From Faecalibacterium prausnitzii (GTDB taxonomy: Bacteria; Bacillota; Clostridia; Oscillospirales; Ruminococcaceae), in assembly GCF_003287495.1 (NCBI RefSeq), contig NZ_PRLE01000006.1, forward strand, positions 1 to 64,000: a stretch of DNA of 64,000 bases, read 5' to 3'. Below, piece by piece: positions 1-64,000 of this stretch; within the stretch, counting starts at the first letter, position 1; every line of letters begins with the position of its first letter. Both the position numbers and the translations under genes were made by a program. The notes beneath the pieces are model-generated. The model was not told the origin of the DNA and ran no database searches. It saw only the letters and a list, made by a program, of their open reading frames with translations.

Positions 1-86
1 AAAATAGGTTCCGTTACAAGTTTTTCGATATTGTTCAATTTTCAAGGTCCTGTAAGCGCCTCAGCCGTTTGGCTGACAGCTTATTT
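1..86 (-). other. Leader of an rRNA operon lying just left of the window
   Basis: Read on the minus strand, this stretch contains ACCTTGAAAATTGAACAA, a sequence commonly found in Bacillota rRNA operon leaders and spacers. It lies downstream of two good promoters (87-115 and 214-242). No rRNA gene body is visible, so the 16S gene, if present, begins to the left of base 1. The sequence is seen; the rRNA assignment is inference from the leader motif and promoter arrangement. Confidence 0.55.
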
Positions 87-115
87 ATTTTATCACTTGT
101 GTGATAACTTGTCAA
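87..115 (-). promoter_or_regulatory. Promoter TTGACA-N17-TAAAAT (probable rRNA P2)
   Basis: On the minus strand a perfect -35 TTGACA (110-115) is followed after exactly 17 bases by TAAAAT (87-92). It reads toward the left edge, into the rRNA-like leader. The flanking DNA is strongly AT-rich, unlike the GC-rich coding DNA nearby, as expected for an UP-element-assisted stable-RNA promoter. Confidence 0.6.
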
Positions 116-213
116 GCTGTTTTTTTGAAGTTTTTCGATTTCTTTTTGAAGAACTCATCGAACTTCGTTCTTTTTTGAGGCGTTTTTGTCAGACGCTCGC
201 CTGACGTGAATGT

Positions 214-242
214 ATTTTAGCACAGCATCCGGCAAAAAGCAA
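214..242 (-). promoter_or_regulatory. Promoter TTGCTT-N17-TAAAAT (probable rRNA P1)
   Basis: A second sigma-A-type promoter on the minus strand: TTGCTT (237-242), 17 bases, TAAAAT (214-219). It lies about 125 bases upstream of the promoter at 87-115 and points the same way. Tandem promoters are usual for rRNA operons. Bases 243-322 between here and sigF are T-rich on the plus strand and hold no gene. Confidence 0.45.
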
Positions 243-322
243 GACCTTTTTTCAGTTTTTTTCTTGAAAAGTCCGCCTTTTACTTTTTGCCCAGTTTTTC
301 GTGTATTTTTCTGGTTATTCCA

Positions 323-1000
323 CTACGGTTCTTCCAAAAGGCGTATCCGCATAAGCTTTAAGATCTTCCTCTCCCGCCGGGAGATCTGCACCTGCGTCGT
401 ATGCAAGAGTTTTGCGGTCTCGCTCTGGGTGCGGTTGGCATAAAAGCGCAGCTTGATCAAAAGCCTGTCCTGCTCGGGCAGACTTTCCAACACCTCGGCC
501 AGACCGATTTTATCCGTCAACTCCTCTTCCGGGGATTCTACCGGAATATCCATCTGGTGGTCGTCGTCCTCCCGGTTTTCCGGGGTCAGGCTGAGGGCAG
601 GCTGTGCGGCCTGAATGGCAAGGGTGATATTTTCCACGCTCTCTCCCAGCTCTTCCGACAGCTGCGAAAGCGTCGGTTCTGTCCCGCAGAGCTTCCGGTG
701 ATGCTCCCGGGCCGCATTGATCCGCAGACTGAGCTCTTTTAAGGAGCGGCTGACCTTTACGGTTCCCCCATCCCGGAACAGCTTTTTGATTTCGCCCAAA
801 ATCACCGGGACAGCATAGGTGGAAAAACAAACACCTCTTGTCTCATCAAAACCGTCATAAGCTTTGATCAGCCCCATACACCCGGCACTGTAGAGGTCAT
901 CGTATTCCAATCCTCTCCCCCGGAACCGCCCGGCGCAGGAATGCACCAGCCCCAGATTCTGTTCAATGAACGCGCTGCGTCGGGTCTTGTCGGATACCAT
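323..1000 (-). CDS. sigF: Sporulation sigma factor SigF (forespore sigma-F)
   Basis: This is a sigma-70-family factor of 225 residues. Region 2 spans about residues 13-90 (DDLYSAGCMGLIKAYDGFD) and binds core polymerase and the -10 element. Region 4 lies at about 173-221 (LPEQDRLLIKLRF, then a helix-turn-helix). The related SigG is excluded by context, because the gene follows spoIIAA and spoIIAB in the classical spoIIA order. In Bacillus, SigF directs early forespore transcription and is held inactive by SpoIIAB. The ATG start has an AGAGGGAG ribosome site. Whether this host sporulates is not shown here. Confidence 0.9.
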   Translation of the reverse strand: MVSDKTRRSAFIEQNLGLVHSCAGRFRGRGLEYDDLYSAGCMGLIKAYDGFDETRGVCFSTYAVPVILGEIKKLFRDGGTVKVSRSLKELSLRINAAREHHRKLCGTEPTLSQLSEELGESVENITLAIQAAQPALSLTPENREDDDHQMDIPVESPEEELTDKIGLAEVLESLPEQDRLLIKLRFYANRTQSETAKLLHTTQVQISRRERKILKLMRIRLLEEP

Positions 1001-1021
1001 AGCCGCTCCCTCTTTCTCTTT

Positions 1022-1465
1022 TTATGTAGAGGATGCCCGCTCGTCCAGCCGCTTGGTCAGAGTCACACGGGTGCCTCGCCCGGGAACAGAGTGCACCGTG
1101 ACCTTATCCATAAAGCTCTGCATGACCGCGAACCCCAGGCCGGAGCGCTCCTCCGGGTTGCCTGTGGTAAAAAGCGGTTCCATGGCCTTGGGGATATCCG
1201 GGATGCCAATGCCTTTGTCCGCTATCGTGATCCGGACCAGCCGCCCCGGATAGACGGCCAGCGTAAGCACCACAGGGCCGACCCGGTCCGGGTAAGCGTG
1301 GACGATGCAGTTGGTGACGGCTTCTGAAACGGCTGTCTTGATATCGGCCAACTGGGGTACGGTGGGGTCATACCGGGCCAGAAAGGCGGCCGCGGCCCCC
1401 CGGGCAAATGCCTCATTGACACTGAGGGAGTCGAACTGGATCTTCGTACTGTTTTCTGCTTTCAT
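1022..1465 (-). CDS. spoIIAB: Anti-sigma-F factor and serine kinase SpoIIAB
   Basis: A GHKL-fold kinase of 147 residues. The N-box (SEAVTNCIVHAYPD, about 47-60), the G1 box (DKGIGIPD, 83-90) and the G2-like SGLGFAVMQSF (108-118) are intact, so ATP binding is expected. In Bacillus it binds SigF in the ATP form and phosphorylates SpoIIAA. The chosen ATG at 1465 overlaps the end of spoIIAA by four bases (ATGA), which indicates translational coupling. A longer reading upstream of this ATG is only out-of-frame spoIIAA sequence. Confidence 0.9.
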   Translation of the reverse strand: MKAENSTKIQFDSLSVNEAFARGAAAAFLARYDPTVPQLADIKTAVSEAVTNCIVHAYPDRVGPVVLTLAVYPGRLVRITIADKGIGIPDIPKAMEPLFTTGNPEERSGLGFAVMQSFMDKVTVHSVPGRGTRVTLTKRLDERASST

Positions 1466-1782
1466 ATCGTTTCTCCTGACTCCCCGCCCACGCAGGGGAT
1501 ATTCGCCAACTGAAGCACCCGCCGCAGCGCTTCGGGCGCGTGCTGGATCCGCAGGGTGCCGCCCAATGTCCGGGCACAGCGCTGCCGTCCTAAGATCAGC
1601 CCGATGCCGGAGGAATCCATAAATCCCACCCCGCCAAAATCCAGCACCAGCGTGCGGGGCGTACGGTTCAGCAGGGCATCGTCCAGCTGGATGCGCAGGT
1701 TCTGCGCCGCGTCGTGGTCGATCTCGCCCGCCAGATAGGCGTACAGCACATCGTCTGCCGCGCTGAATGTGACCGTTGCCAT
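1462..1782 (-). CDS. spoIIAA: Anti-anti-sigma factor SpoIIAA
   Basis: A STAS-domain protein of 106 residues, the usual size. The phospho-acceptor serine lies in FMDSSGIGLILGR (S57/S58). The unphosphorylated form releases SigF from SpoIIAB. The start at 1782 (MATVTF) is chosen because AAAGGAGATGG lies just upstream; an earlier in-frame ATG lacks such a site. It is the first gene of a spoIIAA-spoIIAB-sigF operon. No clear promoter is seen between it and the terminator at 1812-1854. Confidence 0.9.
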   Translation of the reverse strand: MATVTFSAADDVLYAYLAGEIDHDAAQNLRIQLDDALLNRTPRTLVLDFGGVGFMDSSGIGLILGRQRCARTLGGTLRIQHAPEALRRVLQLANIPCVGGESGETI

Positions 1783-1811
1783 GGCTTGTCCATCTCCTTT
1801 TTTGCAAAAAT

Positions 1812-1854
1812 AAAAAGCTCTGCACACGAGATACTCTCAGTGTACAGAGCTTTT
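1812..1854 (-). terminator. Rho-independent terminator after the folC-like gene
   Basis: A long inverted repeat (AAAAGCTCTGCACAC / GTGTACAGAGCTTTT, one mismatch) is followed by a T-rich run on the minus strand. It ends the valS-vanZ-folC transcript and separates it from spoIIAA. Confidence 0.8.
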
Positions 1855-1881
1855 GCGTTATTTTTTAGAGAAGCGTGTCGC

Positions 1882-3147
1882 TCAGATGGTTTCCAGCAGC
1901 TTTGCCGCTTCCAGGGCGATGGCCTCACTGCCACAGACCAGAAGGCCTCGGCGGCTGTTGGCTTTGGCCTGCTTCACAGCCTCGTCCAGGCTCTCGCAGA
2001 GGACGGCGTCAAAGTGGTAGCGGGCCTTTTCCAGCAGGCGCTCGGTCAAGGCTGCCTCCACACCCGACGGTGTGACGAGGAAGACCTGGTCGAACGGGTT
2101 TTCCCCCATGCCCGGCATGGTCTGCTTGTCTTTTTTCTGTTCCTCGGGGGTCAGGCCGTTTTCCAGCGCCGTGAAAAACGCCTCGGCTCCCTCCTCCTCG
2201 GACAGTCCGACCACGGCGCTCATGTGGCGCACTTTGGCCATGTTGAGCACCCGCAGGAGGGCAGCAGCCTGCTGCGGGGTGCGGCAGGCGTCCAGAATGA
2301 CCAGAGGCTTCTGGGAAAGGACCCGGATGCTGCTGCGGTTCTCGACGGCCGCAAGGCCCTCCAGAATGGCCTCATCGGGGATCTCAAAGCCCTTGCGCCA
2401 GAGTGCGAGCGCCATTTCGACGGCAATGGCCGCATTGCCTGCCGCGTGGCGGCCCAGGAACGCCAGCGGGACCGTGTATCCGCCGTAATCCACCTTGCTG
2501 GTAAACTTCTCGGCTTCCAGGAACGTGATGTCCTCGGGGTCGGGCACCACCAGCTCACAATTGCACTTGCCGGCAGCCACGATGAGCTCACTGAGGGCTG
2601 CTTTGGGCTGCTCCGGCGCGGTGACGCAGAGAGAACCCTCCCGCATGACACCGGCAGCCAGCGCGGCCGAGCGCTCCACAGAGCGGCTGATGCCGTCCGG
2701 GCCGATGGCCGTTACCGCGCAGACCGGCATGGCGGGCAGAGCCGCTGCCAGACCGGCATCCGGCAGCTCCACCACAGCCAGCTTACAGCCTGCCGCGCCA
2801 AAACAAATGGCGGCAGCGGCCAGCTCTGCAGCGGCGCGGGGAAGAGGCTTGGCGGCAGACAGCTTTTCCGCGGCCTCACGGAAAAGCACCTCGTCCACCG
2901 GAGCACCCTGCACCCGGATGCGGGCCGCAAGCGGCTCACACCCGGCATGGTACAGGCCCGTGACAAAACCGGCTGCCTGCAGGATGGCCCCCAGCAGGCC
3001 TGCCGTGGCCGTCTTGCCTGCCGTGCCCGCCACGCCGACAAACTGCACCTGCTGCACCGCAGCGGGCAGGGCGGCACGCAGTTCCTCCGCCGGGGCAAAG
3101 CCCTCCGGCAGAGTCTCAAAATAGTGATTTGCCTCGTATGGAGTCAT
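1882..3147 (-). CDS. Diverged folylpolyglutamate synthase/Mur-ligase-like protein
   Basis: A 421-residue protein in the place where many Bacillota have folC, directly after valS. The N-terminal EANHYFETLPEGF resembles FolC starts, and the ATP loop is GVAGTAGKTATAG (about 37-49) rather than the family's GTNGKGS. The usual DGAHNP motif of the C-terminal domain reads DACRTP here, and the WPGR motif before it is replaced by ENRSS. Known FolC enzymes add glutamate to folates. Loss of these signatures suggests altered or lost catalysis. The start at 3147 follows the vanZ-like gene by four bases. Confidence 0.7.
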   Translation of the reverse strand: MTPYEANHYFETLPEGFAPAEELRAALPAAVQQVQFVGVAGTAGKTATAGLLGAILQAAGFVTGLYHAGCEPLAARIRVQGAPVDEVLFREAAEKLSAAKPLPRAAAELAAAAICFGAAGCKLAVVELPDAGLAAALPAMPVCAVTAIGPDGISRSVERSAALAAGVMREGSLCVTAPEQPKAALSELIVAAGKCNCELVVPDPEDITFLEAEKFTSKVDYGGYTVPLAFLGRHAAGNAAIAVEMALALWRKGFEIPDEAILEGLAAVENRSSIRVLSQKPLVILDACRTPQQAAALLRVLNMAKVRHMSAVVGLSEEEGAEAFFTALENGLTPEEQKKDKQTMPGMGENPFDQVFLVTPSGVEAALTERLLEKARYHFDAVLCESLDEAVKQAKANSRRGLLVCGSEAIALEAAKLLETI

Positions 3148-3151
3148 TCGG

Positions 3152-3661
3152 TCAATCCTCGTTTCGATGTTTATAGAGCAAAGCGCACATCCGGCAGAGT
3201 GCCAGCAGGAACAGCCCCACCAGCAGCCCGGCCAGCACGCCCATAAAATCCAGCCAGACGTCCAGCACCTGACTGCTCCGCCCTGGGGAGAAGAGCTGGA
3301 TGGTCTCATCCGTCAGGGCCGTGAGCAGGCCTCCCAGAATGGGCCAGGACATGTGCCGGACAAAATGCCGGGTGTACACCCGCAGGCAGAGCATGAGCAG
3401 GAAGCCCTCCAGGGCATACTCGCAGAAATGTGCCAGCTTGCGGATGAAATGCATGGTGATGTGGGATGCAAGGCCGGGCATCCCCAGCCGGGTGAGCACC
3501 CGCTGTACCAAGCGGAGCACACGGCCGCTGGCCCCCTCCGACACCACGCCGATCTGCATGGAGTTGGAGAAGATGAACGCGATGCAGCCGATGAGCGCCA
3601 GCGTAAAGATCACCCGCCCGGCGATGAGCCAGGGAGAAGTGCGCGGGTTCTGTTCTGACAT
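3152..3661 (-). CDS. VanZ-like membrane protein
   Basis: A small membrane protein of 169 residues with about four hydrophobic segments. VanZ-family hallmarks are present: IRKLAHFCEYALEGF (about 69-83) and DETIQLFSPGRSSQVLDVWLD (split here only for description, about 117-137). VanZ of Tn1546 gives low-level teicoplanin resistance, but most chromosomal homologues have no known role. It lies two bases after valS, so it is probably co-transcribed and shares the T-box control. Confidence 0.8.
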   Translation of the reverse strand: MSEQNPRTSPWLIAGRVIFTLALIGCIAFIFSNSMQIGVVSEGASGRVLRLVQRVLTRLGMPGLASHITMHFIRKLAHFCEYALEGFLLMLCLRVYTRHFVRHMSWPILGGLLTALTDETIQLFSPGRSSQVLDVWLDFMGVLAGLLVGLFLLALCRMCALLYKHRNED

Positions 3662-3663
3662 GC

Positions 3664-6369
3664 TCAGCCCAGAGCCTTGATGCTCTGCTCGATGTTGGCC
3701 AGCTTATCCTGGCTCTTGGCGTGCTTATTGCGGATCTCTTCCACCAGAGCCGCCGGGGCACGCTCGACGAACTTGGGGTTGTTGAGCTGGTTCTCAAACA
3801 TGGCCAGCTCTTTTTCCGCCTTGGCCTTTTCCTTGTTCAGGCGGGCCAGCTCTTTCTCGCGGTCGATCAGCTCCATCATGGGGATAAAGCCGCGGGCCGC
3901 ATGGGTGGACACCTGCACCATGCCGTCGGTGCCGCCCTCGTACTTGGCGGTAAAGGTCACATCGGTGGCAAAGGCAAACTTGGCCAGATAGACCTGCGCG
4001 CTCTGGAACGGAGCGGCATCCGCCGTCTCAATGATCATGCTGGTCTTCTTGGCCGGGTGGACATTCATCTCGGTGCGCATGGTACGCACGGCTTTGATGT
4101 AGTCCATGACTTTCTCAAAAGCCTCTTCCTCCGCGGTCCAGTTGTGGCTCTCGTCCACGGTGGGCCAGGGCTGGGTCATGATGGTCTCGGCAGAGCCGGG
4201 CAGAGCCTGATACAGCTCTTCGGTGATGAAGGGCATGAACGGATGCAGCAGCTTGAGGGCCTTGTCCAGCACATACACCAGCACACGGCGGGCGGTGTCG
4301 GCCTGCTCCGCGTCGCCGGAGTTCAGGCGGGGCTTTGCGATCTCGATGAACCAGTCGCAGTAGACATCCCAGATGAAGCTGTTGATCTTGGCAGCCGCCA
4401 GGCCCATCTCGTAGTGGTCGAGGTTGTCGCTCATGGCACCGGCCACCTGGTTCAGCTTGGTCAGCACCCACTTGTCGCTCATGTCCAGCTTATCCTCACT
4501 GGGCAGGCCGGGCTGGAAGTCCTCGGGCAGGTTCATCAGCACAAAGCGGGTGGCGTTCCACAGCTTATTGGCAAAGTTGCGGGCAGCCTCCACTTTCTTC
4601 TCGCTGTAACGCATATCGTTGCCCGGGGTGGAGCCATCCACCAGCATGAAGCGCAGGGCATCGGCACCGTACTTAGCAATGACCTCCAGCGGGTCAATGC
4701 CGTTGCCCAGGCTCTTGGACATCTTGCGGCCCTGGCTGTCGCGGACGATGCCATGGATGCAGACGGTGTCAAACGGAGCCTTGCCGGTGTAGGCCAGGCC
4801 GGAGAAGATCATGCGGCTGACCCAGAAGCCAATGATATCATAGCCCGTCACCAGCGTGTTGGTGGGGTAGAAATACTTCAGGTCCGCGCTCTCCTCATTG
4901 GGCCAGCCCAGGGTGCTGAACGGCCACAGTGCGGAGGAGAACCAGGTATCCAGCGTGTCGGGGTCCTGGGTGAGCTTGGTGCCGCCGCACTTGGGGCAGG
5001 CGCAGGGCGCGCTCTTGGCGACCACGGTCTCGCCGCAGTCATCGCAGTACCAGGCCGGGATCTGGTGGCCCCACCACAGCTGGCGGCTGATGCACCAGTC
5101 ACGGGTGTTCTTCATCCAGTTCATATAGTTCTTGGTGAAACGCTCGGGCACAAACTTGATATCGCCCTTTTCCACGCTCTCAATGGCAGGCTTTGCCAGA
5201 GGCTCCATCTTGACGAACCACTGCTTGGAGATCATGGGCTCAATGGTGGAGTGGCAGCGGTAGCAGGTGCCCACCTCGTGCTTGAGGGGCTCGGTCTCTT
5301 TCAGGAAGCCGCCGGCCTCCAGATCGGCCAGGATGGCCTTCCGGGCCTCGAGGGTGGTCATGCCGGCATACTTGCCGCAGTCCAGCACATGGGGCTCGTT
5401 GACGGTGTTCTTGCCCGCGGCAAACAGAGCGTCGGCAGCGGCCTTGTCGGCAGCGCCGGTCATGTGGCCGTCGTAGGTAAAGACGCGGACGATGGGCAGC
5501 TCATGGCGCAGGCCGACCTCAAAGTCGTTGGGGTCATGGGCCGGAGTGATCTTGACGACGCCGGTGCCCTTGGTCATGTCGGCGTGCTCGTCGCAGACGA
5601 TGGGGATCTCTTTGTTCAGCAGCGGCAGGATGACATGGCAGCCATGCAGATGTGCATAGCGGGGATCCTCGCCGTTGATGGCCACAGCGGTATCGCCCAG
5701 CATGGTCTCGGGGCGGGTGGTAGCCAGCTCCAGCATCTCGCCCGTCTCCTTGACGGGGTAGAGCAGGTGCCAGAAGTGGCCGTCTTTCTCCTCATACTCC
5801 ACCTCGGCATCGGAAATGGAGGTGTTGCAGTGGGGGCACCAGTTGACCATCCGGTTGCCGCGGTAGATCAGGCCCTGATCATACAGGCGGACAAAGACTT
5901 CCTTGACAGCCTCGGAGCAGCCCTCGTCCATGGTGAACCGCTCGCGGTCCCAGTCGCAGCTGCTGCCCAGCTTTTTCAGCTGGCTGACAATGCGGTTGCC
6001 GTACTTGGTCTTCCAGGCCCAGGCACGCTCCAGGAAACCGTCGCGGCCCACCATCTCCTTGGTCAGGCCCTCGGCACGCATGGCCTCCACGACCTTGGCC
6101 TCGGTGGCGATGGAAGCGTGGTCGGTGCCGGGCACCCACAGGGCGGCGTAGCCCTGCATCCGCTTGGTGCGGATGAGGATGTCCTGCATGGTGTTATCCA
6201 CCGCATGGCCCATGTGCAGCTGGCCGGTAACGTTCGGTGGCGGCATCACGATGGTATAGGGCTTCTTGTCGGGGTCGGCCTTCGTGTGGAAGTAGCCGCC
6301 ATCCAGCCAGAACTGATAGATACGGTCTTCCACCTGGCTCGGATCATACTGTTTTGCGAGTTCTTTCAT
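3664..6369 (-). CDS. valS: Valyl-tRNA synthetase
   Basis: A class I aminoacyl-tRNA synthetase of 901 residues that charges tRNA-Val. The HIGH motif reads HMGH (52-55) inside PPPNVTGQLHMGHA, and KMSKSLGN is present in the C-terminal half of the catalytic core. A CP1 editing domain is present, and the C-terminal coiled-coil arm (ELARLNKEKAKAEKELAMFE) is typical of ValRS. The start MKELAKQYDPS is preceded by GGGAGG; the longer frame upstream is leader RNA. Transcription is controlled by the T-box leader directly upstream. Confidence 0.97.
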   Translation of the reverse strand: MKELAKQYDPSQVEDRIYQFWLDGGYFHTKADPDKKPYTIVMPPPNVTGQLHMGHAVDNTMQDILIRTKRMQGYAALWVPGTDHASIATEAKVVEAMRAEGLTKEMVGRDGFLERAWAWKTKYGNRIVSQLKKLGSSCDWDRERFTMDEGCSEAVKEVFVRLYDQGLIYRGNRMVNWCPHCNTSISDAEVEYEEKDGHFWHLLYPVKETGEMLELATTRPETMLGDTAVAINGEDPRYAHLHGCHVILPLLNKEIPIVCDEHADMTKGTGVVKITPAHDPNDFEVGLRHELPIVRVFTYDGHMTGAADKAAADALFAAGKNTVNEPHVLDCGKYAGMTTLEARKAILADLEAGGFLKETEPLKHEVGTCYRCHSTIEPMISKQWFVKMEPLAKPAIESVEKGDIKFVPERFTKNYMNWMKNTRDWCISRQLWWGHQIPAWYCDDCGETVVAKSAPCACPKCGGTKLTQDPDTLDTWFSSALWPFSTLGWPNEESADLKYFYPTNTLVTGYDIIGFWVSRMIFSGLAYTGKAPFDTVCIHGIVRDSQGRKMSKSLGNGIDPLEVIAKYGADALRFMLVDGSTPGNDMRYSEKKVEAARNFANKLWNATRFVLMNLPEDFQPGLPSEDKLDMSDKWVLTKLNQVAGAMSDNLDHYEMGLAAAKINSFIWDVYCDWFIEIAKPRLNSGDAEQADTARRVLVYVLDKALKLLHPFMPFITEELYQALPGSAETIMTQPWPTVDESHNWTAEEEAFEKVMDYIKAVRTMRTEMNVHPAKKTSMIIETADAAPFQSAQVYLAKFAFATDVTFTAKYEGGTDGMVQVSTHAARGFIPMMELIDREKELARLNKEKAKAEKELAMFENQLNNPKFVERAPAALVEEIRNKHAKSQDKLANIEQSIKALG

Positions 6370-6403
6370 TGTAACCTCCCAAACGTTTTGGTCCGCAGGG
6401 AGC

Positions 6404-6650
6404 AAAAAAGCCGCCCCACGGAAATTTCCCATGGGACGGCTGTAAATCTACATACCGCGGTACCACCCAAATTGCGCAGACACTGCGGCCCGCGCCCCTT
6501 GATGCCCCGATAACGTGGGGCAGAACCGGAGGCGACTACTCCATTCCCCGCCTCTGCTCAAAAGTGACAGCGCACCGCGCCGCTCTGCCGGGCTTTCACC
6601 TACCCCGGCTCTCTGGAAAAGCGGACTGCAGCGCGCACTCTTTTTCATCG
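6404..6650 (-). promoter_or_regulatory. T-box riboswitch of valS
   Basis: The minus strand carries the T-box core GGGTGGTACCGCGG (6455-6468) that pairs with the 3' end of uncharged tRNA. It also has the Stem I elements AGAGAG and GGTAGGTGAAAGCC (about 6590-6615). A strong terminator hairpin (GCCGTCCCATGGG / mirrored GGGGCGGC followed by T6, 6404-6440) closes the leader. A GUA triplet near 6540 is a candidate valine specifier codon, but its placement is uncertain. Uncharged tRNA-Val should favour read-through into valS. Confidence 0.9.
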
Positions 6651-6665
6651 CATTTGTTATAAAAG

Positions 6666-6694
6666 ATAATAGCGGTTTTTGTTCGATTTGTCAA
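6666..6694 (-). promoter_or_regulatory. Promoter of valS: TTGACA-N17-TATTAT
   Basis: Perfect -35 TTGACA (6689-6694), 17-base spacer and TATTAT (6666-6671) on the minus strand, placed just before the start of the T-box RNA. Confidence 0.85.
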
Positions 6695-6702
6695 TTGCTT
6701 TT

Positions 6703-8493
6703 TTATTGTTCCTGCAATAGTTCTGTCTTCAGCCGGGCGATCAGCCGCTCCATCAGCGCCACCCGGTTGAACGGCGTCATCAGGTAGAAACCGTCTGCGT
6801 AGGGCAGGGCCTCCCGGGCCATCTTGAGGGAGATCTCCAGGCCCAGTGCCTCGCCCTGCTCCCGGTCGAGGCCTGCAAAGGCTTCCATGATGTCCTCTGC
6901 CACATGGATGCCGTTGACTTCGTTCTCCATAAAGATCGCGTTCCGCTGGCTGACCACCGGCATGATGCCGGCCAGAATTTTTGCCCGCTCGCCCAGCGTC
7001 TCCCGGGTGTGGCGGAGGTTCTCCACGGCCTGCTCCGAGAGGACCGGCTGCGTCAGGAACCCGGACATGCCGTTTTCCAGCTTTTCGCCCGCCCGGCGCA
7101 GCTCCACCTCAAAATTGCGGGCGTTGAGGTTCAGGGCACCGAAGACTGTCATGGGGCTGGGCATCTCCCGGCCCTCCCCTGCCAGCGAAACGATATACTG
7201 GGCCAGCTTGCGGGAGTTGAACTGGTAGACGTTCTTCACCTCGTCCCGCTCTGCCGTGGGGATGGGGTCGCCCGTGATGGCCAGCACTTCCCGTACCCCC
7301 TCAGCGTACAGGCCCAGCAGCAGGGCCTTGGTGGCGTTGAGGTTGCGGTCACGGCAGGTCATGTGGGGCAGGGTGCAGAGCCCCAGCTCCCGGTGCACCC
7401 GGCAGGCCACGAGGGAGGAATCCATCCGGGCCCGGGCAATGGGGCAGTCCGCGATGGTCAGCAGATCAGCTCCCGCCGCCTGCAGCCGCTTTGCGCCAGC
7501 CAGATAGTTGGTCAGGTCGGCATCCTTGGGGGAATCCAGCTCAATGGCGATCACCTTTTTGCCAGCGTTCAGCTTGCGCAGGAACGCGTCATCTTTTTCC
7601 ACCGTCGGTGCTTCCGGGGTGGAAACCTGCACTGCCGGGGCCGCTTTTTCCACAGCAGGCAGAGAATCCAGCGCTGCCCGCAGGGCGGCAATGTGAGCCG
7701 GAGTGGTGCCGCAGCAACCGCCCAGGATCCGAACCCCTTCCGCCGCAATTCGGGCCAGCTCTTTGGCGAAGTATTCCGGCTTGCCCTGATACTTTACCTG
7801 GGTGCGGGTAACCACCGGGTAGCCCGCGTTGGGCATGACCGACAGCGGCAGGGCCGTGCTGCCCAGCTGCTGTACCAGTGTCCGCATGGCACCCGGGGCC
7901 GAAACACAGTTGAAGCCCACCGCGTCCACAATGCCGCTCTCCGTCATCCGGCGGACCAGGTCTTTGCTGTACATGCCCTCCCGGGTGTAGCCATCCGGCA
8001 GCACCGCAAAGGAGACCAGCACAAAGGCATCCGGCACCTGCGCCTTGACGGCCTGCACGGCCTCCAGCACACCGGCGTCCGAGCTCAGGGTCTCAAACAG
8101 GAAGTTCTTTGCCCCCTGTTCCACAAAACAGCGGGCCACTGCCGTGTAGATGCTTCCCGCCGGGGCAGCCTCGGTATCCGGAGCCGGGCCCAGGTCCGCA
8201 AAAACGGCCGCTCCCGTCTCCACAGCGGCTTCTGCCGCCAGCTTCCAGCCTGCACGGGCCAGCGCCTGCCAGTCCGGCTGCCGTGCCGCCGCCATCCGGG
8301 GCAGGCCAAACGTATTGGTCTTGATGGCCTCCGCGCCGGCTGCCAGGTACTCCCGGTGAACTTTCCGCACGCCCGCCGGGTCCAGCAGGTTGCCCTGCTC
8401 ACACTCCGTACCGGGCTTGGCTTTATAATAGGTACCCATGCCGCCATCAAACAAAAGCGGTTTCCGGGCCAGATGTGCACGCACGTCGATCAT
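6703..8493 (-). CDS. yitJ: Bifunctional homocysteine S-methyltransferase / 5,10-methylenetetrahydrofolate reductase (YitJ type)
   Basis: A fusion protein of 596 residues. The N-terminal half (about 1-285) is a zinc-dependent homocysteine methyltransferase: it starts LLFDGGMGTYY, and ligand cysteines are in GFNCVS and ILGGCCGTTP. The C-terminal half (about 305-590) is a TIM-barrel MTHFR with AGADLLTIADCP and EVLAITGDP. Together they supply methyl groups for methionine synthesis. The length matches Bacillus YitJ. The 3' end lies just beyond the valS promoter. No S-box is seen upstream; only about 55 bases separate it from the divergent promoter of the toxin-antitoxin pair. Confidence 0.88.
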   Translation of the reverse strand: MIDVRAHLARKPLLFDGGMGTYYKAKPGTECEQGNLLDPAGVRKVHREYLAAGAEAIKTNTFGLPRMAAARQPDWQALARAGWKLAAEAAVETGAAVFADLGPAPDTEAAPAGSIYTAVARCFVEQGAKNFLFETLSSDAGVLEAVQAVKAQVPDAFVLVSFAVLPDGYTREGMYSKDLVRRMTESGIVDAVGFNCVSAPGAMRTLVQQLGSTALPLSVMPNAGYPVVTRTQVKYQGKPEYFAKELARIAAEGVRILGGCCGTTPAHIAALRAALDSLPAVEKAAPAVQVSTPEAPTVEKDDAFLRKLNAGKKVIAIELDSPKDADLTNYLAGAKRLQAAGADLLTIADCPIARARMDSSLVACRVHRELGLCTLPHMTCRDRNLNATKALLLGLYAEGVREVLAITGDPIPTAERDEVKNVYQFNSRKLAQYIVSLAGEGREMPSPMTVFGALNLNARNFEVELRRAGEKLENGMSGFLTQPVLSEQAVENLRHTRETLGERAKILAGIMPVVSQRNAIFMENEVNGIHVAEDIMEAFAGLDREQGEALGLEISLKMAREALPYADGFYLMTPFNRVALMERLIARLKTELLQEQ

Positions 8494-8518
8494 GTTTGGG
8501 TCTCCTTTATCTTTTTTC

Positions 8519-8547
8519 TTGATTGTATAAAGAAATTCTGATATAAT
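8519..8547 (+). promoter_or_regulatory. Promoter of the toxin-antitoxin operon: TTGATT-N17-TATAAT
   Basis: A -35-like TTGATT (8519-8524), 17 bases and a perfect -10 TATAAT (8542-8547). Transcription would start about 20 bases before the antitoxin ATG, so the leader is very short. Confidence 0.7.
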
Positions 8548-8573
8548 TTTTGTATGAAAGAGAGGTGTCCTCC

Positions 8574-8840
8574 ATGCCTAAGATTCGTTCCAGCGCAGAC
8601 CTGCGCAACAACTACAATGAGATTTCCACTTTCTGCCATGACTATGCAGAACCCGTGTTCATCACCAAAAACGGCAAGGGTGATCTCGCCGTCATGAGCA
8701 TTGAGACCTATGAAGCACTGACCAGCCGCTTTGAGCTGTATGTCAAGCTCCAGGAGGGGCTCGATGATGTTGCCGCAGGGCGGACACGCCCCTGGAAAGA
8801 TGTCAAAGCCGAGTTGCTGAATCATTGGGGGCGTGAATGA
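8574..8840 (+). CDS. Type II antitoxin, Phd/YefM family
   Basis: A protein of 88 residues. The N-terminal KIRSSADLRNNYNEIS and the following EPVFITKNGKGDLAVMSIETYEAL are the Phd/YefM DNA-binding fold; the C-terminal tail (VKLQEGLDDVAAG onward) should wrap the toxin. The ATG at 8574 is chosen over an upstream TTG because an AGAGGTG site precedes it. The stop overlaps the toxin start (ATGA). Such antitoxins usually repress their own promoter. Confidence 0.85.
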   Translation: MPKIRSSADLRNNYNEISTFCHDYAEPVFITKNGKGDLAVMSIETYEALTSRFELYVKLQEGLDDVAAGRTRPWKDVKAELLNHWGRE

Positions 8841-9169
8841 ATTATACCGTTGAACTTTCCAACACAGCGGAACAGGATATCCATGAATCTGTCCGCTACG
8901 TCACGCTCCAGCTGAAGAATCCGATTGCTGGCCGACGCCTGCTTGGGAATACAATCGACTGCGTTGATTCCTTGGAGTCGTTTCCAGCCCGTTTTCCAGT
9001 GATCGGCGATCCCATTCTAGTCATTCATCAGATTCATTTCATCCCGGTGCAGAATTATCTTCTGTTTTACCAGATTCATGAGCCCTCCCATACTGTCATG
9101 GTTCTTCGGTTCCTCTATGGCAAAAGCGATTGGGCTTCCATCCTGAAAAAGGACCTGCTTCGCAGCTGA
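8837..9169 (+). CDS. Type II toxin, RelE/ParE family
   Basis: A small basic protein of 110 residues with the RelE/ParE fold signature: YTVELSNTAEQDIHESVRYVT at the start, then PVIGDP, NYLLFYQIHEPSHTVMVLRFLYGKSDW at the end. It could be a ribosome-dependent mRNase or a gyrase poison; the sequence alone does not decide. The four-base overlap with the antitoxin gene supports a coupled pair. The terminator at 9176 ends the operon. Confidence 0.85.
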   Translation: MNYTVELSNTAEQDIHESVRYVTLQLKNPIAGRRLLGNTIDCVDSLESFPARFPVIGDPILVIHQIHFIPVQNYLLFYQIHEPSHTVMVLRFLYGKSDWASILKKDLLRS

Positions 9170-9175
9170 GCCGCG

Positions 9176-9199
9176 CTCCCCGGGAAACCGGGGAGTTTT
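9176..9199 (+). terminator. Terminator after the toxin-antitoxin operon
   Basis: A perfect eight-base-pair hairpin CTCCCCGG-GAAA-CCGGGGAG with a GNRA-type loop, followed by TTTT. Confidence 0.85.
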
Positions 9200-9336
9200 C
9201 TCATTTATCTTCAGTTTAATAAAGTTTACGCGGTTGTCAAGCACCTTTTGCGGAGGGTTTTCTGCACTTCCCTTGCGTTCCCGGTAAATTTGTGCTATCC
9301 TATGCGTACTTTCAATACAGAACGGAGTGATGGAAC

Positions 9337-9939
9337 ATGCGCCATGCAGGCACACAGGAGATCGAAACGCCGCGGCTGATTCTGCGCCGCCTTTTGTCGG
9401 AAGATGCCAACAGGATGTACGTCAACTGGGCCAATGACCCGGACGTGACCCGTTTTCTGCGGTGGGAGCCGCACAAAAACGCGGCTGAGACCCGCCAGCT
9501 GCTGGAGGCATGGGCCACCCTCTACCCCAACGAGGATTACTACCAGTGGGCCATTGTGGAAAAAGCCACCGGGCAGGTGTTCGGCTCCATCAGCATCTAT
9601 AACAGCCTGCTGGGGGAGCCTCAGCAGAAAGCCGCGTGGCCCGGGCTGGATCTTTCCGAGGGCATCTGGGAGCCGGGATACTGCATCGGCAAAGCGTGGT
9701 GGAACAAGGGCTTTACCACCGAAGCCCTCCGCGCGGTTGTAGAATACTGGTTCAAAAATACAAATAGTAACTGGCTGGCCTGCTGCCACGCCGCTGCCAA
9801 CCCTGCCAGTGGCCGGGTGATGCAAAAGGCGGGCTTTGTCTACCACCATGACGCCGAGTACCATAAATTTGACGGTACACCTGTCTCCTGCAAATGCTAT
9901 GCGCTCACGAGAGAGCATTACAACACTTTGTATAAATAA
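9337..9939 (+). CDS. GNAT-family N-acetyltransferase (RimJ/RimL-like)
   Basis: A 200-residue protein with the GNAT fold. ETPRLILRRLLSEDA opens the domain, GQVFGSISIYN forms the central strands, and PGYCIGKAWWNKGFTTEAL (about 112-130) is the acetyl-CoA pyrophosphate loop. Relatives acetylate ribosomal protein N-termini or small amines; the substrate here is unknown. A GGAG site precedes the ATG. It lies 11 bases before hflX, so the two may be co-transcribed. Confidence 0.85.
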   Translation: MRHAGTQEIETPRLILRRLLSEDANRMYVNWANDPDVTRFLRWEPHKNAAETRQLLEAWATLYPNEDYYQWAIVEKATGQVFGSISIYNSLLGEPQQKAAWPGLDLSEGIWEPGYCIGKAWWNKGFTTEALRAVVEYWFKNTNSNWLACCHAAANPASGRVMQKAGFVYHHDAEYHKFDGTPVSCKCYALTREHYNTLYK

Positions 9940-9950
9940 GAGGATTTATT

Positions 9951-11216
9951 TTGAGCGAGCTTTACGATATCTTAGTGGAAACACCCCCGACGAAAGTCAT
10001 CCTGCTGGCACTGGATCAGGGCCTGTGGGACTGTGAGCGGAGCCTGGCCGAGCTTTCGGCCCTGTGCGAAGCCAACCATATGGAAGCCGTGGCCGAGGTG
10101 ACCCAGAAGCGCCAGACGCCCGAGACCGGCATCGTGCTGGGCAGCGGCAAGCTGGAAGAGGCTGCGGCAGCGGCCGCCGAACTGGGCGCGGAGTGCGCCG
10201 TGTTTGACGGCGAACTGACTGGCAGCCAGATCCGCAACATCTCCACAGCGCTGGGCGGCATGGAAGTCATTGACCGCACCATGCTCATCCTGGAAATTTT
10301 CCGCAGCCGCGCCGTGACCAACGAGGGGAAACTGCAGACCGAGCTGGCCCTGCTGCGCTACCGCCTGCCCCGCCTGCAGGGCATGGGCGAGAGCCTGAGC
10401 CGTCAGGGCGGCGGCGGTGGCGGCGGCGGTGGTGCCCGCCGCGGTGCCGGTGAGACCAAACTGGAACTGGACCGCCGCCATGTCCACGCCCGCATCGACG
10501 CACTGGCCGAAAAACTGGCCGAGATGGAAAAGCGCCGGGGCGAGAGCCGCAAGGCCCGCGCCAAAACCGGGATGCCCGTGGTCAGCCTTGTCGGCTACAC
10601 CAACGTGGGCAAATCCAGCCTGATGAATGCCCTGTGCGGCCCCAGCGTCGCTGAGGCGGACATGCTGTTCGCCACCCTGGACCCCACCAGCCGGAAGCTG
10701 GTACTGCCCAGTGGCATGGCCGTGCTTCTGGTGGACACCGTCGGCTTCGTCTCTCGCCTGCCCCACAATCTGGTGGAGGCGTTCCAATCCACGCTGGAGG
10801 AAGCCGCCTGGTCGGACGTCATCGTCCGGGTGGCCGACGCCGGCGATGAGCAGCGGGAAGAGCAGCTGGCCGTCACGGACGAGGTTTTGGATGGTCTGGA
10901 CTGTGCCGACATCCCCCGCCTGACCGTTTACAACAAATGCGACAAACCCGGTGCTCTCAGCTTTGACCCGGACATCCTGCTGACCAGCGCCAAAACGGGC
11001 TACGGCCTGGAGGCCCTGCTCAAAAAGCTGGATGAGACCCTCAGCGACCGGGTGCATACCATCCGGGTGCTGCTCCCCTATGATAAGCTGGGCCTTGCCG
11101 CCCCCATGCGGGAGCGGGGCAGCGTGCAGGTGGAAGAATACCGGGAGGATGGCCTCTACCTGGAGGGCATCGTCAAAACGGAAGACCTCCACTGCTTTGA
11201 GGGGTATCTCTGCTGA
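9951..11216 (+). CDS. hflX: Ribosome-associated GTPase HflX
   Basis: A 421-residue GTPase that in other bacteria splits stalled or hibernating 70S ribosomes. The N-terminal HflX domain (about 1-190) ends in a run of eight glycines and the GARRGAGETKLELDRR motif. The G domain has G1 GYTNVGKSS (about 214-222), G3 DTVGF (about 262) and G4 NKCD (about 328). The start is TTG, supported by an AGAGG site six to ten bases upstream. A bidirectional terminator follows. Confidence 0.95.
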   Translation: MSELYDILVETPPTKVILLALDQGLWDCERSLAELSALCEANHMEAVAEVTQKRQTPETGIVLGSGKLEEAAAAAAELGAECAVFDGELTGSQIRNISTALGGMEVIDRTMLILEIFRSRAVTNEGKLQTELALLRYRLPRLQGMGESLSRQGGGGGGGGGARRGAGETKLELDRRHVHARIDALAEKLAEMEKRRGESRKARAKTGMPVVSLVGYTNVGKSSLMNALCGPSVAEADMLFATLDPTSRKLVLPSGMAVLLVDTVGFVSRLPHNLVEAFQSTLEEAAWSDVIVRVADAGDEQREEQLAVTDEVLDGLDCADIPRLTVYNKCDKPGALSFDPDILLTSAKTGYGLEALLKKLDETLSDRVHTIRVLLPYDKLGLAAPMRERGSVQVEEYREDGLYLEGIVKTEDLHCFEGYLC

Positions 11217-11244
11217 GGAAACACTTTCTGAATCATAAAATGCC

Positions 11245-11278
11245 AAAAGAGCCAGTCTCGTGTGAGACTGGCTCTTTT
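11245..11278. terminator. Bidirectional terminator between hflX and the iron locus
   Basis: A perfect 15-base-pair stem (AAAAGAGCCAGTCTC, loop GTGT, then its complement) with A and T runs on the two sides, so it can stop transcription from both converging operons. Confidence 0.9.
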
Positions 11279-11301
11279 AATACACATAGGCTTACAGGTT
11301 T

Positions 11302-11709
11302 TCAGCCCGCCTTTTCCGGTTCGGCTGCTTCGTCGGAGACCGTGCCGAACAGGCGCTCGTACTCACCCACAAAGGCCCGCTCCGGCAGCGCGGAGGTCAG
11401 GGCCAGCGCCGCCGCAAAGCGCTCCTCCTCCGTCAGCTCAATGTTGACCGGAGGAAAATTCTGCAGCACTCGCTCCAGCTGCGCCTGCACTTCTTTGGCC
11501 ACAAAGATGCCGCGGTCGGTCATGTAGATCTTCCCGTAGTGCTCTTTGACGATCATGCCGCGCTCCATGAGCAGGTTCATAATGCGTACTACAGAGGGCT
11601 TGGTCACGCCCAGCTTCTCTGCAATGCTGCGGGAGCTGATGTCCAGATGCGTCTGCGAGACTTCGTAGATAGCCAGCAGATACCGCAGGTGCGCTTCCGT
11701 CAATGGCAT
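11302..11709 (-). CDS. DtxR/MntR-family metalloregulator
   Basis: A 135-residue protein. The winged helix at about 5-65 holds RSIAEKLGVTKPSVVRIMNLL, the DtxR-family recognition helix, followed by a short dimerisation part. No SH3-like third domain is present, so it resembles MntR or the small Feo-linked regulators. It is the last gene after feoA-feoA-feoB and the Cys-rich protein. The start at 11709 has GGAGGG eight bases upstream, inside the preceding gene. Likely it senses Fe(II) or Mn(II) and binds the GGTTAG-N6-CTAACC sites described below; that is inference. Confidence 0.8.
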   Translation of the reverse strand: MPLTEAHLRYLLAIYEVSQTHLDISSRSIAEKLGVTKPSVVRIMNLLMERGMIVKEHYGKIYMTDRGIFVAKEVQAQLERVLQNFPPVNIELTEEERFAAALALTSALPERAFVGEYERLFGTVSDEAAEPEKAG

Positions 11710-11873
11710 CCGCTGCACCCTCCGCAATCTCCATTGCAGCCGCCCTCGCCGCAGCCACCACAGCCACCGCCGTGTTTGTGGGAGTGCCAGGTGACCCAGA
11801 TCACGCCACCAAACACGATTGCACCAACGATGATCGTGGGCAGGTTAAAGTTGGCAGCCAGGAATTCCATCAT
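11700..11873 (-). CDS. FeoB-associated Cys-rich membrane protein
   Basis: A 57-residue gene. After a start MMEFLAANF comes one transmembrane segment (PTIIVGAIVFGGVIWVTW, about 12-29), then HSHKH and a tail with seven cysteines in CGGCGEGGC and CGGCSGCH contexts. This is the layout of the FeoB-associated Cys-rich family thought to help ferrous iron uptake. GAAAGGAG lies nine bases before the first ATG. Its end overlaps the DtxR-family gene by ten bases, and that gene's ribosome site lies within its Cys-rich codons. Confidence 0.85.
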   Translation of the reverse strand: MMEFLAANFNLPTIIVGAIVFGGVIWVTWHSHKHGGGCGGCGEGGCNGDCGGCSGCH

Positions 11874-11904
11874 ACAAAAGCACTCCTTTCAAAACCGTGC
11901 GATA

Positions 11905-14103
11905 TTACTTGCTGGCAGTGATCTTCTTGACGTCGATCTTGACCTCATTGTCGCCAACATACTTGTTGGGACGGACCATCAGGTAGATGAAGCCAACCAG
12001 AACAACTGCAGCCACGATGGTGAAGAGGTTGAAGCCGACCTCACCGGTGATCAGGCCACCCAGCTGGTACACGACCAGAGCCGCGCAGTAAGCCAGAGCG
12101 CACATATAGCCAATGGCGATCGCGGTCCACTTGCCGTTGTTCATCTCACGCTTGATAGCGCCCATCGCAGCGAAGCAGGGAGCGCACAGCAGGTTGAAGA
12201 TCATAAACGCGTAAGCAGACAGAGCGGTGTAATCGGCAGCGACAGCGCTCCAGATCTCATCACCGTTCTCAGACAGCTCGCCGCCGAAGTTGTACAGGAC
12301 GCCGAACGTACCAACAACGTTCTCCTTTGCGATCAGGCCGGTGACGGAAGCAACGGTTGCTTTCCAGTTGCCGAAGCCCAGAGGAGCGAAGATCCATGCG
12401 ACCTTGGTAGCGATAGCAGCCAGCACGGAGTTGTCCTGATCCTCGACCATACCGAAGGCACCGTTCTCGAAGCCGAAGCCCTGCAGGAACCACAGGATCA
12501 CGGTAGCGGCCAGAATGACGGTACCAGCACGCTTGATGAAAGACCAGCCGCGCTCCCAGGTAGCACGGAAGACATTGCCCCAGGCGGGCACATGGTACGC
12601 GGGCAGCTCCATAACGAAGGGAGCGGGGTCCCCTGCGAAGATCTTGGTCTTCTTCAGGATGATACCGGAGCAGATGATGGCAGCCATGCCGATGAAGTAA
12701 GCGGAAACAGCAACCACAGAGGAGCCGCCGAACAGAGCACCCGCGATCAGGCCGATAATGGGCATCTTAGCGCCGCAGGGGATGAAGCAGGTGGTCATGA
12801 TGGTCATACGGCGGTCACGCTCGTTCTCGATGGTACGAGAAGCCATAACGCCCGGGACGCCGCAGCCAGTGCCGACCAGCACAGGGATGAAGCTCTTACC
12901 GGACAGGCCGAAGCGGCGGAAGATACGGTCCATGATGAACGCGACACGGGACATGTAGCCCACATCCTCCAGGATGGACAGCAGGAAGAACAGGACCAGC
13001 ATCTGGGGAACAAAGCCCAGCACCGCGCCGACACCAGCCACGATACCGTCCATGATCAGGCCGTACAGCCAGCCAGCCACGCCGATGCTCTCCAGGAAGC
13101 CGCCCACTACATTGGGAACGATCTCTCCGAACAGGACATCGTTGGTCCAGTCCGTTGCAAAGGTACCGATGGACCAGCCGCCGTCTGCAATGGAGGTGCC
13201 CATGGACAGGGAGTACATCAGGTACATGATGGCCGCAAAGATGGGCAGGGCCAGGATACGGTTGGTCACGATCTGGTCGATCTTATCGGAAGCGGTCAGG
13301 TGCTCCACACGGGCCTTCTTCTTGACAGCCTTGGAAACAACACTGTTGATGTAAGCGTAGCGCTGGTTGGTGATGATGCTCTCGGCGTCATCGTCCATCT
13401 CAGCCTCGCAGTCCTTGATGTGCTGGTCGATGTGATCCAGCAGGGCCTTGTCGAGGTTCAGTTCTGCCTGGACCTTGTCGTCGCGCTCGAACAGCTTGAC
13501 GGCATACCAGCGCTGGAAGCGGTCATCGACCTTGCCCTGGATGGACTCCTCGATGTGGGCAATGGCGTGCTCCACGCTGCCGGTAAAGACATGCGGCAGC
13601 TCGGCAACCTTGCCAGCCTTGGCAGCGGCAGCAGCCATCTGAGCGGCTTTCTCGCTGCCCTCGTTCTTCAGAGCGCTGATCTCAACGGCCTGGCAGCCCA
13701 GCTCTTCGCTCAGCTTCTTCAGGTCGATCTTATCGCCGTTCTTACGGACCAGGTCGATCATGTTGACAGCCATGACCACGGGGATGCCCAGCTCGATCAG
13801 CTGGGTGGTCAGGTACAGGTTCCGCTCGATGTTGGTACCATCGATGATGTTCAGGATGGCATCAGGCTTCTCGCCGACCAGATAGCTGCGGGCGACGACC
13901 TCTTCCAGAGTGTACGGAGACAGGGAGTAGATACCGGGCAGGTCCTGGATGATGACATCCTCCGCGCCTTTCAGCTTACCCTCTTTCTTCTCAACGGTAA
14001 CGCCGGGCCAGTTGCCGACGTACTGGTTCGAGCCGGTCAGTGCATTGAACAGGGTCGTTTTACCGCAGTTCGGGTTGCCGGCCAGTGCAATTTTAATACT
14101 CAT
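11905..14103 (-). CDS. feoB: Ferrous iron transporter FeoB
   Basis: A 732-residue inner-membrane protein. The N-terminal G domain has G1 GNPNCGKTT (8-16), DLPGIYSLSPYT (G3 region) and VMAVNMIDL (G4). A GDI-like helical part follows, then the two Gate segments with GCGVPGVMASR and CFIPCGAKMPI, which carry the conserved pore cysteines. It takes up Fe(II). The operon order is feoA-feoA-feoB-Cys-rich-regulator, all minus strand with short gaps. Confidence 0.97.
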   Translation of the reverse strand: MSIKIALAGNPNCGKTTLFNALTGSNQYVGNWPGVTVEKKEGKLKGAEDVIIQDLPGIYSLSPYTLEEVVARSYLVGEKPDAILNIIDGTNIERNLYLTTQLIELGIPVVMAVNMIDLVRKNGDKIDLKKLSEELGCQAVEISALKNEGSEKAAQMAAAAAKAGKVAELPHVFTGSVEHAIAHIEESIQGKVDDRFQRWYAVKLFERDDKVQAELNLDKALLDHIDQHIKDCEAEMDDDAESIITNQRYAYINSVVSKAVKKKARVEHLTASDKIDQIVTNRILALPIFAAIMYLMYSLSMGTSIADGGWSIGTFATDWTNDVLFGEIVPNVVGGFLESIGVAGWLYGLIMDGIVAGVGAVLGFVPQMLVLFFLLSILEDVGYMSRVAFIMDRIFRRFGLSGKSFIPVLVGTGCGVPGVMASRTIENERDRRMTIMTTCFIPCGAKMPIIGLIAGALFGGSSVVAVSAYFIGMAAIICSGIILKKTKIFAGDPAPFVMELPAYHVPAWGNVFRATWERGWSFIKRAGTVILAATVILWFLQGFGFENGAFGMVEDQDNSVLAAIATKVAWIFAPLGFGNWKATVASVTGLIAKENVVGTFGVLYNFGGELSENGDEIWSAVAADYTALSAYAFMIFNLLCAPCFAAMGAIKREMNNGKWTAIAIGYMCALAYCAALVVYQLGGLITGEVGFNLFTIVAAVVLVGFIYLMVRPNKYVGDNEVKIDVKKITASK

Positions 14104-14128
14104 TGCGTGTCCTTTCCTCTCTTTGGAA

Positions 14129-14350
14129 TCAAACCACTTCGATCATTTCAGCGTCGGCCTTGCGCACGCTCAGCTCGTAGTTGCGCACGGTCAGTTCCAT
14201 GGGGTCGCCCAGGGGGGCAACCTTACGGACATAGATCTCAACACCCTTGGTGATGCCCATGTCCATGATGCGGCGCTTCACGGGGCCTTCGCCATGCAGC
14301 TTTGCCACCGTTGCGGTCTCGCCGACCTTGACGTCTTTCAGAGTCTTCAT
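14129..14350 (-). CDS. feoA: FeoA family protein (second copy, next to feoB)
   Basis: A 73-residue SH3-like protein: MKTLKDVKVGETATVAKL, GPVKRRIMDMGITKGVEIYV, and a C-terminal NYELSVRKADAEMIEV. FeoA proteins contact the FeoB G domain or act as small cytosolic helpers. It is 25 bases upstream of feoB. A GGAGG site precedes the ATG. Confidence 0.92.
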   Translation of the reverse strand: MKTLKDVKVGETATVAKLHGEGPVKRRIMDMGITKGVEIYVRKVAPLGDPMELTVRNYELSVRKADAEMIEVV

Positions 14351-14430
14351 TATAGATCCTCCTCTACTTGTCTTTATACGAGAGACTATTCCAGTTTCGG
14401 AGCAGCTCTCTAAACAGCTTGTGGCGCTGT

Positions 14431-14655
14431 TTAGCCAATCATAATGCGGTTCGCCATGGTCTTGTCCAGTGCGATCCGGCTCTCCTTGACCTGCAGGATC
14501 AGGTTGCCTGCGATCTCGTTCACCACGGTCACTTCGCTGTCCACCACAAAACCCAGCTCTGCCAGGTGCTGGCGGACCTCATCCTTGCCGGTGATTTTTT
14601 TTATGGTCACGGTCTCGCCCGCTTTTGCCATCGTCAAAGGCATCATGTCTTCCAC
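14431..14655 (-). CDS. feoA: FeoA family protein (first copy)
   Basis: A 74-residue FeoA paralogue: LTMAKAGETVTIKKITG, then VRQHLAELGFVVDSEVTVV and SRIALDKTMANRIMIG. It differs clearly from the second copy, so the two may have separate roles. The start may be the first or the internal ATG (MMPLTMAK), both near GGAGTGTGG. It is the first gene after the putative iron-controlled promoter. Confidence 0.9.
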   Translation of the reverse strand: MEDMMPLTMAKAGETVTIKKITGKDEVRQHLAELGFVVDSEVTVVNEIAGNLILQVKESRIALDKTMANRIMIG

Positions 14656-14685
14656 ACTCCTTTGTTATTCTCCTGCAGTCGCCGC

Positions 14686-14747
14686 AAAGGTTAGTCAGTG
14701 GCAACTATCAGCATCGATAGTTTATACTCACTAACCTTTTCTGTCAA
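14686..14747 (-). promoter_or_regulatory. feo operon promoter with nested dyads
   Basis: On the minus strand TTGACA (14742-14747) is followed by TATAAA (15-base spacing) or TAAACT (17). Overlapping this is an outer inverted repeat AAAGGTTAGT (14686-14695) / ACTAACCTTT (14730-14739) and an inner AACTATC (14703-14709) / GATAGTT (14716-14722). The outer half-sites GGTTAG and CTAACC equal those of the complete operators near the DUF3793 gene. This fits repression by a DtxR-type regulator; binding is inferred. Confidence 0.65.
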
Positions 14748-14823
14748 CAGTTTTTTCATAATTTCTTAGCAGTTTGTAGACACAAACAATTTTCGTCCAC
14801 GAATTTCCCAAGATTTTTTGCAG

Positions 14824-14863
14824 AGGTAACAATCACTAACCGCAAAGTTTATATGTGCTAACT
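14824..14863. promoter_or_regulatory. Two further partial GGTTAG-N6-CTAACC-like sites
   Basis: AGGTAA-CAATCA-CTAACC (14824-14841) and AGTTTA-TATGTG-CTAACT (14846-14863) each keep one good half-site with the same six-base spacer. They lie upstream of the feo promoter in an AT-rich, gene-free stretch (14748-15119). Confidence 0.4.
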
Positions 14864-14990
14864 TTTTGATCTTCATTTTCTCTTTTCCTCTTATCATCGT
14901 TTATAGCTCGTATTTTGCGAAAAACTTTGAAACATTTTTCCATCTTCTGATGGGTGCGTTTTCAACGATTTCCGCTCCTGATATGACACA

Positions 14991-15025
14991 GCCGCCCGGT
15001 GCAGTGGTCATTCTGCACCGGGCGG
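14991..15025. other. Strong GC-rich hairpin downstream of the DUF3793 gene
   Basis: A perfect 13-base-pair stem GCCGCCCGGTGCA / TGCACCGGGCGGC with a nine-base loop. There is no T run on either side, so it is not a standard terminator; it could protect the mRNA 3' end. The rest of 14864-15119 shows no gene. Confidence 0.5.
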
Positions 15026-15119
15026 CCGCGTGTCAAAAGGAGGATTTCTTCCCGCCGACGCGTGGAGGCTTAGGCGGGCGCCAGGATAAAAAGAGAGTAT
15101 TTGAAGAGAATGTCAAAAT

Positions 15120-15698
15120 TTAAGCCGCCACCGCAAGGCGGGAAATGGGGGTGCCGCTGTGGAACAGGCGCAGGTACACGGCTGTGCATTTGCTCAGCTG
15201 TGCAAAATGGCGCCGGGCGGCGTTGGGGTCGCCGTAGGCTTTCCAGCAGCCGCAGCAGGTAAAGTTGCGGCCCCGGTTCTCAATAAAGCCCACCACATCG
15301 GTCAGCGGATAGCCCAGAAACACGCCGATCTCATGCGGAAACTCCGCCGAGCAGCAGAGCCGCCGGGACAGCTGGGTCAGCATGATCCCCGTCTGCTCTT
15401 GCTCCTGGGGCAGCTGATATCCCTCCCGTGCCAGAAAAGCGCGGACTGCTTCGTCCGCAAAGATCGCGCGCAGGCGTGCTTCGCGGTAAACGTAGATCAG
15501 GAACTGGTGCGTCCGCACACAGCCTTTCAGCACCCGGACGCTGAGGCCCTTGCTGGCCAGCTGCTCGTTCCAGCTGCGCACGCGGCGGGCAAGGTCCGCG
15601 CAGTCCCGCGTTTCATAGCGGAACAGCCCTGCAGGCTTGAGCCCGGCCAGTACAGGGGCGCATTGCTCGATCATCACGGTTTCAAAATTTCGCTCCAT
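15120..15698 (-). CDS. DUF3793 family protein, iron-locus associated
   Basis: A 192-residue cytosolic protein. The C-terminal part FTCCGCWKAYGDPNAARRHF followed by LSKC is typical of DUF3793, a family common in gut Clostridia and often beside feo or flavodoxin genes. Cysteines at the CCGC cluster could bind metal or a cofactor; the function is unknown. It points toward feo and its own promoter carries two complete GGTTAG-N6-CTAAC(C/G) sites. GGAGGAG lies before the ATG. Confidence 0.75.
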   Translation of the reverse strand: MERNFETVMIEQCAPVLAGLKPAGLFRYETRDCADLARRVRSWNEQLASKGLSVRVLKGCVRTHQFLIYVYREARLRAIFADEAVRAFLAREGYQLPQEQEQTGIMLTQLSRRLCCSAEFPHEIGVFLGYPLTDVVGFIENRGRNFTCCGCWKAYGDPNAARRHFAQLSKCTAVYLRLFHSGTPISRLAVAA

Positions 15699-15771
15699 GT
15701 CTGGTCTCCTCCATCGGGTGCTTTCTTTCGGGGATATCGTTCCCCGGTGCCCTGTCTTTTATGCGGGCGAC

Positions 15772-15888
15772 GGTTAGAATCAGCTAACCAAAATGCTGAA
15801 AAGAACGCGGCTGGTCCCTGCCTTGCCGCTTCTTGGTTAGTTATCTCTAACGTGGCATTATCTTACCACAGGTTCGGGTGGTTGTCAA
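15772..15888 (-). promoter_or_regulatory. Promoter of the DUF3793 gene with two DtxR-type operator candidates
   Basis: Minus-strand promoter TTGACA (15883-15888), 17 bases, TAAGAT (15860-15865). The first dyad GGTTAG-TTATCT-CTAACG (15835-15852) lies right at the expected start point, and a perfect second dyad GGTTAG-AATCAG-CTAACC (15772-15789) lies in the leader. Half-sites match those of DtxR/IdeR boxes, but the spacer is six bases instead of one. Confidence 0.65.
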
Positions 15889-15927
15889 CGGGTTTTTGAA
15901 ACTTTTTTCAAGCGTTTTAAAAGAAAA

Positions 15928-15969
15928 ATACCGGGCAGCCAAAACTCAGCGTTTTCAACTGCCCGGTAT
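15928..15969 (-). terminator. Terminator after the hicB-like gene
   Basis: A perfect 11-base-pair stem ATACCGGGCAG / CTGCCCGGTAT with T-rich sequence on the minus strand after it. Confidence 0.85.
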
Positions 15970-15978
15970 CTTATTCTT

Positions 15979-16371
15979 TCACCGGTTGCTTACATGCAGG
16001 CGCTCTTTCAAACTTTCCTGTAATACCTGTGAAAAGTTTACGCCGTTTCGCTCCGCCAGGTCGTTCAGCCAGGAAGGAAGCGTCACGTTTTTCCGCACTG
16101 TGCGCAGATCATTGGCACGGCGGTATGCCGCAAAGTCGATATCCACCAGCGTCACGATCTCCTGTTCTTCCGGGTGGGGCATGGTGCCGGATGCCTGCGG
16201 AATCTTCCGCCCTGCGTCCTCTTCCGTAATGCCCCAAAGACCAATGGCGTCCCGGGCCATTTCAATGGCATCCGCAAGGTCTTCTCCCTCTGTGTTGATA
16301 TCCAGGTCAGGGACAAAGACAACATATCCCCGCTCCGCGGGAGTAAGAATGATAGGGTAAACTGCTTTCAT
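15979..16371 (-). CDS. HicB-like antitoxin without a visible HicA partner
   Basis: A 130-residue protein. The N-terminal half (YPIILTPAERGYVVFVPDLD, GEDLADAIEMARDAIGL) is the degenerate RNase-H-like HicB fold. The C-terminal part (VTLPSWLNDLAERNGVNFSQVLQESLKERL, shown in pieces) is a ribbon-helix-helix or Arc-like DNA-binding domain. HicA is normally adjacent and about 60-80 residues, but neither flank encodes one. The ATG at 16371 is chosen for its GAGGTG site. Confidence 0.75.
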   Translation of the reverse strand: MKAVYPIILTPAERGYVVFVPDLDINTEGEDLADAIEMARDAIGLWGITEEDAGRKIPQASGTMPHPEEQEIVTLVDIDFAAYRRANDLRTVRKNVTLPSWLNDLAERNGVNFSQVLQESLKERLHVSNR

Positions 16372-16590
16372 GGTTTCACCTCTCAAGCCAATTATACGCA
16401 TTATATGCGCATTTGCCAATTGGGTTGCATTGATTGCTTGTCTGCTATCTTTCTCTTGAATATAGCGCTTCTTTCATCCGTGTGGTATACTCAGCTCAGA
16501 AAATTTGTGGATGCCCCGCCATACGATTTCCGACAAAACTTACGATACCATATTTTTGTCAATTGACGAGAAAACAAAAGAGGAACCACA

Positions 16591-17112
16591 ATGAATTTTA
16601 CACCATTTGAAACACCCCGGCTTCGGCTGCGCCCGCAGGAAGCGCGGGATGCAGGCTTTGCGCTCTGCATCTGGGGCGACCCCATCACCGGGAAATATCT
16701 CTCCGATCCGCCGCTGGATGCCATTGACGATCTGAACGAGTACATGGAACTGCTGCGGCATCTGAGCGACGCACCGGACCGCTATTATATGATTGCCGAA
16801 GACAAAGCCACCGGCCAGCCCATTGGTACATGCTGCGCCGTCATCAAAAACGGCGGCACCTGCTGGGATATCGGTTACTGCATCCACCCCACCCGCTGGC
16901 GGCAGGGCTATGCCAAAGAAATGGTAACGGCCGTTGTTGCATTTGGCGCACAAAATGGCGTTAAAACATTTCTCGCTGATGTTGCCGCGGAAAATCTCGG
17001 CTCCTGCGCCGTCATGCGTGTTCTTGGCTTTACCCCCACCGAAAACGGCACCTTTCACCGGGGCAGTACCACACTGGAATACAGAAACCTCACATTCAGG
17101 AAAGAATTATGA
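16591..17112 (+). CDS. GNAT-family N-acetyltransferase
   Basis: A 173-residue RimJ/RimL-like acetyltransferase: FETPRLRLRPQEARDA at the start, CWDIGYCIHPTRWRQGYAKEM (about 91-111, acetyl-CoA loop), and NLGSCAVMRVLGFTPT near the end. The substrate is unknown. AAGAGGAA precedes the ATG, and the stop overlaps the next gene by four bases. Confidence 0.85.
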   Translation: MNFTPFETPRLRLRPQEARDAGFALCIWGDPITGKYLSDPPLDAIDDLNEYMELLRHLSDAPDRYYMIAEDKATGQPIGTCCAVIKNGGTCWDIGYCIHPTRWRQGYAKEMVTAVVAFGAQNGVKTFLADVAAENLGSCAVMRVLGFTPTENGTFHRGSTTLEYRNLTFRKEL

Positions 17113-17717
17113 CGTCAAACAGCCTTACCCCTATCATCAATTCCATTACTGCCCTGCTCTCCACTGCCGCAGGACGCCCCATCCTCATCGCTTTGGACGG
17201 CCGGTGCGGCAGCGGCAAAACGACGCTGGCGGCACAGCTGGCAGAGCGGTTTCCCGGCAGCCGGACCATCCACACCGACGACTACTACCTCCCTCCTGCC
17301 CAGCGGGTGCCGGGGTGGGAAACACTCCCCTGCGCCAACATGGATTTAAAGCGCCTGCGGGCCGAGGTGCTGAACCCTGCCCGGGCGGGGCAGCCGTTTT
17401 CTTATATCGCATACTCCTGCCGGGAGGGAGCCTATCTGCCGCCCGTCTCCTGCCAGCCCGCGCGGCTGGTCATCGTGGAGGGCAGTTACAGCCACCACCC
17501 GGCCCTCGCCGATTGTTATGACCTGCGGGTCTTCGTCACCTGCTCCAAGGCGGAGCAGACCCGCCGCCTGCAGGCCCGGGAGGGGGCGCGGTATCCCGCT
17601 TTTGCCCAGCGCTGGATCCCGCTGGAAGAGGGATATTTTGCAAAGTATTCCATTGAAGAAAGTGCAGACTTGATTCTGGATCCCGAAAAGGGTATGATAG
17701 AGGCAACAAAATCATAA
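17109..17717 (+). CDS. Uridine-kinase-like P-loop kinase
   Basis: A 202-residue NTPase with Walker A DGRCGSGKTTLAAQL (about 30-44) and HTDDYYLPP, the DD(Y/F)Y motif of uridine/pantothenate-kinase-like enzymes. LVIVEGSYSHHP corresponds to Walker B and the following loop. It probably phosphorylates a small hydroxyl substrate, but identity is not clear. It is translationally coupled to the GNAT gene (ATGA overlap) and lies 14 bases before pepT. Confidence 0.75.
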   Translation: MTSNSLTPIINSITALLSTAAGRPILIALDGRCGSGKTTLAAQLAERFPGSRTIHTDDYYLPPAQRVPGWETLPCANMDLKRLRAEVLNPARAGQPFSYIAYSCREGAYLPPVSCQPARLVIVEGSYSHHPALADCYDLRVFVTCSKAEQTRRLQAREGARYPAFAQRWIPLEEGYFAKYSIEESADLILDPEKGMIEATKS

Positions 17718-17731
17718 AGGAGCATCATCTT

Positions 17732-18949
17732 ATGCGTGCTTACGAACGACTGTTACAATACGCCCGGGTGTATACCACCTCGGACCCCGAATCCGGCACC
17801 CACCCCTCCGCAGCCCGCGAGTTCGACCTCGCCCACATGCTGGTGGAGGAGATGAAGAATCTGGGCATCGAGGACGCCCGTGTGGACGAGCACTGCTACG
17901 TCTACGGCACCCTGCCCGCCACCCCCGGCTGCGAGAAGCTGCCCGCGCTGGGCCTCATCGCCCACATGGACACTGCCCCGGATGCCAGCGGCGAAAACGT
18001 CAACCCCATCCTCCACGAGAACTATGACGGCAACGATGTGACTCTGCCCGCCACCGGGATGGTCATGAAGACCTCCACGTTCCCGTTCCTGAAAGAGCTC
18101 AAAGGCGAGACCCTTATCACCACCGACGGCACCACCTTGCTGGGGGCGGACGACAAGGCCGGTGTGGCTGAGATCATGACCGCCGCCGAGACCCTGCTTG
18201 CCGAGGGCCGCCCCCACGGCAAGGTCTGCATCGCCTTTACCCCCGACGAGGAGATCGGCGAGGGCGCTTCCCTGTTTGACATCCCCGGCTTTGGGGCCGA
18301 CTTTGCCTATACCGTCGATGGCGGCGATGTGGGCGGCATTGAGTACGAGAATTTCAACGCCGCTTCCGCTACCGTCACCATCCACGGCTTCTCGGTCCAT
18401 CCGGGCAGCGCCAAGGACGCCATGATCAACGCCTCCAATGTGGCGCTGGAGTTCCACAGCGCCCTGCCCGTGATGGCACGGCCTGAGACCACCGAGGGCT
18501 ATCAGGGCTTCTACCACCTGTGCCAGATGTACGGCGACGTCACCGACGCTAAGCTGGGTTACATCCTGCGCGACCACGACGCCCAGAAGCTGCAGTACAA
18601 GAAAGACAACCTGATGCAAATCGCCGCCTACCTGAACGGCAAGTACGGCGAGGGCACCGTGGAAGTGGAGATCAAGGACAGCTACCGGAACATGATCGAG
18701 AAGATCAAGCCCCACTTCCATCTGGTGGAGAACGCCCGCAAAGCCATCCGGATGGCAGGCCTGGAGCCCGAGGAAGAGCCGGTCCGCGGCGGCACCGATG
18801 GTGCCACCCTGAGCTGGAACGGCCTGCCCTGCCCCAACCTGGGCACCGGCGGCTTCAACTTTCACGGCGTCTGCGAGTGCACCACCGTGGAGCGGATGGA
18901 CAAGGCCACCGAGATCCTGCTGAACATCGTGGAGCTGTATTCCAAATAA
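17732..18949 (+). CDS. pepT: Peptidase T (aminotripeptidase)
   Basis: An M20-family zinc peptidase of 405 residues, the usual PepT length. Metal-site motifs are intact: AHMDTAPD (H79, D81 region), GADDKAGV, PDEEIGEG and GGTDGATLSWNG. It removes the N-terminal residue of tripeptides in the cytosol. AAAGGAGC precedes the ATG. A strong terminator follows. Confidence 0.95.
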   Translation: MRAYERLLQYARVYTTSDPESGTHPSAAREFDLAHMLVEEMKNLGIEDARVDEHCYVYGTLPATPGCEKLPALGLIAHMDTAPDASGENVNPILHENYDGNDVTLPATGMVMKTSTFPFLKELKGETLITTDGTTLLGADDKAGVAEIMTAAETLLAEGRPHGKVCIAFTPDEEIGEGASLFDIPGFGADFAYTVDGGDVGGIEYENFNAASATVTIHGFSVHPGSAKDAMINASNVALEFHSALPVMARPETTEGYQGFYHLCQMYGDVTDAKLGYILRDHDAQKLQYKKDNLMQIAAYLNGKYGEGTVEVEIKDSYRNMIEKIKPHFHLVENARKAIRMAGLEPEEEPVRGGTDGATLSWNGLPCPNLGTGGFNFHGVCECTTVERMDKATEILLNIVELYSK

Positions 18950-18959
18950 CTTCTACAAA

Positions 18960-19004
18960 CCAAAAAGAACGTCCGCACACTGTGCAGACGTTCTTTTTGG
19001 TTTT
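18960..19004. terminator. Bidirectional terminator between pepT and the K+ channel gene
   Basis: A long stem (CCAAAAAGAACGTC / GACGTTCTTTTTGG with an inner GCACA/TGTGC pair) separates convergent genes and carries A and T runs on both sides. Confidence 0.85.
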
Positions 19005-20412
19005 AACCCACGTTGATATGCCCCACCGGCATCACTTTCCGTTTGTTGTCGTCCGGTTTTGCCGTCAGGCTGATGGCCAGCGAGACGGGGCCCACGCGGC
19101 CCATGAACATGACCAGCATATACAGCAGCTTTGCCCCGGTGTTCAGCCGCCCGGTGACACCCACCGAGAGGCCCACGGTACCAAAGGCCGAGCAGGATTC
19201 AAAGATCGCGTCAATGACGGTGACGGCCTCGGCGCTGTTGTAGTAGACGACGACTGCCGAGCCCAGCGCCGCCACCGCACCCAGCATAATGATGGTCAGA
19301 GCGCGGTAAATCGTCTTGGACTCAATGTGGTGGTCATGGATGACGCAGTCATCCCGGCCCTGTGCCACACTGCGGATGGTCAGGATGACCACTGCAATGG
19401 TGGTCACTTTGACGCCGCCGCCCGTGGAGCCCGGCGCCGCGCCGATGAACTGCAGAATGCTCATCCAGAGCTTGGTCACCGGGCCGCAGGCTTCCAGGTC
19501 AATGGTATTCATGCCGGCGGTACGGGTGGAAACGGATTGGAACAGCGACGCCATGATCTTGCCCGGGACGCTCAGCCCGCCCATGGTGGCGGGGTTGTTC
19601 CACTCCATCAGGCCGATGAGCAGAGCCCCCAGCACCCAGAGAATGAGGGAAAATTCCAGCACCACCCGGGCCTGCAGCGAGAGGCGGCGGCGCTTGCGGT
19701 ACTCGCCCAGCTCCACCCAGACCATGAAACCCAGGCCGCCCGCCATGATCATGAACATGATAACGGCCTGCACATAATAGTTGTTCCCATAGGGTACCAC
19801 GGAGGAATACGCCCCGAAGCGTCCGAACAGGTCAAAGCCCGCGTTGCAGAACGCCGAGATGGCCGTAAAGACGCTAACCCAGATGCCCTCCGGGCCAAAC
19901 TGCGGCACCAGCGCAAACATGAGCAGCACGGCACCCATGGCCTCAAAGGTCGCAGCCAGCCGGATGACGATTTTAAGCACCTCCGTGGCCTTGGAAAGGC
20001 CTTCGGCCGAGACGCTTTCGCCCAGCAGCCGCAGATCCCGGAAGCCCATCCGCCGCCGGGCCGCCAGCGCAAAGAAACTGGTCAGCGTGACAAGGCCAAG
20101 GCCGCCCACCTGGATGAGGAGGAGCAGCACTGCCTGCCCGAAAAACGTGAACTGCGTCCAGGTGTCCCGCACGACGAGGCCGGTGACGCAGGTGGCGCTG
20201 GTGGCCGTGAACAGGGCATCCACCAGCCCCAGCCGCCCCTGTTTGCTGGCAATGGGCAGGCTGAGCAGCAGCGTGCCCGCCGCGATCACCAGCAGAAAGC
20301 TGACACAGATGGTCTGGGTGGCACTGCTGCCGGCCAGCCAGCCTTTTTGTTTGCGGAGATTGAATTTCTCCTTTTTTCGTTTTAGCATAAAGCCCCTCTT
20401 ATTTTCAGCCAT
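19003..20412 (-). CDS. ktrB: Potassium uptake channel subunit, TrkH/KtrB family
   Basis: A membrane protein of 469 residues with four M1-P-M2 repeats. The first pore loop reads TATSATCVTGLVV, the second GFDLFGRFGAY region, and later STRTAGMNTIDL and GTVGLSVG; single conserved pore glycines mark a KtrB/TrkH filter. A cytosolic KtrA/TrkA partner is expected for gating but is not in this window. The start may be the first ATG or MLKRKKEK eight codons later, which has GAGGGG close upstream. Confidence 0.88.
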   Translation of the reverse strand: MAENKRGFMLKRKKEKFNLRKQKGWLAGSSATQTICVSFLLVIAAGTLLLSLPIASKQGRLGLVDALFTATSATCVTGLVVRDTWTQFTFFGQAVLLLLIQVGGLGLVTLTSFFALAARRRMGFRDLRLLGESVSAEGLSKATEVLKIVIRLAATFEAMGAVLLMFALVPQFGPEGIWVSVFTAISAFCNAGFDLFGRFGAYSSVVPYGNNYYVQAVIMFMIMAGGLGFMVWVELGEYRKRRRLSLQARVVLEFSLILWVLGALLIGLMEWNNPATMGGLSVPGKIMASLFQSVSTRTAGMNTIDLEACGPVTKLWMSILQFIGAAPGSTGGGVKVTTIAVVILTIRSVAQGRDDCVIHDHHIESKTIYRALTIIMLGAVAALGSAVVVYYNSAEAVTVIDAIFESCSAFGTVGLSVGVTGRLNTGAKLLYMLVMFMGRVGPVSLAISLTAKPDDNKRKVMPVGHINVG

Positions 20413-20458
20413 TCCCGCAGGATACTTTCCAGTTTGCCCCGATCCAGTATCTGTTCAT

Positions 20459-20866
20459 TCAGTTCTGCGTTGCAAACATGGAGAATGTTCCCGCTGCCAG
20501 CAGTTTCTGCGTTTCTTTCACGTAGATCTCCACCAGCACGGTGCACACGGTGCGGCCCCGGTGCTGCACTTTGCCCACCGCGTAGACCTGACCCTCGTGG
20601 ATGTTCCGGTAGTAATTCAGGCTGCCGGTTTGGGTCACATAAGTGCGGCCATCGGTCCGGGCGGTAACGCCGCTGCAGCAGTCCGCCAGCGTAAACAGCA
20701 GGCCGCCGTGCAGCATCCCCATGGGGTTAAGCAGCTCCGGGCGGGCGGTGGTGCCCATCACGGCGTGGTCTTCCTCCAGCTCCCAGATCTCAATGCCGCA
20801 GGCCTGGACAAAGGCATTTTCAGCAGTATATTCGATCAGTTTTTTCTTTAAATTCTCATTCATCAC
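20459..20866 (-). CDS. PaaI-type hotdog-fold thioesterase
   Basis: A 135-residue protein with LLNPMGMLHGGLLFTLADCCSGVTA (split: the HGG-x-LADxxSG core is about 49-68), typical of PaaI/YiiD-like acyl-CoA thioesterases. It probably hydrolyses aryl- or short-chain acyl-CoA; the substrate is unknown. GGGAGAG lies before the ATG. Its start overlaps the end of the truncated rpoN by 11 bases, so the two are translationally linked. Confidence 0.85.
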   Translation of the reverse strand: MMNENLKKKLIEYTAENAFVQACGIEIWELEEDHAVMGTTARPELLNPMGMLHGGLLFTLADCCSGVTARTDGRTYVTQTGSLNYYRNIHEGQVYAVGKVQHRGRTVCTVLVEIYVKETQKLLAAGTFSMFATQN

Positions 20867-22016
20867 TCATACTCTCCCGGGTAAAGAACCAGCTCATGGG
20901 GTAGATGCCCTGCGGGCACTGCAGATACTTGTCCTTTACCGCGCAGCGAATCCATTCTTTGGATACTCCCAGCGCGTCGGCTGCCTGCTGCAGCTCCAGC
21001 GGGCGGAGGTAGCCGTGGCCTTTGCGGAAGAATTCTTCCTGCTCCGCCACGATCTTTTTGGCACAGCGCTCCAGCAGCGCCTGCCGCCCGTTGATGTTTT
21101 CCACGATGCTGCGGGCCTGGTTCAGCTTCTCCGAAAGATAGAGGCGCACCTCTTCATCCGGCGTCTCGAGCAGCAGGTTGCTGTAATACACGCTGAGATC
21201 CAGCGGGGGCAGACCGCCGCCGTTCACCTGCACTTCCAGCTCCTCGTCTTCCCCGGGCAGCACCAGGACATCGGGCGTGACATAACTCAGGTTCTCCCGG
21301 CGGCTGAAACCAGTACCCGGGCGGGGGTTCAGGGAGCGGATCAGGTCGCACTCCTCCCGCACCAGAGCCTCGGAGGCCCCCGTCTTCCGGCTGATGGCAC
21401 CATAGCCGTTCTCGGCCAGCTCATCCATGAACTGTTCCACGATGATCCTTGCCAGCCGGTGGTCGCCTGCGTGCCGCTCGATCTGCAAACTCAGGCACTC
21501 GGTCCGGTCCCGGGCACCCACGCCCGCCGGGTCGGCAGCCTGCAGCTCCGTCAGGGCACGGGAGATCACCGCGTCGCTGACGCCCAGCGATGCGGCCAGC
21601 TCGGCGGGGTCCTCGCTGAGAAAACCGTCATCGTCCAGCCGGTCACAGAGCAGCTCCACGGCCTGCAGCACCTCCGGCTCCAGCTTCGTGCCGATAAACT
21701 GCGAAAGCACAAAGCGGGAGAGGTCGTTCTCATCGCTCAGATAATATCCCATCCGGGAAAGCGGGTCCCGGCTGCCGTCTTCCTCGTCCTGGCCCTGATA
21801 GTAAGAATCCTGCCAGTCGCCGGCCTCCAGCCACTCCCGTTTCCGGGCAAAATTCGGGTCTTCCAGCATCTCTTCGCCCGGGTCGGACAGCTCAAACACC
21901 GGGTTTTCCTGCAAAGCGGTTTCTACATAATCCCGCAGCTCCTGCACACCCATCTGCAGTACGCCTGCAAACTGTGTTTCCTGGGGAGACGGAGTCTGTT
22001 TATACGTTGCGCTCAT
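20856..22016 (-). CDS. rpoN: Sigma-54 factor RpoN lacking the C-terminal RpoN box
   Basis: A 386-residue RpoN homologue. Region I is recognisable (QFAGVLQMGVQELRDYV, ENPVFEL), as are the core-binding domain (DDDGFLSEDPAELAASLGV, DPAGVGARDRTECL, LNPRPGTGFS) and the HTH region (ADALGVSKEWIRCAVKDKYL, then YPMSWFFTRE). It stops directly after the FF motif. The usual last 80-100 residues, including the ARRTVAKYRE RpoN box that reads the -24 element, are absent, and the thioesterase gene begins there. GGGAGG supports the start. Confidence 0.8.
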   Translation of the reverse strand: MSATYKQTPSPQETQFAGVLQMGVQELRDYVETALQENPVFELSDPGEEMLEDPNFARKREWLEAGDWQDSYYQGQDEEDGSRDPLSRMGYYLSDENDLSRFVLSQFIGTKLEPEVLQAVELLCDRLDDDGFLSEDPAELAASLGVSDAVISRALTELQAADPAGVGARDRTECLSLQIERHAGDHRLARIIVEQFMDELAENGYGAISRKTGASEALVREECDLIRSLNPRPGTGFSRRENLSYVTPDVLVLPGEDEELEVQVNGGGLPPLDLSVYYSNLLLETPDEEVRLYLSEKLNQARSIVENINGRQALLERCAKKIVAEQEEFFRKGHGYLRPLELQQAADALGVSKEWIRCAVKDKYLQCPQGIYPMSWFFTRESMSDE

Positions 22017-22106
22017 TTCATTTACCTCCCAATCATCAGCGGTTTCAGTCTATCACATCCCCTGTTGTGAATCAACATTTCTCCAGATTTCTTGGCAGGT
22101 TGCAAC

Positions 22107-22138
22107 AAAAAGTGCGCCCGCATTTTGTGCAGGCGCAC
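22107..22138 (-). terminator. Terminator of the ykoFEDC operon
   Basis: Stem GTGCGCCTGC / GCGGGCGCAC (one mismatch) followed by TTTTT on the minus strand, 25 bases after the ykoC-like gene. Confidence 0.85.
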
Positions 22139-22162
22139 AGTAGAGCACGGTGGAAAACCCGC

Positions 22163-22903
22163 TCAGTACTTTAAAAACAGCATTCCCAGCACCACGCCGC
22201 CCACCATGAGCGCCGCGGCGGCCAGGTCATACCAGTGCACCCGTGGTACCGTATAATAGGTACGCGGCGCATCCCCGCAAAAGCCCTTGGACTCCATGGC
22301 CATGGCGATGGACTCCGACCAGCGGACGCTGTTGACCAGCATGGTGAAGACCGGCTTCATCGAGAGCGGGCCCGCTTTCAGGCCGCGCGCCGCAAAGGCC
22401 GTGCGCACCTGGGCATACTCCCGCGCCATCCCCGGCATCAGGTGGAACGCCGCCAGGATGCCATAGGCAAACTTGGGCGGGAGGTGGCACTGGTGCAGCA
22501 GGCTGGCAATGAAGAAGTCCCCCTCGGTGGAAAGTGCAAACAGGATGCCCAGCCCGGCGTAGGCCAGCAGACGGGTGGCCAGCTGCAGCGCCGTGTACAG
22601 GTTTTGCGACAGGGCCGCGCGCACACTGTAAGGCATGGCCGAAAGGCTGCTCAGATCCATGGTCTGCGTGCTGCCGCCCCGGGCGTAGTAAAGGCCCGTC
22701 ACAAACAGGCCGAACGCCGCAATGCAGGCCGGCAGCAGGATGACGCCGATCTTTTTCAGACTTACCCGGGAGCAGAACATCAACAGCAGCAGGCAGACGG
22801 CCAGCACCAGCAGGTTCAGGCTGACCAGATACTCAAACGAGAGCAGAATGACACAGATCAGCACCGTAAATGCCTTTACGGTGGGGTTCCAGCGTTCCAG
22901 CAT
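22163..22903 (-). CDS. ykoC: ECF transporter transmembrane component (EcfT), YkoC-like
   Basis: A 246-residue membrane protein with about six transmembrane segments and the EcfT coupling motif region AAFHLMPGMAREYAQVRTAFAARG followed by SESIAMAMESKGF (the A-R-G box type). It links the ATPases to the substrate-binding S component. It starts one base after the ATPase gene. Last gene of the riboswitch-controlled operon. Confidence 0.9.
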   Translation of the reverse strand: MLERWNPTVKAFTVLICVILLSFEYLVSLNLLVLAVCLLLLMFCSRVSLKKIGVILLPACIAAFGLFVTGLYYARGGSTQTMDLSSLSAMPYSVRAALSQNLYTALQLATRLLAYAGLGILFALSTEGDFFIASLLHQCHLPPKFAYGILAAFHLMPGMAREYAQVRTAFAARGLKAGPLSMKPVFTMLVNSVRWSESIAMAMESKGFCGDAPRTYYTVPRVHWYDLAAAALMVGGVVLGMLFLKY

Positions 22904-24415
22904 TTACAGCACCTCCTCTGCGGATTTTTCCACCAGCGCGGTATCTTCCAGCCGGTAGATTTTATCGGCCCAGGCCGCAGCCAGCTCGGTATCGTGGGTG
23001 ATGAAGATGACCGTCAGCCCCTCCTGCTCCACTTTTTCCCGCAGGTGCTCCATGATGGCGTTTACTGAGCGGGCATCCTGGCCGTAGGTGGGTTCGTCCA
23101 GCAATAGCAGTTCCTGCCCGCCTGCCAGCACCGAAAGAACCGCCAGCCGCCTCTGCTGGCCCTGGCTAAGCATGTAGGGCGAGTACCGCCGCTGCCGTTT
23201 CAGTCCGTAGCGATCCAGCAGCTCTTCGGCCCGCTGGCGGCAGGCCTCGTCCGAGAGGCCCGGCTCCCAGAGCCGCAGACCAACACAGACCTCGTCCTCC
23301 ACATTCTGGGTGACGAACTGGTTGGCCGGGTTTTGGAACACGATGCCGATGTGGCGGTACAGCTCTTTCGACTTCATTTTTGCAATGTCCCGGCCCTGAA
23401 ACAGGATCCGCCCCGTGTAGGGGTGCTGCTTGAGCACCGAGAGAAAGGTCGTGGTTTTGCCGGTGCCGCTGGGGCCGAGAACTGCCGTCATACAGCCCGC
23501 CGGGAAATCCGCGTCCACATTCTGCACCAGAAAGGGTGCGTCGTACACCGTGCGGCCCCACTTGCGGCGGGTGGGCAGCCCCTTGCGGATGCTGACACCC
23601 CGGAACTGCAAAAGCGGCTTGCCCTCTGCCACCGGGCGGGCCGCTCGCTCCGGCCGGGAGCCCGGGTAAAACAGGCCCAGCCGCTCAAAGTCCGTGCGGT
23701 GTTCCGGCAGATTTTTGCAGTGGATGCCCCGGGCGGCTACTTTGCCGCCCTCTTCCAGCAGGATGATCTCATCCGCCGCTTCCAGCCAGAGGTCTGCCTT
23801 ATGGTCGATGGCCAGAATCGTCCGGCCAGAAGTTTTCATCCTCAGCAGCATTTCCAGCAGCTGGGCTGCCGCCTCGTGGTCCAGGTTGGCAAAGCTTTCA
23901 TCCAGCAGGATGCAGCGGCTCTCCATAACGTAGAGGCAGGAAAGGGCCGCTTTCTGCTTCTCGCCGCCGGACAGGGTGGAAAGAGTCCGATCCAGCAGCG
24001 GCGCAATGCCCAGCTCCGCGGCGGCCCGGTCGATCCGGGCATCCATCTCCCCGGCAGGGACGCGGATGTTCTCCAGACAGAAGCGCATCTCCTCCCGCAG
24101 GGTGTTCATACAGAACTGCAGGTCCGGGTTCTGGAACAGCACCGTCAGGTAAGCGGCCCGTTTCTGCGGGTCCAGCGTTTTCAGGTCCTGCCCGTACAGC
24201 CGGATGGTTCCGCTCTCCAGAAAACCACCGTTTTCCGGGTACAGCCCTGCGGCTACCGCGGCCAGCGTGCTTTTGCCGCAGCCGCTGCCGCCCATCAGGA
24301 CCGTGAGCGTCCCGGCCGGGATGCTCAGGCTGGTATGGTCCAGAATGTTGCGTTTGCCTTTTTCCTGATAGCGGAACACGGCATCTTCCAGCTCCAACGC
24401 GGTGTTGGCCGACAT
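22904..24415 (-). CDS. ykoD: ECF transporter ATPase with two fused ABC domains, YkoD-like
   Basis: A 503-residue protein with two ABC cassettes. Domain 1: Walker A GGSGCGKST, signature LSGGEKQKAAL, Walker B CILLDESFANLDHE. Domain 2 (from about 265): Walker A GPSGTGKTT, signature LSQGQQRRLAV, Walker B LLLLDEPTYGQDA. This fused form is the YkoD arrangement of the hydroxymethylpyrimidine/thiamine ECF transporter. It lies three bases after the S-component gene. Confidence 0.92.
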   Translation of the reverse strand: MSANTALELEDAVFRYQEKGKRNILDHTSLSIPAGTLTVLMGGSGCGKSTLAAVAAGLYPENGGFLESGTIRLYGQDLKTLDPQKRAAYLTVLFQNPDLQFCMNTLREEMRFCLENIRVPAGEMDARIDRAAAELGIAPLLDRTLSTLSGGEKQKAALSCLYVMESRCILLDESFANLDHEAAAQLLEMLLRMKTSGRTILAIDHKADLWLEAADEIILLEEGGKVAARGIHCKNLPEHRTDFERLGLFYPGSRPERAARPVAEGKPLLQFRGVSIRKGLPTRRKWGRTVYDAPFLVQNVDADFPAGCMTAVLGPSGTGKTTTFLSVLKQHPYTGRILFQGRDIAKMKSKELYRHIGIVFQNPANQFVTQNVEDEVCVGLRLWEPGLSDEACRQRAEELLDRYGLKRQRRYSPYMLSQGQQRRLAVLSVLAGGQELLLLDEPTYGQDARSVNAIMEHLREKVEQEGLTVIFITHDTELAAAWADKIYRLEDTALVEKSAEEVL

Positions 24416-24418
24416 TTC

Positions 24419-25018
24419 TTAATCCTCCAGGTCAGCGTCCTGTGCCTGTGCCACGGCATAGCCTTTCAGGACACCTGCCTTGACGAGGCCGTCGGCCAGC
24501 ATCGGGGTGATGAAACCGTCAAAGACGATGGCGCTGATGATGCGCACCACCAGCATGATGGCCAGCACAGGGATAGCAATTTTGTTGTAGCCGCTGATGA
24601 ACAGGTTGTAGATCAGGGTCAGGACCGAGCAGATGACAGCGCCCTCGATCATGGTCATCCGGTCAAACTTCTTGTAGTGTTTCAGGGCAATGATGAGCTC
24701 AAAGCCAAGGCCCTGCACCAGGCCGGACAGGATGATGATGGGTCCAAAATAGTTGCCGTACAGGCACTCCAGCACAGCGGCCAGCAGCTCGGCGATGAGG
24801 CCGGTGCCGGGCTTGCGCATGACATAGATGCCGAACGCACCGGCCATGAAGTAGATGCCGTAGAACGGCTCATAGCCCAGAGAGGCCATGCCGAACGGGG
24901 TCAGCATCCCGTACAGAACGCCGCCAATGTAAGTGCAGCCCAGATAGACCACACCGAACAGCACAGCGCTGATGGCAATGAGCAGAACGTCTTTCAGTTT
25001 CCAGTTTTTCGTATTCAT
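24419..25018 (-). CDS. ykoE: ECF transporter S component, YkoE family (thiamine precursor)
   Basis: A 199-residue membrane protein with about six helices. LKDVLLIAISAVLFGVVYLG and the GYEPFYGIYFMAGAFG segment match YkoE S components, believed to bind thiamine or its pyrimidine precursor HMP. It lies between ykoF- and ykoD-like genes, under a TPP riboswitch, which strongly supports the substrate class. Confidence 0.9.
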   Translation of the reverse strand: MNTKNWKLKDVLLIAISAVLFGVVYLGCTYIGGVLYGMLTPFGMASLGYEPFYGIYFMAGAFGIYVMRKPGTGLIAELLAAVLECLYGNYFGPIIILSGLVQGLGFELIIALKHYKKFDRMTMIEGAVICSVLTLIYNLFISGYNKIAIPVLAIMLVVRIISAIVFDGFITPMLADGLVKAGVLKGYAVAQAQDADLED

Positions 25019-25019
25019 T

Positions 25020-25664
25020 TTAGTTTTCCTCCGTCGGGCTGTTGCAGTTCATGGTAAAGTGCAGGACATAGTGGTGGACCGCCGGGGCGTTCTCCATCAG
25101 CTCACAGACATGGGTCAGGTAGGTGAACACATCCTGCACGTCGCCGTCGATGCGGGTGGCATAGTGGATGGTCTTGGGGTTCAGGCCCTCGTCCTGCGCC
25201 ATGTACCACACCTTGGCGATCTCGTCGATGTACTGGGCATCCCCCAGCGGGTACAGGGCCAGCTTGCAGTGGACCGGGAAGTGGATGTCTTTCACCAGTG
25301 CCGCATTAGGGGCCTCGCCCTCACGGTTCAGCACGCTGTCGCCGGACACATCGCCCGGGCAGCCCTTGGAGAACTGCCCCTCCAGCGCCATGTGGACGCC
25401 GGGGCGGTAAGCGTTCAGGAACAGTGCCTGCACGGCGTCCGCCACATAGGGCAGCTTGCCGCGGTAAACGGTCGAAAGGGCATCCGTCTCACTCCACACC
25501 GCAGAGGTATTCGTCTTTTCCAGCGAGCCCAGAATGATCTCGATGTACTTGTCCGACATGGGGTACAGGGTAAAGCGGCAGCCCGCAATGGGCAGCTCCG
25601 TGCCGCGGCCCGCCCAGGGCAGGTCCGGGCGGTTGCAGCCGGTACAGCAGTTTTCGGTTTCCAT
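25020..25664 (-). CDS. ykoF: Thiamine/HMP-binding protein YkoF
   Basis: A 214-residue cytosolic protein with two YkoF repeats: AGCRFTLYPMSDKYIEIILG in the first half and FPVHCKLALYPLGDAQYIDEI in the second (about 125-145). In Bacillus YkoF binds thiamine between the repeats. METENCCTG at 25664 is chosen as the start because AAGGAAC precedes it; the longer frame upstream is riboswitch RNA. It is the first gene of ykoFEDC. Confidence 0.9.
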   Translation of the reverse strand: METENCCTGCNRPDLPWAGRGTELPIAGCRFTLYPMSDKYIEIILGSLEKTNTSAVWSETDALSTVYRGKLPYVADAVQALFLNAYRPGVHMALEGQFSKGCPGDVSGDSVLNREGEAPNAALVKDIHFPVHCKLALYPLGDAQYIDEIAKVWYMAQDEGLNPKTIHYATRIDGDVQDVFTYLTHVCELMENAPAVHHYVLHFTMNCNSPTEEN

Positions 25665-25696
25665 AGTCGTTCCTTCTTTTCCATTTTTGTACAAAA

Positions 25697-25736
25697 CAAA
25701 AGGAATGCTTTTCGTCCAGGAAAAGCATCCCTTTTG
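25697..25736 (-). terminator. Expression-platform terminator of the TPP riboswitch
   Basis: An AAAAGG(G/-)ATGCTTTTC / GAAAAGCATTCCTTTT stem followed by a T-rich run on the minus strand lies between the aptamer and ykoF. Its 5' arm repeats the AAAAGCA sequence found at the 3' end of aptamer P1 (25772-25785), which offers an alternative pairing for switching. Confidence 0.8.
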
Positions 25737-25777
25737 CCAGCAGGCGCGGCGGCCCGTTGTAAAAAGCGACAGAAATG

Positions 25778-25858
25778 CTTTTCCTACGCCGGTATTACCC
25801 GGATCAGGTGCAGGGAGTCGGGTGTAAGCCCTCTCAGCACAAGGCCCCTCCAGCATTC
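25778..25858 (-). promoter_or_regulatory. TPP riboswitch (THI element)
   Basis: The minus strand has the conserved THI core: GGGGCC, GCTGAGAGGG, then ACCTGATCCGGGTAATACC and GCGTAGGAAAA. This aptamer binds thiamine pyrophosphate and here should turn off the ykoFEDC transporter by transcription termination. Confidence 0.95.
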
Positions 25859-25888
25859 TGATGATTCTCTTTTTATTTGCCACCGCAT

Positions 25889-25917
25889 AGCATACCGCAG
25901 CCGTACAGAAATGTCAA
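25889..25917 (-). promoter_or_regulatory. Promoter of the ykoFEDC operon: TTGACA-N17-TATGCT
   Basis: TTGACA (25912-25917), 17 bases, TATGCT (25889-25894) on the minus strand, about 30 bases before the riboswitch aptamer. Confidence 0.75.
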
Positions 25918-25943
25918 ATATTTTATCTTAAAATCACAGATCA

Positions 25944-25994
25944 AAAAAGCGCAAAGGCTTTGTTTCCGCTTGGAAAACAACCTTTGCGCTTTTT
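25944..25994 (-). terminator. Terminator of the split host tRNA-Arg gene
   Basis: A 14-base-pair stem AAAAAGCGCAAAGG / CCTTTGCGCTTTTT with a second internal pairing, followed by T6 on the minus strand. It sits seven bases after the host tRNA 3' half and once ended the intact tRNA transcript. Confidence 0.85.
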
Positions 25995-26000
25995 GTGAGA

Positions 26001-26042
26001 TGTCCCTGAGCGGATTCGAACCGCTGGCCTTTCGCTTAGGAG
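26001..26042 (-). pseudogene. 3' half of host tRNA-Arg(CCT), left junction of the element
   Basis: On the minus strand, CTCCTAAGCG (anticodon loop and start of the 3' stem strand), then GCGAA, a T arm AGCGGTTCGAATCCGCT and the acceptor strand CAGGGAC. Upstream (to the right) the sequence turns into element DNA, so the tRNA has no 5' half here. The missing half is at 61943-61984: TTCGC pairs with GCGAA and GTCTCTG with CAGGGAC. Integration in the anticodon arm split the gene. Confidence 0.9.
26033..26042. repeat. attL core CGCTTAGGAG
   Basis: Ten-base core identical to 61850-61859 (inside the element's intact tRNA) and 61943-61952 (right host junction). It covers the anticodon loop of tRNA-Arg(CCT). 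The sequence left of it is host and right of it is element. Confidence 0.85.
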
Positions 26043-26179
26043 TATGGCTTACCATGTGATACACGGTTCGGATGTAACTTCCAATATCATCCCTTACACA
26101 GAATGACTTGTAGTAAACGAACTTTATGGTGCAAAACACCTATTCTGACGCAGTTTTATGCGTCCGTTGGGTGGTCCTA

Positions 26180-26199
26180 TTAGCAAATTCTTAGCAAGA
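26180..26199. repeat. Candidate integrase arm-binding repeats, left end
   Basis: Two direct copies TTAGCAAAT (26180-26188) and TTAGCAAGA (26191-26199), 11 bases apart. Three more copies lie at the right end (61642-61703). Their presence only near both ends fits arm-type sites. The rest of 26043-26280 has no gene. Confidence 0.55.
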
Positions 26200-26280
26200 G
26201 GCCATCCCGCCAAAGTTGATTGCTACTGCCATTCTTCATTCCCTTAGTTAAAATGACAAGGCAAATACATGGAGGTTACT

Positions 26281-26478
26281 ATGAACAAGAAAGAGAAAAA
26301 GTCACTGCCGGAACCGCGCACATACACCGTGGAACAGATTGCGGCCATGCTCAATATCGGCCGCACGACCGCATATCAGCTCGTCAAGCAGGAGGAGTTC
26401 AGGATCGTCCGCATAGGAAATGCGATCCGCGTTTCCAAGAAATCTTTTGACGAGTGGCTGGAAAGTTTGGAATTGTGA
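26281..26478 (+). CDS. Excisionase-like helix-turn-helix protein (left copy)
   Basis: A 65-residue MerR-like protein: TYTVEQIAAMLNIGRTTAYQLV forms the winged-helix reader, followed by FRIVRIGNAIRVSKKSFDEWLESL. It is closely similar to the Xis at 60006, but no integrase follows; a terminator comes directly after. The ATG at 26281 is preceded by GGAGG. It may act as a second recombination directionality factor or be a relic of another element. Confidence 0.75.
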   Translation: MNKKEKKSLPEPRTYTVEQIAAMLNIGRTTAYQLVKQEEFRIVRIGNAIRVSKKSFDEWLESLEL

Positions 26479-26489
26479 ATATTGCAAGA

Positions 26490-26526
26490 AACGCCGTAGG
26501 CTCAAAAAACCTATGGCGTTTTTTTA
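26490..26526 (+). terminator. Terminator after the left excisionase-like gene
   Basis: Stem AACGCCGTAGG / CCTATGGCGTT (one G-T) followed by T7. It isolates this gene from the following ICE genes. Confidence 0.85.
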
Positions 26527-26551
26527 TACCCATTTTTGAAGGAGGCTGGCA

Positions 26552-27073
26552 ATGAAACTGACAGAAGCAGAAATGAGGATGGTGTTTCAGATTGAAAGTA
26601 CCAATCAGAACGCCGCCCTGAATGAGATTTACATGACATGGCGCTATGCGCCGAACCCGGCAACGAAAGAAACGGCGGAAGGCCTTCTGGACAAGCTCTG
26701 TCCCCTGTCGGATCAGGAGTGCATGGATTTGATCCGCAAAGTGCAGGCCGAATACCGTCTGCCGGAGAAAGCCCGCACCATCGGAGAAATGCTGGCAGAA
26801 GCCAGACAGCAATCCGGGGCGCAGAAGTTATCCGGCCATGACATTATGGCTTTGGAGCGTTTTGACCCGGCAACCAGACACATGATCGTCTTTGATGTTC
26901 TTACCCATGACTCGCCTGTTGGCTGGAAAGGTGAGAAAATGCGCCTGTTCCTGACTGACGCCGGATACAGCAAGGCTTTGGAGAATCAGGAACAGGGGCA
27001 CATCAAAATCCGTAGCCATGCGAAGGTGCTTTCCGGCGACCTCTACTATGACCATAAAGACCGTGAGAGGTAG
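26552..27073 (+). CDS. ICE accessory protein of unknown function
   Basis: A 173-residue soluble protein, acidic at the N-terminus (MKLTEAEMRMVFQIES), with no motif that I recognise. It resembles a hypothetical protein usually found at this position in Tn1549-like elements of gut Clostridia; that memory is not tested here. GAAGGAGG precedes the ATG. Bases 27074-27243 after it hold no clear gene. Confidence 0.6.
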   Translation: MKLTEAEMRMVFQIESTNQNAALNEIYMTWRYAPNPATKETAEGLLDKLCPLSDQECMDLIRKVQAEYRLPEKARTIGEMLAEARQQSGAQKLSGHDIMALERFDPATRHMIVFDVLTHDSPVGWKGEKMRLFLTDAGYSKALENQEQGHIKIRSHAKVLSGDLYYDHKDRER

Positions 27074-27243
27074 CCGTCCCCCAAATGTATCAAAATCAGT
27101 GGGATATCTTCTGTTTCTTCCTCTGTGGCTTGCGTTCTGAACAGGGCGTGGATGTTTTCCCATGCAGGAGAAAACGGAGGCATACAGACGGATAAACCGC
27201 TCAAAATCAACACTTTTTATTTTCACAGGAAGGAGGTGCGAAG

Positions 27244-28140
27244 ATGGCTGTTTTTCGTATTGAAAAGACCCGTGATTATACGGTCATGTCAAACCATCAC
27301 TTGAAAGATCGGACGCTGACCCTGAAATCCAAAGGGCTGCTGTCCATGATGTTGTCGCTCCCTGACGAGTGGAATTACACCACCAGAGGTCTTGCGGCGA
27401 TCTGCCGGGAAGGTGTGGACAGCATCGGTGCGGCATTGAAGGAGCTGGAAAACCACGGGTATATCCGGCGCACCCAGCTTCGGGATGAAAAAGGCAAGAT
27501 CACGGATACCGAGTATGTCATTTACGAAATGCCTCAGTGCGAACCGCCGTCAAGCCCAGGTACGCCTTTACCGGGTACGGCAAAGCCATATACGGAAAAC
27601 CCGGATATGGGTATCCCGGATACGGCGGAACCGTGTACGGAAAACCCCGCACAATTAAATACTAATCAAACAAAGACTGATTTATCAAGTACGGAGATAT
27701 CAAATCCTATCCAATCAAATCCCCCTACCCCCGCAGGGGCAAGGATGGGAATGGATCGGATGGGAGCCAGAGAATGTTATCGTGAAGTGATTTTGGATAA
27801 CATCGAGTACAGCTATCTGGTGCAGGACAATCATATCGACCGTGAGCAGCTTGACGAGATCGTTGACCTGATCGTGGATACCGTGTGTTCTGCCCGCAAA
27901 GTCATCCGCATCGCCGGAGACGATTATCCGGCGGAGGTGGTAAAGTCCCGGTTTATGAAGCTGGACAGTTCCCATGTTCAGTATGTCATGGACTGTATGA
28001 AGGACAACACCACCTATGTCCGCAATATCAAGAAATACCTTCTGGCGGCGCTGTATAACGCCCCGACCACCATCAACAGCTACTATTCTTCCCTGGTGCA
28101 GCACGATATGTACGGGGACGGGCAAAGGGGGCGAGGCTAA
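27244..28140 (+). CDS. Replication initiator-like winged-helix protein (DUF6017 type)
   Basis: A 298-residue protein. The N-terminal domain (FRIEKTRDYTVMSNHHL, LKSKGLLSMMLSLPDEWNYT, GLAAICREGVDSIGAALKEL) is the RepA/DnaD-like winged helix common to Tn1549-type ICEs. The low-complexity middle (about 100-170) is rich in P, T and N. The C-terminal region starting NIEYSYLVQDN is the DUF6017-type domain. It likely starts replication of the excised circle. AGGAGGTG lies before the ATG. Confidence 0.75.
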   Translation: MAVFRIEKTRDYTVMSNHHLKDRTLTLKSKGLLSMMLSLPDEWNYTTRGLAAICREGVDSIGAALKELENHGYIRRTQLRDEKGKITDTEYVIYEMPQCEPPSSPGTPLPGTAKPYTENPDMGIPDTAEPCTENPAQLNTNQTKTDLSSTEISNPIQSNPPTPAGARMGMDRMGARECYREVILDNIEYSYLVQDNHIDREQLDEIVDLIVDTVCSARKVIRIAGDDYPAEVVKSRFMKLDSSHVQYVMDCMKDNTTYVRNIKKYLLAALYNAPTTINSYYSSLVQHDMYGDGQRGRG

Positions 28141-28632
28141 ATGCAAGAGGAAGTAACGCGGGGCGCCGTAACGCTCATTGTTGACGGAGCCAAGCTAAGC
28201 GAGCAAGTCTTTGAAAAAGCCGTCAAAAAATTCCTGGAGGAAATCCAGAAAAGCCAGAAGCCCAAAATCTACCGCGGCAGGCAGAGCCTTAAACAGCTTG
28301 CCAGCCAGAACGCCGGTCTTGCCAATATCGAGATCAGTGACAAGAATATCAAGGCTTTCTCCCGTGTGGCGAAAAAATACCATGTGGATTTTGCCTTGAA
28401 GAAAGATACCGCCGCAGAGCAGCCCCGTTACCTGGTCTTTTTCAAAAGCCGGGACGCGGATGCCATCACAGCGGCATTTCAGGAGTTTGCCAGCCGCAAA
28501 ATGAGCCGTGAGAAAAAGCCCTCCATCCGGGAGCGGCTGACCCAGGCGAAGGAACAGGCGGCGGAGAAAACGGAACACCGCACCATTGACCGGGAGAAAG
28601 TAAAGGTCAAAGATCGGAGCGTGCAGAGATGA
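28141..28632 (+). CDS. PcfB family (DUF3801) conjugation protein
   Basis: A 163-residue protein with KPKIYRGRQSLKQLASQNAGL and ISDKNIKAFSRVAKKYHVDFA, the PcfB/DUF3801 core, and a charged coiled-coil tail (SIRERLTQAKEQAAEKTEH). PcfB of pCF10 helps dock the relaxosome to the coupling ATPase. It begins one base after the replication gene and overlaps virD4 by four bases. Confidence 0.85.
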   Translation: MQEEVTRGAVTLIVDGAKLSEQVFEKAVKKFLEEIQKSQKPKIYRGRQSLKQLASQNAGLANIEISDKNIKAFSRVAKKYHVDFALKKDTAAEQPRYLVFFKSRDADAITAAFQEFASRKMSREKKPSIRERLTQAKEQAAEKTEHRTIDREKVKVKDRSVQR

Positions 28633-29594
28633 ACATGAAAAAAATGTTTTTGCTGAACCTTCCGTATCTCCTGTTCGTGTATCCCTTCGATAAGCTGGCA
28701 CAGGCTTTTCGGCTTGCGCCCGGCGCTGACCTCTCCGACAAGCTGCTCTCCATTGGGGACGGCTTCACGGCAGCCCTTTCCTCCCCGTGGCTCAGTTTCC
28801 ATCCCACGGACCTGCTGATCGGTATAGCCGGTGCGGTGGTCCTTCGCATGGCGGTCTACCTGAAAGGCAAGAACGCTAAGAAGTATCGCCACGGGATCGA
28901 GTATGGTTCTGCCCGCTGGGGTACGGCGGCAGATATCGCTCCCTACATGGACAAGGACTTTTTCCAGAACATCCCCATGACGCAGACGGAACGGATTACG
29001 ATGGCGAGCCGTCCAAAGCAGCCGAAGTATGCCAGAAATAAAAACATTCTGGTGATCGGCGGTTCCGGCAGCGGCAAGACGCGGTTCTTCTGTAAGCCGT
29101 CGCTGCTGCAAGCTCATTCGTCCTATGTCTGCACTGATCCGAAAGGAACCTTGCTGCCGGAGATCGGCACTTTCCTGGAGCGGAAGAAATACCGTATCAA
29201 ATGCCTCAACCTGATAAACTTCCGAAAATCCATGAAATACAATCCACTGGCTTACATTCGGTCAGAGAAAGATATCTTAAAGCTGGTGAACGCACTGATT
29301 ATGAACACGAAGGGCGAAGGAGAAAAATCTTCGGAAGATTTCTGGGTCAAAGCAGAACGCCTCTATTATTCCGCACTGATCGGCTACATCTGGTACGAGG
29401 CCACGGAGGAAGAAAAGAACTTCATCACGCTTCTGGACCTGATCAATGCCAGTGAAGCCAGAGAGGATGACGAGACTTATCAAAGCCCGGTGGACCTGCT
29501 CTTTTCTCAGTTGGAAGAACGGGAGCCGGACCACTTCGCCGTGAAGCAGTACCGCAAATTCAAAATGGCGGCGGGTGATATATGCTCTAAGTGA
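28629..29594 (+). pseudogene. virD4: VirD4/TraG coupling ATPase, C-terminal half missing
   Basis: The open frame gives 321 residues against about 600 for the family. Two N-terminal membrane segments, YGSARWGTAADIAPYM, Walker A VIGGSGSGKTRFF (about 139-151) and CTDPKGTL are present. After KQYRKFKMAAG the frame runs a few codons into the nested element and stops. Walker B and the rest of the ATPase are not found anywhere in the window. The coupling protein is therefore inactive. Confidence 0.85.
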
Positions 29595-29648
29595 CTTCTT
29601 AATCATGATTTTGTCATGGTTAGTGAAGCAATCACTTAGAGCATTTTT
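29583..29648 (+). terminator. Hairpin at the left end of the nested element
   Basis: TGCTCTAAGTGA (29583-29594) pairs perfectly with TCACTTAGAGCA (29632-29643) around a second imperfect stem (TAATCATGA/TCATGGTTA), then TTTTT. It can stop transcription coming from the interrupted virD4 before the recombinase gene. Confidence 0.7.
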
Positions 29649-29666
29649 GTTTCAGGAGGTACAGCC

Positions 29667-31547
29667 ATGAGAAATGAAAAAATTACCCCACTGTACGAGC
29701 GCCTGAGCCGGGACGATGAGTTACAGGGCGAGAGCAACTCCATATCCAACCAAAAACAGATGTTAGAGGATTTTGCCCGCCGGAACAGGCTGCCCAACCC
29801 TACGCACTTCACCGATGATGGTATCTCAGGCACCCGTTTTGACCGCCCCGGATTTTTGGCAATGATGGAGGAAGTGGAGGCAGGGCGTGTAGAGGCAATC
29901 GTCATCAAGGACATGAGCCGGTTAGGACGCGACTATCTGAAGGTCGGTCAAGTTATGGAGGTTTTGCGGCAGCGAGGCGTTCGTCTGATTGCCATCAACG
30001 ACGGTGTGGACAGCCTGAAAGGCGATGACGATTTTACCCCGTTCCGCAACATTATGAATGAATTTTACGCCCGTGATACCAGCCGGAAAATCCGCTCTGT
30101 TTTTAAGTCAAAAGGCATGAGTGGCAAGCACCTGACCGGCACTGTGATTTACGGCTACTTATGGGACGAAAAACGGGAGCATTGGCTGGTAGATGAGGAA
30201 GCTGCCGAAGTGGTACGCCGTATCTTCTCCCTCACGCTGGAGGGATATGGGCCTTATCAGATCGCCTGCAAATTATCCACAGACCGGATTGAAATTCCTG
30301 TCGTACACCTTGCCCGCTTCAACGAGGGTGTGAACCGTTCAAAGCCGGTCAAAGACCCCTATGGATGGGGATCATCTACCATCGTGAACATTTTGAAAAA
30401 ACGAGAGTATTTAGGGCATACCATCAATTTCAAGACCCGCAAGCACTTTAAGGATAAGAAAAGCCACTATGTTTCTGAGGACGAATGGACGATCTTTGAG
30501 AATACCCATGAAGCCATTATCGACCAGCAGACCTTTGATTTGGCGCAGAAAATCCGCAGCAATGTACGGCGTTATCCAAACGGCTGGGGCGAAGCGGCTC
30601 CCCTCACAGGATTGCTCTATTGTGCCGATTGCGGCGGCAAGATGTATGTCCACCGCACCAACAATGGCAAGAGGATTTCTCAATATACCTGTTCCAATTA
30701 TACCAAAGTTCCGTGTGGGACACTATGCCATACACAACACCGTATCAATGAGAGTGCTGTTCTGACATTGGTTTCCGACACGCTCCGGGCTATCGCTGAA
30801 TATTCCAAAAATGACCGGACGGAATTTATTCACACCGTTCAGGAAACGCAGGTTGCCCAACAGAGTGCCGATATAGCGAAAAAGCGCAGGCGTCTGGCCG
30901 CTGCTCAAAAGAGAGCCGGAGAACTGGAAAAACTGATTTGCAAAATCTATGAGGACAATGTCCTCGGCAAGCTGCCGGATGCACGATATAGGGCGCTTGA
31001 TGCACAGTATGCCAAAGAGCAGGACGCACTTGAGATTGAAATTGCGGAGCTGGAAAAGGCTGTTACCGGCTACGAGCAAAGCCAGAAATCAGCGGAGAAA
31101 TTTATAGCCCTGATTGATAAATACGAGAATTTTGACACGCTGACAAACACCATGCTCAATGAGTTTGTAGAGAAAATCCTTGTCCACGAACGCGCCCGAA
31201 AAGGCAGTCAGGACACCACGCAGGAAATTGAAATCTACTTCAATTTTTTAGGACGCTATATCCCACCATCCTTACAGCCGGTTCCTTTAACCCCGGAGGA
31301 ACAGGAAGAACTGCGGAAAAAAGAAGAACGCAAGGACAGGCTTCATCAGAATTATTTGAAGCGGAAAGCCAGCGGCGCACAGAAACGGTATGAGGACAAA
31401 ATCAAGGCGAAGAAAAAAGCGGAAATGGACGCTAAGAAAGCCCTGATCCGGGCTGAGGATATGAAAAAAGGCGTTTTTTCTACTGTCGGACAGCTGCCGA
31501 AAGAAGAACCACGCAAAGGCAGCATAGCAGCCAGCGCAGCAGTCTAA
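29667..31547 (+). CDS. Large serine recombinase (TnpX-like)
   Basis: A 626-residue recombinase. The resolvase catalytic domain (about 1-150) holds LYERLSRDDE with the nucleophilic serine near residue 11, and DMSRLGRDYLKVGQ. A recombinase domain follows, then a zinc ribbon (LLYCADCGGKMYV, YTCSNYTKVPCGTLC) and a long coiled coil (about 400-480). Such enzymes integrate and excise elements through short GA-type cores. TCAGGAGG precedes the ATG. Confidence 0.93.
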   Translation: MRNEKITPLYERLSRDDELQGESNSISNQKQMLEDFARRNRLPNPTHFTDDGISGTRFDRPGFLAMMEEVEAGRVEAIVIKDMSRLGRDYLKVGQVMEVLRQRGVRLIAINDGVDSLKGDDDFTPFRNIMNEFYARDTSRKIRSVFKSKGMSGKHLTGTVIYGYLWDEKREHWLVDEEAAEVVRRIFSLTLEGYGPYQIACKLSTDRIEIPVVHLARFNEGVNRSKPVKDPYGWGSSTIVNILKKREYLGHTINFKTRKHFKDKKSHYVSEDEWTIFENTHEAIIDQQTFDLAQKIRSNVRRYPNGWGEAAPLTGLLYCADCGGKMYVHRTNNGKRISQYTCSNYTKVPCGTLCHTQHRINESAVLTLVSDTLRAIAEYSKNDRTEFIHTVQETQVAQQSADIAKKRRRLAAAQKRAGELEKLICKIYEDNVLGKLPDARYRALDAQYAKEQDALEIEIAELEKAVTGYEQSQKSAEKFIALIDKYENFDTLTNTMLNEFVEKILVHERARKGSQDTTQEIEIYFNFLGRYIPPSLQPVPLTPEEQEELRKKEERKDRLHQNYLKRKASGAQKRYEDKIKAKKKAEMDAKKALIRAEDMKKGVFSTVGQLPKEEPRKGSIAASAAV

Positions 31548-31573
31548 TCATCACGAAGCAAAGGAGAATGAAT

Positions 31574-31927
31574 ATGAGTAAGTTGACTTACATTCGTTGT
31601 GGAGATTATGATATACCCAACCTAAAACTTTCTGAACAGCCGGAAACTTCTATCGGCAAGTACGGCAGAATGCGAAAATCCTACCTAAAGGAACATCGCC
31701 CCATTCTCTACAACCATCTGCTGATGAGCGAGAAGCTGTATCCACACCTGTTAGAGATTGAGCGGACAGCACAGGGGCGTGTGGAAACCATGTTGCCTCA
31801 CATGATGGAAGTTGCGGGTGTCACGGAAGAACTGAAAGCCTGTCACCCTATGCGTTGGGTGGGGCTGATGAACACATTAACGGCACAGATTGAGGAAATT
31901 TTAATCAGGGAACTGATTTGCAGCTGA
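31574..31927 (+). CDS. tnpV: TnpV-like transposon-encoded protein
   Basis: A 117-residue protein: YGRMRKSYLKEHRPILYNHLL and RMLPHMMEVAGVTEELKA-like segments match TnpV of the Tn4451 group, a small helical protein of unknown role next to serine recombinases. AAGGAG at 31561-31566 favours the ATG at 31574 over the one at 31568. Confidence 0.75.
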   Translation: MSKLTYIRCGDYDIPNLKLSEQPETSIGKYGRMRKSYLKEHRPILYNHLLMSEKLYPHLLEIERTAQGRVETMLPHMMEVAGVTEELKACHPMRWVGLMNTLTAQIEEILIRELICS

Positions 31928-31943
31928 ATGGGAGGTGCGGGAA

Positions 31944-32243
31944 ATGCTGACCTTTGAAAAGGTTTTGAAAGTGTTTCAGGCATATCTGGATGATGACCCT
32001 TTGTATGAGGTGGTTCAGACCAGCCACGGTTATACATTGATGGCATGGGAGCCCCACCGGAATGACTGGTACAGCGCCGAGATACAGAAAACCCCGGAGG
32101 ATTTACGGAACGCTTTGTTGAGTACATACGCTAACTTTCTGGAAGATAAGATTACCGGAAATGACCGCGAGCTGACTGTGACAGAAACCGGAGAAATCCA
32201 GCAGAGGTGTCGGGAACTTTTGGAAAAGTGCCGGGAACCTTGA
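31944..32243 (+). CDS. Small conserved element protein of unknown function
   Basis: A 99-residue protein (MLTFEKVLKVFQAYLDDDP, then YTLMAWEPHRNDW). No catalytic motif is recognised. The ATG at 31944 has GGGAGGTG six bases upstream; the GTG at 31935 lies inside that site. It follows TnpV by 16 bases and converges with the XRE gene. Confidence 0.6.
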   Translation: MLTFEKVLKVFQAYLDDDPLYEVVQTSHGYTLMAWEPHRNDWYSAEIQKTPEDLRNALLSTYANFLEDKITGNDRELTVTETGEIQQRCRELLEKCREP

Positions 32244-32270
32244 TATAGAAATGCCAGAAGGAGGCCGCGA

Positions 32271-32639
32271 TTATGCGTCCTCCTTCTGCTTCGCAGTCTG
32301 TTCCATTTTGAGCGCCCCGTCTATGGCACCTTCGATAATCGGCAGGTATTGTTCAGGACAGAGCTTCAGCTTGTGGCTGACCCGCTGCCGCTGTGCGCTT
32401 TCTTCCCGCATGATCTCCGGGTTAAAATATCGCTCTACGGGAAGTCCGCAGACCTTAATCAACTGGATCATCACAGGCAGGCTCGGAATCGCACCTTGAT
32501 TCTCAATGTTGGCAAGATACCGCCATTCAATCCCAACCATTTCTGCCAATGTTTTTCGTGCCAAACGCTTTGCCTCTCGTGCGGCTTTGACATCTGCACC
32601 GAAGGTTTCAAAACCGGGACAATCTTCAACTTTCGCCAT
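32271..32639 (-). CDS. XRE-family regulator
   Basis: A 122-residue protein with an N-terminal HTH (FGADVKAAREAKRLARKTLAEMVGIEWRYLANIE, about 13-46, given here as position and key parts) and a C-terminal extension. It is divergent from the HTH/two-component operon, so it may control the shared intergenic region 32640-32783. Confidence 0.8.
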   Translation of the reverse strand: MAKVEDCPGFETFGADVKAAREAKRLARKTLAEMVGIEWRYLANIENQGAIPSLPVMIQLIKVCGLPVERYFNPEIMREESAQRQRVSHKLKLCPEQYLPIIEGAIDGALKMEQTAKQKEDA

Positions 32640-32734
32640 ATAACATCACCCAGTTACATTGTATAATTCATACTTTGTCCGTGGAATGTTGCTATATGCA
32701 GGTTGGTTGAAGTTTATAATTCACATTTCGTTCC

Positions 32735-32763
32735 TTGCATTGTTCGAGAAAGAGAACTATAAT
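32735..32763 (+). promoter_or_regulatory. Promoter TTGCAT-N17-TATAAT of the two-component operon
   Basis: TTGCAT (32735-32740), 17 bases, perfect TATAAT (32758-32763), about 20 bases before the HTH gene. The -35 side overlaps the likely leader of the divergent XRE gene. Confidence 0.7.
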
Positions 32764-32783
32764 GTACTCTGTGGAGGTGCGAA

Positions 32784-32972
32784 ATGGACTATATGACATT
32801 GAAAGAGGCCGCCGAAAAGTGGGGCGTGACACCTCGTAGGGTAAATTATTATTGCGCCGGAGGGCGCATCCCCGGCGCTGTGAAGATGGCTGGTGTTTGG
32901 CTGATCCCAAAGAACACAGAAAAGCCGATTGACGGAAGGACAAAACAAGGGAAGGAGTTGCGCCATGAATAA
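32784..32972 (+). CDS. Small MerR/excisionase-type HTH protein
   Basis: A 62-residue protein: MTLKEAAEKWGVTPRRVNYYC is the DNA-reading HTH, followed by GRIPGAVKMAGVWLIPKNTEKP, the wing. GGAGGTG precedes the ATG. It overlaps the response-regulator gene by eight bases, so the two are coupled. It may regulate the cargo or the element. Confidence 0.75.
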   Translation: MDYMTLKEAAEKWGVTPRRVNYYCAGGRIPGAVKMAGVWLIPKNTEKPIDGRTKQGKELRHE

Positions 32973-33657
32973 AATCCTGATTATAGATGATGACAGAGAA
33001 CTGTGTGCTTTGATTAAACGCAGCGTACAAGCAGAAAACATAGAAGCTGATTTTTGTAATACTGGAAAAGAGGGTTTACAGAAATTAAAAGAGCAGGAAT
33101 ACCAGCTTGTAGTGCTGGATGTGATGATGCCCGGTATGGATGGCTTTGAAACGCTGGAAGAAATCCGCAAAGAGAACAGCCTGCCGATTTTGATGTTCAC
33201 ATCCAAAAATGACAGCATTTCTAAAGTGCGGGGCTTACGAGCCGGGGCGGACGATTATCTGACAAAACCGTTTGATATGGACGAACTGATTGCCCGTATT
33301 GCGTCCCTCATTCGCCGCTACACCCGTTTTAATCATCAAGCCGGAGCTGTGCAAAAACTGGATTTTGATGGATTGCAAATTGACCTTGAAAATCGTTCTG
33401 TTACGACGGAAAATGGCACTTTTGAACTTCCACCAAAGGAATTTGATTTGCTCCTGTACTGTGCAAAGCATCAAGGGAAAATTTTGACAAAACAGCAGAT
33501 TTATGAGGAAGTTTGGGGCGAAGAATATTTCTATGATGACAGTAACATTATGGCGATTATCAGCCGACTTCGTAAAAAATTAGAAGTCAATCCTTCAAGC
33601 CCAAAGTATATACAAACGGTCAAAGGGATTGGCTACCGGTTTAATAAGGAGGTGTAG
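32965..33657 (+). CDS. OmpR-family response regulator
   Basis: A 230-residue regulator. Receiver domain 1-115 with acidic pocket DDD (8-10), phospho-acceptor D52 (VVLDVMMPGMDG) and K at KPFD. The winged-helix DNA-binding domain lies at about 130-228 (LPPKEFDLLLYC, YDDSNIMAIISRLRKKLE). The start at 32965 has AAGGAG upstream. It most likely binds the four GCAAGGTT repeats before the ABC gene. Confidence 0.93.
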   Translation: MNKILIIDDDRELCALIKRSVQAENIEADFCNTGKEGLQKLKEQEYQLVVLDVMMPGMDGFETLEEIRKENSLPILMFTSKNDSISKVRGLRAGADDYLTKPFDMDELIARIASLIRRYTRFNHQAGAVQKLDFDGLQIDLENRSVTTENGTFELPPKEFDLLLYCAKHQGKILTKQQIYEEVWGEEYFYDDSNIMAIISRLRKKLEVNPSSPKYIQTVKGIGYRFNKEV

Positions 33658-33662
33658 TCAGC

Positions 33663-34580
33663 ATGGAAATTATCGTATTCTTGTCCATTGTGATTGCTGT
33701 TGTGGCTGTATTGACTTCCATCGTTCTCATTCGGCGCGTAAAAAAGCAAATCGCAGAAATGACCGATGCACTGGTTGATGTGAAAGACGGAAATGGCAAC
33801 CGGCGTATTCTATCTGCAACAAATGAACTGACAGCACCTCTTGCCTATGAAATCAACGAGATCGTTGTGGCCTATGAAAGCAGACTTTCAACTGTACGGC
33901 AGACAGAAGAAACCAACCGCCAGCTTATGACGAGCCTTTCCCACGATGTGCGAACGCCCCTTACTACTCTGATTGGGTATCTTGACGCTGCACACAAAGG
34001 ACTGGTCACAGGAAAAGACCGGGATGATTATATTGAAACCGCCCGCCGGAAAGCCCATGATCTGAAAGAATATATTGATGTACTCTTTGACTGGTTCAAG
34101 TTAAATTCAAACGAGTTTGCTTTGGAGATCCAGAGCGTTGAGGCCGCAGAGCTGACAAGAAATATCCTCATTGACTGGATACCGATTTTTGAGGATAAAC
34201 AGGTTGAGTATGACATCGATATTCCCGAACAGCCTGTCCGGGTAAGATTGGATATGGACAGCTATATGAGGATCGTCAACAATCTCATTCAAAATGTAAT
34301 TGCTCACAGCCATGCAGACAAAATCAAAATTGCCCTGTCAAAGAAGGAAAATAACATGGAGCTGCTGCTGGCGGATAATGGAGTGGGAATTGAGAAGGAA
34401 GATTTGAAACACATTTTTGAACGGCTCTATAAGTGTGACAAAGGACGCTCTGAAAAAGGCAGCGGACTTGGTCTTTCTATTGTCCATCAGCTTGTAGAAA
34501 AGATGGGTGGGAGTATAACAGTTGAAAGTTTGCCGGGAAAAGGAACTGAATTTATGTTGCTTTTTCCTTTGGAGATTTAA
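33663..34580 (+). CDS. Sensor histidine kinase, short intramembrane-sensing type
   Basis: A 305-residue kinase. One N-terminal membrane helix (VFLSIVIAVVAVLTSIVLI) and no real extracellular domain. H box SLSHDVRTPL with H94, N box NNLIQNVIAHSH, G1 LADNGVGIE, G2 KGSGLGLSIV. The lack of a sensory domain fits kinases that sense cell-envelope stress through a partner ABC transporter. It follows the regulator by five bases. Confidence 0.92.
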   Translation: MEIIVFLSIVIAVVAVLTSIVLIRRVKKQIAEMTDALVDVKDGNGNRRILSATNELTAPLAYEINEIVVAYESRLSTVRQTEETNRQLMTSLSHDVRTPLTTLIGYLDAAHKGLVTGKDRDDYIETARRKAHDLKEYIDVLFDWFKLNSNEFALEIQSVEAAELTRNILIDWIPIFEDKQVEYDIDIPEQPVRVRLDMDSYMRIVNNLIQNVIAHSHADKIKIALSKKENNMELLLADNGVGIEKEDLKHIFERLYKCDKGRSEKGSGLGLSIVHQLVEKMGGSITVESLPGKGTEFMLLFPLEI

Positions 34581-34635
34581 GCGGGTTCCCGTCTTTATGG
34601 CGGGAACCTTTGTCATTTTTGCCGGATTTCAAATT

Positions 34636-34679
34636 GCAAGGTTAATGCAAGGTTGCGGCAAGGTTAATGCAAGGTTGGC
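34636..34679 (+). repeat. Four GCAAGGTT repeats with exact 11-base period (response-regulator site)
   Basis: GCAAGGTT begins at 34636, 34647, 34658 and 34669, one helical turn apart; the whole 22-base unit is duplicated. A TAGAAT -10 lies five bases further (34684-34689), so the array covers the -35 position. This is a typical direct-repeat operator for an OmpR-family activator of the ABC genes. Confidence 0.8.
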
Positions 34680-34715
34680 GTGATAGAATACCTTACAGAA
34701 CAGGAGGTTTTGAAT

Positions 34716-35642
34716 ATGGATACAAATTACATCATTGAAACAAAAAATCTGACGAAGCAATATGGCTCGCAAAAGAGTGTGGCTGACTTAAATATCCATG
34801 TGAAGCGTGGGAGAATTTATGGTCTGCTTGGCAGAAACGGAGCCGGAAAAACCACTACCATGAAAATGCTGTTGGGCTTAACGAAGCCGACTTCCGGAGA
34901 GGTCAAAATCTGGGGAAAGTCTTTACAGGGGAATGAAAAGAAATTGCTGCCCCGTATCGGCAGCTTGATTGAGTCCCCCGGTTTTTATCCCAATCTGACC
35001 GGCACAGAAAACCTGCGTATTTTTGCTACTCTGCGGGGTGTACCAAACAATCATGCCATCAAAGATGCTCTGGATTTGGTAGGACTTCCCTACAAAGATA
35101 AAAAACTCTTTTCTCAGTATTCTCTTGGTATGAAGCAGCGGCTTGCCATCGCCCTTGCCGTTATGCACGATCCAGAACTTTTGATTTTGGATGAACCGAT
35201 CAACGGTCTCGATCCTATCGGTATTGCAGAAGTACGCTCTTTTATTCGGGAGCTTTGCGACGCAAGAGGAAAAACCATTTTGATTTCCAGTCACATTCTT
35301 TCGGAGATTTCCCTGCTGGCTGACGATATTGGAATTATCGATCACGGCGCATTGCTGGAAGAAGAAAGCCTTGCTGAACTGGAGCAAAAAAGCAGTAAGC
35401 ATATCCGGTTTACACTCTCTGATACTGCACAGGCGGCAAGAATTTTGGAACGCAATTTCCATGAAAACCATTTTTCCATACAGGACGACCACAATCTGCG
35501 CCTGCACAACCTTGATCTGCCTGTGGGGAAAATTGTAACTGCCTTTGTAGAAAACGGATTGGAGGTATCGGAGGCGCATACTTGTGAAGAAAGTCTTGAA
35601 GATTACTTCAAGCGTGTGACAGGGGGCGAAGGAATTGCTTAA
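34716..35642 (+). CDS. ABC-2 type transporter ATPase (BcrA/lantibiotic-immunity type)
   Basis: A 308-residue ATPase: Walker A LLGRNGAGKTTTMKML, signature YSLGMKQRLAIAL, Walker B LLILDEPINGLDP, H switch SSHILSE. The C-terminal part resembles BcrA. With the two permeases it likely expels or blocks a peptide antibiotic. The ATG at 34716 has AGGAGG upstream. Confidence 0.92.
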   Translation: MDTNYIIETKNLTKQYGSQKSVADLNIHVKRGRIYGLLGRNGAGKTTTMKMLLGLTKPTSGEVKIWGKSLQGNEKKLLPRIGSLIESPGFYPNLTGTENLRIFATLRGVPNNHAIKDALDLVGLPYKDKKLFSQYSLGMKQRLAIALAVMHDPELLILDEPINGLDPIGIAEVRSFIRELCDARGKTILISSHILSEISLLADDIGIIDHGALLEEESLAELEQKSSKHIRFTLSDTAQAARILERNFHENHFSIQDDHNLRLHNLDLPVGKIVTAFVENGLEVSEAHTCEESLEDYFKRVTGGEGIA

Positions 35643-36429
35643 ACTAATCAAATGCGAATTTTTGAAATTAAAACGGAAGCCCTTGGTATTTATTTCTCTG
35701 CTGCTTTCTGTTTTCATGCCATTGGCTTATGCTTTCTTTCTGGCAGATGTAAACACTGATGTGGATGCTGTAAATGGAGTGATGTCCAGCCTGTTCCAGC
35801 TCAGTGCTTATTTGCTTTTGATGCCGCTCCTTGTGATACTGGCTTCCAATCTGCTGTTTGAGGAGCTGGACAATGACACACTAAAAAACCTTGTTACCAT
35901 ACCGATAAACAGAACCAAGTTGGTGCTGTCCAAGATGCTGGTTTTGCTATTGTTTGCCGTTGGCTTTATGGCAGTTGGAGGATTGGTAAATCTTGCGGTT
36001 TTGCTGTTTCAGGGCTGGGAGCCGGTTGGGTTTTGGATCTTGTTTGGCGTTGGGATAGAAGAAGGGCTGATTATGTGGGTAGGCGCACTTCCATGTATCC
36101 TGCTCGTTGTTCTTCTTAATAAAAACTATATCGTGTCGGTCGTGATTACCTTTTTCTATACGACTGCAAATTATATCCTTTCGATGAGCGATGCGTTCCT
36201 CACACAGCCTTTTGGTTTGAATATCGGAACCCTGTTTCCGGGACCGCTGGCTTTCCGCTGGACCTTCCAATTTTATGACCAAAGCCAGACCAGTGCGGAA
36301 TTGGCAGACTTGTTGGAACGGATCAGTCCGTATTTTCTGAATGGTGTTCAGGTGTTCGGTGTGATTGTTGTGGAAGCCGTTGTATTTCTTGCGCTGATTG
36401 CGTTGGTTTACCGGCGCCAGGAAATCTAA
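35635..36429 (+). CDS. ABC-2 transporter permease 1
   Basis: A 264-residue protein with six membrane segments (for example VFISLLLSVFMPLAYAFFL and LLLMPLLVILASNLLF). It has the SpaE/MutE-like immunity permease layout with LKNLVTIPINRTKLVLSKML. The start is TTG, overlapping the ATPase gene by eight bases. Confidence 0.85.
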   Translation: MLKLIKCEFLKLKRKPLVFISLLLSVFMPLAYAFFLADVNTDVDAVNGVMSSLFQLSAYLLLMPLLVILASNLLFEELDNDTLKNLVTIPINRTKLVLSKMLVLLLFAVGFMAVGGLVNLAVLLFQGWEPVGFWILFGVGIEEGLIMWVGALPCILLVVLLNKNYIVSVVITFFYTTANYILSMSDAFLTQPFGLNIGTLFPGPLAFRWTFQFYDQSQTSAELADLLERISPYFLNGVQVFGVIVVEAVVFLALIALVYRRQEI

Positions 36430-36441
36430 GGGGGTGTAATT

Positions 36442-37257
36442 ATGTGGGATTTATTAAAAGCAGAATTGCTCAAGCTACGCCGGTGCCAAATACTTTGGGT
36501 GGGGCTGGTGGCGCTTGCACTCTGTCCGTTGGTGCAATATGGGAGCCAGCTGATTGTGGAGGCGGAGTACCGAAATCCAAACTATGATTTTTCCACTCTG
36601 TTTGAGAATGTTGTCTGGGGCAATACGCAGATGTTTTTTCCGATTTCACTGGTGATGATTGGCAGCTGGCTGATTGACAGAGAATCCACCCATGATACGC
36701 TGAAAAACATCATGACAATTCCTGTTTCCATGCCGAAAATGCTGGGAGCTAAGCTCTTTTGGGTCGGGATTTTTGCAGTCCTGCTGGGAATATACAGCGT
36801 TGGCGTTACCTTGATTACTGGATTGACGGTTGGATTATCGGGACTGACAGTGGAAGTGTTTTTTCATGGAGGTACACAGATCGTGTTGGCAGCTCTGACG
36901 ACCTATTTGGTCTGTATGCCGCTGATCTTGATTTTTGGGCAGATCCGAGGGGCATATCTGGGAGGTTCCATTCTGGCGTTTTTCCTTGGATATAGCATGC
37001 TGTTCTTCAAAGGCGGTATCCTTGCCAGCATCTATCCGTTTTCTGCTGCGCTGATTTTAGTGGGCTTTGACATGAGTGGATATGCCGGAACAACCACAGC
37101 CCCGAATCCTTTGCTGGCAGTCATTGGGGTTGGCATCATGGTTCTCTGGGCGGTGCTGTTGTTACTGATGTCCAGTAACAAAAAAGAAATAAAATCCCGT
37201 AAACAGGCAAATTCCAAGGGAAAAGGAAAGCGTGCTGTACGCAGGAAAGGAAGGTGA
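36442..37257 (+). CDS. ABC-2 transporter permease 2
   Basis: A 271-residue protein with six membrane segments and HDTLKNIMTIPVSMPKMLGAK, parallel to permease 1, so the pair forms the membrane part of the same exporter. The basic tail KSRKQANSKGKGKRAVRRKGR (residues about 250-270) is unusual. GGGGTG precedes the ATG. Confidence 0.85.
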   Translation: MWDLLKAELLKLRRCQILWVGLVALALCPLVQYGSQLIVEAEYRNPNYDFSTLFENVVWGNTQMFFPISLVMIGSWLIDRESTHDTLKNIMTIPVSMPKMLGAKLFWVGIFAVLLGIYSVGVTLITGLTVGLSGLTVEVFFHGGTQIVLAALTTYLVCMPLILIFGQIRGAYLGGSILAFFLGYSMLFFKGGILASIYPFSAALILVGFDMSGYAGTTTAPNPLLAVIGVGIMVLWAVLLLLMSSNKKEIKSRKQANSKGKGKRAVRRKGR

Positions 37258-37262
37258 TACCT

Positions 37263-37724
37263 GTGAAGAAAATAGTTCTATCATTATGCTTGATACTGTT
37301 GGGCGCTTCTGTGCTTTCCGGTTGTACAAAAGATGAAGTTCTCGATCAGTATAACAATATTGTTCAGTCTGCTGGTTCCATAGCACTTACCGGAAATTCA
37401 TCCTTACAAGGTACGAAAGAAAAAGGAATTGATGATTATACAGGAAGCTATACAGCCAACTATGAGGATTTTTCAGATACAGAGTATTTGTTCGGCGGAA
37501 CTTCCATAAAGCGTGAAGCGGGTAAGGATCTGTCTATTGACTGCGCGCTGGAGGTTACGGATGGAACTGCAAAAGTATTTTGGATTTCTGAAGCTGATGA
37601 AGAAGTCACTTTGCTTGAAACAACCGGAACATATAGTGATACAATTACACTCCCTGAAGGTGGAAACTATATCGGCATTGAATGTGAAAATTTCACTGGA
37701 AGCATTGAATTGAATATGGAGTAA
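37263..37724 (+). CDS. Small lipoprotein of the ABC cargo operon
   Basis: A 153-residue protein with a lipoprotein signal: MKKIVLSLCLILLGASVLSGC, lipobox LSGC. The mature part is acidic and beta-rich, with no recognised family. A GTG start at 37263 is preferred because AGGAAGGTG lies seven bases upstream; an in-frame GTG at 37254 overlaps that site. Location in the operon suggests a surface-anchored immunity lipoprotein like SpaI or LanI. Confidence 0.7.
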   Translation: MKKIVLSLCLILLGASVLSGCTKDEVLDQYNNIVQSAGSIALTGNSSLQGTKEKGIDDYTGSYTANYEDFSDTEYLFGGTSIKREAGKDLSIDCALEVTDGTAKVFWISEADEEVTLLETTGTYSDTITLPEGGNYIGIECENFTGSIELNME

Positions 37725-37793
37725 CATTCTGCCGGACGACGGCAAAAGAAAAAAAGCCGTCGTAAAGCAGACACATTTCCACGCGCCTATGAA

Positions 37794-37830
37794 GCGGCGG
37801 CTTTGATTTGCAGAGCCGCCGTTTCTTTTC
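37794..37830 (+). terminator. Terminator after the ABC cargo operon
   Basis: Stem GCGGCGGCT / AGCCGCCGT with a T-rich tail. Another hairpin (CGACGGC/GCCGTCG, 37736-37762) lies just before it. The stretch 37725-38178 is otherwise gene-poor, apart from the small ORF at 37899. Confidence 0.7.
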
Positions 37831-37898
37831 GTTTATCCTAAACCAACGACGACCTAACACCGTGTAAATCCACGGCGGCACATAGGAGGATTGCCGCC

Positions 37899-38006
37899 GT
37901 GTCTATTTTTGCCTTTTTTCACAGTGCCCGTGATCTGCACCAGCTAAAAAAAGCCTGTTCCCAGCAGCGGAGCAATGCGGTCAGCAGTATGCACTATACC
38001 ATGTAA
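37899..38006 (+). CDS. Possible 35-residue small protein
   Basis: A GTG-started frame (MSIFAFFHSARDLHQLKK...) follows AGGAGG with a nine-base gap. It ends before an array of hairpins (38020-38110). No family is recognised. The good ribosome site is the only real support. Confidence 0.3.
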   Translation: MSIFAFFHSARDLHQLKKACSQQRSNAVSSMHYTM

Positions 38007-38178
38007 CTGAACAACAAAATATACTCTATTACGCTCGTATGGCTTTATGCCGTCCGGGCGCTTTTTTGTCCTTATGGAGCCGGAACATCGGGTCAGCATG
38101 GCCCGAACTTTATCCCCGGTGCCGCTCCCCGCCGCCTCATTCAGATTTACCCAAAAAATCTGAATGGAGGAAAGGCAG

Positions 38179-38592
38179 ATGGAAGTTACCATCAATTATA
38201 ACGGACAAGTTGTGGCCGTGGAGGTCACGCTGGAAGTCTATGAATTTCTTGACCGGGCCGATCACAAAACGGAGAACCTGTTTCATGAACAGCGGCGGCA
38301 TTGGGATGGCCGGGAGTTTGACGAGTACATCATTACCACCGAGGGTGTAGGAGCCTACGGTGAAACGCCGGAAGAATACCTTTGCCGCATGGAAACGCTG
38401 CATGAGCTGATGGCGGTTCTGGACACCTGTACCGAGGCTCAGCGCCGCCGGTTCCTGCTCTATGCGCTTGACGGGCTGAGCCTTGCAGAGATCGGTGTGC
38501 TGTGCGGCTGCTCCAAAGTGGCTGTGTATCAAAGTGTGGAGGCGGTCAGAAAAAAATTTATAAATTTCTTTGAGAACAGGCTTAACGAATGA
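38179..38592 (+). CDS. Sigma-70 region-4-like small protein 1
   Basis: A 137-residue protein. The C-terminal half has LDTCTEAQRRRFLLYALDGLSLAEIGVLCGCSK, a sigma region 4 type HTH (about 80-125). The N-terminal half (DRADHKTENLFHEQRRHWDG) is helical and charged. GGAGG eight bases upstream favours the ATG at 38179. First of three tandem related genes before the relaxase; such proteins often control ICE or IME transcription. Confidence 0.75.
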   Translation: MEVTINYNGQVVAVEVTLEVYEFLDRADHKTENLFHEQRRHWDGREFDEYIITTEGVGAYGETPEEYLCRMETLHELMAVLDTCTEAQRRRFLLYALDGLSLAEIGVLCGCSKVAVYQSVEAVRKKFINFFENRLNE

Positions 38593-38695
38593 CCTGTTTT
38601 CTGGCTACCAAGTGAAAGGGATCATTTCCCTTATCTCAGCGAGGGGCGGACAGCGGACGAGCTGCCCGCCTCTCCGATTTTCAGGAGGTAAGCCT

Positions 38696-39148
38696 ATGAA
38701 AACAATCAATCTGCGGTGGATGTATCCCCACTACCGGCATGACGAGTTTGTGGATGTTACGGACGAGGTATGGGCAGCGATGTATCAGGCCCAGCGGGAG
38801 ATGGAGAACTATGAGCGTCGGAAAGTCTACCACCGCGCCTACTACTCTCTGGACGCATACAGCTGGCTGGAAAATTACGCACTGGAACACAGCAGATCGC
38901 CGGAAGATATTTTGCTGGAACGAGAAGAAATGACCACCCGCCTGCACCTGATAGCAGCTCTGCTGGTGGCTCTGACTCATGCCACTCCGACACAGGCCCG
39001 CCGTGTTCACGCCTACTACATTGCCGGTATCAAGCAGCCGGAAATCTCCCGGAGAGAGGGCGTCCACAGCAGCAAGGTCAGCGTTTCCATCCGTCGGGGT
39101 CTGCGGAATATGCGCCGCTGCTATGATGACCTTTTTCAAACAGAGTGA
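38696..39148 (+). CDS. Sigma-70 region-4-like small protein 2
   Basis: A 150-residue protein: INLRWMYPHYRHDEFVDVTDEVW at the start; HATPTQARRVHAYYIAGIKQPEIS and SKVSVSIRRGLRNMRR form a region-4-like HTH. CAGGAGGTAAG precedes the ATG. It resembles protein 3 over its full length, which suggests an old tandem duplication. Confidence 0.75.
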   Translation: MKTINLRWMYPHYRHDEFVDVTDEVWAAMYQAQREMENYERRKVYHRAYYSLDAYSWLENYALEHSRSPEDILLEREEMTTRLHLIAALLVALTHATPTQARRVHAYYIAGIKQPEISRREGVHSSKVSVSIRRGLRNMRRCYDDLFQTE

Positions 39149-39158
39149 GGGCGTGCCT

Positions 39159-39620
39159 ATGCAGACCATCAATCTCAAACAATATTATCCATTTTGCAAA
39201 GAGGACATTTTTGTGGAGGTGTCCGATGAGATCGTCGAAGCGTTTCTTCTGGACAAGAGAGCCGAGGCCGCCAGAGATCGCAAGATGTTCCGGTATAAGG
39301 CGTTTTATTCCCTCGATTGTAACGATGGAATCGAAAATGCCGCCATCGGCTGGGCGCAGCCATCGCCGGAGGACTACCTGATAGAAAAAGAAGAATTAGC
39401 CGAATACGAAGAATTGATACGGCGATTGTACGAAGCCATTTCTTCCCTGCCGCCTATGCAGGCTCGCCGTGTCCATGCCCGCTATATGCTGGGTATGAAA
39501 GTGAAAGATATTGCCGCAATGGAGGGTATCACGCCATCACAGGCGGGAAAATCCATCCATGCCGCACTGCGGAGGCTGCGCCGGTACTTTGCTCGACAGA
39601 AATGGACGGTCAATCTATGA
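39159..39620 (+). CDS. Sigma-70 region-4-like small protein 3
   Basis: A 153-residue protein: INLKQYYPFCKEDIFVEVSDEI, then LPPMQARRVHARYMLGMKVKDIA and PSQAGKSIHAALRRLRRYF. Clearly a paralogue of protein 2 (QTINL/KTINL start, QARRVHA core). The gap to protein 2 is 10 bases. The start at 39159 follows GTGAGGGCGTG. Confidence 0.75.
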   Translation: MQTINLKQYYPFCKEDIFVEVSDEIVEAFLLDKRAEAARDRKMFRYKAFYSLDCNDGIENAAIGWAQPSPEDYLIEKEELAEYEELIRRLYEAISSLPPMQARRVHARYMLGMKVKDIAAMEGITPSQAGKSIHAALRRLRRYFARQKWTVNL

Positions 39621-39648
39621 GTATTTCCAAAGAAAAGAGGTGCCTGAC

Positions 39649-39939
39649 ATGAACGAAAAAATTACAGCCCACCATCAAAAAGAAGAACGGGAGAAAGTCC
39701 TGAAGGAGATTCGGCAGCTTGAAAACCGAAAGAAGATTTTGGAGAACAAGCAGTGGAACGAAGAACGCAGGGTTCGCACCCGCCGCCTGATTGAGCGCGG
39801 AGCCGTTTTGGAGGGGATTTTCCCGTTGGCTCCTGACCTTTCCGGCGCAGAGGTCAAAGCATTTCTGATTACCCTGTCCCATCTTCCGGGGGCTGCGGAA
39901 TTGACTGCAAACCTGCCAAAATCCGGGGACACGCCATAA
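39649..39939 (+). CDS. DUF3847 family protein
   Basis: A 96-residue coiled-coil protein (HHQKEEREKVLKEIRQLENRKK, then RTRRLIERGAVLE). DUF3847 proteins are regularly encoded just before MobQ relaxases in Clostridia and may be relaxosome accessory factors. AGAGGTG precedes the ATG. The oriT-like sequence follows directly. Confidence 0.75.
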   Translation: MNEKITAHHQKEEREKVLKEIRQLENRKKILENKQWNEERRVRTRRLIERGAVLEGIFPLAPDLSGAEVKAFLITLSHLPGAAELTANLPKSGDTP

Positions 39940-39943
39940 GTCC

Positions 39944-39996
39944 CTTGTTTACAAGGGCGCACTTATACACCGTTGCCGGTGCTGTGCGCCCTGCCG
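39944..39996 (-). other. oriT of the nested element (pIP501/RSF1010-type nick region)
   Basis: On the minus strand TATAAGTGCGCCCTTGT matches the TAAGTGCGCCCT nick consensus known for MobQ-type relaxases such as pIP501 TraA. A small dyad (CCCTTG/CAAGGG) lies next to it, and AGGGCGCAC is repeated in inverted form at GTGCGCCCT about 20 bases on. It is directly upstream of the MobQ gene. Nicking is inferred from family knowledge. Confidence 0.7.
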
Positions 39997-40134
39997 GGGG
40001 CATTGCGTACTTCGTCCGCGATGGGGCGCTACACTCCCCAAACCCCTTGTGCGCCCCGCGCAGCCAAACACCCGCTTCGCGTTTGTTCGGCTCCACGGAG
40101 CCTGAAATATCCCCGCCGAAAGGAGGTGCCACCC

Positions 40135-41571
40135 ATAGATTTCTGTCATATCCCCGTCAGTATTATCAAGCGCAGCGCAGGCCGTTCTGCTGTTGCCGCA
40201 GCTGCTTACCGCAGCGGAACCAAGCTGACAAATGAATGGGACGGCATGACCCACGACTACACCCGGAAAGGCGGCATTGTTCATGCGGAGATCATGCTGC
40301 CTGCCCACGCGCCGCCGGAATTTGCAGACCGATCTATCCTCTGGAACAGCGTGGAGCAAATCGAGAAAGCAAGGGACAGCCAGCTTGCCCGCGAGATTGA
40401 AGCAGCCCTGCCCCGTGAACTGTCCGGCGAAGAGCAGCTTGCCCTTGTGCGTGCCTATGTGAAGGACAACTTTGTAGACAAAGGAATGTGCGCCGACTTT
40501 GCTATCCATGACAAGGGAACCGGCAACCCTCATGTCCATATCATGCTGACGCTCCGGCCTCTGAAAGAAAATGGACAGTGGGGCGCAAAGTGCCGCAAGG
40601 CATACGACCTGGACGAAAACGGCCAGCGTATCCCGGACGGGAAAGGCGGCTGGAAGAACCACCGGGAGGACACCACCGACTGGAACGACAAAGGAAATGT
40701 GGAGATTTGGCGGGCGGCATGGGCGGCCTGCACCAACCGGGCATTGGAGGCCGCCGGTCATCCCGCCCTGGTAGACCACCGCAGCTACAAGCGGCAGGGC
40801 ATTGATAAGATTCCCTCTGTCCATCTGGGGCCAGCCGCCAGCCAAATGGAAAAGCGCGGCATCCGCACCGACAAGGGTGAAGTAAACCGGCAGATCGCCG
40901 CCGACAACAAGCTGCTGAAAGAAATCAAAGCCCGCATTACCCGTCTTTATCTCTGGTCGAAAGACGAAGCGGAAAAACCACAAACGCAGCAAAGCAGCTT
41001 GACCGCCTTGTGGGAAGCCCAGCAGCAGTTGAACGCTCCCCGCACCCGCACCGGCAAAATCCGGGCTTTGCAGGAAAGCGCTGCACTATTCAGCTTTTTA
41101 CAGGCAAACGGCATCCAGTCTATGCAGCAGCTTCATGAAAAAATCGCTGATATGAACAGCCGTTACTATGACCTGCGGGGAAAGATCGTCAAGGCCGAGC
41201 GCCGGATCACTACCCTTACCGAGCGCGGGGAGATGTGGAAACAGTACAACCAGTACAAGTCCATCCACAAGCAGTTTGCCAAAGTAAAGCCGGAAAAACG
41301 GGAACAGTTTGAACAGCGCCACAGCCGGGAACTGATTCTGTATGACGCAGCGGCCCGGTATCTGAAAGAACTGAAAGACAGCGGCGAGGCAATCACCCCA
41401 AAGGCATGGCAGCTGGAAATTGACCAGCTGGCCGCTGGAAAGCAGACGGACACGCTTGCCATGAAAGCCATGCGGGAGGATTTGAAAGCAGTGGAACGGC
41501 TCCGCAAAACCGCCGAGCAGTTGTCCCGACAGGAACTGGACAAACCTCACGACCGGGAACCGGAGCGGTAA
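40135..41571 (+). CDS. mobA: MobA/MobL (MobQ) family relaxase with probable ATA start
   Basis: A 478-residue relaxase. SIIKRSAGRSAVAAAAYRSG is the MobQ N-terminal motif and NPHVHIMLTLR holds the metal-binding histidines (about 135-145). The C-terminal third is coiled coil. The only start near the strong AGGAGGTG (40121-40128) is ATA at 40135; no ATG, GTG or TTG lies at a suitable distance. Upstream ATGs would add an R/P-rich stretch that overlaps oriT. It should nick the adjacent oriT and mobilise the element. Confidence 0.85.
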   Translation: MDFCHIPVSIIKRSAGRSAVAAAAYRSGTKLTNEWDGMTHDYTRKGGIVHAEIMLPAHAPPEFADRSILWNSVEQIEKARDSQLAREIEAALPRELSGEEQLALVRAYVKDNFVDKGMCADFAIHDKGTGNPHVHIMLTLRPLKENGQWGAKCRKAYDLDENGQRIPDGKGGWKNHREDTTDWNDKGNVEIWRAAWAACTNRALEAAGHPALVDHRSYKRQGIDKIPSVHLGPAASQMEKRGIRTDKGEVNRQIAADNKLLKEIKARITRLYLWSKDEAEKPQTQQSSLTALWEAQQQLNAPRTRTGKIRALQESAALFSFLQANGIQSMQQLHEKIADMNSRYYDLRGKIVKAERRITTLTERGEMWKQYNQYKSIHKQFAKVKPEKREQFEQRHSRELILYDAAARYLKELKDSGEAITPKAWQLEIDQLAAGKQTDTLAMKAMREDLKAVERLRKTAEQLSRQELDKPHDREPER

Positions 41572-41678
41572 GGGCTACCGCGTTTTGGCGTACTCCTTTT
41601 AGGTGCGTCGCGTTTCACGACACCCTTTTGCACACAGAAAAACCGCCGTACAGGTTTCCCCATACGGCGGCAGTCGGT

Positions 41679-41969
41679 TTATTTGCCGAACAAGTCGCTG
41701 TGTGTGCCGGTGCGGGCCAGCGTCAGCACCAGAACATCATCTTCTATGCGGTAGACAAGCAGCCAGTCCGGGAGAATATGACATTCCCGATGGCCTGCCC
41801 AATCGCCGGACAGGTCATGGTCACGGTTCTTATCCGGCAGCGGTTCGCCCATCGCCAGCAACGCTACGACCTGCTCCAGCAGCTCGATCTTCAAGCCACG
41901 CTTGATGGCTCGTTTGTAGTCTTTTTTGAAACTGGTCGTGTACTTGACGGTATATTTGGTTTCTTTCAT
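41679..41969 (-). CDS. yafQ: YafQ-family mRNA interferase toxin
   Basis: A 96-residue RelE-fold toxin. The catalytic histidines and aspartate of YafQ are recognisable in DHDLSGDWAGHRECHILPDWLLVYR, with a terminal ARTGTHSDLFG carrying H and F. It cleaves ribosome-bound mRNA in relatives. The start overlaps the antitoxin stop by four bases. Confidence 0.9.
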   Translation of the reverse strand: MKETKYTVKYTTSFKKDYKRAIKRGLKIELLEQVVALLAMGEPLPDKNRDHDLSGDWAGHRECHILPDWLLVYRIEDDVLVLTLARTGTHSDLFGK

Positions 41970-42244
41970 CTTTTCAGGTCAGCAAACAACTCGTCAAGGT
42001 CATTGTAGCCCTTTACAGACGGGTCTTTTGCAATCCTTTCCGCTTCCAGCATGGCAGCAACCGTTTCTTTGTTCGGCTGTTCCAGCCTTACTTCAAAGGG
42101 AATGCCGCCTTCACGAAGCGACTGGCGCACAAAGATGTTAAACGCCGTAGTCAGGTTCATGCCAAGTTCAGTAAACAGTGCGTCCGCCTGCGCTTTCAAA
42201 TCTGCGTCCATGCGGATACTGATGTTTGTGGTATTTCCAGCCAT
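41966..42244 (-). CDS. dinJ: RelB/DinJ-family antitoxin
   Basis: A 91-residue protein with ribbon-helix-helix NISIRMDADLKAQADALF and GMNLTTAFNIFVRQSL, the DinJ signature. The ATG at 42244 is preceded by AAAGGGG. It neutralises YafQ and should repress the promoter upstream. Confidence 0.9.
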   Translation of the reverse strand: MAGNTTNISIRMDADLKAQADALFTELGMNLTTAFNIFVRQSLREGGIPFEVRLEQPNKETVAAMLEAERIAKDPSVKGYNDLDELFADLKR

Positions 42245-42273
42245 ACGATCAACCCCTTTCTGCTGGCAATTAT

Positions 42274-42315
42274 AGTATATGCCATTTGCACGAAGAAAAC
42301 AATACTTTGCACGAA
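42274..42315 (-). promoter_or_regulatory. dinJ-yafQ promoter and operator repeats
   Basis: Minus-strand TTGTTT (42297-42302), 17 bases, TATACT (42274-42279). Two direct copies of TTCGTGCAAA (42285-42294 and 42306-42315), 21 bases apart, bracket the -35 and are likely antitoxin sites. Confidence 0.6.
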
Positions 42316-42370
42316 TATTTAATAATAAATTCATTTGAGGAGGTTGCCGGCTTTATGAAAGAAATCATTT

Positions 42371-42769
42371 ATGAAGAACAATAAGTCTGAACCTATCCCC
42401 GTCATGGATTACCGCCAGTACCGCAGAGTGCGGAGGCTGGTGCATGAGTGCTGTAACTACATCGACGGAAACTGTATCGCCCTGGACGATGGGGAAGAAT
42501 GTGTCTGTGTCCAGTCTATTTCCTACTCCCTGTTGTGCAGGTGGTTTCGGGCGGCGGTATTGCCGCAGGATAAGGAACTGGAAACGGCACTGTTCCACCG
42601 GCTGAATGCGAAGAAGTGCGCCGTATGCGAGGCGCTGTTTACCCCCGGTTCCAACCGGGCCAAATACTGCCCGGAATGTGCCGCACGCATGAAGCGGATC
42701 AACGCCGCAAAGCGCAAGCGGAAACAACGGGAGAAATGTCACGCTTTAGGGGCTGAAAAACCCTTGTAA
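42371..42769 (+). CDS. Cysteine-rich VLP-type zinc protein
   Basis: A 132-residue protein. YRRVRRLVHECCNYIDGNCIALD with CVCVQ, and the C-terminal KKCAVCEALFTPGSNRAKYCPECAARM provide two Cys clusters typical of the cysteine-rich VLP family found in IMEs of Clostridia. It is probably a zinc-ribbon DNA-binding protein; the role is unknown. A short CCTTG/CAAGG hairpin with T6 follows at 42762. Confidence 0.7.
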   Translation: MKNNKSEPIPVMDYRQYRRVRRLVHECCNYIDGNCIALDDGEECVCVQSISYSLLCRWFRAAVLPQDKELETALFHRLNAKKCAVCEALFTPGSNRAKYCPECAARMKRINAAKRKRKQREKCHALGAEKPL

Positions 42770-42882
42770 ATCAAGGCTTTTTTCGAGGGTGTCAAAGGCA
42801 GGCTGATAGATTTATCCTCTGACCCCTAAAACGGCCTTAAAATGCGTACAGAATCCCAAGAGAAACCCCAAGGAGGAACCCT

Positions 42883-43617
42883 ATGTCAGACAATCGAAAA
42901 TATTATTACCTGAAACTCAAAGAAAACTATTTTGACGATGATTCCATCGTGCTGCTGGAAAGTATGCAGGACGGTGTGCTGTATTCCAACATTCTGCTCA
43001 AGCTGTATCTGAAATCGCTGAAACATGGCGGGCGGCTCCAGCTTGACGAGGACATCCCCTACACGGCGCAGATGATCGCCACCATTACCCGCCAGCAGAT
43101 CGGCACTGTGGAGAGAGCCTTGCAGATCTTTTTGAAGCTGGGTCTTGTGGAGGTGCTGGACAGCGGCACATTCTACATGAGCAACATCGAACTTTTAATC
43201 GGCCAGTCCTCTACCGAGGCTGAGCGAAAGCGGGCTGCGAGGCTCCAAAATAAGTCTCTTTCTGCGCCCCGGACAAACGGCGGACATTTGTCCGACATTC
43301 GTCCACCAGAGATAGAGATAGAGTTAGAGAAAGAGATAGAGATAGAGATAAAGAGAGAGATAGAGAAGGGACACCCCGCCTATGGCCGTTACCAGAATGT
43401 TTTCCTGACGGACGGGGAACTGGCAGACTTACAGGCCAGCTTTCCCACTGTATGGGGCCAGTACATCGAAAAACTGTCCGAGTACATGGCTTCTACCGGC
43501 AAGCGTTATCAGAGCCATGCAGCGACCATCCGGCGCTGGGCCGGTGAGGACGCGAAGAAAGCAGCCCCGCCCTCTCGCAACCGGGATTACAGCGTAAAGG
43601 AGGATGAAACCGTATGA
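42883..43617 (+). CDS. DnaD-like replisome organizer protein
   Basis: A 244-residue protein. The N-terminal winged helix (YYYLKLKENYFDDDSIVLLES, LYSNILLKLYLKSL) is that of phage replisome organizers. The middle (about 142-160) is an E/I/K repeat produced by a GAGATA-like microsatellite in the DNA (43310-43367). It overlaps the DnaC-like gene by four bases, so the pair should load helicase at the element's origin. Confidence 0.85.
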   Translation: MSDNRKYYYLKLKENYFDDDSIVLLESMQDGVLYSNILLKLYLKSLKHGGRLQLDEDIPYTAQMIATITRQQIGTVERALQIFLKLGLVEVLDSGTFYMSNIELLIGQSSTEAERKRAARLQNKSLSAPRTNGGHLSDIRPPEIEIELEKEIEIEIKREIEKGHPAYGRYQNVFLTDGELADLQASFPTVWGQYIEKLSEYMASTGKRYQSHAATIRRWAGEDAKKAAPPSRNRDYSVKEDETV

Positions 43618-44477
43618 TTGAGATTACCGCAGAAATCCGGGCGCTGATCGACAAGGCAGCCGCCGGTGTGGAACTGGCTGGGGACGAGTACATAGACCCG
43701 GCAGACGGTCTCATCCACTGTAAGAAATGCGGCGGCCAGAGGCAGACTGTTGTGCCATGCTTCGGGAAATCCGGCTACTTTATGCCGCGCTGCATCTGCC
43801 AGTGCCAGCGGGAGGCTGAGGAGCAGCGCAAGGCTGCTGAAGAACGGCAGCGCCGCATGGAGCGTATCAAACGCCGAAAGGCACAGGGTTTGCAAGACCG
43901 TTATCTGTACGACTACACCTTTGCCAACGACAACGGCCAAAGTCCTCTGATGGACAAGGCCCGCGCCTACGTGGAGAACTGGAAGGAGGCATACAGGAAC
44001 AACACCGGCCTGCTTCTGTTTGGAGATGTTGGAACCGGCAAGTCTTTTTTCGCCGGATGTATTGCCAATGCTTTGCTTGACCAGGATGTGCCGGTGCTGA
44101 TGACGAACTTTCCCACCATCCTGAACCGCCTGACCGGGATGTTCTCTGAGGACAGGTCGGAGTTTATTGCCAGCTTTGATGAGTATGACTTGCTTATCAT
44201 TGACGATTTGGGTGTAGAGCGCAGTACCGAATATGCTATGGAGCAGATGTTTTTCGTCATCGACAGCCGCTACCGCAGCCGCAGGCCCATGATTATCACA
44301 ACAAACTTGAAACTGTCCGAGCTGAAAAACCCGCCTGATCTGGCCCACGCCCGTATCTATGACCGTATTCTGGAACGGTGTGCGCCGATCCTTTTTGACG
44401 GGAAGAATTTCCGGGAAGAAAATGCCGGTGCTACCCGACAGACAGCAAAAGACATTGTAAACAGTAAGCAAGACTGA
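43614..44477 (+). CDS. DnaC/IstB-like ATPase (helicase loader)
   Basis: A 287-residue AAA+ protein: zinc-like C pair in CKKCGGQRQTVVPC at the start, Walker A FGDVGTGKSFFAG (about 139-151), Walker B LLIIDDLGVERSTEYA, sensor IITTNLKLSEL. It is the usual partner of the DnaD-like protein upstream. Confidence 0.92.
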   Translation: MIEITAEIRALIDKAAAGVELAGDEYIDPADGLIHCKKCGGQRQTVVPCFGKSGYFMPRCICQCQREAEEQRKAAEERQRRMERIKRRKAQGLQDRYLYDYTFANDNGQSPLMDKARAYVENWKEAYRNNTGLLLFGDVGTGKSFFAGCIANALLDQDVPVLMTNFPTILNRLTGMFSEDRSEFIASFDEYDLLIIDDLGVERSTEYAMEQMFFVIDSRYRSRRPMIITTNLKLSELKNPPDLAHARIYDRILERCAPILFDGKNFREENAGATRQTAKDIVNSKQD

Positions 44478-44520
44478 TTTTTTACCGGGCGGCACAGACC
44501 CGTTCGGAGAAAGGAGCGCC

Positions 44521-44715
44521 ATGAACAGAGAACCCCGTACTATGCAGGTGGCAGACGCCGCTACTGCGTCCAGAGCGCCGGAAAACACGCCAGCGATGGT
44601 AAAGAAAATCGGTAAGACAACCTACAAGGTTCATGTCCATTTCAGCAATACCAGCACAGAAACCATGAGCGATAAAATCAAGCGTATGCTCAAAAATGAA
44701 ATTCAGCAGATGTGA
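44521..44715 (+). CDS. tnpW: TnpW-like transposon-encoded protein
   Basis: A 64-residue protein (KKIGKTTYKVHVHFSNTSTETMSDKIKRM). TnpW-type proteins are carried by Tn4451-group and related elements; the function is unknown. GAAAGGAG precedes the ATG. Confidence 0.75.
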   Translation: MNREPRTMQVADAATASRAPENTPAMVKKIGKTTYKVHVHFSNTSTETMSDKIKRMLKNEIQQM

Positions 44716-44792
44716 AAGACTGATAAACGAAGCCGCCTTGTGCTAAACTGATGATGGTACGCACCAAAATTTTTGTCAAGGAGGACACGAAA

Positions 44793-45158
44793 ATGCTTTA
44801 CACAGAAAAAGAGAAGCATGAAATTGAACGAGTAAAGGAGGTCTTTGCGGAACATCTGCGGCAAAGCCCTGATTTTGAACTGCTCTGGTCGGACAAGGTA
44901 GGCTATGTCTGGCTGGCGATTGGCGTAAATCCAGTCTATGTGGATACCGGTATCAGGATAGAATCTGCCGCCGATCTCTGCTGCAAGTGTTTGGATGATG
45001 TTGCTATGGATGTTTTGTATATGACGGGCAACGATCACGCGCTGGAAGCAGCCGATCCGCTGGAATTGGCCGAAATCAAGCGGCGCTGGGAGCCATATAT
45101 CAACCAGCTGCCAGACTATGCGTATCTCTGCAAAGACCTGCTGAACGGAAAAATGTAA
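44793..45158 (+). CDS. Small element protein of unknown function
   Basis: A 121-residue acidic protein (LYTEKEKHEIERVKEVFAEHL; WLAIGVNPVYVDTGIRIESA). No family is recognised. AAGGAGG upstream selects the ATG at 44793. It is the last gene of the nested element; the following hairpin with T6 (about 45170-45208) probably ends it. Confidence 0.6.
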   Translation: MLYTEKEKHEIERVKEVFAEHLRQSPDFELLWSDKVGYVWLAIGVNPVYVDTGIRIESAADLCCKCLDDVAMDVLYMTGNDHALEAADPLELAEIKRRWEPYINQLPDYAYLCKDLLNGKM

Positions 45159-45244
45159 TCTATCAAACGAGGTGTCAGGAGCCATACAGTGCTTCTAGCA
45201 CCTTTTTTGTGGATTTTTTGTGAATTTGATTAAAAAGTCCTTGA

Positions 45245-46189
45245 CAATTTGTCTCTGGCTATGAGGAATTTCTTGATTTTGACCCGGCGGAGGTCAAGGC
45301 CGCTTTGGAGGACCCGGAGAAGTCCCATGCGGATGAAATGCTGTCCGCTGCGGAGAGGGCTGCCTCGGAAAAGATGACTGTGCTTGTAGTGGAGCCTATG
45401 AAGGAACCCTATGTGAAGGAGATCAATTCCGACCTTCATTCCCTGCAAGCAGAGGTTGGCGGTGATATTGGGGCAACCTATCCCTATTCTGACCCGGTGG
45501 CACTGGTTTGTAATGATGAAGGAAAGCTCGTAGGGCTTGAACTGAATCGTGGACTGCGGGATGAAAACGGAGAAATTTATGATATTGTAGCAGGAACTTT
45601 CCTGGTGGTTGGACTTGGTGAGGAAGATTTTGCATCCCTGTCCCCGGAACTGATCCAGAAATACATGGAACAGTTCAAAACGCCGGAACGATTTATGCAG
45701 ATCAATGGCAATATCGTTGTTCTCCCTGTTCCCGCAGAGAAGCAAGACCTCGCTTATCTGCCAGACCGTTTTGAGACTGGTGAGCGTATCCAAACACCCA
45801 GGGGCAGCTTTCAGGTGACGGCTATGAGCCGGGAGCAGATGGAGGCGGCCGGTTACGGCGTCCACCATATTTCCGATGATGGAAAGTATCTTATTATGGG
45901 AAACGGCACACGGGCCTTTGCGGTAGCAACGGAGCAGCCGGAAAAGGATAATCCCCTCCGCACGGTCGAAATGACGTTGGAGGATGACTACGGCATGATC
46001 GACGGCGTTATCAACAACGGCAGACGCGGCGAGGAATTGGAAAAAGCCCAGGAGTACGCAGAGCGGACAACGCCGGAGAAGCCTTCCATCCGTGAGCGGT
46101 TGGAGGACGCAAAACGGGAGTGTGCCGAACATAAGCCCCCAGAGGGCAAGAAGCCCGGTCGTGATGTGCCGGAGCATGACTGCCTATGA
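45245..46189 (+). pseudogene. 5'-truncated YodL/DUF4316-DUF3846 ICE protein
   Basis: The frame opens at 45245 after a stop, in the middle of a family domain (SGYEEFLDFDPAEVKAAL is normally internal). DUF3846 (TVLVVEPMKEPYVKEI ... GEIYDIVAGTFLVVGLG, about 25-125 of the open frame) is complete, followed by a C-terminal linker with SIRERLEDAKREC. No ribosome site or proper start is seen, although TTG 45305 could serve. The 5' part was lost at the right end of the nested element. Confidence 0.75.
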
Positions 46190-46383
46190 GCCGAAGCAAG
46201 AAATGGCGGCTGGAATGGGCGTTCTTCCTGGGCGAGAACGGCAGACGGCAGTATAACCATATCTGCAAAAAATGTGTTCACGGCTGCAAGCAGAGTTTCC
46301 GGGCGTGTCTGGTCGCTTGTCCGCATTACAGTTCCAAACGGTCTAAAATCTGTGAAGATAGGGGTAGAAAAACCGCAGAATAA
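46186..46383 (+). CDS. Small Cys/His-rich ICE protein
   Basis: A 65-residue basic protein: RRQYNHICKKCVHGCKQSFRACLVACPHY carries five cysteines and two histidines, suggestive of zinc binding. It overlaps the preceding frame by four bases (ATGA). Function unknown. Confidence 0.6.
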   Translation: MSRSKKWRLEWAFFLGENGRRQYNHICKKCVHGCKQSFRACLVACPHYSSKRSKICEDRGRKTAE

Positions 46384-46493
46384 TTTCCTGTATCCGTATT
46401 TTCAAAGGGAGCCTTTATGATTTATTATGTGCCGGTTATTTGTCGGCACGCAGAGGAAAAGGCTTGATTTCAAACACTTTCTGTCATGCAAAA

Positions 46494-46544
46494 CGGGAGT
46501 ACAGCTTTTCGGTTCATCCGATTGGCTGTACTCCCGCTTTTTTT
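46494..46544. terminator. Terminator between convergent genes
   Basis: A 12-base-pair stem CGGGAGTACAGC / GCTGTACTCCCG followed by T7 on the plus strand; on the minus strand a shorter T4 run follows. Confidence 0.85.
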
Positions 46545-47421
46545 ATTTATTTTCGTCATTATCAGGCTTTTCCGTTTCCGCTACACTTTCTATCATGTCA
46601 ACGACTACGGCATTAAGCTGTGCGGCGTTCTGCGATGTAATGACCGGCCGCCCGGTATCCTTTTCGATATCCTGTCGAACCTGACCGGCATAGCTGCCGC
46701 CACGACGGGCAATCTTCTGACTTTCAGAAAAACCTTCCGGCTGATGTGCTTTTGACAGTTCTGTGGTTGTTGCCTCTGCCAGCATATTCAAAACAATTTC
46801 CATCGTGCTCATATTATCACGAAGGTTTTCTTTTTTCAGACCTTTCAGTTTCTTATATTGCCGAGTAGTCATGCCGGACCATGCTTTCGTGATCTCATCG
46901 GTGAGAATAGCATACTCTTTGCCCTGCTGTACGCCGCGCTCCTGCCATTCCGCGGTAAGCTCATTACGGACACGGATAGAAAGAAGCCGTTGATGAATCC
47001 AGTCTGTATCATATCCCTTTTTCTGATAGGTCTCTAATGCACGGTCGATTGCCTGTTCCGGGTCAATCGTTTCTTCGATGCGTTCACGGCCGACCTGCGC
47101 AAGCCAGAGTTTGAATGGTTCAGCCTTAGGTGATGGGATGGACTGAATAATGCGTAAAACCTGTTCAGCCGTTGCCGCCAACACTTTACGCTTTTTGCCT
47201 GTTGCGCCCATCATTGCTACCTGGGGACAATTTGTCCCCAGGTAGCTTGCAAGCTGTTCATCACGCTTACGCATTTTTTTGAGGTAGTCTGTTGGATTAG
47301 AGCTATCTGTCAAGACGGCAATAACATCCACAACAGAGAAATACCATTCTTCCTGTTCTTCATCCCATGCAGTGCGTATTTTTCTATCTTCAAAAAGCTG
47401 GATGGAATTATTTTCGTCCAT
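46543..47421 (-). CDS. BRO-N domain / DinD-like protein
   Basis: A 292-residue protein. The N-terminal BRO domain (FEDRKIRTAWDEEQEEWYFSVVDVIAVL, YLKKMRKRDEQL) and the DinD-like middle (QVGRERIEETIDPEQAIDRALETY, and the VLTDEITKAWSGMTTRQYKKLKGLKKENLRDNM region) are recognisable. DinD-type proteins are DNA-damage or phage-linked; the role here is unknown. GGAGG eight bases upstream favours the ATG at 47421. Confidence 0.75.
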   Translation of the reverse strand: MDENNSIQLFEDRKIRTAWDEEQEEWYFSVVDVIAVLTDSSNPTDYLKKMRKRDEQLASYLGTNCPQVAMMGATGKKRKVLAATAEQVLRIIQSIPSPKAEPFKLWLAQVGRERIEETIDPEQAIDRALETYQKKGYDTDWIHQRLLSIRVRNELTAEWQERGVQQGKEYAILTDEITKAWSGMTTRQYKKLKGLKKENLRDNMSTMEIVLNMLAEATTTELSKAHQPEGFSESQKIARRGGSYAGQVRQDIEKDTGRPVITSQNAAQLNAVVVDMIESVAETEKPDNDENK

Positions 47422-47664
47422 GCGCTTCAACCTCCTTAGAGTATGTATTTTAATTTTAACATGAAAGGGGTTCTATTTCTATAAAAGAAGCAAATTTTGC
47501 CGTAGTAGGCGTTGTGGGAATGTGCGTAAACTGCCAGAATTGCGAGGCTGTGGGAAAGCTGTTTGCAGACTTGTGGGAAAAGGCTTGTCTTTTTCCATCA
47601 GGTTGTGAATGGCTTTTCCATCGGCACGAGCGGCAGTTTTCCATATTTCCATGACGCAAGAAAA

Positions 47665-47997
47665 TCATCTAACGATCAGCCGATACACTGTCAGCGGCAT
47701 ATACCACACCGCCACGATCAACCGCCAGGCCAGAACGAAACCACCAATCACGCCGCCGATAATGAAGTTCAACGCAAACAGGGCGATCCCTCCACCCAGG
47801 GAGCCGCCGCCCGGCACGATCCAGAGGCACATCCGATGGAGGCCAAACGGTAGCCCGCAGAGTATCCAGAGCCATACATAGTCAACCTCTCCGTTCTTCA
47901 CGCAGGCAGATTTGAAGATACAATACAAGATCAGTGCCACGATCACGGGCAGTACACTTTTGAAGAAAAATGCTTTGATTGCTTCGCTTCTTGTCAT
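47665..47997 (-). CDS. Small membrane protein of unknown function
   Basis: A 110-residue protein with three or four hydrophobic segments (SVLPVIVALILYCIFKSAC, VWLWILCGLPFGLHRMCLWI, ALNFIIGGVIGGFVLAWRLIVAV). AAGGAGG before the ATG at 47997 sets the start. It is encoded after the relaxase, a place where Tn1549-like elements often have small membrane proteins. Confidence 0.6.
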   Translation of the reverse strand: MTRSEAIKAFFFKSVLPVIVALILYCIFKSACVKNGEVDYVWLWILCGLPFGLHRMCLWIVPGGGSLGGGIALFALNFIIGGVIGGFVLAWRLIVAVWYMPLTVYRLIVR

Positions 47998-48068
47998 CGG
48001 TAAAACCTCCTTCCGCAGTTCCATTATACAGGATGCCGGGAGCTGTGCCCAGCGTCTTTCAGAGAAAA

Positions 48069-49412
48069 TTATTCCAGTTCATGCCGCCGCTGTTGTTCCT
48101 GTTCCTTTGGAACGGTCAGCAGCGCATCCACATTCTGCTTAACGGTATCGTATTCCTGGGCTTCGGTTCTTGCGGCTTTGTATTCAGCAAGGAGCCGTTC
48201 CTTTTCTGCGGTGAGATTGGCAAGCTCCGTTTTCATGCTTTCCGTTGTCGGCAGCGGCACAGCCCCCAGCCGTTTCAATTCTCTGGCGGCCGCTTCAAAA
48301 AGGATGATCGCGCTCTCATGCCCCCGCAGGAACTTTTCTTTATCATTCGATTTACGGTATCGGTCATAAAGTGGCTTTAGCTGACGGTAAGTGCCGGCGT
48401 GCTTCATCACAAGGGTAAGTTCGGCACTTCTGCTTTCTACCCGCTTGATTTCTGCATGAGCGGTATCCCTGCGTGCGGATACTGCGGTCAGTTTGCTTTC
48501 CAGTTCTCCATAACTGCTTATCCCGTGCTCGGTCAGGAAATTCATGGTCTTGGCGGCCTGTTTCAGATTGTTCAGCTTCGCCCAATGGGTGAAGCCTGCG
48601 CTCTGCTGCGCCTTGATATTGTTCTGGATATCAATGAGCAGGCTGATCTTTCCGTTTTGCTGTTTCGGCTGGCGGGAAGGTCTGGAGCGTCCGGCGATCC
48701 GGGCGGCAAGGGCTTCTTCGGTGTAGTCCACACCAAGGGTTTTCAGACGGGTGAATCGTTTCTGATCCGGCGCTCTGGCGGAGATATATTTGCCCCGCTT
48801 GATCTCATAGCCTTCTCTCTGCAGGCGACGAAGCAGTTCTTCTAAATCGGAACAGGCTGGCAGGAGCCAGTCAATGGCCGCTTTCAGCTTTGCCTTATAG
48901 CTGGTGCCGTTCTGCGTGGCCTGATGTTCAATATAGCTCTTGCCCTTGTCCTGTCCAGGAATAATGACAGACAGACCATGTTCCTTGCAAAGCCGGTCGG
49001 AGGTGCGGCGGATATCGTGATAGCTTCGCTTGTTGGAATGATAGTGCTTATGATCCGCAAAGCTGACTGCATTGAAAATCAAGTGGTTATGAACATGATC
49101 TTTGTCTATGTGGGTGGTAAGTACAAATTCATACTTGCCGCCCAGGATTTCTTTTGCGAGCTCCATGCCGAGCTCATGGGCTTGTTCCGGCGTAACCTCC
49201 CCAGGCTGAAAGGCTTGGATCAGGTGACGGCCCAGGTTCGTTCCCTTGTCGATGGCATGGCAGCGGGTCCAGGAAAATTCGATATCCGCAGTTTCGGCGG
49301 CACAGCCATAGGAAGAAACAAGCAGCTTTCCGTCCGTCTTTTCCGGGTTGCAGATATACTCAATGGCTGCTTTCAGCGTTGATTTGATAGGATGTGTCTT
49401 TGTAACTGCCAT
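48069..49412 (-). CDS. ICE relaxase (Tn1549/VirD2-like MobP type)
   Basis: A 447-residue relaxase. The catalytic tyrosine is probably in the first 20-40 residues (IEYICNPEKT). The histidine triad is TTHIDKDHVHNHLIFNAVSF (about 113-132). The C-terminal half is coiled coil. It nicks oriT and pilots DNA. The MobC gene upstream overlaps it by 40 bases. Without a coupling protein it depends on another element. Confidence 0.9.
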   Translation of the reverse strand: MAVTKTHPIKSTLKAAIEYICNPEKTDGKLLVSSYGCAAETADIEFSWTRCHAIDKGTNLGRHLIQAFQPGEVTPEQAHELGMELAKEILGGKYEFVLTTHIDKDHVHNHLIFNAVSFADHKHYHSNKRSYHDIRRTSDRLCKEHGLSVIIPGQDKGKSYIEHQATQNGTSYKAKLKAAIDWLLPACSDLEELLRRLQREGYEIKRGKYISARAPDQKRFTRLKTLGVDYTEEALAARIAGRSRPSRQPKQQNGKISLLIDIQNNIKAQQSAGFTHWAKLNNLKQAAKTMNFLTEHGISSYGELESKLTAVSARRDTAHAEIKRVESRSAELTLVMKHAGTYRQLKPLYDRYRKSNDKEKFLRGHESAIILFEAAARELKRLGAVPLPTTESMKTELANLTAEKERLLAEYKAARTEAQEYDTVKQNVDALLTVPKEQEQQRRHELE

Positions 49413-49702
49413 ATCTCGTCCAGCCTTTCCCGTATCTCGTCCATGTCGGCCTGATACGCAGGACCTCCGGCGTTGATCCGCTTGGCGATCTGGTTGATGT
49501 TCCGCCCGATGGCGGAAAGCTCTTTGGTGAACGCCTTGATATCTGCGGTGTCCGTATAGATGATATATCCGTCAATCGCCATCTTGCGGAGGTAGGCACC
49601 ATATCTGCGTGTGGGGAGCTGGCTCATTTTCTCGTCTATGAGCCGCTTTTCGTCCTCCGTGACATAGAATTTCATTTGGATATTCCGCTTTCGGTTTGCC
49701 AT
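49373..49702 (-). CDS. mobC: MobC-type relaxosome accessory protein
   Basis: A 109-residue protein with an N-terminal ribbon-helix-helix (KRNIQMKFYVTEDEKRLIDEKM) and the MobC signature INQIAKRINAGG. It opens the oriT region for the relaxase. GGAGGTAG precedes the ATG. Confidence 0.88.
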   Translation of the reverse strand: MANRKRNIQMKFYVTEDEKRLIDEKMSQLPTRRYGAYLRKMAIDGYIIYTDTADIKAFTKELSAIGRNINQIAKRINAGGPAYQADMDEIRERLDEIWQLQRHILSNQR

Positions 49703-49870
49703 GCGCTACCTCCGTTTCTCATAAGGGTCTGGGACTATCCCAGCAAGCAATTTTTGTGTTTAGGGGCAGGGGTCCCCCTAAACCGAAAATCCGCCAGTGG
49801 GTACTCGCTGGCTGTGCTTGCTACCGTAACCCTACCCTCGTATTTTCCCTCTACTAATACTACAATTTGA
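49703..49870. other. Candidate oriT region of the ICE
   Basis: A gene-free stretch directly upstream of mobC. It contains a perfect nine-base dyad GTTTAGGGG (49758-49766) / CCCCTAAAC (49775-49783) and several short GC/AT step repeats. Position and dyad fit an oriT, but no nick-site consensus is recognised. Confidence 0.45.
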
Positions 49871-49926
49871 AACGGAGATTTTGGCCGAACATTCAAGAAA
49901 ATACTTTTTATAAATGGGCTATTTTC

Positions 49927-49979
49927 TTGAATTTTGTCCAAGCGTGTGTTATTATAAAATCAGTAAGGTACAACTAACT
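49927..49979 (+). promoter_or_regulatory. Promoter of the araC-like gene with a metal-box-like dyad
   Basis: TTGAAT (49927-49932), 17 bases, TATTAT (49950-49955). At the expected start point lies AGTAAG-GTACAA-CTAACT (49962-49979), one mismatch per half from GGTTAG-N6-CTAACC. This suggests repression by a DtxR-type protein. Confidence 0.6.
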
Positions 49980-49995
49980 GATTGGAGTGAGGATA

Positions 49996-50946
49996 ATGGG
50001 AAATGCCAGTTTCAATCAAGACTGGTACGGTATGCAGGCCAAAGTTCTGGCGCAAAGTGATGATCGTGTAGTCGTAGATTATGGCTGCAAAGGCCGGGGA
50101 ATCGTAAAAAACTATAATCTGTTTGAGGGAATACAGCTTTGTTTCCTCGATTTTGAATCAGATGAGTCTATGGAAACACAAAAGTTTAATCCAGATATTA
50201 TTCAGATCACGCACTGCCAGACCGGCCGGTATGAATGTGAATTTGCTAACCACACTGTATCGTATTTGCCAGAGGGCTATTTTAGCGTTGCGACAACAGA
50301 GCATTTGCCGGTTTCCTTTTCTTTCCCTTTGGGAAAATATTACGGCGTCAGCCTCGTCATTGACCGTCAGGCGCTTTCAGATGGAACACGCCGGATGATG
50401 CAGACAATCCCTATTGACCTTGATAAAATAGGAACAACGCTGGGACTTGAAACACGGTGGTATGTCAGTGATACCCCAGCGCAGTTGAAGCATCTGTTTT
50501 CAGAATTATATTCTGCCGCTGAGACGGAGCCGATCGGCTATTTCAAAATCAAAGCTATCGAATTACTATACCACATGGATCAGTTGACACAGATTAACGG
50601 GTGCGATTTGAAGTATTTTGATAAGAAACAGATACAGACCACAAAAGCGATACGAGAATACCTCATTTCCCATTTGGATGAAAAAGTGTCTCTGGAGCAG
50701 TTGGCAAAGGAAGCACACTTAAACCTCTCTGTTTTTCATTTGGTTTTTTCTCATATCTACGGAGACACACCCTATGCGTATCTCAAAAAATACAAAATGA
50801 ATTTAGCAGCCCAGTGGCTCTCGGAAGATAAAATGAAAATCGGGGATATAGCTTTAGAACTCGGATATAGCAATGCCAGCAAATTTGCTAAAGCGTTTCA
50901 ATCTGTGTATGGGATGTTACCAAAAGACTATCGAAAAAATAAATAG
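49996..50946 (+). CDS. AraC-family regulator of the metal-uptake cargo
   Basis: A 316-residue protein. The N-terminal part (about 1-200) is a ligand-binding region with no cupin signature that I can name. The C-terminal double HTH (IREYLISHLDEKVSLEQLAKEAHLNLSVFHLVF; KIGDIALELGYSNASKFAKAFQSVYG) is complete. The layout is like YbtA or PchR, AraC activators of siderophore uptake that bind the siderophore. GGAG eight bases upstream selects the ATG at 49996. It precedes the ECF/ABC operon it probably activates. Confidence 0.85.
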   Translation: MGNASFNQDWYGMQAKVLAQSDDRVVVDYGCKGRGIVKNYNLFEGIQLCFLDFESDESMETQKFNPDIIQITHCQTGRYECEFANHTVSYLPEGYFSVATTEHLPVSFSFPLGKYYGVSLVIDRQALSDGTRRMMQTIPIDLDKIGTTLGLETRWYVSDTPAQLKHLFSELYSAAETEPIGYFKIKAIELLYHMDQLTQINGCDLKYFDKKQIQTTKAIREYLISHLDEKVSLEQLAKEAHLNLSVFHLVFSHIYGDTPYAYLKKYKMNLAAQWLSEDKMKIGDIALELGYSNASKFAKAFQSVYGMLPKDYRKNK

Positions 50947-51010
50947 GAAGAACGGGCTATTTTCTGCATCATCTCAAAGGAATGGAGCGGAAAAAAATTG
51001 AGGGACTGTG

Positions 51011-51055
51011 TATAATGGGTTGATGTAGTTAGCTTTATCTAACCGCATCAACCCA
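51011..51055 (+). promoter_or_regulatory. Operator/promoter of the ECF genes with nested 40-base dyad
   Basis: TATAAT (51011-51016) without a good -35 (as for an AraC-activated promoter) runs into TGGGTTGATG (51016-51025) / CATCAACCCA (51046-51055), which encloses AGTTAG-CTTTAT-CTAACC (51027-51044). T5 follows, so the outer dyad can also act as an attenuator. The inner part matches the GGTTAG-N6-CTAACC motif. Confidence 0.65.
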
Positions 51056-51075
51056 TTTTTAGGAGGTGGTGATTT

Positions 51076-51780
51076 GTGCTTGTTATAGACACAAGAATAA
51101 AGTTGTTGTTATTCATTCTTATCAACTTTATGGTGTTCGGCTTGAAGGATTTCATTCTTGGCAGCGTGTGTTTTTTCTTTATCTGTATCCTTTCGTGCCT
51201 GATGGGGCAGAAAAAGATTGTATTGAAATACCTTATCTTTTATGTGGTGATTGCGGCCATACAGCAGCTTTGCGCCTTCCTTCCCCAGGCCATCGAAACT
51301 ATTTTGTCAATCTTCACATTGTTTATTCGGGTGATGATACCCGTGGTACTCTTTGCCTCAACCTTTATCGCTACAACGAAAGTCAGCGAATTGATTGCGG
51401 CCATGTACTCGCTAAAAATTCCTCGGAGCATTACCATTACATTCGCTATGGTATTGCGCTTTTTTCCTACTTTCAGTGAGGAGATCCACAATATCTATGA
51501 CGCGATGAAGTTAAGAGGCATCGCACTTTCGTGGAAAAATGTATTCACGCGCCCTGTGCTCATTCTGGAGGCAATCGCTATCCCCATCGTGATGCGCTCT
51601 GCTTCGATTGCAGAAGAATTATCTGCTTCTGCGGTGACACGAGGCATTGATAATCCGGCACAACGAACTTCGTTCATTCAGCTAAAAGTTCATGCTAAAG
51701 ATTGGATGGTACTGTGCTTCTTTCTTGTTGCCTTCGTTGTGCTGTTTTTCTGCAAATACCAGATATATGGGAGGATATGA
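51076..51780 (+). CDS. ECF transporter transmembrane component (EcfT) of the mobile cargo
   Basis: A 234-residue membrane protein with five or six helices (LFILINFMVFGLKDFILGSV; TITFAMVLRFFPTFSEEIHN). AMKLRGIAL and SAVTRGIDNP are the coupling-helix A-R-G motifs. GTG start with AGGAGGTG seven bases upstream. It forms one complex with the next two genes. Confidence 0.9.
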   Translation: MLVIDTRIKLLLFILINFMVFGLKDFILGSVCFFFICILSCLMGQKKIVLKYLIFYVVIAAIQQLCAFLPQAIETILSIFTLFIRVMIPVVLFASTFIATTKVSELIAAMYSLKIPRSITITFAMVLRFFPTFSEEIHNIYDAMKLRGIALSWKNVFTRPVLILEAIAIPIVMRSASIAEELSASAVTRGIDNPAQRTSFIQLKVHAKDWMVLCFFLVAFVVLFFCKYQIYGRI

Positions 51781-51782
51781 TG

Positions 51783-53195
51783 ATGATTGATATTGACCAT
51801 GTATCTTTTCAATATTCCGGCGCTGAACAGGAAAATCTGCAAGATTTCAATTTGCAGATTAAAAAGGGGGAGTGTGTTGTTCTCACTGGCGAATCTGGAT
51901 GTGGAAAGACTTGTGTGACCAGGTTGATAAATACGCTTATTCCCCACTTTTACGAAGGGGAAATGTCCGGGGCGGTTCTCATTGACGGAGTTGATACCCG
52001 CACGATCCAACCGCACGATTTGTCAGACAAGATAGGCTCTGTTTTCCAAAATCCGCGTAGTCAATTCTTCAGCCTGGATACGGACAGCGAGATTGTGTTT
52101 GGTATGGAAAATAAGGGGATGCCTTATCAAGTGATGTTGAACCGTTACCAACAGACTATCCGGGAATTACATATTGAAAAGTTAAAGGATCGCAACCTGT
52201 TTGACTTGTCCGGCGGGCAAAAGCAGACCATAGCCTTTGCCAGCGTTTACGCATTAAATCCTGATATTTTTGTCTTGGACGAGCCTTCCTCAAACTTGGA
52301 TCCGGAGGCCATCCAAGAACTACGGCGGCTGCTTTTGCTGATTAAGGCGCAGGGAAAAACGATTGTTGTATCCGAACATCGCCTTTACTTCTTGAATGGG
52401 ATTGCAGACCGCATTGTCCTTATGGAACATGGTAAGCTGAAACAATCTTGGTCCGCCCGTGATTTTGATTTACTCAGTACCGAGCAAATCAAGGCGCTGG
52501 GACTTAGAAGCTATACGCCTGCAAGGTTAGAACTTCCAGAAACAATGCCATCTCGAAACGATACCCCGGCTGTCGAAGTTAAAGATCTTGCGATAGGATA
52601 TGAGAAAGGGAAACCCGTGGCGCAGCACCTGAATTTTCGTGTCTACCCAGGAGAAATTGTTGGTGTGGTAGGAAAAAATGGCTGTGGGAAATCAACTTTA
52701 GCCCGGACTTTATGTGGCTTGCAGAAGGAACTCCGTGGAGAAGTTCTATACCAAAACAGTATGATCCCAAGCAAACGGCGGATCAGGAAAGCATATCTTG
52801 TCATGCAGGACCCGGACTATCAACTGTTTACCGATAGCGTTTACCAGGAACTACTGCTGGCATTATCTGACCAGAAGGATAAAGACGAAAAGAGAATAGA
52901 CGATATTCTGGATGAGCTGAATTTGACGATTTATAAAGAGCGGCATCCAATGTCCCTATCAGGTGGGCAAAAGCAGCGCACTGCTATCGGCGTTGCGGCT
53001 CTCCGGGATGCAGAGGTACTTATTTTTGATGAGCCTACAAGCGGCTTGGACTACAAAAACATGGAGAGTGTTGCAGGAATTTTAAGTGCGCTGTCCAAAA
53101 GAGGGAAAGCCATCTTGGTGATTTCCCATGACAATGAACTACTGATGAAGATTTGTTCCCGTGTCATTCGCATGGATGAAAAGACTTCATCTTAG
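51783..53195 (+). CDS. ECF transporter ATPase with two fused ABC domains
   Basis: A 470-residue protein. Domain 1: Walker A TGESGCGKTCVTRL, signature LSGGQKQTIAF, Walker B IFVLDEPSSNLDPE. Domain 2: Walker A GKNGCGKSTLART, signature LSGGQKQRTAI, Walker B VLIFDEPTSGLDYK. Three ATG codons lie in tandem; the third (51783) has GGGAGG at eight bases. It overlaps or abuts the EcfT stop. Confidence 0.92.
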   Translation: MIDIDHVSFQYSGAEQENLQDFNLQIKKGECVVLTGESGCGKTCVTRLINTLIPHFYEGEMSGAVLIDGVDTRTIQPHDLSDKIGSVFQNPRSQFFSLDTDSEIVFGMENKGMPYQVMLNRYQQTIRELHIEKLKDRNLFDLSGGQKQTIAFASVYALNPDIFVLDEPSSNLDPEAIQELRRLLLLIKAQGKTIVVSEHRLYFLNGIADRIVLMEHGKLKQSWSARDFDLLSTEQIKALGLRSYTPARLELPETMPSRNDTPAVEVKDLAIGYEKGKPVAQHLNFRVYPGEIVGVVGKNGCGKSTLARTLCGLQKELRGEVLYQNSMIPSKRRIRKAYLVMQDPDYQLFTDSVYQELLLALSDQKDKDEKRIDDILDELNLTIYKERHPMSLSGGQKQRTAIGVAALRDAEVLIFDEPTSGLDYKNMESVAGILSALSKRGKAILVISHDNELLMKICSRVIRMDEKTSS

Positions 53196-53227
53196 TTATA
53201 TACCAATAATAGAAAGGGGCTATCTAT

Positions 53228-53845
53228 ATGAGTGAACAAGCAAAAGCTGTCGGCGTGTCCGACAAAATGAAGGCAAAGGACTATATTACACTGGGCATTT
53301 TTACGGTTCTGTTCTTTGCCGTAGTAATGGTGTGCATCTTTGCCTCCGCAGCTACCGTGGTGACCTTCGCGTTTGGGAGCGCCATTGCTGCAATTCCTGG
53401 AGGCATTATCTATATGCTGATGCGCGCTAAAGTGCCAAAGGCCGGGAGCGTTCTCTTGAGCGGTGTGGTGATCGGCCTGATTGAGTTCCTGATTGGCGCA
53501 GGATGGGCGGTTGCCGTCGGTTTTATTGCCGGTGCCGTAATTGCTGAGCTTCTGGCCCGTATCGGCCACTACAAGAGCTTCTGGCTGAATACCATTGGCT
53601 ATTCCGTGTATATGATGTTCTTTGCGCTGGGAACCTATCTCCCTATGGTCATTATGACCGGCTATGTGGATGATATGTCTACGTCGAATGGTGTCAGCGC
53701 CGAGTATCTGACGGAGCTACATAGCTTTATGAATGGAACAATGGTAGTCATTATTGCTGTTGTGACCTTCGTTGCAGGCATCGTCGGCGCTTTGATTGCA
53801 AAAGGCGTGTTCAAAAAGCATTTTCAGAAGGCAGGCATTGTCTAA
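53228..53845 (+). CDS. ECF transporter S component, MptD-like family
   Basis: A 205-residue membrane protein with six helices (LGIFTVLFFAVVMVCIFASA; GSAIAAIPGGIIYMLMRAKVP; TIGYSVYMMFFALGTYLPM). It fits the MptD-type putative S components found with AraC regulators and ABC exporters in gut Clostridia. The substrate is not known; context points to a metal or metal chelate. Confidence 0.8.
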   Translation: MSEQAKAVGVSDKMKAKDYITLGIFTVLFFAVVMVCIFASAATVVTFAFGSAIAAIPGGIIYMLMRAKVPKAGSVLLSGVVIGLIEFLIGAGWAVAVGFIAGAVIAELLARIGHYKSFWLNTIGYSVYMMFFALGTYLPMVIMTGYVDDMSTSNGVSAEYLTELHSFMNGTMVVIIAVVTFVAGIVGALIAKGVFKKHFQKAGIV

Positions 53846-53945
53846 GGACAATATAGTTACGACTAACTCTCTGGTATCTTTGGGCTATTTTTGACACCGG
53901 AACAGAGATATGGAGTAGCAGGCAATTTCAAAGATTGATAAAATG

Positions 53946-53979
53946 AATGGTGAGGTTAGAAGTTGCTAACCTCACCATT
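53946..53979 (+). promoter_or_regulatory. Perfect 34-base dyad with GGTTAG-N6-CTAACC before the ABC pair
   Basis: AATGGTGA (53946-53953), GGTTAG-AAGTTG-CTAACC (53954-53971), TCACCATT (53972-53979): all complementary except the six-base loop. It lies 26 bases before the ABC start. It can be an operator for the DtxR-family protein encoded downstream. A weaker copy (ATATAG-TTACGA-CTAACT) is at 53851-53868. Confidence 0.7.
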
Positions 53980-54004
53980 TTCACTTTTAAGGAGGGTTCA
54001 TGCT

Positions 54005-55819
54005 ATGTCAAACGCAAAATCGAAACAGGCAAAACCAAAGACGGGTTTGGCACGATGCATGGAATTGGCTTCTGACAGAAAGGGCCTTGTATTCTTAGCT
54101 GCGGTTCTTTCGTCACTGGCGGCCATTGCTTCGTTCATCCCGTACATAGCGGTCTATTTTATGATCCGCTCAATTATCGGTGTTTTCCCGAATCTTGACC
54201 AGTTGGATATGGGGATGGTCATGAATTACGGCTGGCTGGCGCTCGCCGGGATCGTGGCGAATATCCTGCTGTACTTCCTGGCTATTTTCAGTTCACACAT
54301 GGCAGCGTTCGGAACGCTGTACGAGTTGAAGGTTCTCTTTGCAGACCATATTACTAAAATTCCACTTGGGTATCACCTGACGATTGGCAGCGGACGTCTG
54401 CGGAAAATCATGGATGAAAACATTGAAAGCGTAGAGGGCTTTATTGCTCACCAGTTTCCGGATTTTGTCGCTTCTATTACAGCTCCCATTGTCATGGTCA
54501 TCATCCTACTGGCCGTTGACTGGCGGTTCGGTCTTGCCTCTCTGGTCGGTATAATTCTGGCGTTTGTTGCGGAGTTCATTGGCTTTGGCAGCGGCGAGAT
54601 GAAAGAGAATATGGGTAAGTACCAAAAAGCCCTGGAAGAAATGAACAACGCTTCTGTGGAGTATGTTCGTGGAATGTCGGTTGTAAAGGCGTTTAACCAG
54701 ACCGCATCCTCTTTCAAAAAACTCAAAGAAGCAATTACCGGATATACAGAGTGGGTCCTGAAATTTTCCCTAGGCTGGCAGAACTGTATGCCCGCCTTCA
54801 CCACAATCATCAATAATGTTTATCTGATCCTTGTACCTGTCGGAATTTTAATCGGCTCCAGGTCGGATGATTTTGCTGGGTTTGCCATGACCTTCATTTT
54901 CTATCTGCTCTTTGTACCCGCAATTTCCGGTGTACTGAACAAAATCATGTATATCTCCGAATCGTTCATGCAGATTGATGGGAATGTGGCTCGGATGGAT
55001 GAAATTCTGAACATCCCTGAAATGCCGGAAACATCTCATCCTAAGAAACCTGTTGGGGATGATGTTGCTTTCCACGATGTCAGCTTTTCCTACACGGGGG
55101 ATGTTTCCGAGAAAGCCCTGGAAAATGTATCTTTCTCAGCAAAACAGGGACAGATCACAGCTATTGTCGGCCCGTCCGGCGGCGGCAAGAGTACGATTGC
55201 CAATCTGATTTCTCGGTTTTGGGACGTATCTTCCGGCAGCATTACCATCGGCGGCGTAGATGTGCGCGATATGGCGGAGGATGACCTGATGCGCCATGTC
55301 AGCTTTGTGTTCCAGGATATTTTCCTGTTCAAGCAGAGCATCTTGGATAATATCCGTATGGGCAATCCTTCGGCCAGTGAGGAACAAGTGATTGCGGCGG
55401 CGAAAGCGGCGCAGTGCCACGAGTTCATCTCCAATCTGCCCAACGGGTATCATACGGTGGTCGGCTCCAAAGGCATCCATCTCTCTGGCGGCGAGCGCCA
55501 GCGAATTGCCATTGCGCGGGCCATTATCAAGGACTCGCCCATCATCGTGCTGGATGAGGCAACGGCGTTCAGCGACCCGGAGAATGAATACCTGATCCAG
55601 AAAGCTTTTGAAAAGCTGATGCAGGGTAAGACAGTTATCATCATCGCACACCGCCTCTCCACGATCCGCAATGCAGATAAGATTATTGTCATGGAGAAAG
55701 GGCACCTGATCGAAGAAGGAAAACATGACGAGCTGGTGGACGCAGGCGGACGCTATGCGCAAATGTGGAACCACTATACAGAAGCGATTGGCTGGAAAAT
55801 CAGCGGAAAGGCGGTGTAA
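54005..55819 (+). CDS. ABC half-transporter 1, YbtP/IrtA-like candidate
   Basis: A 604-residue protein: six-helix exporter-fold membrane domain (about 30-320) and an ABC domain with Walker A GPSGGGKST, signature LSGGERQRIAIARAI, Walker B IIVLDEATAFSDPENE. The D-loop reads TAFSD instead of the usual TSALD, as in siderophore-type half-transporters I know (YbtP group). Those have an exporter fold but import metal-chelates. The ATG at 54005 has AGGAGG upstream. Confidence 0.85.
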   Translation: MSNAKSKQAKPKTGLARCMELASDRKGLVFLAAVLSSLAAIASFIPYIAVYFMIRSIIGVFPNLDQLDMGMVMNYGWLALAGIVANILLYFLAIFSSHMAAFGTLYELKVLFADHITKIPLGYHLTIGSGRLRKIMDENIESVEGFIAHQFPDFVASITAPIVMVIILLAVDWRFGLASLVGIILAFVAEFIGFGSGEMKENMGKYQKALEEMNNASVEYVRGMSVVKAFNQTASSFKKLKEAITGYTEWVLKFSLGWQNCMPAFTTIINNVYLILVPVGILIGSRSDDFAGFAMTFIFYLLFVPAISGVLNKIMYISESFMQIDGNVARMDEILNIPEMPETSHPKKPVGDDVAFHDVSFSYTGDVSEKALENVSFSAKQGQITAIVGPSGGGKSTIANLISRFWDVSSGSITIGGVDVRDMAEDDLMRHVSFVFQDIFLFKQSILDNIRMGNPSASEEQVIAAAKAAQCHEFISNLPNGYHTVVGSKGIHLSGGERQRIAIARAIIKDSPIIVLDEATAFSDPENEYLIQKAFEKLMQGKTVIIIAHRLSTIRNADKIIVMEKGHLIEEGKHDELVDAGGRYAQMWNHYTEAIGWKISGKAV

Positions 55820-55821
55820 CT

Positions 55822-57558
55822 ATGAGCAGATTACAAAAAGCTCTCTTTTTATCAGACAAAGGTTACGCAGATCTGAAAAAAGCAATCTTCGCCTGCACAT
55901 TGACGAACTTGGCTATGCTTCTTCCGTTCTGTGTAACTGTTATGATTTTCAGTGAAATTCTGACTCCCTTTGTCAATGGCGGCTCCATTCAGTGGAACCA
56001 TATCTGGATGCTGTGGGGCGCGGGTATTGTTTCGGCCATTCTGGTATTTCTGGCTGCCAAAAACGATTACCGCAAAACCTATATTGCCTCATATAAAGAG
56101 TCGAACACGACCCGGCTTCGGATTGCGGAGCATCTGCGGAAACTTCCGATGAATTTCTTTAACACCAAGGACCTTTCTGAACTGACCACAAATATGATGG
56201 CAGATTGCAGCAGCATGGAATCCCTGCTCAGCAGCACGATCCCTCCGCTGATTGCAAACGGCATCACGGTGACCCTGACCTGCATCCTGCTGGCCTTCTT
56301 TGACTGGCGGCTTGCTTTGTGCGTATTTATCACGGTTCCGATTGCCTTCCTCATTATCTGGCTCAGCCGGAACCATCAAAAGAAGCTGTTTGAAAAACAG
56401 GTTGACGCAAAGCTGGCTGCTTCTGACCAGGTACAGGAATACTTGGAAGGCATGAAGATCATCAAGTCCTGCGGGCTGTCCGGTTCTCATTTCAGCGCGC
56501 TGGATAAAGCTCTGTTAGCAATGAAAAAAATCGCCATCAAAGTGGAGATGGCTGTCGGCGTGTTCATGTCCAGTGCAAGTATGATTTTGCAGGCTGGCAT
56601 CGGTATCACGATTTTTGTTGGCGCTATTCTTCTAACACAAGGACAGATTGAGCTTCTTCCTCTGCTTATGTTCCTGCTGATGGTCACACGGATTTATGGA
56701 CCGATCCTGGCGATCCTGGCGAACCTGTCCTCACTGCTGAATTTGAATGTGGTCACAAGTCGTATGCGTACCCTGCTCACTACCCCTGCGATGGACGGTG
56801 AAGGAAAAAAGGTCCCGAACTGCGATATTGAGCTTTCCCATGTGACCTTTGCCTACAATCAGGAAGATGTCATCAAAGATGTTTCTTGTAAAATTCCCCA
56901 GGGGAGCGTGACTGCTCTTGTTGGCCCGTCCGGCTCCGGTAAAAGCACGATTTCCAAACTGATTGCCCGGTTTTGGGATGTTCAGCAGGGAAAGATCACC
57001 GTGGGCGGAAAAGACATTAAGAGTATGGAGCCGGAAAGTCTCATGTCTTATATGTCCTTCGTGTTCCAGGATGTGACCCTGTTCAATGATACGGTTATGA
57101 ACAATATCCGTCTTGGCAATCCAAACGCAACGGACGATCAAGTAATTGCTGCGGCCAAAGCCGCCTATTGTGATGAATTTGTCCGGGAAATGCCGGACGG
57201 GTATCAGACGGTCCTCGGTGAGAACGGCAGCACTCTTTCCGGCGGTGAGCGCCAGCGTATTTCCATCGCCCGCGCATTGCTGAAAAATGCGCCCATTATT
57301 CTGCTTGACGAGGCAACAGCATCCCTTGACCCGGAAAATGAAGTCCTGGTTCAAAAGGCGATTGCCAAACTGGTGGAGGGTAAGACGGTCATTATGATTG
57401 CTCACCGGCTCCGTACAGTTGTAGATGCAGACCAAATCCTCGTCCTTGACAATGGACGGTTGGTAGAGCATGGAACCCACGATGAGCTGATGAAGAAGAA
57501 CGGTCTGTATCATAAGCTGTTCCATATTCAGCAGGAAAGCCTTGGCTGGGCTGTCTAA
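55822..57558 (+). CDS. ABC half-transporter 2, YbtQ/IrtB-like candidate
   Basis: A 578-residue partner of the previous protein: exporter-fold membrane domain, Walker A GPSGSGKSTISK, signature LSGGERQRISIARAL, Walker B IILLDEATASLDPENE. It starts two bases after the first gene ends, as expected for a heterodimer. It may import a metallophore or export a peptide; the operon context favours metal uptake. Confidence 0.85.
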   Translation: MSRLQKALFLSDKGYADLKKAIFACTLTNLAMLLPFCVTVMIFSEILTPFVNGGSIQWNHIWMLWGAGIVSAILVFLAAKNDYRKTYIASYKESNTTRLRIAEHLRKLPMNFFNTKDLSELTTNMMADCSSMESLLSSTIPPLIANGITVTLTCILLAFFDWRLALCVFITVPIAFLIIWLSRNHQKKLFEKQVDAKLAASDQVQEYLEGMKIIKSCGLSGSHFSALDKALLAMKKIAIKVEMAVGVFMSSASMILQAGIGITIFVGAILLTQGQIELLPLLMFLLMVTRIYGPILAILANLSSLLNLNVVTSRMRTLLTTPAMDGEGKKVPNCDIELSHVTFAYNQEDVIKDVSCKIPQGSVTALVGPSGSGKSTISKLIARFWDVQQGKITVGGKDIKSMEPESLMSYMSFVFQDVTLFNDTVMNNIRLGNPNATDDQVIAAAKAAYCDEFVREMPDGYQTVLGENGSTLSGGERQRISIARALLKNAPIILLDEATASLDPENEVLVQKAIAKLVEGKTVIMIAHRLRTVVDADQILVLDNGRLVEHGTHDELMKKNGLYHKLFHIQQESLGWAV

Positions 57559-57582
57559 CCTCTTTAAGCAAGGGAGGTTTTT

Positions 57583-57954
57583 ATGAAACTTCATGCGTCC
57601 GGGGAGGACTATCTGGAGGCCATACTCGTTCTCCATAAGAAGATGGGCATGGTGCGCTCCGTGGATGTTGCCCGGCACCTGGAGGTCACAAAGCCCAGCG
57701 TGTGCCATGCGGTGGCAACCCTGCGGGACGGGGGGTTCCTGACGATGGACAGCGACTATTTCCTGCATCTGACCGATGTGGGCCGGGAAGTGGCGGAGCA
57801 TATCTACGAAAAGCACCGCTTCTTTACCGACCGGCTGATCGAGGCTGGAGTAGACCCTGTAGCGGCGGAAAAGGACGCCTGCCGGATGGAGCATGTTATC
57901 AGCCAGGAGTCCTTCGAGCATCTGAAAAATGCTTACAAAACAAAAGAAGAATAA
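57583..57954 (+). CDS. DtxR/MntR-family metalloregulator of the mobile cargo
   Basis: A 123-residue protein: SGEDYLEAILVLHKKMG, HTH VDVARHLEVTKPSVCHAVATL, and the metal-site region CRMEHVISQESFEHL with the conserved E-H pair. It lacks a third domain. Its recognition helix shares VTKPSV with the host regulator at 11302. It closes the operon and probably represses the upstream dyads. GGGAGG precedes the ATG. Confidence 0.88.
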   Translation: MKLHASGEDYLEAILVLHKKMGMVRSVDVARHLEVTKPSVCHAVATLRDGGFLTMDSDYFLHLTDVGREVAEHIYEKHRFFTDRLIEAGVDPVAAEKDACRMEHVISQESFEHLKNAYKTKEE

Positions 57955-58015
57955 ACTGCCCGCATAGCAAACGGGTGAAACAGTAACGCGGCCGGGCACA
58001 TCGAACCCGACCGCG

Positions 58016-58345
58016 TTACTCGTCTTTCTGGAAGGCTTCCGCCTGTTTGCAGAGTGCGATAAATTTTTCGATCTCTGCTTCGCTTTTCCCGGCAAAGAAG
58101 TCCACGACTGTTTTCGAGACTGTCTGATTTACCATTTCCGGGAAGATGGCGGCGTCCACGCTGATATTCAGTTCTTTGGCGACAAGGACCACCGTTTCAA
58201 ATTTCGGATTACTCTGGCAGGTCTCCAAATCTATGATCGTGCGGGGGTTCATACCGAGGCGTTCAGCTAACTGCTTCTGCGTCATATGCTGGCGCTTCCG
58301 TTCTGACCGCACCTTCCATGCAAATAGATCCAGCGGATTGTTCAC
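58016..58345 (-). CDS. XRE-family regulator
   Basis: A 109-residue protein with an N-terminal HTH (WKVRSERKRQHMTQKQLAERLGMNPRTIIDLE, about 10-41) and an acidic helical tail. Its stop lies in the inverted repeat AGTAACGCGG (57982-57991)/CCGCGTTACT (58011-58020). The upstream region contains AACTCATG-CAAAG-TGAGTTATAACTCAT (about 58395-58425), a likely operator. Confidence 0.8.
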   Translation of the reverse strand: MNNPLDLFAWKVRSERKRQHMTQKQLAERLGMNPRTIIDLETCQSNPKFETVVLVAKELNISVDAAIFPEMVNQTVSKTVVDFFAGKSEAEIEKFIALCKQAEAFQKDE

Positions 58346-58711
58346 TACACATCACCTCTACATCATTGTAGGGTGTGCTTCCGCTCATATAAATAACCAT
58401 ACAACTCATGCAAAGTGAGTTATAACTCATATTTCGGAGTAAAGGGGGATATGGATGAGAGCGCCAACACAAAGGAGGTCAAAATAAGGCGGGGTTTACC
58501 GTTTGTACGGCGGACGCCCATGCCACTACGAAAAATATTCCAATAACGCAGCAGCGAGCCATGCTCATGAAAGTGAGTTATGGCTCGCTTTTTATATACT
58601 GTGGCTCATATCTCACAAAACCCGATTCTTTGAGCGCCTGGGCGTGGGCTGCCGCTCCCCGCCCCGTTTCGTTCCGGCCTGTCAACCCGAACGAAACGAA
58701 AGGAGCCAATT
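58346..58711. other. Regulatory gap between the XRE gene and the sigma-like gene
   Basis: Holds the AACTCAT/TGAGTT operator candidate, a possible 31-residue frame at 58451-58546 (MDESANTKEVK..., weak support) and a terminator AGCGAGCCAT / ATGGCTCGCT with T5 (58553-58595). Another hairpin CGTTTCGTT/AACGAAACG (58666-58699) lies just before the next ribosome site. Confidence 0.5.
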
Positions 58712-59260
58712 ATGAGCGGCAAAATATTTTTTCAGATAGATCCCGAAAACCGGCCAAACCAGACCACTCGTGAACGAGTAGTGAGCGAAAGGGGAAGAAA
58801 AGAACTGCCTCCCGGCACGAAGGGAGGTGAGAATTTGAAACCTGACCGCCACTACGAGCACAAGCAGTACGCCTTTGACAGCTACTGCAAGAAGGTGCTG
58901 AAATGCGAGGCGTGCAACGGCTATCGCCAGATCAGCCGGCACCAGAAGCGTTTCACATCTTTAGAAGAACTGTCCGAGGCAGAAATGGCCCAGCTTGCGG
59001 TATATGACCTCTACCCGTGGGAATACACGCCCTTCCCTGTGGGAGGGGCCGTGATCCTGATCGAGGACGACGGGCTGGCCGAGGCGCTTCTGGGGCTGTC
59101 CCAGGAGGACCGGGAAATCTTTATGATGCACTGGTTCCTGCGGATGACCGACGCACAGATCGCCAGGTACATAAACATGCCCCGCCGGACGGTCAATACC
59201 CGCAGGCATAAAGCCTATCGGCTGCTGACAGAGCTGATGGGAGGTGAAGCGGATGACTAA
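58712..59260 (+). CDS. Sigma-70-family-like ICE regulator (Tn916 Orf7-like)
   Basis: A 182-residue protein. The N-terminal half has a Cys pair (CKKVLKCEACNGY); the C-terminal part (LSQEDREIFMMHWFLRMTDAQIARYINMPRRTVNTRRHKA, about 130-170) is a region 4 HTH. Such proteins activate excision and transfer genes in Tn916-like elements. AAGGAGCC precedes the ATG. It overlaps the next gene by eight bases. Confidence 0.82.
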   Translation: MSGKIFFQIDPENRPNQTTRERVVSERGRKELPPGTKGGENLKPDRHYEHKQYAFDSYCKKVLKCEACNGYRQISRHQKRFTSLEELSEAEMAQLAVYDLYPWEYTPFPVGGAVILIEDDGLAEALLGLSQEDREIFMMHWFLRMTDAQIARYINMPRRTVNTRRHKAYRLLTELMGGEADD

Positions 59261-59495
59261 ATCTGCATGCACGCGGGCATCGCTGATCCCTTACCCGGTG
59301 ATCGCCGCCGCTGTCGGAGGCGACCCCGAAGCGGTGAACCGGGTAGTCCGGCATTACTCCGGCTACATTGCCGCGCTGTCTACACGGACGAGCTATGGCC
59401 CTGACGGCTATCCCCGTCCCCAGGTGGACGAAGATCTGCGCGGTCGGCTGGAAGCAAAGCTGATTATTTCCATCCTGGATTTTGACCTGAGCTGA
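59253..59495 (+). CDS. Small HTH regulator (Tn916 Orf8-like)
   Basis: An 80-residue protein (YPVIAAAVGGDPEAVNRVVRHYSGYIAALS; DEDLRGRLEAKLIISILDF). It matches the small HTH/sigma-anchor-like protein coupled with Orf7 in Tn916-type elements. GGGAGGTG upstream selects the ATG at 59253. Confidence 0.8.
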   Translation: MTKSACTRASLIPYPVIAAAVGGDPEAVNRVVRHYSGYIAALSTRTSYGPDGYPRPQVDEDLRGRLEAKLIISILDFDLS

Positions 59496-59868
59496 TCCAG
59501 GGCCGGGCGCTGCGTGTTCCCCTTTCCACGCGGCGTCCCGTTATAGCTCCTTGACAAAGAAAGCCCGGCGGGAGGCCTCCGGCGCAGCATAAGGCAGACG
59601 GATACGATCTGTCTGTGTGGAGCCGGTCGGCCGGTGCGCCATGACCCTGTTGCAAGTCCGCAGGACGGGACCCCTGCTAAACAGGAGAGCGACAAAACCG
59701 GGCCGTAAAACAGGTGTGGCAGCCTGTGGGCGATGATATGCAGGCAGGATAATGATACTCGCGCATTGAACGCCCGCAAAGCATTGTGCGCCGCACCCAT
59801 CAGCATGGGCCGGGGTTAGACTCCCGTGGAGCTGTGCCAACAGCCGTCCGTAAGCCTACTTATCTTTT
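59496..59868 (+). ncRNA. Candidate structured RNA upstream of xis-int
   Basis: A 370-base GC-rich stretch without a convincing gene on either strand. Clear stems: GGGCGCTGCGTG / CACGCGGCGTCCC, AGACGGAT / ATCTGTCT, GGAGGCCTCC, CCTG-CTAAA-CAGG and ACAGG-TGTGGCAG-CCTGT. It ends before CTTATCTTTTTT. Neither family nor orientation is known to me; the plus strand is chosen for the T run and gene order. It could be a regulatory leader for xis-int or an element-specific RNA. Confidence 0.4.
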
Positions 59869-59920
59869 TTGAAAGTTTATGGATAGATCGTAAACTTTTC
59901 AATTAGCAGCAGACAAACGC

Positions 59921-59985
59921 GGAGCAGCACGGTAAAATAATGGTGGAAGTTATATTACCAACACATATTCGTGCTGTTCCTTTTC
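59921..59985 (+). terminator. Terminator/attenuator before xis
   Basis: GGAGCAGCACG (59921-59931) pairs with CGTGCTGTTCC (59970-59980), one G-T, with an inner GGTAA/TTACC pairing, then TTTTC. It may keep xis-int silent until anti-termination. Another dyad GAAAGTTTA/TAAACTTTTC lies at about 59870-59900. Confidence 0.7.
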
Positions 59986-60005
59986 ATAACTGAAAGGGGG
60001 TTCTC

Positions 60006-60212
60006 ATGTCTCAAACATGGAACGGCACGAAGAAAGAAACCCCTGAAAGAAGGACGTATACGGTTGACGATATTGCTCAAATCCTGGGCATCGGAAGAAC
60101 TTCCGCATATATCCTTGTAAAAGAAGGGCACTTCAAAATCGTGCGAATTGGTAACGCCATACGCATTTCCAAGCGGTCATTTGACGAGTGGCTTGACTCC
60201 CTCGACCTGTGA
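60006..60212 (+). CDS. xis: Excisionase Xis (right copy)
   Basis: A 68-residue MerR-like HTH protein: RRTYTVDDIAQILGIGRTSAYI, then FKIVRIGNAIRISKRSFDEWLDSL. Tn916-type Xis proteins bend att DNA and favour excision. It overlaps the upstream end of the int frame. It is closely similar to the left copy at 26281. Confidence 0.88.
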   Translation: MSQTWNGTKKETPERRTYTVDDIAQILGIGRTSAYILVKEGHFKIVRIGNAIRISKRSFDEWLDSLDL

Positions 60213-60232
60213 TCCAAGAAAGGAAGAACGAT

Positions 60233-61627
60233 ATGGCATCTATAATCAAGCGAAAGAAAAACTATTCCGTTGTTTACAACTATGTGGATGAAAACGGAGA
60301 AACCAAACAGAAGTGGGAAACCTGGCATACCCACAAAGAGGCCTTGAAGCGCAAGGCGGAAATCGAAAATCAGCAGCACACGGGAACTTTTCTCCCACCA
60401 AGCAATCAGACGATCACCGAATTCCTTTATGACTTCGTATCTCTTTACGGAGAAAAGAAATGGGGCGTGTCCATGTATGACAGCCAAACGGCGCTGATTG
60501 CGAACTATATCAATCCGATCATCGGTGATATGGAGGTACAGGCGGTTACTCCCCGTGCGGTTGACGGTTATATCCAGACCTTGCAGAAAACCAAGTCGGT
60601 GTCTACCAAGACCCGAAAGGCCGTTACCACCTATGTCAGCGACAAGACCATTGAAAAAATCATCAAGCTCCTGCGGTGTGCGTTCAAGCAGGCGGTACGA
60701 TGGGAAATCATCGCAAGAAATCCCTTTGACAATGTGATCCTCCCGAAAACGGAGTATGCGAAACGGGATATCTGGACAGCGGATATGATCCGTCTTGCCC
60801 TGGACAAATGCACGGACAGCAAACTCTATGTAGCAATGAACCTTTCCTTCGCCTGCTCTCTGCGTATGGGTGAAATCCTGGGGCTGACCTGGGAGAACGT
60901 CCATATTTCCGATGAAGATATTGCAGCGGATAACGCCTATGTCTACATCGACAAGGAGCTGACACGGGCATCCAAACGGGCGATTGAAACGCTGGGTGAG
61001 AAGGATATCTATTACATCTTCACTCCGCTCATGCCGAACACCAGCACAAGAATTATCCTGAAAAAGCCGAAAACTGACTCCAGTATCCGTAAGGTGTGGC
61101 TGCCGAAAACGCTTGCCTACATTCTGCGGGAATGGAAGAAGTCCCAGGACGAGCTGAAAGGCTTCCTTGGCGACGAGTATCAGGACTTCGATCTGGTCGT
61201 GGCACTTCCCAATGGACGCCCCTGCGAGGATCGGATCATCCTCAAAGAGTTTGCAAAGCTCCGTGAGGACGCAGGGCTGCCGAAGGTGGTCTTTCATTCT
61301 CTCCGTCATTCCAGTACCACCTACAAGCTGAAACTGAACCACGGCGATCTGAAAGCCACCCAGGGCGATACAGGCCATGCCGAGATCGACATGATAACCA
61401 GTATCTATGCTCACATTCTGGACGAGGATAGAAAGGTCAATGCTCAGAAATTCGAGACAGCCTTCTATGCCAAGCCTGATCTTCGCAATGTCCGTCCGCC
61501 GGAGGAACCGGCAAAATCGGAGCCTGCGACCCTGGACCTTGAAAGCCTTGTGGAGCAGCTTCAGAAGTCGCCGGAGCTGGCGAGTGCGCTCGCAGCCCTG
61601 ATAGCGGCGCAAGCCCCGGCAAAGTGA
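60233..61627 (+). CDS. int: Tyrosine recombinase, ICE integrase
   Basis: A 464-residue phage-type integrase. An N-terminal AP2-like arm-binding part (SIIKRKKNYSVVYNYVDENGE) is followed by SAM-like core-binding and catalytic domains. Catalytic residues: R in CSLRMGEILGL, H-x-x-R in HSLRHSSTTYK, H in GHAEIDM, nucleophile Y in SIYAHIL. AAAGGAAG favours the ATG at 60233 over a GTG at 60209. It reads toward attR and tRNA-Arg, so its target should be the CCTCCTAAGCG anticodon region. Confidence 0.93.
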   Translation: MASIIKRKKNYSVVYNYVDENGETKQKWETWHTHKEALKRKAEIENQQHTGTFLPPSNQTITEFLYDFVSLYGEKKWGVSMYDSQTALIANYINPIIGDMEVQAVTPRAVDGYIQTLQKTKSVSTKTRKAVTTYVSDKTIEKIIKLLRCAFKQAVRWEIIARNPFDNVILPKTEYAKRDIWTADMIRLALDKCTDSKLYVAMNLSFACSLRMGEILGLTWENVHISDEDIAADNAYVYIDKELTRASKRAIETLGEKDIYYIFTPLMPNTSTRIILKKPKTDSSIRKVWLPKTLAYILREWKKSQDELKGFLGDEYQDFDLVVALPNGRPCEDRIILKEFAKLREDAGLPKVVFHSLRHSSTTYKLKLNHGDLKATQGDTGHAEIDMITSIYAHILDEDRKVNAQKFETAFYAKPDLRNVRPPEEPAKSEPATLDLESLVEQLQKSPELASALAALIAAQAPAK

Positions 61628-61641
61628 TCCGAAAAATCGAA

Positions 61642-61703
61642 TTAGCAAAACGCAGAATTTTCTTAGCAAATTTCTGAAAAGCGTTCGAGTCCAATTAGCA
61701 AAT
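61642..61703. repeat. Candidate integrase arm-binding repeats, right end
   Basis: Three direct copies TTAGCAAAA (61642-61650), TTAGCAAAT (61663-61671) and TTAGCAAAT (61695-61703). They match the two copies at the left end of the element. Confidence 0.6.
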
Positions 61704-61729
61704 ATACATCATGCGGCGTATAAAAATAT

Positions 61730-61756
61730 CCCGGTAACGGAAGTGAAATTACCGGG
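61730..61756 (-). terminator. Second terminator downstream of the element-borne tRNA
   Basis: Perfect eight-base stem CCCGGTAA / TTACCGGG followed on the minus strand by ATATTTTTATA. It backs up the main tRNA terminator and could also protect int from antisense transcription. Confidence 0.75.
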
Positions 61757-61767
61757 AGAAGGAGGAA

Positions 61768-61806
61768 CAAAAAAACGCTGCAAACCCCGAAAAAAGGCTT
61801 GCAGCG
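61768..61806 (-). terminator. Terminator of the element-borne tRNA-Arg
   Basis: Stem CGCTGCAA / TTGCAGCG (minus strand) followed by T7-T8. It lies 11 bases after the tRNA. Confidence 0.85.
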
Positions 61807-61817
61807 GTGCTTTCTGG

Positions 61818-61891
61818 CGTCCCAGAGAGGATTTGAACCTCCGACCCCACGCTTAGGAGGCGTGTGCTCTATCCAGCTGAGCTACTGAGAC
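61818..61891 (-). tRNA. Complete tRNA-Arg(CCT) carried by the element
   Basis: All stems form: acceptor GTCTCAG/CTGGGAC (one G-T), D arm GCTC/GAGC, anticodon stem CACGC/GCGTG with loop CTCCTAA (anticodon CCT), T stem GGAGG/CCTCT (one G-T) with loop TTCAAAT. The 3' CCA is not encoded. It lies inside the right end of the element, 51 bases from the right host junction, and differs from the host tRNA halves, so it is not a simple duplicate. It should replace the split host tRNA. Confidence 0.93.
61850..61859. repeat. Third att core copy, inside the intact tRNA
   Basis: CGCTTAGGAG identical to both junction cores, here in the anticodon loop of the element's own tRNA. It is therefore a possible alternative recombination site. 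Confidence 0.8.
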
Positions 61892-61942
61892 ATTTATAAG
61901 TTTTATGCAATTTTCACTGCTCGAAGGAATCGAACAATCTGC

Positions 61943-61952
61943 CGCTTAGGAG
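61943..61952. repeat. attR core CGCTTAGGAG
   Basis: Right junction between element DNA (left) and the host tRNA 5' half (right). Identical to 26033-26042. Confidence 0.85.
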
Positions 61953-61984
61953 GCGAACGCTCTATCCAGCTGAGCTACAGAGAC
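61943..61984 (-). pseudogene. 5' half of host tRNA-Arg(CCT), right junction
   Basis: Minus strand: acceptor strand GTCTCTG, D arm with GCTCAGCTGGATAGAGC, anticodon strand TTCGC, loop CTCCTAA. Beyond the core it continues as GCGGCAGATTGTTCGATTCC, which keeps a T-loop-like TTCGATT but cannot pair in the anticodon, T or acceptor stems. The matching 3' half is at 26001-26042. Confidence 0.9.
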
Positions 61985-62029
61985 AAAATAAGAAGAGCCA
62001 TGCGCTGTATGGAGATGCATAGCTCTTTT

Positions 62030-62058
62030 ATAATACCGCAAAGCGGGCGGAAAATCAA
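62030..62058 (-). promoter_or_regulatory. Host tRNA-Arg promoter TTGATT-N17-TATTAT
   Basis: TTGATT (62053-62058), 17 bases, TATTAT (62030-62035) on the minus strand. Transcription first meets a hairpin (AAGAGCTATGC/GCATGGCTCTT, 61991-62028), then the 5' tRNA half and then the element's intact tRNA. Confidence 0.7.
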
Positions 62059-62076
62059 GCCGGGGCGGCCCGGCTG

Positions 62077-62733
62077 TTACCAGACGGGCTCCTCCAGGTC
62101 TGCGGTAACGTCGGTCGATGGCTGGTCGTCCAGGCCCAGCATGGCCCGGTCAATGGCATAGCGGTTGCTGCCGTTCCGGACACTTTCGGCACTGGCGCGG
62201 TAACAGGCCAGCAGGATGTCCATGTTGGGCTGCGGCCCATTCGGGTCGGTCAGGGCGCCAAGCTCCCGGGCCTCGTAGTAGTTCCCGATGATCTGGCCGC
62301 AGATGCGCCGACGATCCCGCAGCGGGGTCTGCAGGTTGGCGATCCGCTGCTGGCGCATCCCGTAATAATCGCTGCCGTGGTCCGCAAACAGGATGTAGTA
62401 TTCCTGCTCGACCTCCACGGGCGATGCCTGCCGACCATAGTAGTGCACCAGGGCGCTCCGGCGCTTGTCGTGGTTGAATTTGTTGATATCGGCCAGCCCA
62501 TTGGGGAAGAGCTCCGGGTGGCGGATCCATTTGGAGTAAGGTTCCACCGCCACATGCAGGGCGTCGAAAATTTCCAGAAAATCTTCCATCGAAATTTTCA
62601 TCTCACCGCTCTCCCATTTCTGTACGGTCCGCTTGTCGCGGCCAAGCCGCTCGGCCAGCTCCCGCTGCGAGACATCCGCGCTCTCCCGGGCATTTACCAG
62701 CGATCTTGCAATTCGTCCTCGATATCCTGTCAT
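62077..62733 (-). CDS. XRE-family transcriptional regulator
   Basis: A 218-residue host protein. N-terminal HTH: RIARSLVNARESADVSQREL and AERLGRDKRTVQKWESGEM (about 7-45). The long C-terminal part (YYGRQASPVEVEQEYYILFADHG ...) is not recognised and may sense a ligand. AGGGGAG precedes the ATG at 62733; an earlier in-frame ATG lacks a site. Confidence 0.75.
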   Translation of the reverse strand: MTGYRGRIARSLVNARESADVSQRELAERLGRDKRTVQKWESGEMKISMEDFLEIFDALHVAVEPYSKWIRHPELFPNGLADINKFNHDKRRSALVHYYGRQASPVEVEQEYYILFADHGSDYYGMRQQRIANLQTPLRDRRRICGQIIGNYYEARELGALTDPNGPQPNMDILLACYRASAESVRNGSNRYAIDRAMLGLDDQPSTDVTADLEEPVW

Positions 62734-62896
62734 GCTGCTCCCCTCCTCGATCACCGCGCAGAGTGGCGTGCTGTTTCCGCAATGCACGGCGGCACATTCT
62801 GCACCGCCAAATTTCTCCGCGCCGATTGTTTACTCTGCACCTCTTCGTGTGCTACAATACCTTCGGAAATTTCCAATGAGATGCTTGTCTATCGAA

Positions 62897-62925
62897 AGAA
62901 TACACGATTTTCCTTTTTCTGTCAA
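62897..62925 (-). promoter_or_regulatory. Promoter of the XRE gene: TTGACA-N17-TATTCT
   Basis: TTGACA (62920-62925), 17 bases, TATTCT (62897-62902) on the minus strand. The leader would be about 155 bases. The remainder of 62734-63071 has short hairpins (GCAGG-CATCTTT-CCTGC near 63013-63030) but no gene. Confidence 0.65.
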
Positions 62926-63071
62926 TTTAATAGCGCTTTTCGGCGCATTTTTTCTGGCAAAGATTTCTTAGCCTGGGTTCTTTTGGATTATAGACCCGTC
63001 GTTTGGGGGATGCAGGCATCTTTCCTGCCATTAGGCCATTCGAATATTTTTCAGAAAGTTGGTGATCCGCC

Positions 63072-63302
63072 GTGTTCGTTTACCGCTGCGTGATGGAGCG
63101 GCAAACCTGTCCTGAGATTGGATGGTATCAGAGTTTTGGCTTGGCAGTCTATTGCGCCCGCCCCGGTTCGCAGGTGCTTCTGACCACCCTGTTTGACATT
63201 TCTCTTGACCGCGCGTTCGTGGAGCGGCTTGCAGAAGACTGTACGAGATTTCAGCTCGACCCGGTCCATCTCATGGACGTTGCGGAAGACGCTCTTGCAT
63301 AG
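63072..63302 (+). CDS. DUF6514-like small protein
   Basis: A 76-residue protein (QTCPEIGWYQSFGLAVYC; ISLDRAFVERLAEDCTRFQLDPVHLMDVAEDAL). The last 40 residues match small DUF6514 proteins of Oscillospiraceae as I recall them. The function is unknown. GTG start at 63072; ATG 63093 is an alternative. Confidence 0.65.
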   Translation: MFVYRCVMERQTCPEIGWYQSFGLAVYCARPGSQVLLTTLFDISLDRAFVERLAEDCTRFQLDPVHLMDVAEDALA

Positions 63303-63316
63303 AAAGAATCCAAAAA

Positions 63317-63362
63317 AGCACCAGCCTCCTGCATTCCTGCGCGGGAAACTGGTGCTCTTGTT
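63317..63362. terminator. Terminator between convergent genes
   Basis: Stem AGCACCAG / CTGGTGCT followed by CTTGTTTTTTATT on the plus strand and by A-rich/T-rich sequence on the minus strand. Confidence 0.8.
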
Positions 63363-63381
63363 TTTTATTTCTGGTTCCGGC

Positions 63382-63999
63382 TTATTCGGCGCCGCGGCCT
63401 GCAAAGACCACCCAGACCGTCTTTAACAGAATCTTGATATCCTGCCAGATGGTCCAGTTGTCAATGTACCTGGTATCCAGCTTGACGACCTCTTCAAAGT
63501 CCTCAATGTTGCTGCGGCCGCTCACCTGCCACAGGCCCGTGATGCCGGGCTTCATGGACAGGCGGCGCTTATGGTGGCTCTCGTACTGCTTGTACTCGTC
63601 CAGCGTGGGAGGCCGGGTGCCCACCAGGCTCATATCGCCCCGGAGGACATCGAAGAACTGGGGCAGCTCGTCGATACTGGTCTTGCGGATGAACTTGCCC
63701 ACCTTGGTGATGCGGGGATCGTCCTGCATCTTGAACATGAGGCCGTTCATTTCGTTCCGGGCCATCAGCTCTTTCTTCCGCTCCTCCGCGTCCACATACA
63801 TACTGCGGAGCTTGTGGATATAGAACACACGGCCGTTGCGGCCCACACGGCGCTGTTTGAAGACCAGCGGGCCGGGGCTTTCCAGCTTGAGGGGGATGGC
63901 CACGATGGCAATGATGGGGATGCTGAGGATGCAGCCCACCAGACTGCCCACAATGTCCAGCATCCGCTTGAGGGCCTGGTCGCGGAGTTTGAGCTCCAC
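63382..63999 (-). CDS. Undecaprenyl-phosphate sugar phosphotransferase (C-terminal part)
   Basis: At least 205 residues of a WcaJ/PssY-type bacterial sugar transferase: [20 protein letters not shown] (membrane hairpin), [56 protein letters not shown], and [15 protein letters not shown]. It adds the first sugar phosphate to the lipid carrier for exopolysaccharide. The frame is open to the window edge, and the usual N-terminal membrane region should continue beyond it; a GTG at 63999 may be internal. Confidence 0.93.
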
Positions 64000-64000
64000 G

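Follow-up and report, generated by a model that had tools for sequence, protein, structure and literature searches.

How does a bacterium keep a tRNA whose gene has been cut through the anticodon arm by a mobile element? This question is raised by the locus studied here, in which the two halves of a host tRNA-Arg(CCT) gene lie on either side of an inserted element (table 1) within a window of 64 kb, by which we mean the whole stretch of DNA that was analyzed. Our answer, which we hold to be very probable, is that the element destroys the host tRNA-Arg(CCT) gene and supplies a complete substitute, and that the chains of tRNA halves found beside such elements in other genomes are traces of serial insertion.

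A Split Host tRNA Gene and a Complete tRNA within the Inserted Element

In agreement with the original prediction, which had placed the split in the anticodon arm, the acceptor stem (GTCTCTG/CAGGGAC) and the anticodon stem (TTCGC/GCGAA) of the two host halves pair with each other at 12 of 12 positions across ~36 kb. A 10-bp core, CTCCTAAGCG (26042–26033), starts the host 3′ half and ends the host 5′ half on the minus strand, and the split falls within the anticodon loop. Neither junction rebuilds the host tRNA: at the right one, where it had indeed been predicted to stay unrestored, the sequence continuing past the host 5′ half pairs at 7 of 12 positions (chance at even base use giving 4.5 of 12), and at the left one non-tRNA sequence is joined to the host 3′ half; the classical arrangement of a host 5′ half completed by an element-borne 3′ half is found at neither end. 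A sequence similar to the promoter-like site of the host tRNA also occurs upstream of an intact tRNA in a relative (L009).

What lies 51 nt inside the right junction is the separate, fully paired tRNA-Arg(CCT) with its own terminator-like hairpin (61806–61776) that had been proposed from the sequence. ARAGORN reports it (c61815–61891) as the sole tRNA in the 64 kb, and a genome-wide count finds this element-borne copy to be the only tRNA-Arg(CCT) among the 58 tRNAs of the assembly, which also holds a tRNA-Arg(TCT) that may read AGG. A chance resemblance to a tRNA can be set aside, since 65 of the 80 loci with a related integrase show the same arrangement. When the joint transcript is folded to its predicted energy minimum, the full cloverleaf is absent and the host half pairs with the 5′ portion of the element tRNA.

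Table 1. Features of the split tRNA locus and of the inserted element (positions in the window).
Feature	Position	Strand	Remark
Host tRNA-Arg(CCT) 3′ half	26001..26042	-	displaced to element left end; no encoded CCA
Whole mobile element, core copy to core copy	26033..61952	.	~35.9 kb; left end matched in 9 genomes
Two TTAGCAA repeats	26180..26197	+	putative arm-type integrase sites
Excisionase-like helix-turn-helix ORF	26269..26478	+	69 aa; candidate, named by eye from sequence
VirD4/coupling-protein-like gene	28629..29594	+	N-terminal part only
Large serine recombinase gene	29667-31547		directly after VirD4-like part
MobA/MobL relaxase	39973..41571	+	
MobA/VirD2-type relaxase	48069..49412	-	
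Tyrosine integrase (int)	60209..61627	+	472 aa; convergent with element tRNA
Three TTAGCAA repeats	61642..61701	+	putative arm-type integrase sites
Terminator-like hairpin of element tRNA	61776..61806	-	3 such sites in 601 nt vs 0.9 in shuffles
Complete element tRNA-Arg(CCT)	61815..61891	-	G73 and encoded CCA; ARAGORN; Rfam 64.3 bits; 12/12 stem pairs
93-bp module, repeat unit in other genomes	61850..61942	-	decayed 3′-half-like stretch, element-tRNA 5′ half and core
Host tRNA-Arg(CCT) 5′ half with core	61943..61984	-	
Promoter-like site of host tRNA, TTGATT-17-TATTAT	62030..62058	-	1 site found, 0.4 in shuffles

As for the element itself, Pfam annotation of int and 20 other ORFs of the element recovered relaxases, part of a coupling protein, replication genes, and ABC genes; no virion or phage protein was found among these 21, and type IV secretion is represented among them by the partial VirD4-like protein alone. 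Integrase and relaxase thus occur together, the combination that defines integrative conjugative or mobilizable elements, and we read the whole most readily as a tyrosine-integrase element that is either mobilizable or the decayed form of a conjugative one. Near its ends are TTAGCAA repeats, which we take to be possible arm-type integrase sites; this motif occurs 10 times in the window versus 6.95 expected, with 15 of 100 shuffles reaching 10, and what is suggestive is solely the clustering of five copies near the two element ends.

No syntenic empty site for this very locus was found by searching with one flanking protein per side or with DNA: the left flank near 25.5–25.9 kb occurs elsewhere in one genome (G011), with no tRNA in the stretch examined there; for the protein on the right flank, a single good match turned up, in G020 at 59%. 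An empty-site genome already carrying this tRNA next to the host gene did not turn up in these searches.

Related Elements and Their Hosts

To see how general the arrangement is, we turned to relatives of the integrase, for which 80 of 151 loci were kept. A complete antisense tRNA-Arg(CCT) lies 152–285 nt past the integrase in 65 of these 80, which bears out the expectation that related elements would carry a tRNA next to the att site; together with the single element-borne copy in the assembly, this is opposite to a genome with further intact CCT copies and relatives devoid of the tRNA. The innermost halves, read by regex in 61 of the 65 loci (four gave no reading), pair at 12 of 12 positions in 52 cases and at 11 of 12 in four; the five lower values (L056, L066, L073, L078, and L084) are thought to be regex misreadings, as seen for L056 and assumed for the others. 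None of 67 outer halves exceeds 9 of 12 pairs. Among the 15 loci with no integrase-adjacent tRNA, 12 have a 3′ half alone, behind non-tRNA sequence that in four (L016, L033, L038, and L055) was recognized by eye as a left end known elsewhere; two (L043 and L074) have the tRNA ~2 kb from the integrase, and L075 has none.

The integrase is 99–100% identical over its full length in 12 loci, whose records name Lachnospiraceae and Oscillospiraceae among others. In 10 of them the complete tRNA equals that of the window, in L019 it differs by 1 nt, and in L016 it is interrupted, whereas the outer halves differ. The same element tRNA is accordingly found with different host halves in different hosts and, judging from sequence, the complete tRNA is a passenger of the element. 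Its pairing is conserved: over 26 distinct integrase-adjacent tRNAs, 99.5% of 546 cells are paired and 111 double changes are counted versus 25.5 in shuffles, further pair types numbering 33, a value reached by 42 of 500 shuffles. This set leaves out 14 of 40 tRNAs (3 outer halves and 11 without a demonstrated integrase neighbor) and takes in no tRNA of a different length or T-loop.

At least two element layouts supply tRNA-Arg(CCT) in this way, and a related one, H1 (L143), came from a plasmid search whose best 20 of 274 matches were mostly short and tRNA-sized. In the same genome as the window, distant integrase relatives adjoin genes for tRNA-Lys and tRNA-Arg(ACG) beside which no leftover half was seen, a classical layout that upholds the contrast drawn in the original prediction with 3′-end restoration.

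The left end, which terminates in CATGGTAAGCCATA followed by CTCCTAA, adjoins tRNA 3′ halves in nine genomes, and these 3′ halves differ in most hosts. Between the outer 5′ half and the host 3′ half, 12 of 12 stem pairs can form in eight of the nine (G056 among them), as they can in two genomes with other left ends; because 5 of these 10 genomes (G041, G044, G045, G050, and G056) have the halves on separate contigs, their linkage there rests on the fit. A hybrid of host 5′ half and element 3′ half pairs at 8–10 of 12 positions in eight of the nine full-fit genomes compared (G056 not being among them), and at 12 of 12 in G044, since the "host" half is there itself an element-type tRNA. Fits are lower in G043, where the outermost and the adjacent half match the left-end 3′ half at 5 and 6 of 12, and in G047 (9 of 12) and G055 (8 of 12), which by eye we ascribe to nesting and to a 1-nt insertion, respectively. 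In L044 and L059, the left end is joined to the module, as in a circle or a tandem. Finally, an empty and an occupied site could be paired: the tRNA is whole in G006 and split at the core in G022, its parts 80 kb apart, with a 3′ half matching at 47 of 47 bp (the match around it being just 47 bp long) and a 5′ half plus upstream flank matching over 1,304 bp at 95%.

Chains of tRNA Halves

Beside some elements, up to six tRNA 5′ halves are stacked, apparently as a record of earlier insertions. In 20 further chain loci, the innermost tRNA pairs at 12 of 12 positions in all 17 that could be assessed, three ending at a contig edge. The chain searches required TCCTAA or more, leaving free to vary only the sequence after the loop, so that loop constancy across chain cores is built in. 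Module classes of differing length and sequence are mixed in several chains (L022, L041, L062, and L189).

Insertion of one element into another, which we had predicted beforehand, is matched in the sequence of one genome, G056: its element tRNA is interrupted by a second left end (L016), the module of the second element stands in the outer chain (L138), and the outermost 5′ half pairs at 12 of 12 positions with a 3′ half on another contig. In G044, what stands next to the left end is a 3′ half of the element type, and behind it come the remains of a broken int (aa 350–472, 95%).

Alternative Explanations

Could the crossover instead have occurred at the inner core (61850–61859), with the element bringing a 3′ half only and the outer half being an older, unrelated relic? 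Such a classical restoration would suit the direct junctions of left end, core, and 3′ half in L033 and L016, as well as the layout around the distant integrase relatives of the same genome. We nonetheless find it improbable, given that the 5′ half beside the element 3′ half is the constant one among the near-identical integrases (10 of 12), that it is the outer half which changes from host to host and matches the 3′ half at the opposite end of the element, that the left end is joined to the module in L044 and L059, and that the L016 junction is explained by the second element of G056. Even less credible to us is a tandem of host tRNA-Arg(CCT) genes, in which the complete tRNA would be a host duplicate and the element would have entered the first copy: 93 bp is about the size of a tRNA plus a short spacer, so that a tandem pair may lie at the origin of the module, but 7 of 11 tRNA loci of relatives show by eye a single complete CCT tRNA with no half in the ~400 nt upstream, the G006/G022 pair speaks against it, and the tRNA tracks the integrase rather than the host.

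The stacks could also have grown by repeat slippage or unequal crossing-over. G043 is the case in point, three of its four same-class modules being identical, and no more than a single copy of the integrase, and of a left end of that type, being found. For such identical runs either process may apply, but slippage cannot give the mixed module classes of the chains cited above, and as a replacement for serial insertion we deem it unlikely.

Proposed Mechanism and Its Implications

Under the preferred reading, replacement of the host tRNA by that of the element, we infer the recombination chemistry, the transcription, processing, and charging of the tRNA, and the order of events as follows. The integrase would exchange strands within CTCCTAA, the anticodon loop of the host tRNA, with an attP consisting of the left end, CTCCTAAGCG, ~51 nt with a decayed 3′-half relic, the complete tRNA-Arg(CCT), its terminator, and int. 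Upon insertion, the host gene would be lost and the complete element tRNA placed behind the host promoter; the transcript would then run through the host 5′ half, the relic, the element tRNA, and the terminator, and RNase P would cut out the tRNA. As its own acceptor and anticodon stems are matched, this tRNA should work whatever the stems of the host; in most of the hosts examined, a classical 3′-half hybrid would contain mispairs. Since its anticodon loop is intact, the element tRNA would moreover be a renewed landing site, into which a later element with its own complete tRNA could insert, leaving one more orphan 5′ half outside; chains would thus be layered traces of earlier insertions, the outermost being the oldest. 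Neither the renewed landing site nor the stacking of halves had been part of the original prediction.

Rescue by replacement, as originally predicted, is supported by the anatomy, the linkage of tRNA and element, and the sole CCT copy, although its principle is already published for phages (PMC10865867). Dependence of the host on the element is at most a possibility, since a tRNA-Arg(TCT) is present and an exact excision would reconstitute the host tRNA.

As far as we searched, three aspects appear new: tRNA replacement by relaxase-bearing elements, in whose 21 scanned ORFs no phage protein was found; a supplied tRNA placed directly at the att site and downstream of the promoter of the host tRNA; and its use as a fresh landing site, elements inserting into each other's tRNAs and leaving chains of halves. 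Stacking at tRNA-Arg was not found in print in an open-access full-text literature search. We lean toward a joint reading in which, in many gut Clostridia, the tRNA-Arg(CCT) gene serves as a landing pad that renews itself: conjugative and mobilizable elements of different kinds would each have acquired a complete tRNA-Arg(CCT), need little beyond the 7-nt anticodon loop, swap the working tRNA at each insertion, and leave a layered record, the AGG tRNA being repeatedly replaced horizontally. Where layers have been lost, the newest element may be trapped, since its excision beside a foreign half would yield a tRNA with mismatched stems.

Mobile DNA could in this way supply, and swap, a cell's working tRNA gene, which extends tRNA replacement from phages to relaxase-bearing elements, with near-identical integrases in two bacterial families. 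That host tRNA stems need no match may account for the wide host range of some elements that target tRNA genes, and the chains would offer a DNA record in which insertion history is legible.

Comparison with Known Systems

Replacement of a whole tRNA is known from the "tRNA-dependent lysogeny" of the actinophages Fionnbharth, Gabriela, and Gaia (PMC10865867), and the likeness is close: a tyrosine integrase, a short core in a tRNA gene (8–17 bp in the phages), a host tRNA that is not rebuilt, and a cognate tRNA carried by the element, in Gaia downstream of int. The phages differ in infecting Actinobacteria, in using mostly tRNA-Lys, and, for Fionnbharth, in a tRNA that overlaps another gene; their tRNA requirement is proven by mutants, whereas the present elements are known from sequence. 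Stacked halves and a supplied tRNA acting as a new attB are features of the present elements, and neither was found in the sections of the actinophage account that were consulted (PMC10865867).

In Islander genomic islands, integrase and displaced tRNA fragment likewise mark the ends; the crossover is anticodon-centered in 2083 islands, tandem arrays are known, and a 3′ fragment is left by 3760 of 3919 islands versus a 5′ fragment by 159 (PMC4383910). Those islands restore their target gene, whereas the present element orphans both host fragments. Tycheposons are also tyrosine-recombinase elements with a tRNA gene at their border (PMC10872708). The ssrA islands of Dehalococcoides (PMC3146451) have a similar history of repeated insertion at one site, yielding direct repeats, which are 20-bp ssrA 3′ ends, and integrase-less elements; unlike these, the events proposed here would each leave a 5′ half with its spacer and swap the working tRNA.

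Split host gene and complete element tRNA

The host tRNA-Arg(CCT) gene is cut in its anticodon loop, and the original observation that its distant halves fit each other is borne out by 12/12 acceptor and anticodon stem pairs. The right junction, as originally observed, fails to restore the gene, the sequence that continues after the 5′ half pairing at 7/12 positions; the whole tRNA-Arg(CCT) described further inward is present and is accompanied by a terminator-like hairpin. In the 2.68-Mb assembly, which has 19 contigs and a completeness rating of 100%, Rfam finds 58 tRNAs, whose anticodons were read by ARAGORN (57 in fetched stretches and one in the window); the arginine tRNAs are TCT, ACG, CCG, and the window's CCT, which is the only CCT tRNA among the 58.

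Features of the element and its surroundings (window coordinates)
Feature	Position	Strand	Remarks
T-box leader	6429-6657		score barely over gathering score
TPP riboswitch	25763-25861	minus	67 bits; just beyond left end
Host tRNA-Arg(CCT) 3′ half	26042-26001	minus	with one copy of CTCCTAAGCG
VirD4-like gene, then directly large serine recombinase	28629-31547		recombinase 626 aa
Two different relaxases	39973-41571 and 48069-49412
Rfam pemK RNA match	59749-59829		40.7 bits; upstream of integrase gene
Complete tRNA-Arg(CCT)	c61815-61891	minus	encoded CCA; 64.3 bits; 51 nt inward of right junction
Host tRNA-Arg(CCT) 5′ half	61984-61943	minus	with one copy of CTCCTAAGCG
Promoter-like site	62058-62030		only one found in 61600-62200

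The 21 scanned ORFs include a tyrosine integrase whose gene converges with that of the element tRNA, two relaxases, a coupling-protein part, a large serine recombinase, and several genes for ABC transporters; a small excisionase-like ORF (named by eye) lies at the left end, the terminus adjoining the host 3′ half. Because the VirD4-like gene ends at about 320 aa, directly before the serine recombinase, and because the two relaxases differ, this content suggests elements nested within the element, which as a whole resembles a mobilizable or decayed conjugative element carrying nested insertions.

The tRNA travels with the element

In the best 80 of 151 confirmed stretches from an integrase search, a complete antisense tRNA-Arg(CCT) lies past the integrase gene at 65/80 loci (152-285 nt away, median 196). 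At two loci (L043 and L074), the complete tRNA stands about 2 kb rather than 0.2 kb from the gene, possibly through a further insertion between them. The full-length integrase is 99-100% identical in 12 of the 80, and a 13th locus (L079) is 100% identical over residues 139-472; the records with near-identical protein are named Coprococcus, Cuneatibacter, Gemmiger, Clostridium asparagiforme, Hominisplanchenecus, Eubacterium ramulus, Lachnospiraceae, Oscillospiraceae, and others. Across the 12 loci the outer 5′ halves vary between hosts, and the complete tRNA is the same as the window's in 10/12 (it is 1 nt off in L019 and interrupted in L016). Judged from these sequences, the complete tRNA is the element's own and not the host's.

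The opposite terminus was followed with a 3′-half pattern on 20 genomes and a left-end pattern on 6, matching 4. The window's left end is present in nine genomes, adjoining 3′ halves that all differ save G041 = G049, and the outer 5′ half fits the 3′ half at 12/12 in eight of the nine (halves on separate contigs in G041, G044, G045, and G056), the exception being G043 (5/12). Two genomes with other left ends also reach 12/12 (G050, across two contigs, and G054); as read, the halves do not fit in G047 (9/12) and G055 (8/12). In one comparison set, hybrids of host 5′ and element 3′ halves form only 8-10 of 12 pairs in 8 of 9 fully fitting genomes, so that in most of these hosts an element bringing a 3′ half only would leave a tRNA with mispaired stems. 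The host 3′ half of L128 is found again in G049 (L129, contig C80), preceded there by a different, unrecognised sequence.

Selection on the element tRNA is addressed by an alignment of 26 distinct integrase-adjacent tRNAs, in which 99.5% of 546 pair cells are paired and pairing falls to 30-51% in slid controls. Double changes number 111 versus 25.5 in shuffles, a contrast inflated by kinship of the sequences, and the level of further pair types, one covariation measure, is reached by 42 of 500 shuffles. Pairing kept through double changes is evidence that the element tRNA is probably under selection to work.

Empty sites and other layouts

A search for a syntenic empty site of the window's own locus found none. 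Among 11 tRNA loci taken from relatives, seven hold a single complete CCT tRNA with no extra half in roughly 400 nt upstream. The gene that is whole in genome G006 is split at the core in G022, with halves 80 kb apart: the 3′ half matches over 47/47 bp and no further, the 5′ half with its upstream flank over 1,304 bp (95%), and an integrase-like ORF lies at the 3′-half end. G022 has a second layout, with the integrase at the end opposite the tRNA; in this layout the tRNA adjoins replication- or ParA/ParB-like genes, named by eye (L184, L188, L190, L191, and L196; L232 also has this layout). With two layouts at one tRNA gene, tRNA replacement of this kind may have more than one origin. Four distant integrase relatives (34-40%; L262-L265) in the window's own genome neighbour antisense tRNA-Lys(CTT) (twice), tRNA-Lys(TTT), and tRNA-Arg(ACG), and look like the classical layout; an extra upstream half was found beside 0/4 (up to 700 nt searched; about 120 nt for L262, at a contig end).

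Proposed mechanism and stacked halves

Crossover would occur inside the anticodon loop of the host gene, after which the host promoter, the promoter-like site at 62058-62030, would precede the host half, the relic (a decayed 3′-half-like stretch), and the element tRNA, to be released by RNase P, a scheme that the fold predicted for the joint transcript did not support. Since the decayed stretch past the outer core retains a T-loop-like motif, we infer an ancestor that may have restored the 3′ half and acquired the complete tRNA later.

Many loci carry extra 5′ halves beyond the complete tRNA, spaced 93 nt (two such modules in L013, four in L017); the spacing differs in other module classes, and chains that mix classes run to six halves in L041 and five in L189. 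The chain search demanded the anticodon loop CTCCTAA (7 nt), whose constancy is thus built in, and the classes diverge past it. In G043 and G056, the common left end adjoins a 3′ half starting CTCCTAAGGG and the module starts CTCCTAAGCG, which gives a common stretch of 8 nt. In 20 further chain loci (3 ended by contig ends), the innermost tRNA forms 12/12 pairs in 17/17 readable chains, and the outer halves 1-8 of 12. A strict 5′-half pattern matched 175/394 genomes of the order, with at least two matches in 34 (hand count; on different strands or contigs in G166, G259, and G362), and the reversed control pattern gave 0 matches in the 394.

Our reading is that the supplied tRNA would itself be an insertion target, in which case element-in-element insertion is expected. 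In G056, the left end of a second element stands directly before the 3′ half of a first (L016). A chain elsewhere in that genome contains the first element's module, followed inward by another class (L138), and the outermost 5′ half of this chain fits at 12/12 the 3′ half that lies, on another contig, at the far end of the first element. The left end in G044 adjoins an element-type 3′ half and then a broken integrase remnant. G043 holds four like modules against one near-identical integrase and one left end, so modules can outlast the element bodies that they came with, or the repeat may slip.

Comparison with known systems

Actinophages already provide a case of tRNA replacement with proven need (PMC10865867); replacement of a host gene is common to both, and the proof of need is theirs. 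Island accretion at one site is likewise known (PMC3146451), and shares repeated insertion at one site with the proposed origin of the stacked halves. Replacement by relaxase-bearing elements, with a junction tRNA and stacked halves as record, was not found in the open-access full text searched. The principle is known from phages; as far as this search reaches, what is new is relaxase-bearing replacers whose tRNA abuts the junction and whose stacked halves look like a record of past insertions.
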